Shown here: positions 1 to 64,000 of the stretch, piece by piece | Layout of the letters: every line of letters starts with the position of its first letter | Numbering within the stretch: position 1 is the first letter of the stretch | Assembly: GCA_011033025.1 (NCBI GenBank) | Contig: WFMF01000019.1 | Coordinates: forward strand, 310,001 to 374,000 | Length of the DNA stretch: 64,000 bases | Reading direction: 5' to 3' | Source: Beroe forskalii | Lineage: Eukaryota; Ctenophora; Nuda; Beroida; Beroidae | Position numbers and translations under genes: made by a program | The notes under the pieces: generated by a model | What the model was told of the DNA's origin: nothing | Databases searched by the model: none | Seen by the model: only the letters and a program-made list of their open reading frames with translations

Positions 1-205
1 GCCAGTTTGCGGCGAACTCCGCGCGGGTTCGCCTGAGTTCGCTCGAGTTCGCCCGGAGTTCGGCGAACGTCTGGCGAACTTTCGGCGAACTTCAGCGGAG
101 TTCGCAAAGGAAAAAAATTGGCGAACTGTCGGCGAACGCTGGCGAACTCGCGCGGAGTTCGCGCGGGTTCGCCTGAGTTCGCCCGGGTTCGCGGCGAACT
201 AAAGT
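1..205. repeat. GC-rich degenerate short-unit repeat
   Basis: The window opens inside a cluster of degenerate units built on GGCGAACT and GAGTTCGC words, present in both orientations so that many short hairpins are possible. It ends near 205, where base composition drops to the AT-rich background. No coding frame is convincing. From here to about 430 I see only unique-looking AT-rich DNA. Confidence 0.7.
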
Positions 206-439
206 TCGCGGCCTATTATGCCGGCTGGAGCGCTCTTGTTTAGACCAGTATGGCCTGATTTGACACCTTTCGATACTTTACTTTCCTCTCTAATCACTGT
301 TGAACCAAGGTCCAGTGCTATTTCATGATTTTCCGTTGTACCTTATCAAAAAGCAGTGAATGCCATCAAAATACTAATAAAAGAATAAAGTGATTTTAGT
401 CATCTGTAATGATTGGAAACCATTTAGTATCAATAATAC

Positions 440-605
440 CATGTAAGTAACACAAATAACAAAAAGTTCAAAAAATCCAACCCAAAAAAAACCAAAAAAA
501 CCCAAAAAAATCCAAAAAAAAACAAAAAAAACCAAAAAAAACCAAGCCCTACCCCAAAATCAGGATCTTGGGCTTGGTTTTTTTTTTTTGGTTTTTTTGG
601 GCTAC
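440..605. repeat. A-rich tract with inverted repeat
   Basis: Runs of seven to nine A separated by CC or CCC are followed by a complementary T-rich stretch. The core pairs CCAAGCCC (about 541-550) with GGGCTTGG (about 569-577). It may be the A-rich tail of a minus-strand retroposon represented by the GC-rich block at 600-975; that is inference. Confidence 0.55.
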
Positions 606-975
606 AATCCCCCCACGATGATACCCGTCCGGACCGTGGCGCCGAACCAACAGGGGCAGGCGAGAAAAGGCATTCCGGCTGCCAGTGCAACATCAGCGTG
701 CAGAGTCTGCCAGTTGCGCCGCGATGGGACCCCCCAAGAGCTAATAGGTGCCCACTCTAGCTCTCGGAGTTTACTCCCCAACGTTCAGCGCCGCCTCCGG
801 GGGGAGCAAGGAATCCCCAAATCTTACTTTGGCGTCCAACATCCCCGGAGGCAGCCCTGTAGCTGGTTTGATAGGCTTGCACGAAGTAGTCCACTGTACC
901 TAAGTCAGGTCCAGACAGGCCTGGTGAGACCAGGCGAGTCCAGACCAGTGTTCAGTCAGCGGACCACCCCCCACC
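600..975 (-). other. GC-rich block, possible retroposon body
   Basis: About 375 bp of GC-rich sequence in an AT-rich setting, bordered on the low-coordinate side by the A-rich tract at 440-605. A minus-strand retroposon with an A-rich 3' end would look like this. An open plus-strand frame of 131 codons spans it, but its composition (Arg, Pro, Ser, Gln) looks like chance translation of GC-rich DNA, and I recognise no domain. A repeat-library search would settle it. Confidence 0.35.
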
Positions 976-977
976 GG

Positions 978-1124
978 CAGTAGTAGAGAAAGTTTCGAAA
1001 ATACTCAGTGAAAACATCACCAGGGAGACTGCAATGCAGTCTCCCTGGTGATGTTTTCACTGAGTATTTTCGAAACTTTCTCTACTACTGCTTTGAGCAT
1101 GCAGTCTGACTGCATGCTCAAAGC
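978..1124. repeat. Two adjoining near-perfect palindromes
   Basis: Arm 978-1033 and arm 1035-1090 are perfect 56-nt inverted copies around one unpaired base (1034). They are followed at once by arm 1090-1106 and arm 1108-1124, perfect 17-nt inverted copies around base 1107. The words at the two turning points overlap (GACTGCA), so the block can be derived from one simple ancestral sequence by two strand switches. No gene is involved. Confidence 0.95.
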
Positions 1125-2730
1125 TGATGAAACTGAAACAGGGAAAAATGACGATGACTGATTTCCTGAAAAAGTTGGAGCACTATGGGAAATTGGCATT
1201 CCCTGAAGCTAATATGATTGATGCGAAACTACGATGCATGTCTAGCAGTCTACAGGCAAATTTTTCCCTCCCCATTGGCCTTTTTGTGTATACAAAAAGG
1301 CAATGAAGAGGGTTGGCAGAGATCGTGGTCTGGGAAGGTTAGAAATAGGATATGTGTATATCAGGTCGAGGTTTGCAATTTTTTTTTTTTTGAAAACAAA
1401 ATATTATTTACAAAATTGTATTTACATTAGCACTTCGAAATTTTAAAATCATGCATAAATGAAAACCCCTAAATACCCTCATAAAATCAAAGTCTGGCAT
1501 CTGCTATATCATTTGCAAAGTCATTCGAAACATATAAATTTTTATTTGAAGTTCTACTACCTCTCACACACATGCCTAAATGTTTAATACACAAAAATGA
1601 TAGTTTACATCTAAGCCAACAAATCGCATCTTCATTCTTGTCCTCAGTTTTAGTGTCTAATTTCATGCTCAAAGTTTTGAGGAAGTTCGAGCATTCTCTG
1701 CTCGCTGTGCCAAACACCGTGAACACGAGTGGCGTGAATGTGCCTCCTTCATTCTGCATCACTCTGTTGTTGTAGGCTCGTTTCTTCTCCCGTTCTTGGT
1801 TGGAGTAGCACAGTTTGAGCGATGTTTTGAGGGATGTTTCGAGGTTTGCAATACAACTACTGTAATTTCTGGAAAGTGCCCGGATTGCTCCTTTATAATA
1901 TCAGTCGCGAAAATGTCCCTCCGTCCCTCCGTCCCTCCGGTGTCCCATTTTCACAAAATGTTCAAAATCACGAATTTCTCAATTTTGGAGATGTCGATTA
2001 TCAAAAACGTAAATCTTTTAGGCTGACCAGGCCCATCCGTGCCACATATTGCTCGAACTCTCCTAAATTATGATAAGTTCTAAATTAAATGGCTGATGAA
2101 GATTTCGTGTCTGAAAATCTTAGGACTGAGTTGGGCTATGGATTGTAAGAAAAGGCTTCGGTTCTGTACTTCGTTAAGTGCCAAAATGCATAACTATTAG
2201 ACTGTATACTGAATTCGACTAAGTTCGATAAATACGTCGGTCGATGTGAAAGACGAATATTGCTTTTCGGAACAAACGACAGCATTGAAACAGAAAACGA
2301 AAGCATGAAATTTGAAAATCAGATGAAAAGTGATATCAACTTAGTGAACGACGTTTATTAAGTCCTGATTGTAAATAGAATCGCTATCATTGAATCAGTG
2401 TCATGATCTAACATCTATGCTTAAATTTCATAAATTCCCTATCACGATATTTCAATTTCTTGATGATCACTCAGCCAATAACTAACTGAAAAGAAAAGTT
2501 CCTAGATGGCACTTATGCATGGCAAAGTGCATAAGTGATTTGAGGCTTAATGAAGCTGCTTCGTATAAACATTCAAGAAAATACAGCGCGTAAATAAACA
2601 GTGGCACAATCTTATGCGAAACGTAAACCAATTCAACAAAATGGCGCGAAATCTACAACGAACTGAGTACAACAACTTGGTACGCACGAACGCGCGCGCA
2701 AGAGGTTCAGAAGAAATGGCACGTGCCAAT
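1125..2730. other. Gene-free AT-rich stretch
   Basis: No supported gene. The only pattern is a short array of GTCCCTCC units near 1915-1940. Short open frames occur on both strands but lack recognisable content. Confidence 0.6.
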
Positions 2731-2731
2731 G

Positions 2732-3380
2732 TTTTTTTTTTTTTTTGATACCCTGACGGGTACCAATTGAGCGGGGGCGCCCCTCCGAAGATTGACTACC
2801 TTGATCCCTTGGTAAGTATGGCTGCAAAGCCTGTCCCTCTAACTCTGGGTGCTAAACCACCAGGTTAGGTCGTGCAGGATCTATCTATATGTGATGCTGT
2901 TGAGATTTGTATGTTTTGTATGTCAAGTTATATGTTGTAAGATTATAGCAGTTTTGGCGAGTTGAGTTGTTTTGTGAGTTGCAAGTCGTTTGCTCAGTTC
3001 TGGTCAGAAGAGTTGCATAGGAGTAGGTTTTATATGGCAGGGGCGTCTCCTTCCTGCTTGGTGTGGTGTGCTTTAGTTCAGAAAATGTGTGTGCGCCTAC
3101 GCTCAGTGGTACGACTCTGTTGAGCTGGGATGGTACTTGTTGGTTTGCTGGTCAGCAGATCGTCGTAGGCAAGTATCTATTGATAGGTGGGATGCTGACT
3201 ACTCCCCTGCTGTATGCCAGCTGAGAAGTATAGTGAGAACAGAATGATATGTCCCCATGAAAAGGCCACAATGTCATCATGACAGTCATCATGACTACAT
3301 CACGGCAGGATGGGGAGATCATAATGTCCTGAAACTAAAAAATAACTATTGGGAAATCTTTAAGGAATGATCGCTTGGTC
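2732..3380 (-). mobile_element. 3' end of a non-LTR retrotransposon (minus strand)
   Basis: A run of 15 T at 2732-2746 is the complement of a poly(A) tail. The about 130 bp before it on the minus strand (2747-2880) forms a compact GC-rich unit, a usual 3'-terminal arrangement for LINEs and SINEs. Further along, interrupted by the DNA element at 3387-5811, lies the decayed reverse transcriptase at 5818-6790 in the same orientation. I infer that both belong to one element whose 3' UTR was hit by the DNA element. A separate SINE at 2732-2880 is the alternative. Confidence 0.5.
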
Positions 3381-3386
3381 TTATTT

Positions 3387-5811
3387 AGGCCTCCTGACAC
3401 ACGGTACCCCGTCCACTTTTGATGGACAGGTTGTTGACAGGCGAATGCCAGGCTCGAAAAAAATTGCAGAAAGGTCAGGGACAGGTTCTGAACTGAATTA
3501 AAACAGGTTTCAACATTTTTTTAAACAAGTTTCCGATGGGTTCTTGACGGGTTTTGGACAGGATTTAGACAGGTTCTTGACGGGTTTTTTTGACAGGTTC
3601 TCGACAGGATTTGGACGGGTTCTAGACATTTTTTAAAGAAATTATAGACGGGTTTTGGACGGGTTTTTCTGCAAGTTTGGACGGGTTCATGACGGGTTTT
3701 GGACTGTTTTTGGACGGGTTTTGAACGGGTCTCGTTCAAAACCCGTCCAAAACAGTTTTGGACGGGTTTGGACGGGTTTTAAACAGGTCCATGACGGGTT
3801 TTGGACGGGTTTTAAACAGGTTCATAATTGGGTTAAAACAGGTTTCGACAGAGATTTCGACAGTTTGTGACAGGTTGTGAACGGGTTCGTGACAGATAAA
3901 GAAAATTTTACGGGCAGGTTCTCGACAGGTTTAGGCCAGGTTATTGACAGGTCTTGAACGGGATTTCGATTTACTTTTTAGAAGATTTTGACGGGTTTTC
4001 AATAGGTTTTGGACAGGTTTGTGACGGTTTTTAGACGGGTTTAGGACCGTTTTCAACTCAATTGAGACAGGTTTTGACGGGGTACCGTGTGTCAGGAGGC
4101 CTTTATTTCTGTGTGTAAAAAATTGCAGAAAGGTCAGGGACAGGTTCTGAACTGAATTAAAACAGGTTTCAACATTTTTTTAAAAACAAGTTTCCGATGG
4201 GTTCTTGACGGGTTTTGGACAGGGTTTAGACAGGTTCTTGACGGGTTTTTTGACAGGTTCTCGACAGGATTTGGACGGGTTCTAGACATTTTTTAAAGAA
4301 ATTATAGACGGGTTTTGGACGGGTTTTTCTGCAAGTTTGGACGGGTTCATGACGGGTTTTGGACGGGTTTTGGACGGGTTTTGGACGGGTTTTGAACGGG
4401 TTTTGTTCAAAACCCGTCCAAAACAGTTTTGGACGGGTTTTAAACAGGTCCATGACGGGTTTTGGACGGGTTTTAAACAGGTTCATGACGGGTTTTTGAC
4501 AGGTTCATAACTGGGTTAAAACAGGTTTCGACAGAGATTTCGACAGTTTGTGACAGGTTGTGAACGGGTTCGTGACAGATAAAGAAAATTTTACGGGCAG
4601 GTTCTCGACAGGTTTAGGCCAGGTTATTGACAGGTCTTGAACGGGATTTCGATTTACTTTTTAGAAGATTGGGACGGGTTTTCAATAGGTTTTGGACAGG
4701 TTTGTGACGGTTTTTAGACGGGTTTAGGACCGTTTTCAACTCAATTGAGACAGGTTTTACGGGGTACCGTGTGTCAGGAGGCCTTTATTTCTGTGTGTAA
4801 AAAATTGCAGAAAGGTCAGGGACAGGTTCTGAACTGAATTAAAACAGGTTTCAACATTTTTTTAAACAAGTTTCCGATGGGTTCTTGACGGGTTTTGGAC
4901 AGGGTTTAGACAGGTTCTTGACGGGTTTTTTGACAGGTTCTCGACAGGATTTGGACGGGTTCTGGACATTTTTTAAAGAAATTATAGACGGGTTTGGGGC
5001 CATCCATAAAGGACGTCCGCAATGAGGGGGGAGGGGGGAGTCTGGCCAATGCGGACGTTTGCGGACGTAGGGGGGAGGGGGTGTTTGGCCAAATGCGGAC
5101 GTCCGCAATTCATGGAAATTTTGGGCGATTTGATGGCTATTTCACTAGAAAATTATGAAATTTCGGGGCCAAAAATGATAATTTTCAAGAAAAATGCGGA
5201 CGTCCGGGGGGAGGGAGGGGTTTCTGGATTGCGGATGTTTGCGGACAAGGGGGAGGGAGGGGTCTGAAATGGCCGAAATTTTGCGGACGTCCTTTATGGA
5301 TGGCCCCTTTTGGACGGGTTTTTCTGCAAGTTTGGACGGGTTCATGACGGGTTTTGGACTGTTTTTGGACGGGTTTTGAACGGGTTTTGAACGGGTTTTG
5401 AACGGGTTTCGTTCAAAACCCGTCCAAAACAGTTTTGGACGGGTTTGGACGGGTTTGGACGGGTTTTAAACAGGTCCATGACGGGTTTTGGACGGGTTTT
5501 AGACAGGTTCATGACGGGTTTTTGACAGGTTCATAACTGGGTTAAAACAGGTTTCGACAGAGATTTCGACAGTTTGTGACAGGTTGTGAACGGGTTCGTG
5601 ACAGATAAAGAAAATTTTACGGGCAGGTTCTCGACAGGTTTAGGCCAGGTTATTGACAGGTCTTGAACGGGATTTCGATTTACTTTTTAGAAGATTGGGA
5701 CGGGTCTTCAATTGGTTTTGGACAGGTTTGTGACGGTTTTTAGACGGGTTTAGGACCGTTTTCAACTCAATTGAGACAGGTTTTGACGGGGTACCGTGTG
5801 TCAGGAGGCCT
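3387..5811. mobile_element. TIR DNA element with triplicated right end
   Basis: Perfect TIRs begin AGGCCTCCTGACACACGG and end with its complement at 5811, about 27 bp each. The flanks TTATTT (3381-3386 and 5812-5817) look like a 6-bp target-site duplication. The inside is a degenerate array of GGACGGGTTTT-like units on both strands. Body, right TIR and about 14 bp of right flank occur three times in tandem (units starting near 3460, 4120 and 4800). No transposase frame is present, so it is non-autonomous; superfamily not assigned. A separate TIR element sits in the third unit. Confidence 0.85.
4996..5307. mobile_element. 312-bp MITE nested in the third unit
   Basis: TIRs of 27 bp begin GGGGCCATCCATAAAGGACG at 4996 and mirror it at 5281-5307. 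Units 1 and 2 give the empty site: four T there become TTT before and TTTT after the insertion, a 3-bp TTT duplication. The inside holds GCGGACGT words and G-rich runs. Too short for a transposase. A 3-bp duplication would suit the PIF/Harbinger group, but I do not assign it. Confidence 0.9.
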
Positions 5812-5817
5812 TTATTT

Positions 5818-6790
5818 CTGTGTGTAAGGCTTTGTATGGGATGCCAAATGTCAGCTGCCTTTTACGGGAGTAAGCAGGGCACTCCCCAATGAAGTGATTT
5901 AAGGTCTCCTTAACTCCGGGACAGTGTTCAGAAAAGGGGGAGGATTTAGGGTCCCTCTTGTTCCTGCTGTTATTTAGCCAGTTCTGGTTTGTAAACATGT
6001 ATGTTACTTCTCACATAGGTTTAGAAGTTTTGTTGAATTGGTAAGACTATGTTTAGTCTTTTGATCTGTTGGTCGAGGAAGTGGGCATGGGATATGATTT
6101 TTTTGGTCATTGTGTAGATGCTGTGCCAATTATTTTCTATTTTTAGTCTGATAGAAGTTTTGGTCGCAGTAGATCTTGGGAATACGTCTATAGGCATAAT
6201 TCCGGTTAATGTGTCGAGAGTTATGTTTGGAGATTTAATGAATCCGCCTGTCGGCTGTCATCTAGCGTTGCTAGTTTCTGTACTTTCCGGAGTGAATCCC
6301 GTAAGTACGTAGTTTCGTCTATTCTGTGGATCCGTACGAAGCATGAGTATCTTAGTGTTGGGAGTATTACTTGTCTTGTAGAGCCATCTCATTCTTGCAG
6401 GGGATAACCCCAGCTTTTTGCTAAGTAGTTGCGGCTCATATGCAGTAGTTTGGTAGCTTGTTGGCACTTGTTCTTTATGTGAGTGTTCCATCTTAGATGT
6501 TGATCGAAAGTGACCCTGAGGTATTTCACTTCGGTGGATTCCAGGGTTTCTCCTCTAAGGGAAATTTGTTTGGTGTCGTATTTTTTGTAAGAGTCGAGAA
6601 TACAATAACTTTCGTTTTTACGGTACTTAATTTGACGCCGTTTTCCATACCCTAGCGGTCTATTATTTTTAGGTATCTGTTAGAAATGTCGCGTAAGGTT
6701 GAAAATAGGTCTATGCCTTGTAGTAGGATTGCTAGGGCGAACACTTCTATAAAGTCTTTTGTGAGTCTCTGGTCTTTGAGTAGAGTGTTA
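5818..6790 (-). pseudogene. Decayed non-LTR retrotransposon RT and C-terminal region
   Basis: Read on the minus strand from 6790, the frames show in order a remnant of the RT active-site block (ILLQGID context, catalytic DD lost), the conserved GVKLSTVKTKV motif near 6640, a block ending YLRVTFDQHLRWNTHIKN near 6490, a linker like that of Jockey/I/CR1-type elements (IKSPNITLDTLTG near 6240-6190), and a Cys/His segment (HFIGECPAY near 5870). At least four frameshifts or stops break it. It is the C-terminal third of a LINE polyprotein, inactive. The clade cannot be fixed by eye; Jockey- or I-like is my best guess. Confidence 0.75.
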
Positions 6791-6868
6791 AGTGTTAGGT
6801 GTATTGGTTGTTGTTAAAAGTAATCACACGAAGAAGGGTAATCAAGAAATGACTACTTATCTCGCTCA

Positions 6869-6995
6869 TTGTGCCCTGGATCGGTGAGTCAATGTTTTCG
6901 CGCATTTGGAACAAAAATGGAACAAAATTGGAACAAAAATGAGACAAAATGCTGACATACTCTTATAGCTAGAAAACGGTCTAAATTGGTCCAGT
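6869..6995. repeat. Left remnant of the 369-bp satellite
   Basis: GGAACAAAAATG and GAGACAAAATGCTGACATA words, then AAACGGTCTAAATTGGTCC, match the 3' part of the satellite units at 35904-36641. The satellite is split by the LTR element: this piece ends in GGTCCAGT, and the other side resumes AGTAACCAATC. Confidence 0.9.
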
Positions 6996-7292
6996 TGTTG
7001 GCATCTTAAATGCTTGCTTGTAGGCAAGCTAAATAATATCGGCAAACACAGAAATAGCGTCAAATTACCCAACCCTATAGTGCTACCGCAGATGCCAACA
7101 ATCAAACCTTATCCTATGATTATCACGTCACAATGAGTAAAGTAAGACTACCTCTGTTGAAGGCGGCGCTCCATTGACCTCTAGTGCAGCCAACAGGTGA
7201 CCAATTATGACGTAAGCAATTATGACGAAGGTCATTATAATTAGGGTCTTGGCAATAGGGAATAGGCAGTTGGCGAGATGACTGGAGGATAG

Positions 7293-7299
7293 TATATAA
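7293..7299 (+). promoter_or_regulatory. LTR TATA box
   Basis: TATATAA in AGTATATAAGAG, repeated at 35531-35537 in the 3' LTR. It sits about 235 nt before the AATAAA, the usual U3-R order. Transcription should start near 7325. It is the obvious promoter for all plus-strand genes of the element. Confidence 0.8.
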
Positions 7300-7528
7300 G
7301 AGCCGCTCTCAACAGAGCAGTCAGATTATTGTTCAGCTGCTAACGCATTCATGCGAACACGTTCTTTACCAAACCTAATCTATCCGTGTTTCATATTTAC
7401 GTTATATACTTGATAGTGCTATTTAGCCTCACTATTATACTGATTATACTGATTGTACTGATAACCAAAATATTAACCAAAGCTTGATTATAACCTCTTG
7501 TTTCACTTGTTCCCTGTTTACTTGAAAC

Positions 7529-7534
7529 AATAAA
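7529..7534 (+). terminator. LTR polyadenylation signal
   Basis: AATAAA in AACAATAAACC; the 3' LTR copy is at 35762-35767 and would end element transcripts. Confidence 0.75.
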
Positions 7535-7677
7535 CCTTTCCCTTGAATCAGACTTTTATAAACCTCCGAAGAAGACCCCGCTACTCTCAAGAGACTTCTC
7601 CCTACCTACTCGAGTGTGACTGGTGAACGATACGTTGGTAACAGTTGCTAAGGACGCAGAGGACTGAAGCCAACAAC

Positions 7678-7691
7678 TGGCGGAAACGCCA
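7678..7691 (+). promoter_or_regulatory. Candidate primer-binding site and GNRA hairpin
   Basis: TGGCGGAAACGCCA starts 10 nt after the LTR. It begins TGG, as expected for pairing with a tRNA CCA end, and also folds into a perfect 5-bp stem capped by a GAAA loop. The matching tRNA was not determined. A splice-donor-like CTAGGTATAC lies at 7738-7747, well placed to be the shared 5' donor. Confidence 0.5.
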
Positions 7692-7906
7692 CTCAGTCCG
7701 ACCACCCCCCACCCCTGGACTGGGAGACCATGTTAGCCTAGGTATACTACAACTATTAAACACTATATATCAGCGAATTCTAGTCACTTTAGACAATCAG
7801 AAAATATCGTCTTCAACATTAAACCCTTAAACAAATGACGGTTATAAACACGATTATATTAGATAATATAATATACTCTGAAACTGTAATTACATATCCT
7901 TTTCAG

Positions 7907-8428
7907 GATCCCCCGACCCCGCAGACTGGTCCCAGAGCACCGACCCCAGACCAGCAAAGACGGACGGCCCCGGCCCCACAGCACCAGCCCCCAGACCGGA
8001 CACAAAGGCCGTACGGCCCCGGCCCCAGAGCACTGGCCCCCAGAGCACCGGCCCCGGCCCCAGAGCACATACCCCAGAGCACCGGCCCCGGCCCCAGAGC
8101 ACTGGCCCCCAGAGCACCGGCCCCGGCACCAGAGCACATACCCCAGAGCACCGGCCCCGGCCCCAGAGCATTGGCCCCCAGAGCACCGGCCCTGGCCCCA
8201 GCACAAAGGCCAAAATGGCCCCGGCCCCAGAGCACATACCCCAGAGCACCGGCCCCGGCCCCAGAGCACATACCCCAGAGCACCGGCCCCAGAGCACTGG
8301 CCCCCAGAGCACCAGCCCCGGCCCCAGCACAAAGGCCAAAATGGCCCCGGCCCCAGAGCACTGGCCCCCAGGGCCTTAGACCCCGCATGCCACAGCCCGT
8401 TAGAAACTATGCCCCCGCAAATCCCTGA
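7907..8428 (+). CDS. Pro/Ala-rich minisatellite exon
   Basis: An acceptor-like CCTTTTCAG ends at 7906, and an open frame then runs to a stop at 8428. From about 7990 it is a tandem array of about 50-54-bp units encoding variants of GPGPRALAPRAPAPAPEHI. The frame is open upstream to an ATG at 7835, but the acceptor suggests translation starts in an upstream exon. The position just after the leader is where gag would be, yet no capsid or zinc-knuckle feature is visible. The product would be a low-complexity, disordered protein. All frames of this array are open on both strands, so coding status rests on the acceptor and position only. Confidence 0.45.
   Translation, partial: DPPTPQTGPRAPTPDQQRRTAPAPQHQPPDRTQRPYGPGPRALAPRAPAPAPEHIPQSTGPGPRALAPRAPAPAPEHIPQSTGPGPRALAPRAPALAPAQRPKWPRPQSTYPRAPAPAPEHIPQSTGPRALAPRAPAPAPAQRPKWPRPQSTGPQGLRPRMPQPVRNYAPANP
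7995..8385. repeat. GC-rich minisatellite
   Basis: Tandem units of about 50 bp carrying CCCCAGAGCACTGGCCCC, some with an inserted CACAAAGGCCAAAATGGCC segment. Strikingly C-rich on the plus strand against the AT-rich surroundings. Confidence 0.85.
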
Positions 8429-8661
8429 TTCTGAGACAATATTAATTTTTTATTAAATTTTTTAACAAAATAAAACTAGATTTCTCAAACTCATCGCATT
8501 TTCATTTATGGATAGATGTTGTATTGCCTGAAGCCTGTTAAAATATTTACAATAAACTTTACCTCTATCTAAAACCATCACATGAATTCTAACTATTACT
8601 TAAGTACTTAGAACCACCACATGACCAATAACTCGAACTAATCACAATCAATATGCTTTAG

Positions 8662-9272
8662 CAATGGCAATCATGATGAGGAAAGCCACGGACGGCACCC
8701 TCTTGCGCTTTATTGCGTCTATCGACGCTGCCCTTCTAGAACGAGAGGGACAGGTAATGACAAACACAATGACACCTGTCGAATTTCCAGTAAGAATCTG
8801 AGTACAGTCACTTAATGTAAATAAACGAATATAACTACTAACGTAATCTATTATTACAGGTCTGCGAGCTGGAGGAAATGGTGGAAAAACTAGCCCGCCA
8901 GTTACACCGAGAGCTCCTCAGGCCAAGCCTGATAAGGATAAAAGGTGAGCACCTCTCAGCCCCGCAGAAGTGGCGCAGGATACGACTCTGGCCCCTTTAT
9001 TGCAAAATTGAGGTCAGACACAGCAATTAAATTATAGTAAACAAATCAGAGATGCCAAATTGAATATGATAAATACAACCCATACTTCGAGAGCGAATAT
9101 TACAAGTAAAACAAACTATACAAAACCATTGATATTCAAAATCAACTCACATGAAAAACCTTTTTCAGGGTATAAAGCTACCCAAGGCCGCCTGCTGCCA
9201 CCCACATACTTCCACTGCCCGCTACGCCACCACTGCTGCCCCCGCCACCACTGCTGCCCCCGCCACCATTAA
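8662..9272 (+). CDS. Small three-exon gene, coiled-coil-like
   Basis: Exons 8662-8753, 8860-8944 and 9169-9272. Acceptors are CTTTAG at 8661, TTACAG at 8859 and TTTTCAG at 9168; donors are CAG|GTAATG at 8754 and AAAG|GTGAGC at 8945. From the ATG at 8664 the joined frame has 93 codons including the stop, with no break at either junction. Exons 1-2 encode an amphipathic, charged stretch (LLEREGQ then VCELEEMVEKLARQLHR) likely to form a coiled coil. Exon 3 runs into the His/Cys-coding edge of the next minisatellite. Function unknown. Splicing is inferred from motifs and phase. Confidence 0.55.
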
Positions 9273-10010
9273 CCAGTAACACCGCCGCCCGGACACCGCC
9301 ACCACCGCCGCCACCCTGGAAACCGCCACCACGGACACCGCCACCACCGCCACCCCGGACAACGCCACCACCACCACCCCGGACACCGCCACCCAGAACG
9401 CCGCCCTGGCCACCGCCGCCCGGACACCGCCACCACCGCCACCACGGACACCGCCACCACCGCCACCCCGGACACCGCCACCCAGAGCGCCGCCCTGGCC
9501 ACCGCCGCCCGGACACCGCCACCAACGCCACCACCACCACCCCGGACACCGCCACCCAGAACGCCGCCCTGGCCACCGCCGCCCGGACACCGCCACCACC
9601 GCCACCACGGACACCGCCACCACCGCCACCCCGGACACCGCCACCCAGAGCGCCGCCCTGGCCACCGCCGCCCGGACACCGCCACCACCGCCACCACGGA
9701 CACCGCCACCACCGCCACCCCGGACACCGCCACCCAGAGCGCCGCCCTGGCCACCGCCGCCCGGACACCGCCACCACCGCCACCCCGGACACCGCCACCC
9801 AGAGCGCCTCCCTGGCCACCGCCACCCCGGACACCGCCACCCCGGACAACGCCACCACCGCCACCCCGGACACCGCCACCCAGAAAGCCGCCCTGGCCAC
9901 CGCCGCCCGGACACCGCCACCACCGCCACCCCGGACACCGCCACCCAGACCGCCACCCCGGACACCGCCACCCGGACACCAAAACCCCGGACACACCGTC
10001 ACCCGGACGC
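9220..10010. repeat. CCACCGCCACCCCGGACA minisatellite
   Basis: About 790 bp of tandem C-rich units built on CCGGACACCGCCACC, grouped in a higher-order period near 110-125 bp marked by CCCAGAGCGCCGCCCTGGCC. All frames are open on the minus strand because the sequence lacks stop words; those Trp/Arg/Gly-rich frames are artefacts. The gap from 10011 to 10330 holds nothing I recognise. Confidence 0.9.
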
Positions 10011-10330
10011 CCCGCCGCCCCGGGACACCGCTGCTAAGACATTAATGCCCCCTGGCACCGCCAGGTCCCGGAACACAACCCCATCCAAGGAAGCCCAGAG
10101 ACTGCATTAATCCCCACCCCCTTTTTTTCTTTTATTATTTTTCTAACACTAGACTTTTATTGTATACGACTACCGAAATTTGAATTAAAATTCTACAAAA
10201 TGATATCTGAGTTAACAACTGCGCTATAACTTCATATAGCGCTGTAATTCCAGCGCTTGAAATTAAATAAAACCTTGCACCTGTACAAAACCTAACAACT
10301 ATCGCCTAATTCACTACCTTGCAAATAGGT

Positions 10331-10588
10331 ATGGCAACCAACTTGAAATACAATGATATGGAAATTAAAAATGGGAGAGCAGTTCTAATCAAGGAACTGC
10401 CAGCAGAAGAGCAACCTCCAGCAGCAAGCAATTGCCAAATTGCAGAATGTCAAATCAAACACCAGAAAGTGGCCAGAAAATCAACACAGCCTAGAGAAAC
10501 CCCCAAGCAAAGCCCCTTGATTGAAGCCTTAAAGAAGATAAAAGCGGACAATTATAATATCAAGTCAAAATCGAAATTTGTAGACTAG
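10331..10588 (+). CDS. 85-aa basic ORF of the LTR element
   Basis: The acceptor-like GCAAATAG ends at 10328, 2 nt before the ATG at 10331 in a good start context (GTATGG). The product is rich in Lys and Gln (KHQKVARKSTQ, EALKKIKADN, KSKSK near the C-terminus) with no recognisable domain, transmembrane segment or Cys cluster. A small RNA- or DNA-binding protein is possible but unproven. The frame is intact. The antisense gene ends 83 bp downstream, tail to tail. Confidence 0.5.
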   Translation: MATNLKYNDMEIKNGRAVLIKELPAEEQPPAASNCQIAECQIKHQKVARKSTQPRETPKQSPLIEALKKIKADNYNIKSKSKFVD

Positions 10589-10670
10589 AAATCTCACCTC
10601 ATATCAGGTCCTCTGTAGAAAGTAGCCTAAAATATGAATTTATTTACTGTATATAGAAAATTAGTATTTA

Positions 10671-10879
10671 TTATCCAAAAGTTGAAAAGTAAAATCTGGG
10701 TGAACACAAAATTTCGACATTAAAGTCAACTAACCCATCAGCCTGCTCCTGACTTATATGACCATATTTCAGTTTTTCCTTCATTAGGACTTTCTTAGTC
10801 CTATGACGACGAAGATGGTCAATCCTTCCCTTCACCACCTCGCAGACACGTTTCTGAAATTGGTCCGTCACTTCAATTT
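10671..10879 (-). CDS. Antisense gene, exon 2
   Basis: Second exon of the antisense gene that begins at 18184. The minus-strand acceptor ATTTCTAG ends at 10880. The exon starts AA ATT GAA and joins exon 1 (which ends AAA G) without a frame break. It encodes a basic helical segment (RIDHLRRHRTKKVLMKEK) and ends in TAA; an AATAAA on the minus strand (10672-10667) overlaps the stop. Its 209 nt plus the 688 nt of exon 1 give exactly 299 codons. Confidence 0.7.
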
Positions 10880-10944
10880 CTAGAAATATGCAAGAATTTA
10901 ACAGAGTAAAATATCAATTAAATGATTAAATAACATTAAATACA

Positions 10945-10949
10945 AGTAT

Positions 10950-10984
<35 letters not shown>
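10945..10984. repeat. AT dinucleotide microsatellite, left part
   Basis: A run of AT repeats directly before the Penelope array. A similar run at 17383-17400 follows it, so the array entered an AT microsatellite within the antisense gene's intron. Confidence 0.85.
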
Positions 10985-10987
<3 letters not shown>

Positions 10988-10989
10988 CC

Positions 10990-11643
10990 ATGGGGCCCCA
11001 CCATGCTTGTTCTTATGCTGATGCAGCAGTGGACAAAATCATCGACCAAAAGGTCATGAATGACTCCAACCCCATGAGACACTTCATTGAGTTATGGACC
11101 AGATTCAGAGATGACATCTTCGGTGTTTGGACTGGCTCACATGAGCAGTTGATGGAATTTCATGGCTGGTTGAACTCTTTGAACCCCAAGCTGCGATTCA
11201 CCATCAACACAAGTGAAGATAGCATAGAGTATCTGGATGTTGTTGTCAGTGTAGTTGGGCAGAAACTTTGCACTGCAATGTACAGCAAACCATCAGATAC
11301 CCATGCATATCTCCTTCCTACTTCAAACCACCCTACTCACATCTGCAAGAACATCCCCAACAGTGTGATGAAGCGTGTCACGAGAAATTGCTCAGAGCAA
11401 GAAGTTAGGGATAGCACTTATGAAGAGTACAAGGAGCATCTCCTGAAAAGGGGATACTCTGAGTCTCTGATTGATGATGCTATCACTAATGCCAGAGCAA
11501 CTCCTCGTGATAAGCTGTTAGGTCTAGACAGGGAAGGGGATGAGAAGGCAACTTCTAGGAAGTTCCCTCTGATCATCAAGTTTAATCATAGACTTCCTCA
11601 GATGTCTAAGATGATCAGGAGAACCTCCACATCCTCTCTCTGA
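10990..11643 (+). pseudogene. PLE-1 copy A, C-terminal half of RT
   Basis: Starts abruptly at the RT motif AMGPHHACSYADAAVD and includes the catalytic block RFRDDIFGVW (the two Asp intact), then the thumb-like region. It matches residues about 582 onward of the copy B protein. A one-base deletion in a G run (GATCAGGAG near 11611-11616, where copy B has GATCAGGGAG) shifts the frame and ends it at 11643, just before the linker to the endonuclease. Everything N-terminal is missing, so it is a dead 5'-truncated copy. Confidence 0.85.
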
Positions 11644-11678
11644 CCCCAGAGACCTCGAAACTTTTTAATCCGGATACG

Positions 11679-12242
11679 GTGTTCACTTCCTATAAAATGG
11701 AACAGAACATATTGTCCATGATTACTAAGAACAGGTTGAAGGCCTCTAGTCCTGGGCATGGTGAGGAGAATGTTGGTGGTGGGGTCAAGGATGGGGATTC
11801 AGGCTGTTTTGGTTGTGATCAAGGGTGTACCCTCTGTCAGAATTTCCTGGTTGAATCAAAAACTTTTACTACATCAAAGACCAATCAGACTTTCAAAATC
11901 AAATCACGTATCACTTGTGATACCAAAGGCGTAATTTATTTAATAACAGACAAAATTTGTGAAGATGTATTTTATGTTGGTTACACAGAAGATAACATGA
12001 AAGTGAGGTGGAGAAATCATAAGTCGCATATAAAACAGGGCAAAAAAACATGTGAAATAGCTAGCCATTTTAGTAGATTAGGTAAAACTGCCCATAAATT
12101 AGATAAGAGCACCCAAGCAGTCTACACCTCACAGCTTAGTAGCCACCTTAGTATAGTCCTAATTGAATGTGTGGAGGAGGTCCCAGGAAAAACTAAGAAG
12201 CAGCAGCTAGAAATAAGGGAAAAATTTTGGCAAGGAGCATTG
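11679..12242 (+). pseudogene. PLE-1 copy A, GIY-YIG endonuclease part
   Basis: Frame after the copy A frameshift: a Cys-rich linker (CFGCDQGCTLCQNF), then a GIY-YIG nuclease domain with GVIYLI and VFYVGYTEDN, an Arg in VRWRNHKSHI and a downstream Glu (IECVEEV). In this copy linker and nuclease are in one frame, unlike copy B. The true C-terminus is cut off at 12242 by the retroposon at 12243-13260 and resumes at 13275. Confidence 0.8.
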
Positions 12243-13260
12243 TATTGTATTGTATTGTATTGTAGGTTCCCCAAACTCGGAAGTAAGGGGGACAGTACCC
12301 TTAAGGGCACTGCCAGCACTGGGGCCACGGGACACCACTTATAGCGACGGCAAGTTGCCACTGGTACCCACTGGGTGCTCTGGCTTTATTGGGAACAGCA
12401 TTTCAGTGACATTGGCTTGGTGAACTTCACTGAGCAATGGGGGTCCGGGTGTTAGGCCAGACAAGCCGCCTTTACTGCTGCACACTACAGTTTGAGTCAA
12501 CTATATCTCTGTCCAAAGCACAGAAAAATAGATTTACTCTCTCTGTCCACATTGCCATGGGTCGGTCAAAAAGTCATAAAGGTAAGTGAAGTTTTGATGG
12601 CATGAGCTGGGTTGCCTTCAGTATCAGGTAATTAAAAACAGTGGTACGGGTTTCATGTTAAGTGGTAGATTATCAAAATGTCAGGACCCTCCTGCTCTCC
12701 TTCCATTATTGTCTTGATTAAACTTGATTATCGTCGTCTTTTGTTGTTAGTTACTTTGTATGATTTGGTTGAAAAGGATTATCCCGGGTATTGGGTTAAC
12801 CGGTCCTTTTTCCCTTTCGGGAAGAAGGGCCGGGTGAACTGTCTCTATACACGGTTAACGTTCGAGACAGTTCCTGATCTCTAGGGGTTTATGGATCAGT
12901 TTGCATTTTAAGAGAGAAAGTACACAACGGCTGAAAGCTTTAAGAGACTGGAACCTCACTGGTAGATCTGGAGGATTTTTTAGTTCTCATCCGGCTGAAA
13001 GCACAAAGAACTATTGACTTTAAGAGGAAAGACTAATGGCTGATACAGCGCTAGTCTGTTAGGTTGCACATTGTTCTTATACTCCAAGAGCATAAGTTGG
13101 CAGCCTACTTGTTGCTTCTTGGTCTTAACGCACCATCGCTGTAGTATTAGCAAGCTAATCTACAGACTACGGCCTCGGGAGCAGCAACGAAGCTCCGTTC
13201 CAGGGAATCTCACCGATGTTCTGATTTAACGGTATGGTGCCCGAATCATCAGAACCTGGT
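12243..13260 (-). mobile_element. Retroposon inserted in PLE-1 copy A
   Basis: The 14-bp word GGCAAGGAGCATTG occurs on both sides (12229-12242 and 13261-13274), a clear target-site duplication; copy B supplies the empty site. On the minus strand the insert ends in a TACAA-type pentamer tail, so it was reverse transcribed from a minus-strand RNA. Its 1,018 bp have no convincing coding frame. It is longer than a typical SINE, so a non-autonomous LINE derivative or a retroposed noncoding transcript is likely. Source not identified. Confidence 0.85.
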
Positions 13261-13896
13261 GGCAAGGAGCATTGAAAGCTGCAAAGTTATTTGGAGGCAT
13301 TAATAAACGATAAAAATTTTTAATAGAGCATTTGCTAGGTCGCCACACAGGCCCATCCCATCACTCTGTGTAACCCAACATCCTTTTTAATTTATTGCAG
13401 ATTTTATTTTCATACCATGACAGTACCGATTGATTCATTGATTTATTCTGTACAGTATTTTTCATTTTATAGAATTCCAGAATTTGGTAATTAAATTGAT
13501 ATTGATATTGAAATTTTATATTATTATGAATTGAGACTTATGTTGAATTTTGGTAGAAATATCAATAGAGCTTAGCACAATATAACTATATTTTCAATAA
13601 ATTTGCAATTTATGATTGAATAAATTTACCAACCAATTACTTTTTTATAGGCTATGAAGACAAACTATGTCGAACATGTACCTAACTTGGAAACTATTTA
13701 AAGAAATTTGATGCGTTTCATTGCTTCCACAGTGTCAAGATTAAATTATATATCTACCTGTGGTTAGCACTCAGAAGAACTGTTGGCTGATTTTGGCTTG
13801 ATCTATTCAAACAACACCCGTGATTTCAGAATCGCCTGAGTATCTTTTATTGAGATCCAGTTACTTATTTTATTTTGACAGTTTTTCAGTTTTTAC

Positions 13897-16383
13897 ATGC
13901 AAATTGATTCTCAGAATGAGACAATTTGTACTCAAACTATTCAATTATCAGCTCAGACTCTCAGATTGAATAGACCACTTTCAGTGCTTCTAAAGCACAA
14001 AGATGTTCTTGTCTACAAGAATACTCTTTTTCGTCATAATAGATTCATGAATCAATGGAACTACATGACAACTACTATGAGTAACGGGTGCATCCCAAAA
14101 GGAATTCAGGACCAGGCAAAATTCAGAGTTAGCTTCGAGGAACCATCCATTCAGAATTTGTGCCAGAGTCTATTTCACTATGCAGCATCTAGATCTGCTG
14201 ATGCCATCAAAAGGCATCTCAAATTCCACACTGAGACCCTCCGACAAAGGGTTTACAGCCTGGATAAGGTCCTTAGGAAGAAACTCTCTCAAAACGAGCA
14301 TGTTGCCGTTATGGAAGAGATCAGCAAGCAGGTCAGCAAGGTGAATGAAGACCAGGCAAAAGTTCATGAAAAGAAATTGCAGAGGGATCAAGACATTGGA
14401 AAGAATTATGTTCAATGGCAACCTAGTCACATATTGAAAAGGAAAAACAGGAGAATTCTCCCAAAGAAAAAGAAAACAAGAATCCCTAGTCGAAAGATGG
14501 CTAGAAGGAGTATCAGAAGAACAGAGGAGACAAGAGAAACAATGGATCCTACTTGTCCTCCTCCGGTCATAAACTTGTCATCATCCAAAGTGTTGACAGA
14601 GGGTCATTTTGGTATTTTCAGAAAAGGTCCTAAGTTTGTCCCTACCCCACCGAAGGCGGATTTCTCAGAATTTAGGGAAGACTTTGGGCTTTGGAAGAAC
14701 AAACTACGGTGGGCCTACTGGCATTCAACTAAAATTATTGAAGAACGCATAGAGGAAGAAATGACAATCAAAGACCCAGAATTGGAACGGGCTGAGAAGG
14801 CTCTCATCAGGTCCAATGGTTGTCAGTTCATGGCTCCAGTGAACAAAAACCATGCATTAGAACTTTTTTTGCACAAACTGGAGGTCGGTATCAAAGAAGC
14901 TAAGGAAAGGTCAGGTTCAGGAGACAACCTTACAGCAGCAGAACGGAAAGCTCTGAATGAGATGAAAAGGTGGAAGGATGTTATCATCAGGCCATTTGAC
15001 AAAGGAGTTGGTTTTGTGGTAGATGACTTGAGCAATTATAAAAGCAGGGTCCAATCAGAAATCATGAACCCGGCTACGTACCAAGTTGTCGAAAATCCCT
15101 CCATTGCCATCAGCGAAATCCATGCTCGAATCAGCAATTGGTCTGAGGAATATAAAGAAGACTTGTCACAAGAATTGACAGACTGGATGATTGACAAGAA
15201 TGCGTCATTTGGTTATATCTACATGAATTACAAAGCCCATAAGCCAGAGAAGAACTACCCAGGTCGCTTCATAACATCAGGCTGTGGCTCTCCAACTGAG
15301 AGAATTTCAATGTGGATTGAACACCATATGAGCCCACTCATGAATCTACTCCCTTATAGGTTGAAAGATACCACACAGTTCCTCAAGATCATTAAATCCT
15401 ACAGTGAAGAAAGGGAAGAGAAGGAAAATCCTCCCCCTATTATTCTTGTCAGTTGGGACATCGAAGCCATGTACCCCAACATTGATAATGATGCTGGACT
15501 GCAAGCTTGTCGAGAACTATTTGATGAGCGAACATTCCCCATTCCCTCAACAGATTCCCTGATTGAGGCCATCAGAATCACACTGGAGGAAAACATTGCT
15601 GAATTCGATGGGTTAGTTGTAAAACAAAGAAGTGGTACAGCCATGGGGCCCCACCATGCTTGTTCTTATGCTGATGCAGCAGTGGACAAAATCATCGACC
15701 AAAAGGTCATGAATGACTCCAACCCCATGAGACACTTCATTGAGTTATGGACCAGATTCAGAGATGACATCTTCGGTGTTTGGACTGGCTCACATGAGCA
15801 GTTGATGGAATTTCATGGCTGGTTGAACTCTTTGAACCCCAAGCTGCGATTCACCATCAACACAAGTGAAGATAGCATAGAGTATCTGGATGTTGTTGTC
15901 AGTGTAGTTGGGCAGAAACTTTGCACTGCAATGTACAGCAAACCATCAGATACCCATGCATATCTCCTTCCTACTTCAAACCACCCTACTCACATCTGCA
16001 AGAACATCCCCAACAGTGTGATGAAGCGTGTCACGAGAAATTGCTCAGAGCAAGAAGTTAGGGATAGCACTTATGAAGAGTACAAGGAGCATCTCCTGAA
16101 AAGGGGATACTCTGAGTCTCTGATTGATGATGCTATCACTAATGCCAGAGCAACTCCTCGTGATAAGCTGTTAGGTCTAGACAGGGAAGGGGATGAGAAG
16201 GCAACTTCTAGGAAGTTCCCTCTGATCATCAAGTTTAATCATAGACTTCCTCAGATGTCTAAGATGATCAGGGAGAACCTCCACATCCTCTCTCTGACCC
16301 CAGAGACCTCGAAACTTTTTAATCCGGATACGGTGTTCACTTCCTATAAAATGGAACAGAACATATTGAGATATTGTCCATGA
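13897..16383 (+). CDS. PLE-1 copy B reverse transcriptase
   Basis: An 828-codon open frame of a Penelope-like reverse transcriptase. The N-terminal region has a basic Lys/Arg tract (about residues 188-210) and the PLE-typical block with LTEGHFGIFRKGPKFVPTP (about 234-252). The RT core follows: IRPFDKGVGFVV (about 368), VSWDIEAMYPNID (about 522) with the first catalytic Asp, SGTAMGPHHACSYADAA (about 580), and RFRDDIFGVW (about 616) with the paired Asp. The GIY-YIG nuclease lies in the next frame: an 8-bp duplication (ATATTGAG|ATATTG near 16366-16379) ends this frame at 16383. The RT itself looks complete. Clade uncertain, but clearly different from PLE-2. Confidence 0.9.
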   Translation: MQIDSQNETICTQTIQLSAQTLRLNRPLSVLLKHKDVLVYKNTLFRHNRFMNQWNYMTTTMSNGCIPKGIQDQAKFRVSFEEPSIQNLCQSLFHYAASRSADAIKRHLKFHTETLRQRVYSLDKVLRKKLSQNEHVAVMEEISKQVSKVNEDQAKVHEKKLQRDQDIGKNYVQWQPSHILKRKNRRILPKKKKTRIPSRKMARRSIRRTEETRETMDPTCPPPVINLSSSKVLTEGHFGIFRKGPKFVPTPPKADFSEFREDFGLWKNKLRWAYWHSTKIIEERIEEEMTIKDPELERAEKALIRSNGCQFMAPVNKNHALELFLHKLEVGIKEAKERSGSGDNLTAAERKALNEMKRWKDVIIRPFDKGVGFVVDDLSNYKSRVQSEIMNPATYQVVENPSIAISEIHARISNWSEEYKEDLSQELTDWMIDKNASFGYIYMNYKAHKPEKNYPGRFITSGCGSPTERISMWIEHHMSPLMNLLPYRLKDTTQFLKIIKSYSEEREEKENPPPIILVSWDIEAMYPNIDNDAGLQACRELFDERTFPIPSTDSLIEAIRITLEENIAEFDGLVVKQRSGTAMGPHHACSYADAAVDKIIDQKVMNDSNPMRHFIELWTRFRDDIFGVWTGSHEQLMEFHGWLNSLNPKLRFTINTSEDSIEYLDVVVSVVGQKLCTAMYSKPSDTHAYLLPTSNHPTHICKNIPNSVMKRVTRNCSEQEVRDSTYEEYKEHLLKRGYSESLIDDAITNARATPRDKLLGLDREGDEKATSRKFPLIIKFNHRLPQMSKMIRENLHILSLTPETSKLFNPDTVFTSYKMEQNILRYCP

Positions 16384-16419
16384 TTACTAAGAACAGGTTG
16401 AAGGCCTCTAGTCCTGGGC

Positions 16420-16947
16420 ATGGTGAGGAGAATGTTGGTGGTGGGGTCGAGGATGGGGATTCAGGCTGTTTTGGTTGTGATCAAGGGTGTACCCTCTGTC
16501 AGAATTTCCTGGTTGAATCAAAAACTTTTACTACATCAAAGACCAATCAGACTTTCAAAATCAAATCACGTACCTATCACTTGTGATACCAAAGGCGTAA
16601 TTTATTTAATAACAGACAAAATTTGTGAAGATGTATTTTATGTTGGTTACACAGAAGATAACATGAAAGTGAGGTGGAGAAATCATAAGTCGCATATAAA
16701 ACAGGGCAAAAAAACATGTGAAATAGCTAGCCATTTTAGTAGATTAGGTAAAACTGCCCATAAATTAGATAAGAGCACCCAAGCAGTCTACACCTCACAG
16801 CTTAGTAGCCACCTTAGTATAGTCCTAATTGAATGTGTGGAGGAGGTCCCAGGAAAAACTAAGAAGCAGCAGCTAGAAATAAGGGAAAAATTTTGGCAAG
16901 GAGCATTGAAAGCTGCAAAGTTATTTGGAGGCATTAATAAACGATAA
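16420..16947 (+). pseudogene. PLE-1 copy B, GIY-YIG endonuclease part (frame-broken)
   Basis: The nuclease (GVIYLI, VFYVGYTEDN, VRWRNHKSH) is separated from the RT by two lesions: the 8-bp duplication near 16370 and a 4-bp insertion (CACGTACCTATCAC against CACGTATCAC in copy A) near 16570 that puts linker and nuclease in different frames. The domain itself is intact to its end at 16947. In PLEs this nuclease cuts the target and primes reverse transcription. Confidence 0.85.
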
Positions 16948-17496
16948 AAATTTTTAATAGAGCATTTGCTAGGTCGCCACACAGGCCCATCCCATCACTC
17001 TGTGTAACCCAACATCCTTTTTAATTTATTGCAGATTTTATTTTCATACCATGACAGTACCGATTGATTCATTGATTTATTCTGTACAGTATTTTTCATT
17101 TTATAGAATTCCAGAATTTGGTAATTAAATTGATATTGATATTGAAATTTTATATTATTATGAATTGAGACTTATGTTGAATTTTTGGTAGAAATATCAA
17201 TAGAGCTTAGCACAATATAACTATATTTTCAATAAATTTGCAATTTATGATTGAATAAATTTACCAACCAATTACTTTTTTATAGGCTATGAAGACAAAC
17301 TATGTCGAACATGTACCTAACTTGGAAACTATTTAAAGAAATTTGATGTGTTTCATTGCTTCCACAGTGTCAAGATTAAATTATATATATATATATATAT
17401 AAGGATCAGCTCATATCAAACTATGATATGAGGTATATAATATCATATACTAAATCACAATTCCACAACGAAAATATCAAAAATCATAAAACTCAC

Positions 17497-18184
17497 CTTT
17501 ATCTTTGAGGCGGCTAATCACCTCATCATCAACCCTCTCGAAAGGTAGACACTTTGCCACCCGACGCTTCCTAAAATACTGCATTGCTACCTCCTCACAA
17601 ACACTATATAGATCCTTCCACCTCTTCCCATCACGATATCTAACTATCTCCCCTTTCACCACTACTGGCGTCCAACGTCTATGGAACACCCCACCATCAC
17701 TAGGACCGGAAAACACATCACTACCCAACTGACCACTACCTATCCCCTTCCCAACTACGATAACGTCACGTTTCCTTTTACTACCAGCCCTACAACTGTT
17801 CCTTGCTACAACCTTCTGCTTACCACTACCAACAAAGTCGCTTGCGTCCGCGCCTCCAGCAGACAAATCAGCGACCTCAGGCTGATCAGATGATCTGACA
17901 TCAGCATCTTCGTTACCGTACAGCTCCATTAATTGGTCAAACAGCTTATCACTGCTGACTTCAGCTGACACGGTCGACTCATCAAAAATGTCACCCAGAT
18001 TACACCCACCATGCTCGACAACCAAATCATCGAGCCACTCAGCACTGTCATCCAAACCCGAGCTATCGAAAACTTGGCCTATGTCACAACCCTCATTGAA
18101 AAGCTCGGGACGATAGGCCCTCAAAATAGCGTCGAGTTCTGGATCAAACTCAACAGCAGCATCTTGCCCAGTAAAAGCGTCCAT
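17497..18184 (-). CDS. Antisense gene, exon 1 (acidic, nuclear-type protein)
   Basis: Minus-strand ATG at 18182-18184 (GGAATGGACG). The first about 110 residues are strongly acidic with repeated hydrophobic pairs (FDPELDAIL, DSAEWLDDLVVEHG, SDKLFDQLMELYG), like a transactivation domain. A nuclear-localisation-like GSKRKRDV follows, then a basic domain (RRWTPVVVKG, YRDGKRWKDLYSV, YFRKRRVAKCLPFER). The exon ends at donor AAAG|GTGAGT (17496) and joins exon 2 (10879-10671) in phase for 298 aa in total. The native intron would be about 215 bp; PLE-1 has enlarged it. The frame is open upstream to 18268. A transcriptional regulator is inferred; no known family recognised. Confidence 0.7.
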
Positions 18185-18416
18185 TCCGAGATGAGGAAGA
18201 AACTTTCGAATTGCAAAATATTGAGAAATAATATTATATTCCATGAATATATATATTTTATGTTCCATGAAATGAACGATATATTACTGATGCCACGTGT
18301 TGTGAGCACCAGGTGTTTAGGAACGGAACCGCTATGTAAACATAATCACATACAGTAAACTGTAGCTTTGAATCACTCACCCGTAAAATATTATATAATA
18401 TATCATTTAGCATAGG

Positions 18417-19192
18417 ATGACACACCCCAGTGATTGGACATTTTGGAAGAAAAGGACATTTGGCATCGCAGTGTCCAGACATGAACAGGAAAGTTGTGAC
18501 TTTGCCTACAAAGATAAAGTAATAGTCATGAGGGACATTATTAGACTGCAAAACAGTCTCCCAAATACAAAAATGTCTCTGTTTGGCAGCAGCCAAAGCG
18601 GCCTCGGAACAAAGTACTCAGACATCGACGTAGTAATTCATTTAAATGATAATAATATTTCAAGAAACTTTAGCTCCATAGTAAGAAGAGTAGAAAACAC
18701 GAGCAGCACTGGATTCGGGGTAACTCTCCCCTTGAGAAGGGCGAGAATCCCCCTCATAAAGCTGCTCCATCAAGAAACAAAAATAGAAGTCGACATCACG
18801 TTCGACACCCCCTCATCCAGAAGAATAGAGGCACTGCAAAACACACGATTAATAAGGGCATACGTGAGTAACAATAAAATCATCAGAAAATTATATTTAT
18901 TCATTAAATTAATTTTTAATTATAAAGAACTATTTGAAGCAAGTAAGGGGGGACTCAGTAGTTATGCTCATAGTTTAATTGTTATATACTTCTTTATTAA
19001 TAAAATGAGAATTTCGCTTCTAGACATTAACACATTTGAAGAAAAAACGCAGGGCCAAAAGAACGGTAGACCTGCAGAAGTAGTAATTAAATATTTAAAC
19101 TTTGTTGTAGAAGAATTACCATATTTAACAGTAGATATTACAAAAATAGACCAAATTGAGGAAAAATCATATGATTATGACTTATTAGGCAA
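18417..19192 (+). CDS. Nucleotidyltransferase (Trf4/TUTase type), 5' part
   Basis: ATG at 18417, 6 nt after an acceptor-like ATCATTTAG. The Pol-beta-fold signature is MSLFGSSQSGLGTKYSDIDV, with GS and paired Asp (SDID) at about residues 62-74; the third Asp lies in KIEVDITF (about 125). The central helical domain has GGLSSYAHSLIVIYFF (about 180), close to the PAP/25A-associated motif of terminal uridylyltransferases and non-canonical poly(A) polymerases. Such enzymes add U or A to RNA 3' ends. The gene is split after 19192 by the hAT element and resumes at 27871; without insert and duplicated target the total is 334 codons with stop. Catalytic residues look intact. Confidence 0.85.
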
Positions 19193-19664
19193 TAGGGTTG
19201 GCAAAGATATAATTATATCGATAAATTATATCTATAAAATTGCAAAAATAAATTATATTTTATAGATATAAAAGTTTCAAATTATATATATAAAATTTTG
19301 TGTATCGTCATCTTCTCTTTCAGCAATTCACAACTTGCTATCCAGTCTCAATTATGAAGTAATTCGAGTGGTATCAGTACTGTACATGTTATTAGCGATC
19401 TAATTAGGGTTAACAGGGTGTTTGATATAACGAAAGCAAGGCATTGTAGGTGAAACATTATCGGTCCTGTTGTCTACTATGTGGATGCTGGGCACAATAA
19501 TGCTGTATTGAGTGGATATTCAAGGGACTGTTCTTAAAACAACAAGCCAAATGATCAGTATTTATACCTCAATGATCACGTTAGAAACAGTTTCATCACT
19601 ACTCTTTACCCTTACTTCATCGGATTACATCACTCCTCTACAGAGTACAGACTTCACTTCTACA

Positions 19665-20696
19665 ATGCCAAAGCGGAAGCAGGAGAGTCCGGTTTGGGAC
19701 CACTTTACACGGTATGAGGATGCTGGCACATGTATCTGTAATTATTGTCCAAAGAGTTATAAATTAACCACAGCAGATAATTCTTATTCGTCACTTTGGT
19801 ACCACGTGAAGAACAAGCACCCAAATCACATGAAAATGGATGCACCACCCCCACCGAAGAAAGCTCCTTTCAAGCAAGTGCCCATAACGGCAGCTTTCGT
19901 GAAGAAGAAGATGCAGGAGGAGTGGTATGCAGAGGTTATCTGTTTGGATGGATTCTCATTCAATCAAGCAGCTTCTTCAGAGCTAATCAGAGCATTCATG
20001 CAGATGAAAGGGTTTGTCCCCTATTCCTCTCACAATACAGTGAAAGCCAAAGTTTTTGATTTCTACAAACAAGCTAAAGCTGATGTTAAAGCTACCCTGC
20101 AAGCTGAGAAACAGAAAGGGGAACGATTCTCTCTCACCTTTGATGAGTACACTGGGAAGAATCGCAGATACATGTGTATCAACATACATAAGCATGGTGG
20201 TAAAAGATGGAATCTGGGATTAGTCCGAGTGTGGGGGTCACAGACTGCTGAAACACTGAAGAAGATCATCGAGATGCGACTTGACGAGTTCAACATTTCG
20301 TGGGATGACATCATTGCTGCAACAACTGATGGAGCTTCAGTTATGATGAAGTTGGGAAGATTGCTGCCATGTCATCACAATGTTTGTCTCAGTCACACAC
20401 TCCACCTGGTAGTGAATGACGTATTCTATGTCTCAGAAAAGAAAGGAAAGAATACTGGAGATTGTACTGTTGACGAGGAATCAGTCGACGAAGCTGAGCA
20501 AAATACTGATAGTGATGAGGATGACGAAGAAGAGGATGGTGACTTTGATGGAAAGATACCAACTCCAACAAATACTGCTTCTGCACTTCCATCATTGAAC
20601 TCAGTGATCGATCCTGTTGTGAAGAAGGTCCGAAAGATTGTCAACAAATTCCGGCGAAGTCCAGTGAAAAATGATGCCTTCCAGAAAGCTGTTAAG
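19665..20696 (+). pseudogene. hAT transposase, N-terminal and catalytic part
   Basis: From the ATG at 19665 the protein opens with a BED zinc finger (SPVWDHFTRYED, then CICNYCP and HVKNKHPNH supplying C2H2 ligands, about residues 8-48). The RNase-H-like core has its first Asp in FSLTFDEYTG and second in TTDGASVM, followed by CLSHTLHLVVND with the Cys/His typical of hAT. An acidic Asp/Glu stretch follows. The frame is destroyed by a 242-bp tandem duplication (20455-20696 repeated at 20697-20938): 242 is not divisible by three. An in-frame upstream ATG exists at 19512, but the BED finger starts right after 19665. Confidence 0.9.
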
Positions 20697-20938
20697 CTGG
20701 AGATTGTACTGCTGACGAGGAATCAGTCGACGAAGCTGAGCAAAATACTGATAGTGATGAGGATGACGAAGAAGAGGATGGTGACTTTGATGGAAAGATA
20801 CCAACTCCAACAAATACTGCTTCTGCACTTCCATCATTGAACTCAGTGATCGATCCTGTTGTGAAGAAGGTCCGAAAGATTGTCAACAAATTCCGGCGAA
20901 GTCCAGTGAAAAATGATGCCTTCCAGAAAGCTGTTAAA
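20455..20938 (+). repeat. 242-bp tandem duplication in the hAT gene
   Basis: Unit 1 is 20455-20696 and unit 2 is 20697-20938, nearly identical (for example TACTGTTGAC against TACTGCTGAC near the start). A truncated third unit lies at 26482-26581, beyond the TTAA element, showing at least three units before that insertion. Confidence 0.95.
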
Positions 20939-21550
20939 GGTGCACTGATGGTTTGGCGAAATTTTTTTACACCCACGTTTTATTAGCTTAAACATACATT
21001 TAGGGTATCAAATTAACATCCGGAAAGTTTCAGCGCCCAAATGTGAGGGATAGGCCCTCTAATTAGCTCATCTAATTTCAGTATATCACATCAAGCCAGC
21101 AACCCGCAATGCGCATTCCTGTGTTTACATTACGATTGTCACGTTCTGTTGTACTTCGTTGCTGTGTATAGTTACATATTATGTATCATTGACATAAAAT
21201 GGTGTGCATTATTTGTTAATTGAACCTACGTAGCCTTAAAAATGATTAAACATCAGCCATTAATTGACCTAATTAGTAATTACGCCTAACATCAATCAGC
21301 ATGTTCGTGTTACATTACAATCATCATGTTTGGTGCTGTTTACTTGCTGTGTATTCTGTGTATATTCACATCTTATTAGTTATAGCTAATACATAATTAG
21401 TACCCCAACATATGATCCAGAAACTGCATGGTCCCATAAACTACATCGATCATTAATTACCTATTTTGTGAATTGATTGAAATACCTATTGCTTCAAAGC
21501 ATAGAATCTTAATCATAATGAATAAAACACCGTAGAAGGCCGCTGATATC

Positions 21551-22208
21551 ATGGACATGGAAAATTTATCAGACACAAGCCAATTGTCATCTGACGAAGA
21601 AGGTACATGTAATTTCGAGGATCATCCTTACGAGTCACCTAGTGAGGACAGTATTAACGATGACCAAATCGTAGACGTGGATTTTTCTGTATTCAGCATG
21701 GAACACAATCCTCCCAGTGATGATTACTGAGGCGGCACAGTTGAATCCAATCAGCACCAACCCAGTAGCAAATTAACTGATTCGAATATTGTCACGGTAG
21801 ACACTGAGAGCCATACTGACTGGTGTTCCTCTCATAGAAGCAGTATGTTGTCAAGACAGGCCTGAAGTTTGTGATTTCATCCAGTCGGATGGATAGTGTA
21901 TCACAGACCAGACCTTCTTTCAGGGTCAACTTCTATCAGAGGATGGATTGCAGTACAATCGTGTAATGTATGCTTCTACCATTTTAAACTTTGATGAGCG
22001 AAAGAAGTATTTATTGCGTGATTTCTGTAACAGGATGCGGAGGCAACTGTGCTACAGGAATTTTGTCACATTTGTCAATCGAGGACATCCTATAGGGCGT
22101 GGAAATCGAGTAGTTATACCATGCTGTGTTATTACTGAAATTAGGAGACAATACCCTGATCCTAACGGCCAATATATTGGGTTCATTGAATTGCTAAACA
22201 ATGCTTAA
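21551..22208 (+). pseudogene. P2X7 intracellular-domain-like protein (broken)
   Basis: An acidic N-terminal frame starts at ATG 21551 (MDMENLSDTSQLSSDEEG) and stops near 21730. A second open segment ends at 22208 and has the motif series of the P2X7 C-terminal intracellular (P2RX7_C) domain: RRQLCYRNFVTF, GRGNRVVIPCCV, then EIRRQYPDPNGQYIGFI. In vertebrate P2X7 this Cys-rich zinc-binding region is fused to an ion channel; in many invertebrates it occurs alone. No channel segments are seen here. Two or more stops or frameshifts separate the parts, so this copy is dead. Cargo of the TTAA element is inferred. Confidence 0.75.
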
Positions 22209-22865
22209 TCTAAGTTCCTGATCTACATTTTCGAGGCCCCTGTCAAATACTCTCCTTCCAGTAGTTCGTATATGTTTTGTTATGATTGTATAATGTATAC
22301 ACGAATAGATTTAGACTGCACAACACAGTACATTTTGTAAAGTTTAAACATAGTCTTGAAGTAAATGTCTCCATCTAGAGGTGGTATGAAACGGTTCTTT
22401 TGGGACTTATTATGCACTCAGAATATGTTTAAATGCTACTATTTAGGGACGTTAAATATAGCATTCTTAGCAAGTTTGAGAATAAAGAGAACGACAAAGT
22501 AAGATGTCAGAAATTTCATAACGAAATAATGACACTAAGTTACAAAGCAACGTTTCAATATGATCAACATACCATGTTCACGCTAATACTTTTCTCCATT
22601 ACCTCGTATATATACCGACTATGAACTTAAAGCTGTCAAGTCGAGACACATGTTTAATGACTTCTCTGATTTCTAGTCGAGCTCTCACTGTCATTAACCA
22701 TGCTTCACGACCAAACACTGTCATACCAATCAGCAATCTGAGCATTCACTTTCTCATTCAGGTTACTAATTAGCATCACAGGATCCACTCGGAATACTAA
22801 AATACATACACATACACTAAATATACCAATCAGAGCAAACATATCAAATACAATTAAAATTAAGA

Positions 22866-23890
22866 TTAATTAACCATCCTGGGTACGTCAAATAAGAATA
22901 GCTTATATGATTTCTCCTGAATGTTTAACTTAGGGTTAATCTTTTGGATAGACAGTGCCTCCTTGGTTCTACGCTTAAAAATTTTATGTTCAAAAGCTAA
23001 AATTTTGGGACTGTCTGTGTTAAAAGTGTGGCCTGGATTTTCTAAAATATGTTTAGCGACTACTGAATCAGTCTTTGGGTCAGCATGTTCCTTCATTCTA
23101 TCCTGAATGTTTCGCGTTGTTTCACCAACATAATTGGCTTCACATTGCGAGCACTCAAGATAGTAAATGGCATTGTTGATGATCGAAGACCTATCCTTGA
23201 ACCTCAGTCTATCAGAAACTCTCGAGTAAGTGTAAAATACTTTGACTCTGAGAGCGCCACACTTAATCTGGCTGAGACAACTATTGATACACTTCTCCAG
23301 TTTGTAAGTGCTATCCTTAAGGAATGGGAGACGGATATAGATCTCTTTTGGCTTGGGGCCTTCAAAAGGTCTATTCTCTGACGCCTTTCTTGTAAGGAAG
23401 CGGTTCACAACCGAGTAGATGTAATCCCTGTTGTACCCATTGTTCATCATCATTAGCTTTATTCTCTCAAATTCCGCATGAAGAAGCTCATAACTGCTGC
23501 AGATCTCGTAAGCTCTGTGCAGTAGTGTTCTTATCAATTGGAGTTTGAGGGCAAATGGAACAAAACTAGTGAAATGAGCATAGACCCCAGAGTGTGTCGT
23601 TTTCCTATAGACTGTGGTTGACATATGATCGTTCTCTCTTATCAGCAATATGTCCAAGAAGGGCATCCGCCCCATAACTTCTTCTTCAATCGTAAATTTT
23701 ATATTACCATGTAAACTGTTAAGAAATGCTAAAAATTCGTGAGCTTTCTCTGAGCTCTCAAATGCAGCTAAAATATCATCAACATAACGTGTAAAGCATC
23801 TAACCACATATCTCATTTGTGTAGATTTATCATAAAACTCAACATCAGCTATACCATTATCTGCTTTCCTACAGAAGTCATCAACGAATG
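22866..23890 (-). pseudogene. PLE-2 inverted partial copy: RT end and GIY-YIG
   Basis: The minus strand encodes the second half of a Penelope/Poseidon-type protein: RT block FTRYVDDILAAF, thumb, linker and GIY-YIG nuclease (AIYYLECSQCEANYVGETTRN). It retains about 20 codons upstream of FYDKSTQMRYVV that the plus copy has lost. The frame is open to its stop at 22866; the 5' half of the gene is absent because the copy is truncated at the head-to-head joint. Confidence 0.85.
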
Positions 23891-24456
23891 CCCAGCAACA
23901 CTTCGGAGAGGTACATGCCAGGAAGCTGAAGAACCTGGGACTTCATATCAGTGAGTGTCCGACTGAGACAGCAGTCCACAACTCGTCGTCACACAAGTTC
24001 ACTGACGATGAGATCGGGTTGCTGAAGAAGGGACTTAAACATTGCCTATTTCCCAACTTCATCAACCACGATGACATCAAAGCTGAACTTGAAATGTTTT
24101 ATCGTAACTGTCTTCCATTCGTGGACAATTTGGAAAATCGTCTTAGACTCAAAACTACTTTGCTAAGTGGATATAGTGAACTGATAAACTCATATTACAG
24201 AGACAGAGCACTTGATACTCACTTTAGCAAAGATGATCAGCAAATCCTAGAGCGTTTAGCTTCGTATAAACATTTGGTATTTATCAAGGCTGATAAGGGT
24301 AATACATGTGTAATAATGTCTAGGGATGATTATGTGGAGAAAATGATGAATATTTTGTCGGATAAAACTAAATTTAAGGAAGTGGACGAGGACAATACTC
24401 TAAGTAGATTTCAAAGGTTTAAGAATTGGATGTATCGACAAACATTTGTTTGGTGA
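23890..24456 (+). pseudogene. PLE-2 plus copy, N-terminal part
   Basis: Begins near the head-to-head joint. It carries the N-terminal PLE block (KFTDDEIGLLKKGLKHCLFP) and the first RT region (FIKADKGNTCVIMSRDDYV, with the DKG signature). A frameshift near 24440 ends it at 24456; the remainder continues in the next frame. An ATG at 24019 lies inside the domain, so the real start is further upstream or lost. Confidence 0.8.
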
Positions 24457-25795
24457 GGAGTATGGGGACCTGTGTCCCTCCTCTTGTAAGACACCCATAT
24501 TGTATGGCTTACCTAAGCTACACAAGGATGGAATACCTCTCAGGCCAGTGTTGTCCATGGTAGGCACGTTCAATCATGGATTAGCTAAATTCATGGGAAA
24601 ATTATTGGAACCGCTGAGAACAGCACCTTCAGTGTGTAAGAATTCGTTTTCGTTGGCTAACTATATTAAGGGTAGTGAATTGCATAAAGCTTATTTAGTT
24701 TCTTTTGATGTCCAGAGTTTATTCACGAATATTCCCGTGGACGAGGTGATTGAGATGATATTGAGTAGACTGTTTCCTAGTGACAAAGGGACTAGGAAAA
24801 CTTTCTTATATAATGGTTTTAAACACTTAGATAAATCTACACAAATGAGATATGTGGTTAGATGCTTTACACGTTATGTTGATGATATTTTAGCTGCATT
24901 TGAGAGCTCAGAGAAAGCTCACGAATTTTTAGCATTTCTTAACAGTTTACATGGTAATATAAAATTTACGATTGAAGAAGAAGTTATGGGGCGGATGCCC
25001 TTCTTGGACATATTGCTGATAAGAGAGAACGATCATATGTCAACCACAGTCTATAGGAAAACGACACACTCTGGGGTCTATGCTCATTTCACTAGTTTTG
25101 TTCCATTTGCCCTCAAACTCCAATTGATAAGAACACTACTGCACAGAGCTTACGAGATCTGCAGCAGTTATGAGCTTCTTCATGCGGAATTTGAGAGAAT
25201 AAAGCTAATGATGATGAACAATGGGTACAACAGGGATTACATCTACTCGGTTGTGAACCGCTTCCTTACAAGAAAGGCGTCAGAGAATAGACCTTTTGAA
25301 GGCCCCAAGCCAAAAGAGATCTATATCCGTCTCCCATTCCTTAAGGATAGCACTTACAAACTGGAGAAGTGTATCAATAGTTGTCTCAGCCAGATTAAGT
25401 GTGGCGCTCTCAGAGTCAAAGTATTTTACACTTACTCGAGAGTTTCTGATAGACTGAGGTTCAAGGATAGGTCTTCGATCATCAACAATGCCATTTACTA
25501 TCTTGAGTGCTCGCAATGTGAAGCCAATTATGTTGGTGAAACAACGCGAAACATTCAGGATAGAATGAAGGAACATGCTGACCCAAAGACTGATTCAGTA
25601 GTCGCTAAACATATTTTAGAAAATCCAGGCCACACTTTTAACACAGACAGTCCCAAAATTTTAGCTTTTGAACATAAAACTTTTAAGCGTAGAACCAAGG
25701 AGGCACTGTCTATCCAAAAGATTAACCCTAAGTTAAACATTCAGGAGAAATCATATAAGCTATTCTTATTTGACGTACCCAGGATGGTTAATTAA
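24446..25795 (+). pseudogene. PLE-2 plus copy, RT and GIY-YIG part (internal deletion)
   Basis: Contains PILYGLPKLHKDG, the block AYLVSFDVQSLFTNIPVDE with the first catalytic Asp, then the active-site FTRYVDDILAAF, the nuclease motif AIYYLECSQCEANYVGETTRN and a C-terminus at 25795. Between FLYNGF and KSTQMRYVV the segment that should hold the RT motif with Gly-Ser-Pro is missing, so this RT cannot work. Same family as the inverted copy, different from PLE-1. Confidence 0.9.
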
Positions 25796-26589
25796 TCTTA
25801 ATTTTAATTGTATTTGATATGTTTGCTCTGATTGGTATATTTAGTGTATGTGTATGTATTTTAGTATTCCGAGTGGATCCTGTGATGCTAATTAGTAACC
25901 TGAATGAGAAAGTGAATGCTCAGATTGCTGATTGGTATGACAGTGTTTGGTCGTGAAGCATGGTTAATGACAGTGAGAGCTCTGACTAGAAATCAGAGAA
26001 GTCATTAAACATGTGTCTCGACTTGACAGCTTTAAGTTCATAGTCGGTATATATACGAGGTAATGGAGAAAAGTATTAGCGTGAACATGGTATGTTGATC
26101 ATATTGAAACGTTGCTTTGTAACTTAGTGTCATTATTTCGTTATGAAATTTCTGACATCTTACTTTGTCGTTCTCTTTATTCTCAAGCTACTATTTAGTT
26201 TTAAGATTATTTAATTAGTGAACCTAAAACTTGCAAAAAAGATGCGCTTCAGCACAAACCAGCATACTACCCATATTAGCAGGAGTCCGGTTACACTTGC
26301 CTGTGTTTACATTATGAGATCACCGTGATATGCTGGCATTTCAGTACGATACGGAAACTTGACCGCTAATTAGGGCGTGATCTAATCTGCCCCGCGCCGC
26401 GAGATAGTGCTACATGTTATTATATAGTATCAAACTCTATTTTTAGCCAAAGTTGTTCGAAACCATCAGTGCACCTTTAAGCTGGAGATTGTACTGCTGA
26501 CGAGGAATCAGTCGACGAAGCTGAGCAAAATACTGATAGTGATGAGGATGACGAAGAAGAGGATGGTGACTTTGATGGAAATTAACCCT

Positions 26590-27421
26590 TCAAAGAGACT
26601 GTAAAACTCGATGGTCGAGTATGGTTGCAATGCTAGAAAGATATTTGAAGCTAGAAGACGTTGTTAACACTGTCCTGAAGGATTTCAACCTATCCTCACT
26701 AATGCTCAGTAAGACGGAATCAGAGATGATACAAGATGCTGTGAAATGTCTTGCCCCATTCCAGCTTGCAACCACAGTTCTCTGTAAGCAAGATCAGGAT
26801 CTAGCAGCTGCTGAGAAGATGATTCGATTTGTGGAGCAAGAGCTGAAGGAGATTAACAGTAAAATCGCTCAAGAACTTCTACAATCCTTGCAAACACGCT
26901 ACCATGATCGTAAGAACAACGGTTTGGTGTCAGAGATGAAATTCCTGGAGAACCCCAAATCTCTTAAGGAGACAGATAAAAACTACCAGCTTCCTTCCAA
27001 AGCTTCTCTTACGAGAGCACTGAAGACGACACACTCTCGGTTGTTCCCTACTACAGATCTTGAAGTTGTCGAGGAGTCTACATCTACATCAGAGGAGCCC
27101 ACTAAGAAGAAGCCGAAACAGGACTCACACTCTGAACTGTTCAGCAAGTTCTGCAGCTACATGAAACCTGAAGAGCCTGATATTGAGCAGGACACATTCT
27201 CTAAAGAAGTTCAGCTTTATGTGTCAGGAGGAGAGAAGACTTCCACACTGGTCAACCTCTACAATGCATACAAATCAGTACCTCCCACTTCTGTCGAGGC
27301 TGAACGTGTATTTTCAGTGACTGGATTATTTTTAACAGAACTGAGGAGTCGATTAAACCCTGAAACTCTTGATATTCTGGTATTTTTGAAATATTACTTG
27401 CTGAATAAGAAATCTTCATAG
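26590..27421 (+). pseudogene. hAT transposase, C-terminal part
   Basis: Resumes with RDCKTRWSSMVAMLERY, a conserved hAT block, and ends with the dimerisation domain (LYNAYKSVPPTSVEAERVFS, the Glu being the third catalytic residue, then LRSRLNPETLDILVFLKYYL). The stop is at 27421. The junction with the truncated third 242-bp unit (26482-26581) is out of frame, so no complete transposase can be made from this copy. The reading frame itself has no internal stop. Confidence 0.9.
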
Positions 27422-27870
27422 AATTTCATTGGGATGGTTTGACTTGATTTTGATACTTTAAATACCTTCTTAGTTCTTATACTATGAGTTAACACATGGT
27501 GTATTCGTATTATTTTTGTGTAAATGAGATAATATGATCTTTTGTGTTTCTAGAAACATTTTGGACTTCATAGATAAGACTTTCGATTGATTGATGATTA
27601 CAATGTGATAATTGATTGAAGTGTATAACAGATTAGTAGGTTATTAATATATTGTCAAATTTATTAATGCTTTAATGATAATGATTTGAAAAGACTCGTG
27701 TCTATCATTTGAAATTACTGAATGACTGCTGAAATTATACTTATTTCCCAGCAAATATGCCCAAAAAGAAAATTATATTTTATATCTTATTTTATATCTA
27801 TAAAAAATCAAAAATTATATCTTATATCGATAAAAAATTTTGAGATATAATTGCCAACCCTATTAGGCAA

Positions 27871-28096
27871 CGAATTTTATGATTATCAATGTCTCGAAAT
27901 TAGAGACCCCTATGAAGACAGAGATTTAGCAAAAAATTTTAAACGAAAAAACTTGCATATATTTAAAAATCTCGCCTTAGAATGGCTAAGATATTTCCAA
28001 GATAAAAACAGCTTTTTACTACAGAATATTAAGCGAGATGCCCCTGCCATCATACAAAAAGCGGTAGAAGCATATGACCCACGCCGAGACTATTAA
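27871..28096 (+). CDS. Nucleotidyltransferase, 3' part
   Basis: Continuation after the hAT insertion. The 8-bp target duplication TTAGGCAA (19185-19192) is repeated at 27863-27870. The frame carries CLEIRDPYEDRDLAKNF, the typical C-terminal PAP-associated segment in which a short conserved DP motif contributes to nucleotide recognition in this family, and ends in TAA at 28096. The 226 nt complete the 776-nt 5' part to 1,002 nt, a multiple of three, so the gene was intact when the transposon landed. Confidence 0.8.
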
Positions 28097-28436
28097 AAAA
28101 TAGAAAATATTAAGCTGCGACCATTATTTGGTCGTGAATGTGAATCTAGAAAACCCAAAATTGCTTTTACGATAGCACTCGGTTTAAATGCTTCCGCCGC
28201 CATAATAATATCACTAAATCTGGACTCCTATTTAATTTTGAGATTTAAATTGTTATTATTTAAAGAATTGACAATTGATTTCAATATAAATAGAGAGACT
28301 CGCCGAATTGCTCCTTTTAAATTTCAATGCAATAATTAGATCAAACAAGAAATCTAAATACAAATTATCGATATATATATATATTGAATAAGTTACGCAT
28401 CATTTACAAATCTACTAAACAATATAATTCAATTAG

Positions 28437-28829
28437 ATGGAAACAGCGCAATATATGGCACAAAGATTGCTCTACACTGTGTGCAACGTTATGTGTCCAA
28501 TAGACGAAGAAAAGGAGCCACTATATGCACATTTAAAATATATATTGGATGAAATGACAATGTTGGGCTCGCAGCAAATTAAGCTGCCAAAGCTCAAGTA
28601 CGACCTGGACGACATCATCAAAGATATGTGTAAAATTTACAATTCAATTTTCGATGCTTATGAGGACAAAAAATCGCCTCAAGTCATCGAATGCCTTTTC
28701 GTAGCGACACACCACATGATGGCAAGATATAGCAACAGTGCGACTATTTGCAGCAGACTAGCATACTGTTTTGTGGTCATTGTCAAATCAATGGATTCCT
28801 GGACGGAATATGTAACTAAACGTCAATGA
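28437..28829 (+). CDS. 130-aa helical ORF of the LTR element
   Basis: The ATG directly follows an acceptor-like CAATTAG (AG at 28435-28436). The product is predicted all-helical with a Cys-containing hydrophobic C-terminal half (CSRLAYCFVVIVKSMDSWTEYV) but no clear signal peptide. Small helical viral proteins of this size include Bcl-2-like regulators, and the ending loosely recalls that shape, but I see no definite BH motif and do not assign it. A structure prediction compared with Bcl-2 folds would decide. Confidence 0.55.
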   Translation: METAQYMAQRLLYTVCNVMCPIDEEKEPLYAHLKYILDEMTMLGSQQIKLPKLKYDLDDIIKDMCKIYNSIFDAYEDKKSPQVIECLFVATHHMMARYSNSATICSRLAYCFVVIVKSMDSWTEYVTKRQ

Positions 28830-29092
28830 CTTAACCATACATTTAAAATAATATTTTTCCTTGTACATTTAATCTACTTTACTGAATATTTTTCAATATA
28901 TTAATCTACCTTACTGAATATTTTTCGGAAATAATGAGTATGATTCATCCGATATCAGGTATGAATAATGAAACTGCCTGAGATTGCCTTTAAAATTTAT
29001 TCCACAACCTCACTATAAAACATAATAAATTAAACATAATAAATTTCCAAATATTTAATATAATACATATTTATTTTTTACCCATTTTAGGA

Positions 29093-29671
29093 ATGGACGA
29101 GGCAAAAGTCACAGACCTACTGATGGCGCAAAAGGATCTAATCAAACTATTAATAGCCGAAAGAGAGCTGACAATAGGATATGCAGCGAACATAATTGAC
29201 ATTACACAAAAATCAGGAACACTTCTAGGAAATATGCAACTTTTACTGGATCTCAGCAAGGGAATGGCAACACATAGAGAAGACACAGGACCACTAGAAT
29301 TACAGACACAAACGGAAATATCAAGTTGCAACCAACTTATGAGTATGGAACAACAGGAGAGCAGTCATCATGAAGGAAAAAATGAGGTAACCAACGACCC
29401 ATATAATCAAAATCAAACGAGAAACATATTAAGACTAAAATACGACTTTGGGAAAAATTATACACAGAAAAGAAAACGAATGAACAATAGTGCTAGACAA
29501 AAGCTCCTGTTAGTTTTCGATGAAAACCAGAAACCGTCAGAAAACGAATACAACGCATTGCAAGAAGAATTAGGCATTACTAAAACAAAGCTGAAAAGAT
29601 GGTTCGCACAGAAACGAAGAATGAGAGTTATCGACATGAAAAAGAACAGTAATAATAATTTAGAAGAATAA
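29093..29671 (+). CDS. Homeodomain protein of the LTR element
   Basis: 192 aa; ATG 2 nt after the acceptor ACCCATTTTAG. Residues about 124-181 form a homeodomain-like region: basic arm QKRKRMN, helix 1 ARQKLLLVFDEN, helix 2 ENEYNALQEELG, helix 3 TKTKLKRWFAQKRRMRV with the diagnostic WF (170-171) and the following basic residues. The nearly invariant Asn of the recognition helix (WFxN) is Gln here (Q173). The N-terminal half is helical and leucine-rich, then a Gln/Ser-rich linker. Probably a DNA-binding regulator, possibly acting on the LTR (inference). The reading frame is intact. Homeodomains are unusual cargo for a retroelement. Confidence 0.75.
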   Translation: MDEAKVTDLLMAQKDLIKLLIAERELTIGYAANIIDITQKSGTLLGNMQLLLDLSKGMATHREDTGPLELQTQTEISSCNQLMSMEQQESSHHEGKNEVTNDPYNQNQTRNILRLKYDFGKNYTQKRKRMNNSARQKLLLVFDENQKPSENEYNALQEELGITKTKLKRWFAQKRRMRVIDMKKNSNNNLEE

Positions 29672-29925
29672 ATGAAAATTATATAATGAATATTGCATGA
29701 ATATTTAGAAATGTAAAGCATATATAATATTATGCTTTTTCATTATGGCTATTTTGCAGATGAATAATTGAATCATTCGCATTTTTTCTTAACTAAATGA
29801 ACTAATCATCCGAATTTTAATTTATATCTCCCTAGACCTACTAAAGAATGTCCAATTATAATGAGTGTTTCTTATATAGTTTCTTACATAGTTTTTATTA
29901 ACAATATACTATTCAGATAGCAATA

Positions 29926-30357
29926 ATGGAATACGACCTGCTAAATATAGATGTTGATGCCTTATGCCCCAATATTGCATGTCAATATGCAGGCTGTCAC
30001 GATATTAAAAAAGACCTACCACTTGTAAACTCACTATACATTAGTGGAAGACAAGAATTTCAAATGGATCTGTGTGAAATACACACAAATATAATGAAAA
30101 CTCTCTGGGAAAAATTGATCAGCAACTTAAATTGCCTGTGGGAGTTTACAGGATTCACCCCACTCTCAAGATGGAATGAAGAAACAGGCCTCGAACTACA
30201 AACCAGAAGACACTCAAGAATTGTTAAAGTTGTGCTGAATCAAATATACACAGATTTTACTCAAATAGTCCAATCTTATGAAAGAAATGAGCGACCAGAG
30301 CTGCTAGACATGTGCAGATTAGTAATAAAGCAAAACACTGAGAAATGCTACAATTAA
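29926..30357 (+). CDS. 143-aa Cys/His-containing ORF
   Basis: The ATG follows an acceptor (ATTCAG at 29916 or ATAG at 29920) by 5-9 nt. The N-terminal third has evenly spaced Cys/His (C14, C19, C24, H25, then LCEIHT near 50) that could bind one zinc; the rest is helical with a basic stretch (QTRRHSRIVKVVLNQ). No family recognised. The frame is intact and ends in TAA, followed by an AT-rich spacer. Confidence 0.5.
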   Translation: MEYDLLNIDVDALCPNIACQYAGCHDIKKDLPLVNSLYISGRQEFQMDLCEIHTNIMKTLWEKLISNLNCLWEFTGFTPLSRWNEETGLELQTRRHSRIVKVVLNQIYTDFTQIVQSYERNERPELLDMCRLVIKQNTEKCYN

Positions 30358-30610
30358 CAACCGATAAGAATAATGATTATATTAAAATCTTATTATAATA
30401 ACTATTGTATGTTTAATTCGTAACAATCATACTCTTTCATAATGATAATTCAACCTTAAATTCAATAATTCACCTTGTCGTTTTACTGAGACCGATAGGA
30501 ATAATAAGCAACAGCTTTTTCAATGTTATGGATGGCCACCATAATATTGACATTTATCGAAAAGCAAATAGCTTATTTACTGGATCCAGAAACTACCTAT
30601 CGTTTTAGGA

Positions 30611-30907
30611 ATGGATTATGGGTATCTTGCAAGAACGACAAGAGACATTAAAAGTTTGGAACTGCTAGGGAAAGCAGAAGAACATTCAGATAAAGAAGAT
30701 GAAATAATTACATTATACAAAGAACATAAGCTATTGAATGAACTATTGAAAATCGAACCAAATAACAGAGAATTAGAATTATACATGCATCGACAATATT
30801 GGAAAATGATTGGATTAATGAGGGCATGGCGAATTGATACGACTATAGCTGAAATAGAAAATCTGTCGATTATCTGGGAGACAAATTTAATGAATCAAAA
30901 TAATTGA
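30611..30907 (+). CDS. 98-aa helical ORF
   Basis: ATG 2 nt after acceptor TCGTTTTAG, the same GAATGG start context as the homeodomain gene. The protein is charged and helical with repeated Leu/Ile spacing (EIITLYKEHKLLNELLK), suggesting a coiled coil. No Cys, signal peptide or transmembrane segment. Function unknown. Its start arrangement, shared with its neighbours, is the main argument that it is a real gene. Confidence 0.45.
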   Translation: MDYGYLARTTRDIKSLELLGKAEEHSDKEDEIITLYKEHKLLNELLKIEPNNRELELYMHRQYWKMIGLMRAWRIDTTIAEIENLSIIWETNLMNQNN

Positions 30908-30979
30908 TATATATATATATTTTGTATATATAACTCATGTACGATTAAAGCTAACCCCGTACTATTCTCAGCGAACAGA

Positions 30980-32539
30980 ATGTCTAATATGGCTATAAGA
31001 CACCTGATAATCCTTTGGACGATAGACTTAGCCCTATCAACGCCAAAAATCTGCCAAACAAAGGCTAAGGGGACCCTTTACAGACTAGAAGATCTTCAAA
31101 AATGCAATAATTTACGAATAACAGAAGCAATAGTGACAATTGCAGTTGCAAACGTCAAGATGTATAACACAGATGCAAAAGGATTAAAAGTAATTAGTAA
31201 TCGCTGCAAAACCTTTACAAATTTCTTTGGAGAAAAGGAAACTAAAACAACAAGCAGAAGCGTTGAATTAACTGAAGAGTTAGCAATATCTATGATACAA
31301 GACCAGAAGTGTCTCTCTAGCGATGGAGTTTTCAGGTTTGCAAACTTTCTTAAATCATACGAATGTACCTACAGCTATCTACGGACAAAAGTAAAAGAAA
31401 CAAATACATGTTTTTTCTATAAAGGTTTCGTGCAAGCAATGCACCACGGGCAAATGACAAGCTCAATAGCAGATACGACAGCTTGTAATTATATGTCAGG
31501 ATATTGCAAAACAGGCGACACACATATTATCTGGACACCAAATAATAACATTACCAAAGATTACATAAATAATGAACGTACAACATGCCTTAAAATAGAC
31601 TCGCACCTTATATGTGATGTAATTGGAAAAAGTTTCGATTTAGCACTAATGAAATACACAGAGGAAAAGAATACCTACGAAAATGGGATGTGGAAAATAC
31701 AAATACATAATTTGACACTGAAAGAGCCACAACAAGCAACCTCAATCGAGATAACTTCAGATCTCGGAAAACAGCTAATCGCATTAAAATCAGAGCTCCA
31801 GTCAAAATTCCAATATATTATCGACTGGATTAACAGCCCAGCGGGACGCTTAAATATACTTTGCCTAAGTTTACTACAAACCAGCAAGCTAACAAGGGCC
31901 TCATTGAACCTTTATGCAACAAGTTTTGCTGAAATAGTAACTAACACAAAGAATCTCGTGGCGAAAGCTACAGAAAATTACCTAGCAATATGGCCTTGTG
32001 TCCCAATTGAGCCCACAAAAATGCAATTTATGAAAACGAAAGAATGCTACAATCTTATACCGATAAAATACAATAATAAGATGGCATTCTTGGACGAATC
32101 CCTCATCATCCACAACGAAGCTGTCACCATTGACTGCCAAAAAGCACAACTCAAGATGTTTGAATTTAATGGGACACTTTACACACAGAGGAAGAATCAT
32201 CTACCTATGAAAATGGATACATTCAACATATCGGGGATATCATTTTTTCAGGACTTCAATTTTTCTAACATGGAAACATTGCCAGAACACTGGCAAGTAG
32301 AACCAGAATACTTCGACACATCCACGGGACTTTTCGACAACATCAAAAAGGACATTGATCAAACTCGAAAAGCCCAAGCAGATATGGAGAAAAATAGCGA
32401 TACAAAAATTAAACTTGAACTATTTGGCATAAATCACCTATCAATAACGGGATACATAAATGGATTTATCACAACATTAACCAGAATCGGCGCTGGATTA
32501 GCATTTTATCTATTTTTCAAACTGAAATTTGCTGATTAA
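30980..32539 (+). CDS. 519-aa type I membrane glycoprotein
   Basis: Acceptor CTATTCTCAG lies 8 nt before the ATG. An N-terminal hydrophobic segment (HLIILWTIDLALS) looks like a signal peptide; one C-terminal membrane segment lies at about residues 493-515 (ITTLTRIGAGLAFYLFFKL) with a tail of a few residues. Between them are about 16 Cys, several N-glycosylation sequons and a helical stretch before the membrane anchor. No furin site or fusion peptide is evident. It precedes the Env/F-like gene, so a partner such as a receptor-binding glycoprotein is plausible but unproven. The frame is intact and the family is not recognised. Confidence 0.65.
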   Translation: MSNMAIRHLIILWTIDLALSTPKICQTKAKGTLYRLEDLQKCNNLRITEAIVTIAVANVKMYNTDAKGLKVISNRCKTFTNFFGEKETKTTSRSVELTEELAISMIQDQKCLSSDGVFRFANFLKSYECTYSYLRTKVKETNTCFFYKGFVQAMHHGQMTSSIADTTACNYMSGYCKTGDTHIIWTPNNNITKDYINNERTTCLKIDSHLICDVIGKSFDLALMKYTEEKNTYENGMWKIQIHNLTLKEPQQATSIEITSDLGKQLIALKSELQSKFQYIIDWINSPAGRLNILCLSLLQTSKLTRASLNLYATSFAEIVTNTKNLVAKATENYLAIWPCVPIEPTKMQFMKTKECYNLIPIKYNNKMAFLDESLIIHNEAVTIDCQKAQLKMFEFNGTLYTQRKNHLPMKMDTFNISGISFFQDFNFSNMETLPEHWQVEPEYFDTSTGLFDNIKKDIDQTRKAQADMEKNSDTKIKLELFGINHLSITGYINGFITTLTRIGAGLAFYLFFKLKFAD

Positions 32540-32752
32540 ACAATTATTAAATTTGATAATTGTATGACCTAATTACTAAAATGTAAAAAAAATTTTAATT
32601 ATATGCTCGAATGCGGATAGATGTTTTAATCCGCGAGTAATAAATTATATCCTATTACAAAAATTAGATTTATACTTCATAAGTGTCACAATTACATTAT
32701 TATTAAATATTGTATTTATTAATATTAATTTAAAATCCCTCAGCAGATTAGC

Positions 32753-33865
32753 ATGACAACGATGATACCGATAATTTTGATGATATTCATGCCATTGGTG
32801 CGAAACGAACTCGCACCAATAGTATTCAAAGACCAAGGAGTAGTCCTTAATCCTCAAGGCTACATAGCAATAGCGCCAGAGCGAATAAGAATAAGTCTCA
32901 TGATGAAAATAACAAAACCATCACTGTTATCCCTGGACAGCCACTGCCTAAACATATGCACTGACAGCCAAATACAACAATTTGTCACGGACAGAGATGA
33001 CCCATGCATAAATTGGGGTTATAAACCTAGTGCAGACCCTTATAAAATAATAGAGGATGGTGAATTTTTACATAATATAAGATCTTGCCTCATCGCCTGC
33101 AAAACGGAAAGCTGCTCATGGATCCAGATCACAATGGAAGGATGCAAATTATATCGAGAAACAGACTTCAGTAAAGGGGATTCTGTCATGATATTGGCTC
33201 CATGCATCTACAGACGAATATCGAAAGAATGCGAACTGGAAGCAGAAAAAACAAATATCATCACTTCAGCCCTAACGCAAGACATGGATGAATTCTGGAC
33301 GGGAATGATGACACAAGTCACAGAGCTTGAAAACACCCAAGTAAGGAAAAAACGCCAAGTTGCAATGATTGTCGGAGCAGCAGGTGTACTCTCATCTCTT
33401 GTGGCATCAGGATTCAATTACTTTAATAACAAGAGATTGGAAGAAAAAATAAGTCACATGGAAAATGAATTCCAAGAGTTTGCACAAAACATCTATCAAT
33501 TCGAAGAAAACACATATGACTTCGAAAAGGAAATAGTCAAAGTAGTAGACTCAGTTAGGCAAGCACAAGCACAAAACGCAAAATACATGATGTGTGAAAT
33601 AGACCAAATTGCCCTAGCACTTCTCCAATACAGAGAAATGACAAGATTCAAAGACAGAGTAAATGAAATTTTAAAGCCATTAAACGAAGGCAAAAGGACA
33701 TCAATGTTCACACCTAAATTACTAAACATATCCATAATACAGGATATTATCAACAATCATCCGAAATTGGAAAAACACTCTACAAAGAACACCCAGAACT
33801 TGTTTACGCGACAAGTAAGGCAACAATCGCAGAAGTCGCAGAAAATAAAGAAGCAAGCACAGTAG
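32753..33865 (+). pseudogene. Env/F-like class I fusion protein, N-terminal part
   Basis: ATG 1-9 nt after clustered acceptors (CAGCAG...TTAG). There is a signal-like hydrophobic N-terminus (about 4-16), a Cys-rich surface domain (about 65-160) and a basic RKKR furin-type site at about 198-201, followed at once by a 20-residue Ala/Gly/Val-rich fusion-peptide candidate (203-222) and a long heptad-rich helix. This order is that of class I fusion proteins; the baculovirus F/errantivirus Env group is the nearest I can suggest. The frame is lost near 33770-33800 (an A run is the likely spot) and stops at 33865, while the rest continues in another frame. Broken in this copy. Confidence 0.75.
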
Positions 33866-34005
33866 CAATACACCTGATATTAACAATCCCAACGCTCCAA
33901 GAAAAGCATGTTTACCAGTATTTTAAAACAGCACAAACAGGATTTTATTATGATAAGAAATGCTGGAAACACGACGTACCAAACACAGTTTTCCAGAAAC
34001 AATCC

Positions 34006-34878
34006 TTGGACCTAAAAACTGGTATACAATCTAGGGCATTTTACTCCCTAGATGCAGTCCATTGCGAAGGAGAATCAAACTTATTTATGTTCTGCGACAT
34101 AAATATAAACCAGGCCATGACAAATCCATTAAGATTAATGGAAGCTGAATGCTTATTTGAAACACCTAATACATGTAACATGTCACCAATAACATGCAAG
34201 GATAAAATACTCTACAATGTTCATGGCCTCCTAGCAATGTCACATAATGAAATAAAAGGAGTTTTGAAAGAAATAACTGAAGAAAAGAAAATTGTGACAT
34301 GGAACCCGAACGACACATCAACAAGAACCTCTTATTGGCCATGGAAAACTTACGATTATGTTGAATTCAACTCAGGCATAGCAAGAGCAGTGGATTATGA
34401 AGGCGAAATTATGGGAGCTAGCGAGGAACAACAAAAAATATGGTGGAAAACAATCAAGAAAACAAATGAAATAATGGAAGCAAGAAATCTTTCTAAAGCA
34501 TACAGTTCTCTTAAAAAATCGCTCAAAGGAATTGAGAACCAACGTCAATGGTTCAGTAACAATTACTCGACTATGACAAAAGACATAACATTAACGATTT
34601 CAATAGTCCTTATTGTCATATTGATAATTGTAACAACACTATGCTATGGCCGCCAAAAATTTGAGAAGAAACAAAGGAAAGGCACTAAACGAAAAATAAA
34701 AGAAGACAAATATTCAGATACGGACGATGAAACAGGCCCAGAAGAAATGGCTATGGAGGAACAAGCCCCGATAGCAACATCAGGAAGAACTGGACAAGCA
34801 GTACACTCTGGACCGCAACACGAACATATCCCACTGATGAAACAACCAGCAGAGTCCCCTTCAAGAAAAGACGAGTAG
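34006..34878 (+). pseudogene. Env/F-like protein, membrane-anchored C-terminal part
   Basis: Same gene after the frameshift; the frame is open from about 33790, so the ATG at 34006 is only the first Met in it. It contains Cys-rich segments, a helical stretch, one transmembrane segment (about residues 193-215 from that Met, TISIVLIVILIIVTTLCYG) and a basic then acidic cytoplasmic tail. After the stop at 34878 another frame stays open with acidic codons to about 34968, suggesting a second small indel in the tail. Length and order fit one envelope gene of roughly 700 codons, now inactive. Confidence 0.75.
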
Positions 34879-35220
34879 AATCAGCCCCACCGCAAGAAGA
34901 CGATGACGAGACGAATGAGGAATACAAACCAGAATATACACCTTACTTCAAATCGATGGTATTATAAAAAAGAGACAATGACAATTATCAATTATAGACT
35001 GAGAATCAGCATGGTATTATAAAACGAATGATGATAAAATTATTGAATTCAGAAAACAGTAGCGATATTAATATATCAAATTATCTAATCAATGCATGAG
35101 ATGATCAAACTAATACATATATTTTTTTTGAAATTAAATTAATTACGAAATTAAGCAAATAATTGATTATCATAAATTAATTACGAAACTAAGCAAATAA
35201 TTGATTATCTGTAAAAAACA

Positions 35221-35230
35221 GAGGAGGGGG
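35221..35230 (+). promoter_or_regulatory. Polypurine tract
   Basis: GAGGAGGGGG, preceded by further purines, ends 4 nt before the 3' LTR. This is the expected place for plus-strand priming. It is the only such purine run near the LTR. Confidence 0.75.
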
Positions 35231-35234
35231 ATGA

Positions 35235-35900
35235 TGTTGGCATCTTAAATGCTTGCTTGTAGGCAAGCTAAATAATATCGGCAAACACAGAAATAGCGTC
35301 AAATTACCCAACCCTATAGTGCTACCGCAGATGCCAACAATCAAACCTTATCCTATGACTATCACGTCACAATGAGTAAAGTAAGACTACCTCTGTTGAA
35401 GGCGGCGCTCCATTGACCTCTAGTACAGCCAACAGGTGACCAATTATGACGTAAGCAATTATGACGAAGGTCATTATAATTAGGGTCTTGGCAATAGGGA
35501 ATAGGCAGTTGCGAGAGGACTGGAGGATAGTATATAAGAGCCGCTCTCAGCAGAGCAGTCAGATTATTGTTCAGCTGCTAACGCATTCATGCGAACACGT
35601 TCTTTACCAAACCTAATCTATCCGTGTTTCATATTTACGTTATACTTGATAGTGCTATTTAGCCTCACTATACTGATTATACTGATTGTACTGATAACCA
35701 AAATATTAACCAAAGCTTGATTATAACCTCTTGTTTCACTTGTTCCCTGTTTACTTGAAACAATAAACCTTTCCCTTGAATCAGACTTTTATAAACCTCC
35801 GAAGAAGACCCCGCTACTCTCAAGAGACTTCTCCCTACCTACTCGAGTGTGACTGGTGAACGATACGTTGGTAACAGTTGCTAAGGACGCAGAGGACTGA
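35235..35900 (+). repeat. 3' LTR
   Basis: 666 bp, starting TGTTGGCATC and ending GGACTGA before AGTAACC. Relative to the 5' LTR it has four substitutions and has lost 1, 2 and 3 nt (near TTGCGAGAGGAC, GTTATACTTG and CACTATACTG). TATA at 35531-35537 and AATAAA at 35762-35767 are kept. Confidence 0.95.
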
Positions 35901-35903
35901 AGT

Positions 35904-36960
35904 AACCAATCAAACATGTTTAGTAGACATTAGGCTAATATAATAAGTCAGTTTAAGATGAACAGCAGCCACCTCAAAGCCACCACATAGCCACCTAAGC
36001 CACTTTAGCTAAAATTCAATCATACCTCCAAGCACAGTGTCTAAAATGCTCAGTTAGGCATCATATCACGACTAAAAGCTCAACAATATACTATTTGGAC
36101 GTAACACAACCCTTTTTCACCGTTTTGAAGCCTCATTACCACAAATCCATCGTTATTTTATCATGGAACAAAATTGGAACAAAAATGAGACAAAATGCTG
36201 ACATACTGCGAAAAATGAGACAAATTGCTGACATATACTTAGAGCTTAGAAAACGGTCTAAATTGGTCCAGTAACCAATCAAACATGTTTAGCAGACATT
36301 AAACTAATATAATAAGTCAGTTTAAGATGAACAGCAGCCATCTTGAAGCCACCATTTAGCCACCTAAGCCACTTCAGCTAAAATTCAATAATACCTCCAA
36401 GCACAGTGTCTAAAATGCTCAGTTAGGCATCATATCACGACTAAAGGCTCAACAATATACTATTTGGACGTAACACAACCCTTTTTCACCGTTTTGAAGC
36501 CTCATTACCACAAATCCATCGTTATTTTATCATGGAACAAAATTGGAACAAAAATGAGACAAAATGCTGACATACCGCGAAAAATGAGACAAAATGCTGA
36601 CATATACTTAGAACTTAGAAAACGGTCTAAATCGGTCCAGTAACCAATCAAACATGTTCATTAGACATTGAACTAATATAATTAAGTAGTTTGAAAAATT
36701 ATCACTGTTTTTTGTGTTGGAACAAGTTTGGAGCAAAATGGAGACAAAATGCTGACATACTGCGAAAATGAGACAAATTGCTGACGTATACCCATAGTCT
36801 CTTCTAGGGTTTATCAAGACGAGCGAAAACCCTCATCGACCATACTGACGCCTTAAGATTTGAAAATCACTGTTTTTTGTGTTGGAACAAGTTTGGAACA
36901 AAAATGAGACAAAATGCTGACATACGGCGAAAATGAGACAAATTGCTGACATGGGCTCAG
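35904..36960. repeat. 369-bp satellite array
   Basis: Unit 1 35904-36272 and unit 2 36273-36641 start AACCAATCAAACATGTTTAG and end AAATTGGTCCAGT. A rearranged third unit continues to about 36960 with smaller repeats of GAGACAAAATGCTGACATA. The array continues to the left of the LTR element at 6869-6995. No coding content. Confidence 0.9.
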
Positions 36961-37073
36961 GGCATTAATTGCTGACAATTGATGTGAAGGAAGCATCTGA
37001 GAGCTTTGAAACCTATCTTAAACGATTCCTCGTCAAATTTTACGTAGGAGTCGACCTGTCTCGAGTGAATGCG

Positions 37074-38715
37074 TTGTCATATATCCCTCGTTCATAGTAG
37101 AATGTATCACCAAATGAAGTAAGACTCTTAAAGTACATAATGACCATCATAAGACTTTGGGAGAAAGTTAAGAGTCGTAAGAGAAGGAGACTCATAGCCC
37201 ACTAATTCACATATTTAATTGGAAGCCGGAACTCAGTTCCATGGCAAATCATCCTTGAAATACTGATATCTAATAGTCAAATTCGAATATTATGATTTAG
37301 AGTGAAGGTGAAATTGGAGTGAAGTGCAAATCAAGAGCCAATGAAAATATTGCTGCTGGTGTCGCACCAAAACCCGTAGTCTGATTGGTGGAATAACCAA
37401 AACTTTGATCTCGTACTAAAATCATATAGCAATTTTGTCAAACAGGCCAATCAAAAGTGATATTGGACAGATCAGACCAATCAAAATTCAGAGTTCAATA
37501 TAATCAAAATATTAGTGAGAAGAGGAAAATTACATTGAATCAAATTTAGAGCTGATCATAGGAAGGTCCCGAGATCATAACCCAGATAATTTCCTTGACT
37601 CAACCAATCAAATCAGAGATCGAGAAAATTGGACCAATCAAAACTGGTAGAGCAATATAATCAAAAATTAGATGATTGAGCGAAATAAATAAACCAATTT
37701 TAGGGTTGATCCAGGGATCAAAGCCCCTAGTTAAATGGCACAGATAATCTCTTCACCCTAGCCAATCACATTAGGGCCTGGAAAAATCTGACCAATCAAA
37801 ATTGAGGAACCAACTTAATCAAAAACTTAGTAAAGAACAAACAAACCAAATTCGAGGAGTAAATATCCACCAGGATAATAGATCACATGGTTCTTACTTC
37901 TTTTGAAATTACCCCAATAGATTAGGTCAATTAGTGTGACGCCAGCCGAGGAATATAAACCGTGGAAGTCTCAGGAGAATTCAGTTCTTTCTAGTTGTTT
38001 TGGTGATCACTTAGGATCTTGATTTCAGGTGCGGGAGGAGAGAAAGACCCCGGCTCAGGGTGAATGCTATCTATCCTCCAGGCTCCATGTTTGCCTATCT
38101 GGCGTGGAGAGAAGGATATTGGCTTTCCTCCTGAGTATCTCCCAGATCACAAATTTTATCCAAAGAGCATTCGCTCAAGTGACAGTTCAACCCGAAATAA
38201 GATCGTTTGACTATTCAGATGGTCATAGATTTGGGAGTCCGGCCTAATCTCCTCCTCATCCCTGATACCATATTATGAGCGAAACGATATGAGCATGATT
38301 AGTATGTTTCTCGGGATAGAGAGTCTATATTCTGGCACCGTACTGAAAGTTATTCCCCAGAGTTATTCCTCTTGAGAGATTATACTGTATCTGAATGAAA
38401 ATCTCATCCCGCAATATTTTGCTTATTCTTGGTTCCATTATACAGATGTTTCATTGCTTCCAACAATCCCAAAATCCTCACGGTCAATCTTTCTACTACC
38501 TCAAATAACCGTTTATTTCGGGTCCGATGAGTTAACCAGAGCATTCAAAGTTTATCCAGACGGGTTGGATACCCTCTATCTAGCATAAACTCTAACCATA
38601 GGCTCAATGGAGCACTTAAGATCCCTCAACTACGAGTACCAACGAACCATATCCTATCCAACTTTCAAGCCCCCTCGATAATCCTTTTATTTCCTTAAAA
38701 ACCCCGAAATAACAT
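37074..38715. repeat. Left arm of a 1.64-kb long inverted repeat
   Basis: Inverted copy of 51121-52756, with only scattered differences (for example AATAACCAAAACTTT against AATAGCAAAACTTT). The outer end is TTGTCATATATCCCTCG. Both arms hold the same 72-codon open frame (38029-38247 here), a TATA-like AATATAAACC near 37953 and a CAG acceptor-like site at 38028; no domain is recognisable. Confidence 0.95.
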
Positions 38716-39920
38716 TGGAGTCTGAAACAAAAAGAAACCCCCTTACGAACACCCTATGTTTGTCCATTTTTAATGGTTGACCGAAAAGATGGGTTTTGTT
38801 GGATGCATGGAACACATAGTGCACCAAAAGGCGCCAATTTCGGTAGAATTGCGATATCTTATTGAAATGTAGAATACCTGAAGAATGTGACGAATCGCTG
38901 CTGAAATACGTGGAAATGGCAATATAGTTCATCCATTGACATCAGGTTGACTCAAAATCCCCAACCCTACACACGGGTTGCATAATATTCCGTTTTTATA
39001 GTTAAAATTTAAGCTGAATAGTTCCAAAATCATCCAGAATTGTAATACACACACCTCAATCACACGTCACCATCACATTCAGACAGAGTTTATCACCCAA
39101 TTATTCAGTCATCAGGAAATGAACCTTGCCGATCGAACATTTGTGGACATGGATTTTAATTCGATAAGTCAGTGCTAATTACCAAACTCAAACATTAATC
39201 ATATACTGCGGTAAATCTTTGCGGCTATAATCCGATTAACGTCGATCTGAAATATATCTCGTGTGTGACGCGTGCACATGAGGTATGCTCTCCATATTAT
39301 TAGCTCGCATAAAAGCAGCTACAGGACTGCATGTAATGATTCGACAAGTTGCTTTGCTTATGGATATTACCGTACCTCTAGGAAAGGAAGCTTTGTGATA
39401 CCCGCTGATATACTATAACGTCATATTATCATCCCTTATACTGGAGTACTGGGATAAGTGAGTCAAATAATTATCAAATGAGTAATCGTGAATTAAGCAT
39501 GATAAAGTGCATCAGATCGCATTAGAATGCAGTTTAAATGATCCCAGTACCTACATGATAGTGAATTACAACTGCACTTTAAGGTACTGACGCAGGCGGA
39601 ACATTTACAAAAATTACTTTTGGTCATATACTGTAACATCAACTTATAATCTTAGCCAGGATAAGGACGATTGTAAATAAGAAATTACTTTACCATAGTA
39701 CGTAAAGAAATCAAAGTCCCCAAGTCGTCTGAACGTTACAATCGGTTTTTGGTTATAACACCAGTAGGCAGTCGGATGTAGCTAGCACCATCTGACTGCT
39801 AGTACTGAAAAACCACGGCGTTGTAGGACCGTGGGTCAGACGATAATATCCTCAGCTATGTGAATTTGAATGCGTTTCACGCAAAACTATATTAATTAAC
39901 AAATAAGGGGATGAAGTGAT
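38716..39920. other. Gene-free stretch
   Basis: AT-rich DNA without a supported gene. One imperfect inverted repeat near 39755-39810 pairs GTAGGCAGTCGGATG with CATCTGACTGCTAGTA. Confidence 0.5.
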
Positions 39921-39929
39921 AACGATTAT

Positions 39930-40660
<731 letters not shown>

Positions 40661-40884
40661 AGTAGGTACTCAGTATATTTGCGTGCAAGGCACTCAAATT
40701 CAGTATTGTAGAATTAAAATTGATTATTACATAGGACCAAGTCCACCAAAAATCCGCGACTAAAAACATATACTTTCAGCAGTTATCGCAAATGGGGATT
40801 ATAAATAGCAGCTAACACAAATAATGAGTCCATTCGACTTAGCGAGCGAATAATAACATCAAGAGTAGCAAACTCGCAATACAT

Positions 40885-43513
40885 CCCAGCCGGCACAAAG
40901 AAACGAAACCAAAAATAAACCAAGAAAAAACGTTTTTCTTTGGTTTAATTTTGGTTTCCGTCAAACGTTATGGATGTACGTTTTTGATACGTTTAATAAA
41001 CGGATCTGTGGAAACGTTTGATCCAAAACCAAAAATAAACGTTTTTGATACGTTTATTTTTGGTTTATAATTATAACGTTTTCAACAACACCATAAATAT
41101 ACGTACGTGGAATGTTTATTTATGGTTTACAGAAAACTAATATTCGGAATGAAGTTGCGTTCTATAATAGAAACCTAAAGTAAACTTTTAGGAAATGTGT
41201 ATTTTTGGTTTGATAAAAAAAACTGTTTGTCACAAACCCTCGGTGGGAAACCATAACTTATATAAGGGCTTGTGATACCATGAAGCATATACTTATCAGA
41301 ATTTCAGTCAACACTATAATTGTTCATGTTGGCATCATCGTCGCTGCTAGTAGCAACTATTATCATAACGAAAAATTTTGTACAAGCAAGAAAAACACGT
41401 ATTAATAACACAATGTACACATCCCATCATAAGTTCTATCCATTTCTATATGGGCGCACAATTTTTCCTCGATGGCTGACCGTAATTGATTGAACACCAT
41501 GACAGCCGAAGGGGGTCGCTGTCGACGACGTGTTCCGAGGCGTCACTGTTATGAATATGACGAAGTGTTCCTATAGCCGTAATTGAAGTGATCGGAAGGG
41601 TTTGTGTCCGTGTATGTCGCGAGTCTGCTGTACGAAGGCGTGTCGAACTTGGACGTGCGCTGAAGGTGTGAAACTGAAAGTTTCCACCACTGATAGCAGT
41701 AACTGACTGATAACTTTACCGTTCAACCGGCTAATTCTGGTGCAGGGTGCTCCGTTGTACAGATGTCCACCAGGATCTCCTCCACTTCCCCCGCACAACC
41801 TCGCCAGTAATCTCTTCAAGAACAATAAACAGCATCACCGCCCATTTTCCAGTCGTAATTTCAAAGCAAATTTCATCGCAGCATTCAGATCTATTTTATT
41901 TCTTCACACTCCAAACTTCTTATTTCATCACTTCCATATGGCAGTTCAGCTGACATCGTCCCACTCTTCACCAAATGCAGCGCTGAAAGTTGAGTTCACT
42001 TCCTTCTCCAGTACACTGTGCAGATTTTCCAGCGAGAATTTAATTTTAGCGCATGTTCTTTGTACACTACATTAGTACATTAGACCCCAAAACCGTAAAG
42101 CGGTCGTCGCTGAGCAAACCCATTAAAATTGGATGAGGCAGTTGAAACCCACGTAACTCATCCGAACACAGTTCGGGTCCAAGTAACTCAACATAACCGT
42201 ATACGTTTTATAGATTGAATTAATTAAAAGTAGCGATTTTCTTTAAATTTCTTCAAAACGTCTGTGTGAAATCACGTGCAAAATTACAGCATTGGGACCT
42301 AATTTCACGCACATTAATCGTATTGGAACTTGTTTCAACGAAATCAAGTCGAAAATCCCATGTTAATATCGATTCCTTGAAATCCCCTAATTTCTACAAA
42401 ACTTCCGCGTGAACTCACGTGTAGCACAATTTCATCTCCTATTTTCCATCATTTTTGACTAACAGGCAACAATAAGCCACCCTAAGCCATGACAAGGTCA
42501 CTATAGCATCACTAAGTACGGCAACAGATCATATTTTCGCCAGAAACCAATTTTTAATCATTTTGCGGCTCAATTTTTAGAGGCTTCCAGAGACCGCATT
42601 TAACACCCGATTGCCCTGAAAATTATTTTATAGCTAGATCTCAAGGAACATAAGCAACTTGCCAATTTAAAACATCATCCGATGAAAATTGATTTAGTTA
42701 TAGACGTTCAATGTGGCGCAAAATAACATTTTAACCAGGGTTCAACTCTCTATTTTTCCGCGGATTATCTCCTTGGCCAGGGCGTGAACACTTGCCAGCT
42801 GTGGACAAAGGCTTGTGCTATATTGTGCAAATAAGTTGCAATTTGCTGATAAGAAAATTGCTTAATCAACACGCACACGAAAACTAATAGATAGCGAATT
42901 AATCAAAAATAAACGAAATAAACCAAAAATAAACCAAAAATAAACCTTATCATAGAAACACAAGGAAACCTTTTACCCTTACAATTACTCAATTATATCC
43001 CCCGTCCCGCTTCAGTCTGTAAAATTTGTCTTGCAAGGCAAATACTGTGGTTAATAACCCAGTTGTATTTCTTTTGTTAAAACCATGAGTGTACTCATAC
43101 TGTACACTCATGGTCGACGGAGGACTCATTATAGTCCACGTCGAGATTGTCCTAGGGGTCTAGGACAGTAAAAAATAATTTAGTGATGAAAGGATTAATC
43201 AATTGGTTTATTTATAGTTTCGAGGATACCAATCAGAAACGTTTTTTTAAAAACGATTTATAAACCTAAAATAAACGAAACCACAGGAACTAATTTTCGA
43301 GTGATTTCCGTTTAATAACCGTTTTTGTTTGACGTTTAAGAAACGTTTCCCTAGAAACGTTTATAAAACGTAAATTCTAAACCGAATGTATGCTTTAAAA
43401 CGTTACGCGAAAAAACGTTTAATAAACGTTTATTAAACGTTATTTCGTTTCGTTACGGTTTCCAAAAAACGTGAAATAAACGTTTTTTAAACGTTTTTTG
43501 GCCGGCTGGGATT
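40885..43513. mobile_element. TIR element with AACGTTT-type subterminal repeats
   Basis: Short TIRs ATCCCAGCCGG and CCGGCTGGGAT. Both ends (about 40900-41230 and 43200-43500) carry many copies of AAACGTTT, GTTTATTAAACG and CCAAAAATAAACC words in both orientations. The middle has no supported gene. No transposase; target duplication not evident. Non-autonomous DNA element, superfamily unknown. Confidence 0.65.
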
Positions 43514-43619
43514 CTCAGCAGAGGGACGCTCTCACATACATTCATGGTTTATATGTGCAAGCAGCCGCCTTTGATGGCTCTTACCGTTCGATTGAGGCGT
43601 GGGGAATCCAAGTCTCCCT

Positions 43620-43800
43620 CACAGTATTGAACCCCCACTTGACTTAGAGGAAAAGAGGGGGTGTTTCCGACTTGCGCTGGTAGTGATCCAGTCACCCGCT
43701 CAGTCGTGGGAAGTGGGTGCCCCTCCGGGACTCGCCTGGCTGCGTACCGAGGTGGGCATTAGTGTCCCATGCGTGGGGCATGCGCAGGCTGGGAGGACCT
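43620..43800 (+). repeat. Dispersed repeat, copy 1 (SINE-like)
   Basis: Shares GGAAAAGAGGGGGTGTTTCC, GATCCAGTCACC and GGAAGTGGGTGCCCCTCCG with 62434-62590 in the same order. See copy 2 for the tRNA-like start. Confidence 0.75.
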
Positions 43801-43824
43801 CTCACGCCCCCTTGAATACGAGAG

Positions 43825-44557
43825 TCATCTTTGGCGGCAGCACACAAATTGGATCCAACATTTCGTGGCCGACTCCAATGCCACTTCCGTGAGCCAGTCA
43901 CCTGATTCATAATCCACAGCCACGGTCAACAGGTGTGCACATGTTTGATTACGGTAAACAGGCAGCCATGTCCACTCATTCCCCAAATCGTTCATATGTT
44001 GGGAGCTTAGGGCACCGTGAGTGAGGCGACCATAACGGTAACGCACAATTACATCCAGTGAGGCATCAGCGATCAAGCATGGTCCCTTTACCTTATAAAA
44101 TACCCGATACTGCCCAGTGGGCAGTCGCACATTAAAAACAGACATCTGGAGACACGGGTGGGCTTGTACGGAAAGGAAGTCATCTGGAACGGTGTCACCA
44201 GACACAACAGCAAGATCAGCTGAAACACTGGTGACATCACGGTACCATTCTACTGAGTTGCCATGATTGAACACTGCCACAGTGACACGGGGATGACCCC
44301 CGTCCCCCCATTCCCAGCCAGCTGGGAGTGGCAAACTGTGCTGCCCGGAACCTCTGAGCCTTAGCAAACTCCGTGTCACGGTCTTCAGATTGACTCAGGT
44401 TCATTGAAGGGATTGCCACTAGACCCTCATAGAACTGTTCAATTTCCTGGATTGCATCCCGGGCAATTCTTCTAGCCGGGAGAGGAAGCATTTGGAAAAT
44501 GAGGAACCACACCTCCATGGGCAGGAGACAAGGAAAATCCTTAATACTGATTTTCAT
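43825..44557 (-). pseudogene. F-box-like protein relic
   Basis: The minus-strand frame starts at ATG 44557 with DFPCLLPMEVWFLIFQMLPL, which fits the start of an F-box (LPxEx..IFxxLP), the module that binds Skp1 in SCF ubiquitin ligases. About 85 residues on, a frameshift near 44290-44320 (a C-rich homopolymer region) moves the rest to another frame, which continues with a beta-rich domain (HPRVTVAVFNHGN, GQYRVFYKVKG, DVIVRYRYG) and runs out at 43825 beside the dispersed repeat. The C-terminal domain may correspond to an F-box-associated or lectin-like sandwich; I cannot name it. Decayed host gene copy or transposon cargo. Confidence 0.45.
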
Positions 44558-45024
44558 AGTCTAATCAAATTAACAAGATCACAACATAGGGGCTCATGGG
44601 CAGTGTTGGCTAATCATTAGAACGCAATTTTGATATTAATTACAACTACATAGTACACGGAAATACACAGAAATGGCAGTATTCTCAAGTCTGGGGTGCA
44701 AACTCGATTTTTGGGTAACAGTGACAGTCTAATTCAAGGAGAATAATACCATAAGTCACTCGGAAACATTATCAGTTCTGTAATTTTCTTTGAAAGTTGT
44801 GTAGATACGTAGACTAAGCAGGTTACCCTCATACGAACTGAGGCCCTACAACAGGTTTACGACAGAATTTCGACCTATTGCTAGGAAGTTGAAAACGCTT
44901 TCTACTAGGTTTATGATAAGAAAGCATGCAGAAATTTCGCACGCCTTGTACATAGCAATGATTTTACAAAAACGAGGTTTATAATATGGATATGGAATAG
45001 CTAACGCCCCAATTTAGCAGGAAC

Positions 45025-45659
45025 ATGGATCATCAAGTCATCAAATGCCCAATATGCCATGTGGTAGCGAATGCAATAGCTTCACTAGCCATGCATTTGA
45101 GCATTTGGCCAGTAAGAAGCACATGAAAAACATGAGAAAAATAGTGAAAGAATTGGACACGATGGACACGGAAGATCAGGTTTTCTGGAAGGCAATACTA
45201 GAAGAAATGTCTGATTTGGAAAGAATGGTACAAGCACAACTACCCCTCGCGGGTCAAAAAGAAAAACGGGCTGAAATGATCAAGGACAGCAATTTTCATT
45301 CCAATTTAAATGACCCCACATTCTGGGATGATATAGAAAAAGAGCCCATTGAAGACGAGGGCAATGCAAACACATGGAAAAACAGAAATACAAAGTTAAT
45401 GGCATATCGCAATGCATTATTTGTAAAAAATCAGAAATTCGCTGATTCATTCGTCAATGAATTAACCTGTTACCTATGTAACTTACACTTACCAGACTTG
45501 CCCGCATTGAACGCTCACGCAGATGGCAAATTACACATTAAACAATTCTCAAAATTGATGAGAAAATCAAAATTAATTGGAGCTGAGCACACAATCAACC
45601 TGACGACAGAACCGTGGAAGATGTTTCGCGAAACTCTGGAGGAAATCAACCGAGTGTAG
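45025..45659 (+). CDS. Two-finger U1/JAZ-type zinc-finger protein, 5' frameshift
   Basis: The longest frame starts at ATG 45045 (204 aa). Finger 2 is clear: CYLCNLHLPDLPALNAHADG then KLHIKQF, a C2H2 of the U1/JAZ type that binds RNA or dsRNA in other proteins. For finger 1 the His part (HLASKKHMKNM) is in this frame, but the Cys pair (KCPICHVV) is in another frame starting at ATG 45025. The two meet around 45090-45105, so a small indel has probably split finger 1. The middle is acidic and helical. The stop is at 45657. Host gene, retrocopy or cargo of the enclosing inverted-repeat unit are all possible. Confidence 0.55.
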
Positions 45660-46234
45660 AGAAGAGCTTGCAGTATACAAGGACTTAATCAACCCTGGTA
45701 ATTCTAAGACTGTATCGAAGGCATTGCTAGCATGTTAGTAATTCGTTGATTGGGGGAACTAACAATTCATGAGACGTTCAATGGTTATCTAGAAATCAAA
45801 AATATCTTACTGGGCACAGTTATATCCTCTAAATGCTTGAGTGGCGTAGCAACTCAAAATTTAAAACATAAAGGTCTGTGTATCACACAGACATACTGAC
45901 AGAGAAACGGCAATGTAATTTGCATATCAATCAAAGCCGCAAATTTCAGATTCCTGGACTTGCCCAGGGTGGCTCGAGCACTGCAGTGGAACTTGGTTCC
46001 CGCGATTGATATCTTCTGCAGTCATAAGGTCATAGGCAACACATCGTAGTAGTTCCTCCTTAATCTGATCTCTAAATTAGTCAACCCGGTTTAATATTTC
46101 ATTGTCTGGATTTAGTATGGCACATGCACCATTATGGACGAATAGTATAGCAATTCATCGCATTATCAATTACTGAGAATCCGTGTGTATGGCCGTATTA
46201 TACCAATTACTTCATTTTATATATACTTAAGTAT

Positions 46235-47459
46235 ATAAGTATAGGCTCTCCAAAACCGGGACGGTTGTCGTAGTAACCCCCTGCTGATTTGGTGACGTCA
46301 GTGCATTCCTTTCGGTTGGAACCAACGTAACTAAACCTCACGCATTCCGAAACAACGTTATTCTAACTTGGAATTACTAGAATTGACCAATTTCCTAATT
46401 TCTACAAATCGTCCACGTGAACTCACGTGCTGAAATTTAGCACCCAGATCTAATTTCACGTGCATTAGTCGTATTTGAACTCATTTCAACGTAATCAAGT
46501 CGAAAATCGCGTGTAAATATCAATTTCTTTAAATCCCCTTATTTCTACAAAACGTCCACGTGAACTCACGTGATTCACTATTTCATCGTATATTTCCCAC
46601 ATTTAGTAACTGCGAGACATGAAGAAACCATTATTACTTTATTAGTTCACCATCGTATCACAGAATAGGGCTACATTACAATTTTTCGTCATAAACGTAA
46701 TTACAACCATTCTGCAGCTCAATTTTTAGAGGCTTCACATGACGACATATTTCGACCGATCGCTGTGAAACTCGTTTTATGGCTAAATCTCGAGATCTAA
46801 AAGCAAAATATCGAAGTAAAACATAATCCCATGAAAACTCTTTGAGTTAGAGTTGTTCAAAGTAGCGCAAAATAGCGTTTTATCGCAAAATACGCTATTT
46901 TAGTGGTTTTACCCGATTTTGATGACGTCATCACAGCACCCAAATAGGCTCAAACCAACTTCCCATATAGCCTATAAGACAATTCCGCCTTAGTACAACA
47001 TACTTTGACCGGTCTCATCTCAAGATAGGTCGCAGTTCTTGACATCTCACTCGTTTAAGTTTTGGCCTAAATTTTCGACATCGATTTTTCACCGCACCTT
47101 AGAAAATCGCGTATATCTCGATGAAAAATCGAGATAGCCCAATGATCCGTATGATTTTCTGAAAGCTCTTTAAATTTCCAACTAACGATTTTTCAAAATT
47201 TTTCAGCTATCTCCATTCCTTCTTGGTGAAAAATGCGCTCGAAAACGACCTATTTTTGCTAAAAAAGCAGTAAAATTTCGCTAAGTTGATGACGTCATAA
47301 TGGCGTCATAATGACGTCATCAGAACTTCTTTTATAGCCTAATGCAATTTCCCATCTTAGATCTACAAAACGTGACCTCGATCATGTCTCTACCATTTGT
47401 AGAACTTGAGATCTCATCGATTTAAATTGGGTCACAAATTATCTTATTATTATTATATC
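46235..47459. repeat. 1.2-kb direct repeat, copy 1
   Basis: Begins TATAGGCTCTCCAAAACCGG and ends about ATTGGGTCACAAATTATCTT; copy 2 follows directly. It holds several CACGTGAACTCACGTG-like words and a cluster of TGATGACGTCAT palindromes (CRE-like) near 46915-46930 and 47285-47320. No coding frame. Confidence 0.9.
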
Positions 47460-50400
47460 TTATAGGCTCTCCAAAACCGGGACGGTTGTCGTAGTAACCC
47501 CCTGCTGATTTGGTGACGTCAGTGCATTCATTTCGGTTGGAACCAACGTAACTGAACCTCACGCATTCCGAAACAACGTTATTCTAACTTGGAATTACTA
47601 GAATTGACCAATTTCCTAATTTCTACAAATCGTCCACGTGAACTCACGTGCTGAAATGTAGCACCCAGATCTAATTTCACGTGCATTAGTCGCATTTGAA
47701 CTAGTTTCAACGTAATCAAGTCGAAAATCGCGTGTAAATATCAATTTCTTTAAATCCCCTAATTTCTACAAAACGTCCACGTGAACTCACGTGATTCACT
47801 ATTTCATCGTATATTTCCCACATTTAGTAACTGCGAGACATGAAGAAACCATTATTAGTTCACCATCGTATCACAGAATATACTAGAGTAGCTAGCCAAA
47901 GTTGAGTAGGCCTTTCGATGTCCAGAGAATTTCTCATCGGAATTTGTTAGTTCAAATGATAACAATCAACTTTGAGGGGGGTAGAAATTTTCAAATAGTG
48001 GCGAACAGGTGACCACGCCCACTTTTTGTCATTTAATTGGTGCGCATGTCCAAAAATTCATATCTCGGGCCAGGAAGGTCGTAGAGACTTGTTTTTGAGC
48101 TCAAACGAATCGCAATGGTCACATTTTTATACAACTTTTCATAAGAATATGTCCTAAAATGCTCCCGAACCGAGTTACAGGCCAAAAAGCATTTTGAGCC
48201 CATGCGATGGCTCAAAATTGATGATTTGTTCATAATTTGAGCTAGGAAGGTCGTAGAGACTTGTTTTTGGGCTCAAACGAATCGCAATGGTCACATTTTT
48301 ATACAACTTTTCATAAAGATATGCCCTAAAATGCTCAGAAACTAAGTTATAGGCCAAAAACTGATTTTTGGGCATTATTGCTGTGAAATATTTGGCAAAA
48401 AATGGATGCAGGATCCGTAGTTTGACGTGGAAACCAAAATTTTACCCGTCAAAATGTTCTTGAAACATCCCTTGTGTGATACAAAAGGATTTTGGGGGGC
48501 TAAGATAGTCAGGATGGCTATGTTGAACGATTAAGCAACCTGATTAGACCCCCATTTTTGTCATTTAATTGACTCGCATGTCCAAAAATTCATATTTCGG
48601 GCCAGGAAGGTCGTAGAGACTTGTTTTTGGGCTCAAACGAATTGCAATGACCATGTTTATATTAGACTTGGTAATAAACATATGCTCTAAAATGCTCCTG
48701 AACCGAGTTACAGGCAAAAAAGCATTTTGAGCTGATGCGATGGCTCAAAATTGATAATTTATTCATAATTTGGGCTAGGAAGGTCGTAGAGACTTCGTTT
48801 ATAGCTCAAAAGAACCGCAATTGGCATGTTTATGTACATCTTGTGAATAGACATATGCCCAAAAATGCTCAGAAACTAAGTTATAGGCCAAAAACTGATT
48901 TTTGGCCATTATCGCTATGCCAGATTTGGTAAAAAATGAAAGCAGAATCCATGGTTCGATCTGCAAACCAAAATTTTAGACCCCAAAAATCTTTTTTCAC
49001 AAGTCTAATATAAACATGGTCATTGCGATTCGTTTGAGCCCAAAAACAAGTCTCTACGACCTTCCTGGCCCGAAATATGAATTTTTGGACATGCGAGTCA
49101 ATTAAATGACAAAAAATGGGGGTCTAATCAGGTTGCTTAATCGTTCAACATAGCCATCCTGACTATCTTAGCCCCCCAAAATCCTTCTGTATCACACAAG
49201 GGATGTTTCAAGAACATTTTGACGGGTAAAATTTTGGTTTCCACGTCAAACTACGGATCCTGCATCCATTTTTTACCAAATATTTCACAGCGATAATGCC
49301 CAAAAATCAGTTTTTGGCCTATAACTTAGTTTCTGAGCATTTTAGGGCATATCTTTATCAAAAGTTGTATAAAAATGTGACCATTGCGATTCGTTTGAGC
49401 CCAAAAACAAGTCTCTACGACCTTCCTAGCTCAAATTATGAACAAATTATCAATTTTGAGCCATCGCATGGGCTCAAAATGCTTTTTGGCCTGTAACTCG
49501 GTTCGGGAGCATTTTAGGACATATTCTTATGAAAAGTTGTATAAAAATGTGACCATTGCGATTCGTTTGAGCTCAAAAACAAGTCTCTACGACCTTCCTG
49601 GCCCGAGATATGAATTTTTGGACATGCGCACCAATTAAATGACAAAAAGTGGGCGTGGTCACCAGTTCGCCACTATTTGAAAATTTCTACCCCCCTCAAA
49701 GTTGATTGTTATCATTTGAACTAACAAATTCCGATGAGAAATTCTCTGGACATCGAAAGGCCTACTCAACTTTGGTTAGCTACTCTAATAATAGGGCTAC
49801 AGTACAATTTTTCGTCATAAACGTAATTACAACCATTCTGCAGCTCAATTTTTAGAGGCTTCACATGACGACATATTTCGACCGATCGCCGTGAAACTCG
49901 TTTTATAGCTAAATCTCGAGATCTAAAAGCAAAATATCGACGTAAAACATAATCCGATGAAAAATCTTTGAGTTAGAGATGTTCAAAGTAGCGCAAAATA
50001 GCGTTTCATCGCAAAATACGTTATTTTAGTGGTTTTACGCGATTTTGATGACGTCATCACAGCACCCAAATAGGCTCAAACCAACTTCCCATATAGCCTA
50101 TAAGACAATTCCGCCTTAGTACAACATACTTTGACCAGTCTCATCTCAAGATAAGTCGCAGTTCTTGACATCTCACTCGTTTAAGTTTTGTCCTAAATTT
50201 TCGACATCGATTTTTCACCGCACCTTAGAAAATCGCGTATATCTCGATGAAAAATCGAGATAGCCCAATGATCCGTATGATTTTCTGAAAGCTCTTTAAA
50301 TTTCCAACTAACGATTTCTCAAAATTTTTGAGCTATCTCCATTCCTTCTTGGTGAAAAATGCGCTCGAAAACGACCTATTTTCGCTAAAAAAGCAGTAAA

Positions 50401-50575
50401 ATTTTGCTAAGTTGATGACGTCATAATGACGTCATAATGACGTCACCAGAACTTTTTTTATAGCCTAATGCAATTTCCCATCTTAGATCTACAAAACGTG
50501 ACCTCGATCAAGTCTCTACCATTTGTAGAACTTGAGATCTCATCGATTTAAATTGGGTCACAAATTATCTTATAT
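47460..50575. repeat. 1.2-kb direct repeat, copy 2 (split by foldback element)
   Basis: Matches copy 1 at 47460-47878 and again at 49789-50575. Copy 1 gives the empty site (CACAGAATAGGGC): here CACAGAATA and ATAGGGC are separated by the foldback element. Confidence 0.9.
47884..49788. mobile_element. 1.9-kb foldback element
   Basis: Two arms of about 787 bp (47884-48670 and 49000-49788) are near-perfect inverted repeats starting AGAGTAGCTAGCCAAAG, around a 329-bp loop. Arms and loop consist of diverged repeats of GGAAGGTCGTAGAGACTTG and AAAATGCTC words. The 66-codon mirrored frames inside are shadows of the repeat. No transposase. Confidence 0.9.
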
Positions 50576-50581
50576 ATATAT

Positions 50582-51015
50582 TATTAAACTACTGTGGCAC
50601 CGAATTCTCTCATATATACTTATATAGCCCTGGCCGGTTACGTTACTGTAGCGCGTGATTTAAGTATACGCGTATCAATAAGAACGGTTGTTCTAGACCT
50701 AAAATTTTACGACGAATCGTTCTAGATAGGTCCCGACTCTCTATTTCTTTTTCTTTTTCTGGTATGCAGGGGGTTACCGCCCTGGCCAGGGCGGGAATCT
50801 TATTATTTCTTAAACTCCTGTGACACCGAATTCTCTCATATATAGCCCTGGCCAGTTACGTTACTGTAGCGCCCGATCTAAGTATACGCGTATCGATAAG
50901 AACGGTTGTCCTAAACCTAAAATTTTACGACGAATCGATCTAGATAGGTCTCGACTCTCTATTTCTTTTTATTTTTCTGATATGCAGGGGGTTACCGCCC
51001 TGGCCAGGGCGGGAA
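50582..51015. repeat. Two tandem 210-225-bp repeats
   Basis: Copies at 50582-50808 and 50809-51015 share CACCGAATTCTCTCATATAT, ACGGTTGT, TTTTACGACGAATCG and GGGGGTTACCGCCCTGGCCA. They lie just outside the right 1.64-kb arm. Confidence 0.85.
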
Positions 51016-51120
51016 TAAGTAAGTAAGTAAGTATATAAATATTCCCATCTTTTCTTGTAAGTATAGTGTCCTGGCAAGGTTACGTTCGAGGGGAGGATAT
51101 CTCGAGATTTTGGTATACGC

Positions 51121-52756
51121 ATGTTATTTCGGGGTTTTTAAGGAAATAAAAGGATTATCGAGGGGGCTTGAAAGTTGGATAGGATATGGTTCGTTGGTAC
51201 TCGTAGTTGAGGGATCTTAAGTGCTCCATTGAGCCTATGGTTAGAGTTTATGCTAGATAGAGGGTATCCAACCCGTCTGGATAAACTTTGAATGCTCTGG
51301 TTAACTCATCGGACCCGAAATAAACGGTTATTTGAGGTAGTAGAAAGATTGACCGTGAGGATTTTGGGATTGTTGGAAGCAATGAAACATCTGTATAATG
51401 GAACCAAGAATAAGCAAAATATTGCGGGATGAGATTTTCATTCAGATACAGTATAATCTCTCAAGAGGAATAACTCTGGGGAATAACTTTCAGTACGGTG
51501 CCAGAATATAGACTCTCTATCCCGAGAAACATACTAATCATGCTCATATCGTTTCGCTCATAATATGGTATCAGGGATGAGGAGGAGAGATTAGGCCGGA
51601 CTCCCAAATCTATGACCATCTGAATAGTCAAACGATCTTATTTCGGGTTGAACTGTCACTTGAGCGAATGCTCTTTGGATAAAATTTGTGATCTGGGAGA
51701 TACTCAGGAGGAAAGCCAATATCCTTCTCTCCACGCCAGATAGGCAAACATGGAGCCTGGAGGATAGATAGCATTCACCCTGAGCCGGGGTCTTTCTCTC
51801 CTCCCGCACCTGAAATCAAGATCCTAAGTGATCACCAAAACAACTAGAAAGAACTGAATTCTCCTGAGACTTCCACGGTTTATATTCCTCGGCTGGCGTC
51901 ACACTAATTGACCTAATCTATTGGGGTAATTTCAAAAGAACCATGTGATCTATTATCCTGGTGGATATTTACTCCTCGAATTTGGTTTGTTTGTTCTTTA
52001 CTAAGTTTTTGATTAAGTTGGTTCCTCAATTTTGATTGGTCAGATTTTTCCAGGCCCTAATGTGATTGGCTAGGGTGAAGAGATTATCTGTGCCATTTAA
52101 CTAGGGGCTTTGATCCCTGGATCAACCCTAAAATTGGTTTATTTATTTCGCTCAATCATCTAATTTTTGATTATATTGCTCTACCAGTTTTGATTGGTCC
52201 AATTTTCTCGATCTCTGATTTGATTGGTTGAGTCAAGGAAATTATCTGGGTTATGATCTCGGGACCTTCCTATGATCAGCTCTAAATTTGATTCAATGTA
52301 ATTTTCCTCTTCTCACTAATATTTTGATTATATTGAACTCTGAATTTTGATTGGTCTGATCTGTCCAATATCACTTTTGATTGGCCTGTTTGACAAAATT
52401 GCTATATGATTTTAGTACGAGATCAAAGTTTTGCTATTCCACCAATCAGACTACGGGTTTTGGTGCGACACCAGCAGCAATATTTTCATTGGCTCTTGAT
52501 TTGCACTTCACTCCAATTTCACCTTCACTCTAAATCATAATATTCGAATTTGACTATTAGATATCAGTATTTCAAGGATGATTTGCCATGGAACTGAGTT
52601 CCGGCTTCCAATTAAATATGTGAATTAGTGGGCTATGAGTCTCCTTCTCTTACGACTCTTAACTTTCTCCCAAAGTCTTATGATGGTCATTATGTACTTT
52701 AAGAGTCTTACTTCATTTGGTGATACATTCTACTATGAACGAGGGATATATGACAA
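51121..52756. repeat. Right arm of the 1.64-kb long inverted repeat
   Basis: Mirror of 37074-38715, 12.4 kb away, ending CGAGGGATATATGACAA. The 72-codon frame is intact here too (51809 to 51591, minus). A TTAA element starts 15 bp beyond its outer end. Confidence 0.95.
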
Positions 52757-52771
52757 GTCCACGCATTTTAA

Positions 52772-54255
52772 AGGTGCATGACGCGAAAAAAACAACTTTG
52801 CTTAAAATAGTAGCAGATCACTAGTGGATCACTTCTACGTATATCCCGCAACGCGTGCCTAATTAGATCACCCTCATTAGAGCCCTCAAAGATTCCGATT
52901 TCTGTAGCAATACAGCACCCTGCGCTGCATATCAATATCAACAACAGTACGCTAGAGATACAGCGAGGCTAATTGCATTATAATTACAGTCTTGGTACTA
53001 CATTCCACTTTTCACCCGCATAATTATGGCATTGATTAATATCATTTGATTCACCAGGCTGAAAAATTTTTAAAAACAAATGCTTTATGCGAAAAAATGA
53101 ACAGTTTCAACAGTCAATTCAATCTTTTTTGACTGGATCACTACAGCCAGTGTAATTTCCATGTGGGTCCAGAGTGAACTGGTGTTGGAGTGTGGAGATG
53201 CTCAACGAACTGGTGTCAGAGTGCACTGCTCTCAGGGTGCATTGGACATTGGTGTGAAATTGAACTGGTGTCACAGTTGGGTGCTGGTGCCCAAGCGCAC
53301 TGCTGACAGAAGGCACCAGTGTCAGAGTGAATGGTGTCAAGTGTGCAATTAATGGTGTCACTGTAATTAGAGTTTACTGGTGTCAGGCTCAGAGTGCGCT
53401 TGTATCAGAATGCACTGGTAATGGTGTTAGAGTAAACTCGTGTCAGAGTGCGCTGCTTTCAAAGCACACTCATATTTCAGAGTGACGTGGTGTTAGAGTG
53501 CACTGGTGTCAGAGTGTACTGTTGTCAAATGCGCTGGTGTTCGAGTGATGTGGTGTCTGCAGAGTGCGCTGGTGTCAGAGTGCACTCCAGACTCAAAGAG
53601 TCAGAGTATACTGGTGCTAGAGTGGACTATAATAAGAGTTTCAATGTGGTGTCAGACTCAGGGTGTGTTTGTATAAGAGAGTGCTGGTGTTGCAGTGTAC
53701 TGGTGTCAGAGTGCACTGGTCTTATGGTCTAAGAGTGCGCTGGTGTCAGAACCGATTGGTGTCAGAGTGGACAGGTGTCAGATCAGAGTGCACTGGTTTC
53801 GGAGTGCATTGGTCTAGGAGTGCGCTGGTGTCTGAGTGTACTGGTCAGAACGCTGAAGATTCGTTATTGTTGAAACTTGAAATGCATAGTTTAATTCGTT
53901 TTTAACTATTAAGCTATTATTATGGTAATTAAAAAGTTCGAAAAAACCTTATTACAGTGTGTTAACAAGAGAACATAATTAGCCGAGGTGCATAAAACGA
54001 GAAACATGTATTTTACAGCACAACATGACACTAAACACGAACAGAAACATGGAACGCAATGTAAACAATACATGATCAGAGGCGAAGGTGCTGTATTGCT
54101 GCATCCGGCACAAATTAGTTTATCCAATTAGACCGGTAATACATGAAATTTACACGCCCATACTTACCACAAGTTTTTGTTATGCTATAAGGATCACATT
54201 ATTAAGCCAATAAAATGTATATGTTAATTTTTCATGATTATCGCGTCATGCACCT
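52772..54255. mobile_element. Second TTAA element (non-autonomous)
   Basis: TIRs AGGTGCATGACGCGA and its complement, with TTAA at 52768-52771 and 54256-54259. The first seven TIR bases equal those of the element at 20938-26476, so they are relatives. Most of its centre is the GTGTCAGAGTGCACTG minisatellite (53160-53850). No transposase and no P2X7-type gene. Confidence 0.9.
53160..53850 (+). repeat. GGTGTCAGAGTGCACT minisatellite
   Basis: Degenerate units of about 20 bp (ACTGGTGTCAGAGTGCACTG and variants) repeated some 25-30 times. Short frames through it are not genes. Confidence 0.85.
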
Positions 54256-54619
54256 TTAAGAAATTGGTCTGGAGATCAGACCTATTTCGTTATAATGCCA
54301 CCCCGGGTTCCAATATAATTTAAGAATATGATAATCTATTAATTACAATAGCAATAGCAAGCAATAGCGATGTTGATCTTTGGTATCATTGTCCTCAATT
54401 GCTGCCTCGCTTGGAAATGGAATGCCCTGTCACCTTGCTATCTGCAGGAAGCAGAGTGGATTTTCGTTGTCGGTGTCTCTGGGATGTATTATGATAGAAG
54501 AGTAGGTAATTCCTGTCTTTTGAGTATCTGTTACTATTCAGGTTTGGCTGAGTTGGTCCCTGGTTTGCCTTTTTGGTAATTGAGAGACTCTTTACTCCAT
54601 TTTCCTTTGTATGAGTGTG

Positions 54620-54620
<1 letters not shown>

Positions 54621-54660
<40 letters not shown>
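54621..54660. repeat. Poly(T) run
   Basis: About 40 consecutive T between GGG and ATG. It could be the poly(A) tail of a minus-strand retroposon to its right, but I see no duplicated target or recognisable body. Confidence 0.8.
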
Positions 54661-54665
<5 letters not shown>

Positions 54666-55011
54666 GCTTGGTGTTTTGGGCTGTTGTTATGTTTCCGGCA
54701 GAGGGTAAAGGCTGGAGCTACTTCCTCGTGAAGTCGTCTTCTCTTTTGGCAATAGCTTAGCGCAGCAAACATTAAAATGTATAATTAATTTTCTACATGG
54801 TATTAAATTGCTTATTACACTTTGAGAGTTGATGTAATTTAAACTTCATTGTGCTTATTTTAGGTTTCAGGACTGAGAAATAAAATCTAATATTGTATCC
54901 ACTATCGATTTCCATTACTGAAAATTGCTGTCCAAAGAATAAAATCATCATTTTGGAATGTGTGGTGTTATGGGTAAGTGTGACGTATTTATTTCATGGA
55001 GTAATGGAGTA

Positions 55012-55085
55012 TAAAAGCGGCGAGCCTGAGCACCATAGTTACGCACTGAAAATAGGCGACGTAGAGTGACGTCATTAGCTCGACC
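55012..55085 (+). promoter_or_regulatory. TATA-like site with CRE-like word
   Basis: GTATAAAAGCGGCG near 55010 followed by GTGACGTCATTAG near 55067. It looks like a core promoter, but the only thing downstream is a minisatellite. Could be the promoter of a lost or unrecognised gene or element. Confidence 0.3.
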
Positions 55086-55194
55086 TTTTGAGATCAGCTA
55101 ATGATGTAAGAACTGCTTATTTTCAGGTGCGCGTATCTGGTGATGGAGTTTCGAGCTCTGCAGCTTTTGTACTTGATTTCTCCTCCATCGGTCT

Positions 55195-55675
55195 GTTTCT
55201 ATTGTTTTTCCTTGCCCTGGGCTATATGCTAATATTTCTGTTTTCCCACCATGGGCTATATGCTAATATTTCATTGTTTTTCCTTGCCCTGGGCTATATG
55301 TTAATATTTCTATTGTTTTCCCTTGCCTAGGCTATATGCTAATATTTCCATTGTTTTCCTTGCCCTGGGCTATATTTATATTTTTTTCCATTATTTTCAT
55401 TGTTTCCTTGGCTATATGTTAATATTTCTATTGTTTTTCCTTGCCTGGGCTATATATGCCAATGTTTTCTAATTGTTCTATTCCCATGGGCTGCCCTGTG
55501 CTATATGCTAATATTTCCATTGTTTTTCCTTGCCCTGGGCTATGTCTTATTTCTATTGTTTTTCCTTGCCCTGGGCTATATGCTAATATTTCTATTGTTT
55601 TTCCTTGCCAGGGCTATATGCTAATATTTCTATTGCTTTTCTTTGCCCTGGGCTATATGCTAATATTTCCATTAT
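55195..55675 (+). repeat. 38-bp minisatellite
   Basis: About 12 units of CCTTGCCCTGGGCTATATGC followed by TAATATTTCTATTGTTTTT, with internal deletions. Hydrophobic frames through it (LALGYMLIFLLFF) are repeat translations, not membrane proteins. Confidence 0.9.
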
Positions 55676-55684
55676 TGTTCGCTG

Positions 55685-57200
55685 CCTGTGGGAGACCCAT
55701 GGTCTCCCTAGGTCCCAAATTGAAAGGCAAGTCACTTGATACCGCAAGGCCACACTCATATTAAGACTATCCTAAGTAATGGTACCTTAGCGAATGCCTG
55801 CCTATACTTGTTCTTGCAGATAAGAGAGTGTGGGAGACTCGTGGTCTCCCACAAATATCAAATCGTCTCGTCTCAAGGCTTAGGAGAGCAGGAATGTGTG
55901 CAGTTAGGGCCATGGACTATTACAGGCTACTGCAGCTGACGTCATTTTCAGGGCACAAAGTGTTAAATTGATGACATAGAATAGCGCGCAGTAATACAAC
56001 ACCATGATATGAGTGATGATCAGTGCGTTACAAAGTAACGCGCGCGTGTGTCACGTGACCTGGTTCATAACACGGCAAAATTCATAGTGTTTGGTGGTCT
56101 TGTTTTGGTTACGTTTTCTGTTGACGTGGGCGTCTCGTCTAAGGCGAAACCCACTTCATTCAGGTTGTAAGGATGTCCCGTCTCAGGTGGAATCCTTATT
56201 CGTAGCATTTCGGCCCAAGCCCATATTATTTTTTTTCTTATGATAGCTTTAGGTCTAATGGCTAAGTAGTTTTGAATCATATTTAATTAGGCCTGTTATT
56301 GTATTTGTTATTGTATTTGTAAGAAGTGACCATTATAAGGCGTAATGTAAATTATGCATATTTTATCTTTATAATTCTTGTCATTGTCACTTATTTTAAG
56401 GCGTAATGAAAAATTACGCACATTTTGTTGTCACTATATGTAAGTAGTAGTCCTAATTCCAATTGAGAAAAAAAATGACAACGGTTGTCCGTAAATAACT
56501 ATCCAAGTTCATAATTTCTAGTCGATAATTAATTCTTATTCATAATAGTATAACTATAATACCCCTTCTTAGTGAATAATCTATGTTTATTGTTTAAGTT
56601 ACGTAATTGTGCATTATTACGTGAACATAATTGTAGTTTTACGTCATTGTCAAACAGTTTTTATCCAATTGATAACGTTAAATGTACTTACAATTCTATT
56701 TTATTTGTTCTTCATTCTTTATACGGTCAAAATGAATACACCAAAAGAAAAAGACCTTTCAAAACCTTTTTCAAACCTTTCACAGTTTTTCCATATGCTT
56801 GTTTCTCTTCGTTTATTGCTTCTTAAAGTCAAAAGGAAAAGGGGTGAGGGCAATTCAGGTTATCGTATGACGGCTTTCTTCCCGTTCAAGTGTAAGTTCA
56901 CGTGGCCGAACCTTAACGCACCTTAAGATTAAGAGTCCATACTTTCTCTACCGCAAAATAATTTAGTTTAAGCTAACTGTGAACCCTTATTTAGTAATTA
57001 TTATTCAGCACCGGCAGTTTTGACACGTCTTGAACCCCTCCATGTTGAGTACATTTTGTTACGTTAGAACCCTGAGAACTTAGCGCCCAATTATAAATGT
57101 GAAGTGGTAAAAGGCCTTCCAGAAGCACGAGCATAAATAAAACCCTCATAACACCATACCTACCAAGATCACCACCCATCTTGTTTACCACATGTGAAGC
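55685..57200. other. Gene-free stretch
   Basis: Two short hairpins, GGGAGACCCATGGTCTCCC (about 55690) and GGGAGACTCGTGGTCTCCC (about 55832), each nearly a perfect palindrome around CATGG or CGTGG. Otherwise AT-rich with no supported gene; open frames up to 105 codons lack recognisable content. Confidence 0.5.
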
Positions 57201-58479
57201 CCTTGATGCCGGTTCTTTTTGCGCGGGGGAGGCAGTCGTGCGATTTCCTGTGTTGCAGAAAATCTTTCTCCCTATTTTTCTTGCAGATATTCATTCATAT
57301 TTTCATTTCCAGCGCTGCAGTCTATTAAATCTTTTTCATTTTCATAGCAATTGCTAAGTACGCAGTGCTATTAGTATTTTATTCATAATTCTAAGAAGCT
57401 ATCATAAGATTGACTAAATTGATTTCTTATTTCGTTATTCTATTCCAATATTTCTCTTTATCTTTATCTTTCTGATCTAATATTTTATTGTTATAATTAT
57501 GATTGTTTGACCGCTGTACGGTCTAAATACTCATATCAAATAGATAACCCTTCAGAAAAATAAAGGAATTGGCAGCGTTCACAACTCAGCTCTATGGTGA
57601 AGTAGAAATAAGAAATGTAAAGAGAATTAAAGAAGTAAAATAGTGAGCAGTATGATGAATATAATTATAATATAGGGTAGTAAATTTAAGATTTATAAGA
57701 GTAATTTTAGAGTAAGGAACATGTGATAAAAAGTAAGATGAGTACAATTAATAAGTTAAAGTGATATTGAGAGATTATTGCGGCTATGGGCCATTTTTGA
57801 ATTTATAGTGGGGCGGTATTGATTTTGGTTCTAATAATGTGTCCCTGATGATAAACGCATCATACACGATGATGCAGACGTCCACTGTTGTTATGATGAG
57901 AAAATTTGCCGGCGCAACAGTCGAAAATGTAGCACGATCTGCTGACATGTGTTATAAGGGTGGAAATGTTGATTTAATTCCAGGTAGAGTAAAGATTTTG
58001 AAGTATTGAGAAGAGTATTGGATGTATAGAGTTAAGTATGACGGGTTTATAGGAATAAGGAAAGTTGATTTTTGTAAGACATTTCCTTTGGCAAGCTACA
58101 AGCAACAGTATTACCTCAGTTTTGCTTGGCTGAATTAAGTAATATTGAGTTTGCCGAATCTGGTTATACCAGTTTAAGAATTGTGTTACACAAATTAATG
58201 TAGGTACCTACAAGTACAATGTACATGTACTATTTCCAAGATAAGAGAGATAAATTGGGAAGACCGCATGAAGAGTTATGAAGATTTTGATACGATTTAT
58301 AAGAGAATATTGAAAGAGTAAGAATATTATGACGATGTATGAAAATTTTGATAAGATTAGGTGTAGGAGAGTACTGAGAAGCTGAATAAGTATAAGAAAG
58401 AGTATAACAGAAAAATATATAAATCAAATCCTTGGGCGTGACTATGAAATGTCCTGATAGTTGTGAATTAGTTGTCACT

Positions 58480-59560
58480 TGTCTATCATGTTATCTTGTG
58501 TTATCTCATGTCATGTTAACGAGTGTAAAACCGTCTGTTATCTATTGTCGTATTATCTTACGTAATGTTATATCTTTTTGTAAGTACCTTATCTAATCTC
58601 TTGTTGTCTTATCTAAGGTCGTGTTATCTAATGTAATGTTATATCTTGCCATGTAATCTAATGTAATGCTATTCAATGTAATTACGTTATTTATTGTTAT
58701 CTACCCTGTTGTATTATTGTAAGTATTTATACTGTTATCTATAATATATAATCCAATCAATGTAAATTCAATCAAGTCTGCTATAGCGAATCGAGTAGGC
58801 TGAAGTGTTTTGAAGTCCAGTGAAGTGAAAGTGTAGTGTATTGAAGTGCAAGTAGTATGTAGTGCAGTGTAGTGTAGTGTAGAGTGGCAGTGTGTGGTAG
58901 TGTGCCGTAGACCGTAGTGTGCCGTAGACTGTAGTGTGCCGGAGTTTAGTGTGAAGTGAAGTGATGTGAAGTGAATTGTGAGGCGAGTTTAGTCAGTTCC
59001 GTGTGAATGCCGTGATCAGTGCAGCGGAAGACTGTGAATATATCTTGGATTTAGTCTGGATATTGGCGAATGAGACTCGGGGATTGCCACCCTGGGGATT
59101 GTTTGCTTTGGCAAAATATGTGGACTGCTTTCTTGATTTTTTCAGGATTTTGCTTTAAATTGTTCATCGGCTAAGTGAGTGTGTTATGTGGTGAGTCTAG
59201 GAAGTGTGAACATTTATATTGTCAGTATTAGTGAATCGTACGAGGAGAATATTATTATAGACTGAAACAAGAGTTAATTTGCGCGTTAATAGTTAGTCTG
59301 TGAGGTGAATAGTCTGTGAAGTGAATGGTCAGTTGAAGTAAAGAGCCATGTAAAGTGAATGGTCATGCGAAGTGGGTCGTCTGGTGCAGTGAATAGTCAT
59401 GGGAAGTGAATAGAAATGGAATGAACTGTGAGCCTGGAAGCAGAGAATGAACTGTGTTGATTTAATTGGAATCAGTAACATCACGCCGCTCAATATCTGT
59501 CAATATATCAATATATGTTATCTGTCAATATATGCTATCTGTCAATATATGTTATTTTTA
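58480..59560. repeat. Low-complexity and short-unit repeats
   Basis: In order: TTATCTAATGTAATG units (58480-58700); AGTGTAGTGTAG and GTGTGCCGTAGAC units (58800-58990); GTGAATAGTC-type units (59290-59420); TCAATATATGTTATCTG units (59500-59560). No gene. Confidence 0.75.
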
Positions 59561-59649
59561 ATAATATTTGTTGAATTTCGATGAGTTTTCTTAGATTTTC
59601 AAACCACGGAGTTCTCGCTTTTTCTATGTTTTTCCGTCCCTGTTACACA

Positions 59650-62400
59650 AACGGCCCTTCAAGTCTCCCATGACTTGCCAGTAAGTAGTATCAGTTTCGT
59701 TAAAATCCAGGGATTTAATGTTGAAATATTTACAAAGGCCAATTCTAGTCTCACGTGGTAAATGCAAAAGTTACTAGACATGCATCCTATTCTCAGTCCT
59801 TAGAACATTATTTTCTTGAATTTTAGAGGGTGCAATATTATCAAAGAAAACATGCTAGCAGAGACATGATATTCCTGCTCTATGATCACTATCAGTAATT
59901 CCAAAATACAGACTTTCAGACGAGCGAGACTCCGGTGGTATTTCTAATTCTAAACAATTCCAAATGTTAAAGTGAGATAAAGTTTCCCTAGTACCGATAA
60001 GGATTTACAAATCTACGAGGCTATCATGACACATAATTCTTTAACTTAAATAGATAAGATAGCCTCTAATTCTAATGAGTTGTCGCCCAAGGATTTGTTA
60101 TCACCACAAAAACACAGCCTTCCTGACGCAGATACTTCCAATTTCCGGACGCGGACTTGGAAGGATAATCAATAGCTAGCAGGAAATGGCAGTTATGGTG
60201 ATAGTTTTAAAATCGTTAGATGAGTTTAGAGCTGAGAGAGCAGTCTTGTAAGCTGGGAGTAATATAACAGACGAGAAGAGTTATTCACATACCAGTTATA
60301 ACAATATATACGAGACTGAAAGTGACCATTCTGAAACGTGACGCTGCCAAATTGCCATTAATAGAATATATTTTATGTGATATCAAATAAGCCTTAACAA
60401 AATAACAATATTGATACAATAATTTTAATATTAATTGTAAGACTCCACAGTAGCCAGAGAAAACACATGAGAAATTAATTGGAAGTAAATAAGCCACTGT
60501 GGTTTTATAATTTAGCTGTTGCGTAATCATTATGAAATAGTATAATTTTATTTTACTATGAAGTCAGTTATCAAATCCAATTACTAAAATGACGTTTTTG
60601 AGCTAAAGCAGATAAATAATTATGACTGAACAGATCATACAATTTTACAGGTTAGAATGACATTGATTTAAGTTTGAAATATTAGAATTACAATTACCTG
60701 ATACCACTCCAACGCTTCATTATTTTTGGAAAATGCAATAATTTCGAAAGCATAGACCTTGAAAGTACAAGCATGGAGCCATGACCCACGGACCTGAACT
60801 TCAAAGCTACCTTTTAGATTAAATTCCAAGTTATTCGCACTCCATTAACAAATTATATTGTTTCCAAGATATAGAGGCCTGTGTTTAAAATATTTATAAA
60901 ACATTGTCTATCATATAAAGGTTGAAGTTGCACATGACAGGATTACACGTCTCCAGCCAATTATTCTCTGGTAAAAGTAGTGATATATGAATATCTTTTG
61001 CTTTGCCTATTTACTATGATCTAGTGAATATTGTTCATGACAAGTGGACACGAGTTCTTAACTGTCAGGTTGAGTGCTTTCCCGAGTTAAAGCTCGTGCG
61101 CTACAGGCCTAGAACTCTAGGAAGCCATTGGATGTTGTGCACGTGCTGTCCGACCGGTTGAGTGCTGTCCCGGGACATTTCATTTGCACCTTCATTGGCT
61201 GACTTAATTCTTTAGCTTAACGTTGGGAAGAGGGATGAGCTCCTTATAATCCCAGCGTTAAACAGGAGGCAGTGGGTCCGCAAGGATCTGGGGGCACGTT
61301 AAATCAGTATATAGTGCTGGAGAGATACTGAAGGGCTCCCGTGTCGACGAATCATGAATTAACATGATACTGTGGTACCTTCTAGTCGGCCGTGTTGTCG
61401 GGCTACCTGGGTTAGATGGTCACCCCCAGGCAAGTGGCACACGGTGGTACGTGGACGACAGTCCTCACCTAAGCTGATGTAAACCCAGTCGTAAACCCCG
61501 ATGATTAGGGATGTAATGGTGGATTGGGATATTTATTCGGTTCCGGGGAAAGTTGAAAGAGATAATGAAATTATGTGAAAATTTGGGGGTTTACATCAGT
61601 GAACAGGCAAGGCAAGTGAAAACGGTCAAAGTTCATTGTTGTGAAAGCAAGTCCACTTTGGATCAGACCGTCGGTGGAGACCAGGTGTGCCAACCCCATG
61701 CACTGGTATCTCTGTCACTACAGACTGGGTTGTGTTCTACAAGGTTGCGTGTCCTGCTCAATGTACAGTCGGGCCTACATAAGCTAAAAGCGACCTGGTC
61801 AGTAGGGCCAAACAGTTAGTAAGCGAGTGTAGCTATTGTGATCGAAGGAATTGAAAATTGAACTTCGAGAACCAATAGGCAGTACTGCGTACTGTGGGAA
61901 TGGGGTCGGCTCAGATTGCAACCGCCTTAGGGATTTAGGAATTTAAATAGGAATTAAGGCAGGCGGGAGATCGAAGACCAGAAGTGGAAAATGTTGTTCT
62001 TCGAAAAAGATGGGGACGCTTGTCACAAGTTTAGAGATGAATGAAATAGTAATATAGCTCGTCTGATCGGCCGTGAAGTCGAGTCAAATATATGAAACTT
62101 CACTTCATGAGGATTTATATGACACGTCCCCAGGCCCAGTTTTAATATAATTTAATTCAGGAAATGGAAATAACATCTACATATTGACAATATTTACCGA
62201 GATAATCGATTATTATGGCTGACATTAATTCAGATGACATTGACAAAATTTATGCTTTCGTAATAGTTTCGTTATTTCAATTGGTTTAGGAAAGAGTTAA
62301 AATTGGCTGGAGACTTACAAAAGAATGTCCACTTTAAAATGTGATCATGACCAGTTTAGCGATTAGTACCAATGAATGTAATGATTTCATGGAGTCTGTG
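59650..62400. other. Gene-free stretch
   Basis: No supported gene, repeat family or RNA. The part 61040-61950 is less AT-rich and may be an unrecognised repeat, but nothing in this window pairs with it. Confidence 0.5.
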
Positions 62401-62433
62401 GTGTCTAAGTGTCCCACTCAGTTTGGATCCTAG

Positions 62434-62590
62434 ATGGCTGAGTGGAAAAGAGGGGGTGTTTCCGACTTGCACTGGTAATGATCCAGTCACCTGCTACGTC
62501 TAGTGTAGGAAGTGGGTGCCCCTCCGATGCTCACCTGACTGTGCACCGTTGGGCATGTGTCTTCTGCGGGAGACATGCACAGGTCGGGGG
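62434..62590 (+). repeat. Dispersed repeat, copy 2 (SINE-like)
   Basis: Begins GATGGCTGAGTGG, whose TGGCTGAGTGG agrees with the tRNA A-box consensus TRGCNNAGYNGG; a diverged B-box may lie near GGTAATGATCCAGTCACC. About 155 bp are shared with 43620-43800. A tRNA-derived SINE is likely but not proven; it is not a functional tRNA. Confidence 0.6.
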
Positions 62591-62594
62591 ACAT

Positions 62595-64000
62595 GAACAC
62601 TTCTTGAAATTGAATAGTTTCCGTGCATAGGTCCTGGTCATGATCTTCATTTAAACGTCGTCTTAAAAAGGGTCCGGCTCCATGTTTGCTAAAAATAATA
62701 ATAATAAGGTGAAGGGTTATCTATTTATCTTATCATAGTCCATCATATTTGTGCGAAAGTTCACAACTATTTTCCCGGCACATATATAATTCCAACTATG
62801 ACACTATTTATTTCATACGATCATCAAATACTTGTTTAACACCAGGTCAAGTATAACATGCCACAATAGTACCCTCCTTATAAATGAATAAATCATATTC
62901 TAGGTATTACTATTATAAGTTACTAATTACATTCCTCCAATATTATTGTGAACTAAGCTACTAAGTTAAGTTTTTAAGTTTTTATGCAACCAAGTTTCAA
63001 GGTCTAGTTAATTTTCACCGTGCCAACATAATAACATGTTATTCAGAACTTTAAAACGAATAGTATTTGTAGTTTTTGCTTGTATTTTCTTCCGTTAATT
63101 TGCTCCATGAATAATTGTTAATATTTTTGCTCCTATAGTTCCAATTCTTTGAGCTACTAGTGTATCTAATTGCTCCTAGCTCTCTAGCTAGTCGAGATTA
63201 AGATATATTTTTTCATCCCAAGCGCCCAGCTCCTTAGGAGCTATTTTTTCAATGTTTCACAATTCTGTTCCAACAGCTGTACAGCCAATGACAGGAATAG
63301 AAGGTTGCCAGTTATTAGTATCAGTGAGGGTTAAGGAAGAGTATAGCCATACTTTCTTCCTTCACCCCACTTGAACTAGAGACCTCCATGGTTCTAGCAT
63401 AAATAAACCTTCATATATTTAAGTCGCTATGTATAAACACTCGCCCAAAGGGATCGTGTTTATATAAACAAGATAAACCCCTCAGGCGACGCCTTCAAGG
63501 TTTATCAATATATTGGTTGACATTAAATATTTGCGGGTTTATTATATTTTTTCACCAATGTTTTCGCCAATGTTTTTCTCTGATGAATTTAACTTAAGTA
63601 TACTATGATTTTAAGCATATATAGTGTTGGAGTACAATTTATTAGTTTATATATAAGGAACTTGTCGTGGTCTATATTTAAGTGCATTCTATAGTTTTCA
63701 ATAAAGAATTATGTTCTCATGAAACTCAAATAAATCTTCATCACATATAACGAAACGACAAGAATGAGACTTCTCCAATTTACCACGCTGAAATCGTGGT
63801 AAATTTCAATTAATTAACATATTCATGAACACCAACAAGTGACTATGTTAATTAAAGAGCGAATCCCATCTTGGTGCGTGGTTATATGGTTCTATTTAAT
63901 ATCCATAGCCAGGCTAAAAAGTAGAATTGCGATATGGCCATGGGCCAACGTGTTATCTCTCAGGTCTCAAATTCCAGCATGGGATCAATATGGCCGAAAT
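62595..64000. other. Gene-free stretch to window end
   Basis: AT-rich, no supported gene. A short perfect hairpin TTACCACG...CGTGGTAA lies near 63780-63804. Confidence 0.5.

What the first reader, a model, noticed from the sequence alone, without database searches (positions are those of the whole stretch)
6996..35900. LTR element that carries regulators and glycoproteins but no visible gag-pol
Seen: 99 percent identical LTRs, TATA, AATAAA, polypurine tract and a genome of about 13.8 kb after removing nested insertions. Seen: a TUTase-like enzyme, a homeodomain protein, an antisense acidic protein, two membrane glycoproteins and several small ORFs. Not seen: RT, integrase, protease or capsid outside the nested Penelope elements. 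Known LTR elements with env normally keep pol. Inference: a trans-mobilised, virus-like element family with a large accessory gene set, possibly undescribed.
Basis: partly seen in the sequence, partly recalled or inferred. Interest (0 to 1): 0.93.

Follow-up and report, generated by a model that had tools for sequence, protein, structure and literature searches.

The report
Gag-pol-deleted copy of complex retrovirus-like element
This stretch is a decayed copy of a large, retrovirus-like jumping element that has lost its copying genes but still shows an unusually rich set of extra genes, including two virus-type surface proteins and an RNA-tailing enzyme.

Summary
In detail: one LTR pair (4 substitutions in 663 aligned bases), no gag-pol, a split TUTase gene, a homeodomain ORF, an antisense acidic ORF and two glycoprotein genes. 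The central inference, a family without gag-pol moved in trans, does not hold. A copy on contig C208 has the same LTR, then gag and a Ty3-type pol, then the same accessory genes in the same order. The window copy lost about 6.1 kb between two copies of TGGCG; this removed gag, pol, a likely leader splice donor and most of the primer-binding site. Public GP1 and pol relatives list the same longest contig length (22,693), so they are probably linked. The family looks like a Ty3-type, env-bearing, complex retrovirus-like lineage of about 20 kb (estimated, not assembled): splice acceptors before 7 of 7 ORFs, a spliced leader gene, purifying selection on most accessory genes, a paramyxovirus-F-type fusion protein, a Monjiviricetes-like glycoprotein, a TUTase, a homeodomain protein and a possible Bcl-2-fold protein. 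None of ten paper searches listed such an LTR element. New variant of a known kind.

The parts
6996..7675 (+). 5' LTR, TGTTGGC...GCCAACA, TATA 7293, AATAAA 7529
   Evidence: 21 LTR matches listed in the 216-Mb genome, 9 of them longer than 570 bp (2 in the window)
7676..7682 (+). AC spacer plus the 5 bases TGGCG left of the primer-binding site; junction of the 6.1-kb gag-pol deletion
   Evidence: C208 continues TGGCGCGAACTGTC..., while the window joins to C208 sequence about 6.1 kb further on that also starts with TGGCG
8664..8943 (+). two exons of a small leader-proximal gene (8664-8753, 8860-8943) with conserved GT-AG intron borders
   Evidence: exon 1 differs from C208 at codon positions 4/0/10 over 30 codons, 28 of 30 residues the same; exon 2 is less telling (0/2/3 over 28 codons, and a second frame is open too); donor and acceptor of the intron between them identical
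7900..10045 (+). G+C-rich, Pro-rich tandem repeats flanking the leader gene; also present in C208
10967..17371 (+). nested Penelope-like insertion (RT plus GIY-YIG-like C-terminus, partly duplicated); not part of the LTR element
   Evidence: the Penelope and GIY-YIG labels are recalled, Pfam gave no RT match at E <= 0.1
17480..18283 (-). antisense ORF: acidic N-terminus, basic C-terminus, 268 aa stop to stop
   Evidence: also open in C208 (306 aa) and C746 (287 aa); dN/dS 0.33 against C208
18417..28096 (+). TUTase-like nucleotidyltransferase gene, split by the hAT element (coding 18417-19192 and 27863-28096)
   Evidence: unsplit 335-aa ORF in C208
19193..27862 (+). nested hAT element (TIR TAGGGTTGGCAA, TSD TTAGGCAA) with a second Penelope-like piece at about 22473-26189; not part of the LTR element
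28437..28829 (+). ORF130, all-helical protein in a low-confidence model, possible Bcl-2 fold
   Evidence: dN/dS 0.048; 2 places in the genome
29093..29671 (+). homeodomain protein, 192 aa
   Evidence: (Oct-1 homeodomain 4.7e-5 for the C208 version)
29926..30357 (+). ORF143, no family match
   Evidence: (dN/dS 0.076)
30611..30907 (+). ORF97, no family match
   Evidence: (dN/dS 0.062)
30980..32539 (+). GP1, Monjiviricetes-like glycoprotein, 519 aa
   Evidence: (dN/dS 0.091)
32753..33865 (+). GP2, N-terminal part of a paramyxovirus-F-type class I fusion protein: signal-like stretch, RKKR cleavage site, fusion-peptide-like stretch
33718..34878 (+). GP2, C-terminal part in another frame (the gene is broken by a frameshift); TM stretch and tail
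35213..35234 (+). polypurine tract AGAGGAGGGGGATGA and neighbouring bases before the 3' LTR
   Evidence: the same tract precedes the C725 LTR
35235..35902 (+). 3' LTR, lacking the last CCAACA

Best explanation
The window holds a dead, deletion-bearing copy of an undescribed, env-bearing, complex retrovirus-like LTR element of the Ty3 (Metaviridae) type. SHOWN: a second copy has LTR, gag, pol and the accessory genes in order; the window lacks 6.1 kb with gag-pol between 5-bp repeats; most accessory ORFs show purifying selection; each of seven ORFs has a nearby AG acceptor in both copies; intron borders in a leader gene are conserved. INFERRED: the LTR drives one long RNA. Unspliced RNA is the genome and the gag-pol messenger. 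Splicing from a leader donor (CAG|GTATTT in C208, between the primer-binding site and gag) to the acceptor before each ORF makes the accessory and glycoprotein mRNAs, as in complex retroviruses. Integrase makes 4-bp duplications. The F-type GP2 is the fusion protein, GP1 a second (attachment or alternative fusion) glycoprotein. The homeodomain and acidic antisense proteins regulate transcription. The TUTase uridylates RNA, most likely to disarm host small RNAs or mRNAs or to mark the element's own RNA (this last step is a guess, about 35%).
For: C208 copy: 5' LTR 89% identical, gag 434 aa with a weak CCHC match (E 0.037, below cut-off), pol with Asp protease 2.2e-9, RVT_1 1e-21, RNase H 1.6e-31 and integrase H2C2 4.1e-17; best PDB match of pol is Ty3, 5.9e-72. 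Deletion junction. A third, rearranged copy on C725 has a gag remnant (66%), the F tail, the purine tract and the LTR. Public relatives: GP1 P0002 (71%) and pol P0007 (82%) both list a longest contig of 22,693 bases; GP1 P0001 and homeodomain P0004 both list 15,035, hence probable linkage. dN/dS of window against C208 ORFs: 0.048, 0.062, 0.076, 0.091, 0.158 at dS 0.62-1.48; TUTase up to the hAT site 0.067 at dS 0.073 (11 synonymous and 3 other changes in 258 codons). AG acceptors within 16 nt of the ATG for 7 of 7 ORFs in both copies, against 58 of 172 other ATGs of 27861-34900; strict version 4 of 7 (window) and 5 of 7 (C208) against 17 of 172. F type: a profile of 10 sequences hits 25 PDB sequences at E <= 0.01, each named a fusion protein, best 5.6e-10; PF00523 above cut-off in 2 of 6 relatives scanned, below it in 2, absent in 2.
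Against: No single complete copy was read. C208 stops shortly after the start of GP2 and its pol frame ends early (1155 aa against 1293-1305 in three relatives). Same-contig linkage of the public proteins rests on equal contig lengths, not on the contigs themselves. C208 and the window are mosaic (TUTase dS 0.073, other genes 0.62-1.48), so they are not simple descendants of one recent parent. The antisense ORF shows weaker constraint (0.33). An earlier TUTase value of 0.39 was wrong: that slice ran into hAT sequence. No transcript was examined; splicing is inferred. One third of control ATGs also have a nearby AG. PF24664 was reported for the 519-aa GP1 of C208 (3e-9) but not for the 529-aa stop-to-stop version of the same ORF at E <= 0.1, so the GP1 assignment is filter-sensitive, and the GP1 profile finds no PDB match. 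The window GP2 C-terminal piece alone reaches PF00523 only at E 0.0038, below cut-off.
Confidence: 0.87

Rival explanations
1. A gag-pol-less element family that is mobilised in trans.
For: The window copy has an LTR pair with 0.6% divergence and no gag-pol. Of the loci fetched, 5 near-full-length single LTRs (C242, C290, C674, C769, C370) and 2 partial ones (C348, C260) show no match to the window interior in the 10 kb held, so copies with interior are rare.
Against: C208 and C725 carry gag sequence with the same LTR; the deletion left only 5 bases of the primer-binding site and removed the likely leader donor, so the deleted form should be a poor template; it was seen in 1 copy only.
Confidence: 0.05
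2. A chimera: an ordinary Ty3 LTR element into which a separate viral or host gene block was captured once, without function.
For: Mosaic divergence between copies; TUTase and F-type genes have relatives outside the family.
Against: Same gene order in two diverged copies, low dN/dS at dS near 1, relatives at 50-87% in public data, and acceptors before 7 of 7 ORFs in both copies.
Confidence: 0.06
3. An LTR-flanked remnant of a large DNA virus or of a negative-strand RNA virus.
For: GP1 and GP2 resemble negative-strand RNA virus glycoproteins; Bcl-2-like, homeodomain and TUTase genes would fit a large virus.
Against: No RNA virus nucleoprotein or polymerase and no DNA virus replication gene was recognised in the ORFs scanned; gag-pol of Ty3 type lies between LTR and accessory genes in C208.
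Confidence: 0.02

Closest known systems
TelKA LTR retrotransposons of bdelloid rotifers (Rodriguez et al. 2017, PMC5408684; parts 1-2 of 5 read)
   Same: gag-pol with PR-RT-RH-IN, TG...CA LTRs, env of paramyxovirus F type with furin site, fusion peptide and TM anchor; ORF3s there are typically expressed from spliced messages
   Different: No second glycoprotein, TUTase, homeodomain or antisense gene is described in the parts read; TelKA pol carries a dUTPase domain, none matched here at E <= 0.1
Anakin, BEL/Pao elements of mosquitoes with a chuvirus glycoprotein (Dezordi et al. 2020, PMC7642597; passages read)
   Same: LTR element that captured a glycoprotein from a chuvirus (Monjiviricetes, placement recalled)
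   Different: BEL/Pao pol; the word 'accessory' does not occur in its text
Lokiretroviruses (described in PMC9040795; three passages read)
   Same: Env similar to fusion glycoproteins of Mononegavirales
   Different: Vertebrate hosts and dual RNase H with tether; here one RNase H stretch matched
Cer1 of C. elegans (PMC10309623; abstract read)
   Same: LTR element (Ty3-type, recalled) with a regulator from a spliced mRNA while the genomic RNA stays unspliced
   Different: Far fewer accessory genes (recalled)
Terminons (seen in search listings and in the Rodriguez text)
   Same: Very large retroelements with many extra ORFs
   Different: Penelope-type RT; no LTRs (recalled). Here the Penelope-like parts are nested insertions and no Rfam family matched in the window

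Membership tests
Metaviridae / Ty3-Gypsy | pol order PR-RT-RNase H-IN | tested here: met
   C208 pol, Pfam matches in that order; best PDB relative Ty3. Not testable in the window copy, where pol is deleted
Metaviridae / Ty3-Gypsy | TG...CA LTR termini and 4-6 bp target duplication | tested here: met
   TGTTGGC...GCCAACA; exact 4-bp duplication at 2 of 5 single LTRs (TATT, GTTA), 3 of 4 bases alike at 2, altered 3' end at 1
Metaviridae / Ty3-Gypsy | placement in an RT tree | not tested
   no reference set of Ty3 lineages on hand; only score ranking against PDB
Retroviridae (incl. Lokiretroviruses) | second RNase H plus tether domain | tested here: not met
   only one RNase H stretch (601-713) before the integrase in Pfam at E <= 0.1
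Troyka | CG...CG termini, 3-bp duplications, no env | tested here: not met
   against the text
Belpaoviridae (Anakin) | BEL/Pao-type pol | tested here: not met
   best PDB match of pol is Ty3; no Pao-type Pfam match at E <= 0.1
Terminon | Penelope RT as the element's own polymerase; hammerhead motif (recalled) | tested here: not met
   Penelope-like part absent at the matching place in C208; no Rfam match at gathering score in the window
Paramyxovirus-type class I fusion protein (GP2) | profile similarity, furin site, fusion peptide, TM anchor | tested here: met
   (family profile with relatives); the window piece alone is below the Pfam cut-off. The window gene is split by a frameshift, pieces looked at apart
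Monjiviricetes fusion glycoprotein (GP1) | PF24664 above cut-off | tested here: met
   window 34.3 bits and C208 35.8 bits, cut-off 27; 4 of 5 aligned members match at E <= 1; missed for the longer C208 ORF
TUTase / Cid1-type nucleotidyltransferase | GS motif, DxD and third Asp (motifs recalled) | tested here: met
   GSS at 59, DID at 71, VDI at 127 of the C208 protein; alignment to TUT7
Bcl-2 family (ORF130) | Bcl-2 fold | tested here: inconclusive
Complex retrovirus-like expression | subgenomic spliced mRNAs from one leader donor | not testable with these tools
   acceptors and donor seen in DNA only

The most novel reading that the evidence does not exclude
A new lineage of complex retroviruses outside Retroviridae: a Ty3-type virus-like element of about 20 kb whose gene set resembles that of a DNA virus. 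It has two glycoproteins taken from different negative-strand RNA virus groups, its own TUTase, a homeodomain regulator, a divergently placed acidic antisense regulator, intron-bearing leader genes and a possible Bcl-2-like protein, most of them expressed by alternative splicing from one LTR.
Probability: 0.5. Interest if true: 0.88.

Novelty: new variant of a known kind. Interest (0 to 1): 0.78.

Why it matters
Complex retroviruses, with regulatory genes and multiple splicing, are known mainly from vertebrates (recalled). A Ty3-type lineage that reached the same organisation independently, with captured glycoproteins from two RNA virus groups and an RNA-tailing enzyme, would show that retroelement genomes can grow to large-virus complexity. 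It would also allow a direct test of how such genomes export intron-bearing RNA and what a virus-like TUTase does. No element-encoded TUTase or homeodomain protein on an LTR element was seen in the titles and abstract starts listed by the paper searches.

Tried and rejected
Rejected: trans-mobilised gag-pol-less family (C208, deletion junction); Troyka (termini, duplications); Terminon (Penelope-like parts are insertions); BEL/Anakin (pol type). The 3-bp duplication AGT first seen in the window was dropped: the other copies indicate 4 bp, and the window 3' LTR end looks shortened by a small deletion. The TUTase dN/dS (0.39) was dropped because its window slice ran past the hAT site; redid it (0.067).

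Led nowhere: AlphaFold model of GP1 (pLDDT 34.5), so no fold search was made with it; PDB search with the GP1 profile (0 matches at E <= 1) and with the GP2 C-terminal piece alone (2 matches, best E 0.21); Rfam (0) and tRNA (0) in the window; PHROGs for 5 proteins (0); BFVD search for ORF130 (0 of 75 at E <= 0.001). The host could not be named: the COX1 family search did not complete. The pol search of the host genome did not complete, so pol copies were not counted; gag was (9 matches). The protein searches scored only the 7994 and 7987 candidates sharing most words, so their hit counts are lower bounds. Relatives P0006, P0008 and P0009 were not studied beyond their table rows, save that the P0008 sequence was printed. 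Of the 14 further F-type places I gave 6 to Pfam and 8, plus the two window pieces, to alignment A3. Left out of A3: L044, L045, L047, L056 (short or split), L049 (near-duplicate of L050) and L054 (long).
Full report
The thing observed. The window (G000:C236:310001-374000 of an unnamed 216-Mb genome in 1134 contigs) holds an LTR pair at 6996-7675 and 35235-35902. They differ by 4 substitutions in 663 aligned bases plus 8 gap columns. A TATA box, an AATAAA and a polypurine tract are in place. Two nested insertions swell the element: a Penelope-like piece (label recalled) at about 10967-17371, and a hAT element at 19193-27862 with its 8-bp duplication TTAGGCAA, which splits the TUTase gene and itself holds another Penelope-like piece. 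Gag-pol is not: tblastn with the C208 gag and pol finds nothing between the window LTRs.

Why gag-pol is missing. A DNA search with the LTR listed 21 matches in the genome; 9 are longer than 570 bp, two of them in the window. A protein search with the TUTase listed 18 matches, one at 98% on contig C208, about 10.7 kb from one of the LTR copies. The C208 DNA reads, on its minus strand: LTR, gag (434 aa), pol (1155 aa), a small gene that seems to have an intron, the Pro-rich repeats and leader gene, the antisense acidic ORF, an unsplit TUTase (335 aa), ORF130, the homeodomain ORF, ORF143, ORF97, GP1 and the start of GP2, where the copy breaks off. Pfam finds Asp protease (2.2e-9), RVT_1 (1e-21), RNase H (1.6e-31) and integrase H2C2 (4.1e-17) in pol. 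In PDB sequences Ty3 scores 246 bits, against 115 for an entry named Enzymatic polyprotein (8r0s) and 94 for the best other Gag-Pol. The window sequence follows C208 through the LTR and 7 bases beyond it, then jumps about 6.1 kb. TGGCG stands at both sides of the jump. The jump removes gag, pol, a likely leader donor CAG|GTATTT and all but five bases of the primer-binding site. A third copy on C725 has a gag remnant, the GP2 tail, the purine tract and the LTR in a rearranged form. So gag-pol belongs to the family, and the window copy is a deletion derivative. Losing the primer-binding site makes it unlikely that the deleted form was itself copied (inference). Of the other LTR loci fetched, five near-full-length ones (C242, C290, C674, C769, C370) and two partial ones (C348, C260) show no match to the window interior in the 10 kb held.

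Relatives outside this genome. Of 5.8 billion proteins, GP1 finds three (87, 71 and 50%), the homeodomain protein two (59 and 56%) and pol four at E <= 1e-100 (92, 82, 52 and 50%). In some searches only the candidates sharing most words were scored. GP1 P0002 and pol P0007 list the same longest contig (22,693), and GP1 P0001 and homeodomain P0004 share 15,035. I take each pair to be on one contig; the contigs themselves could not be read. In the host genome GP1, the homeodomain ORF and ORF130 have 2 matches each, window and C208. Gag has 9 matches, four of them at 47-49% on C222, C902 (two) and C252, which suggest a sister lineage.

Are the accessory ORFs genes? Window against C208 (Nei-Gojobori): ORF130 dS 1.03, dN/dS 0.048; ORF97 0.62, 0.062; ORF143 1.15, 0.076; GP1 0.82, 0.091; homeodomain 1.48, 0.158; antisense 0.97, 0.327. 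The TUTase, taken only up to the hAT site, gives dS 0.073 and dN/dS 0.067 (11 synonymous and 3 other changes in 258 codons, which replaces the value). All are open in both copies, except that the window TUTase is split by the hAT element. The antisense ORF is also open in a third, truncated copy on C746. The much lower TUTase divergence shows that the copies are mosaics, as expected of recombining retroelements (inference). The leader gene's first exon of 30 codons differs at codon positions 4/0/10; its second exon is less telling (0/2/3 over 28 codons); the borders of the intron between them are identical.

How it is likely expressed. Seven ORFs (TUTase, ORF130, homeodomain, ORF143, ORF97, GP1, GP2) have a YAG within 16 bases of the ATG in both copies; 58 of 172 other ATGs in window 27861-34900 do. 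With a pyrimidine-rich condition the counts are 4 of 7 (window) and 5 of 7 (C208), against 17 of 172. Together with the leader donor this is the layout of a complex retrovirus: one genomic RNA, many spliced messages. It is inferred from DNA only. The antisense open frame reaches to within 134 bases of the TUTase ATG and runs the other way, which suggests an internal promoter for the antisense gene (inference).

What is known. The F-type env on an LTR element is known from TelKA of bdelloid rotifers (PMC5408684, parts 1-2 of 5 read). A chuvirus glycoprotein on a BEL/Pao element is known as Anakin (PMC7642597, passages). Lokiretrovirus Env resembles Mononegavirales fusion proteins (PMC9040795, passages). 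Cer1 makes a nuclear-export regulator from a spliced message (PMC10309623, abstract). Troyka (PMC12440569, parts 1-3 of 5) was excluded by termini and duplications. Ten paper searches were made; judged by titles and abstract starts, none listed an LTR element with a TUTase, a homeodomain gene or two viral glycoproteins. The library lacks most subscription papers and has no preprints, so this is not proof that none is in print.

Verdict. The finding is real, the key inference is wrong, and the corrected picture is still notable: an env-bearing Ty3-type element of about 20 kb with an unusually large, mostly selected accessory set.

Noticed in passing
window 935-1261: A fragment with 34% identity to the C208 gag lies left of the element (45% over a shorter piece), so another gag-bearing element may be decayed there.
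   Followed up: no
L043, L045-L055: Many different F-type env ORFs in the same genome, some (L048, L051, L053, L055) followed by a further open frame; suggests a radiation of env-bearing retroelements in this host.
   Followed up: partly
L035, L036 (C651:24000-44000): Clustered TUTase-like pieces on C651 at mostly 62-75% and about 33% identity to the element's TUTase; possible host gene family or source.
   Followed up: partly
window 18347-19192 against L028: The TUTase is 97% identical in DNA between copies whose downstream genes are about 80% identical; looks like recombination or gene conversion.
   Followed up: partly
L027 2641-3280 (minus strand): Apparent two-exon gene whose second exon looks like the C-terminal half of a double-stranded-RNA-binding motif (motif recalled; no Pfam match for the pieces); lost in the window copy except its end.
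   Followed up: partly
window 37074-38715 and 51121-52756: Long, nearly perfect inverted repeats about 1.6 kb long and 12-15 kb apart, outside the element.
   Followed up: no
window 3458-5748 and 35901-36950: Tandem repeat arrays on both sides of the element; the right-hand units contain the sequence of the empty target site.
   Followed up: no
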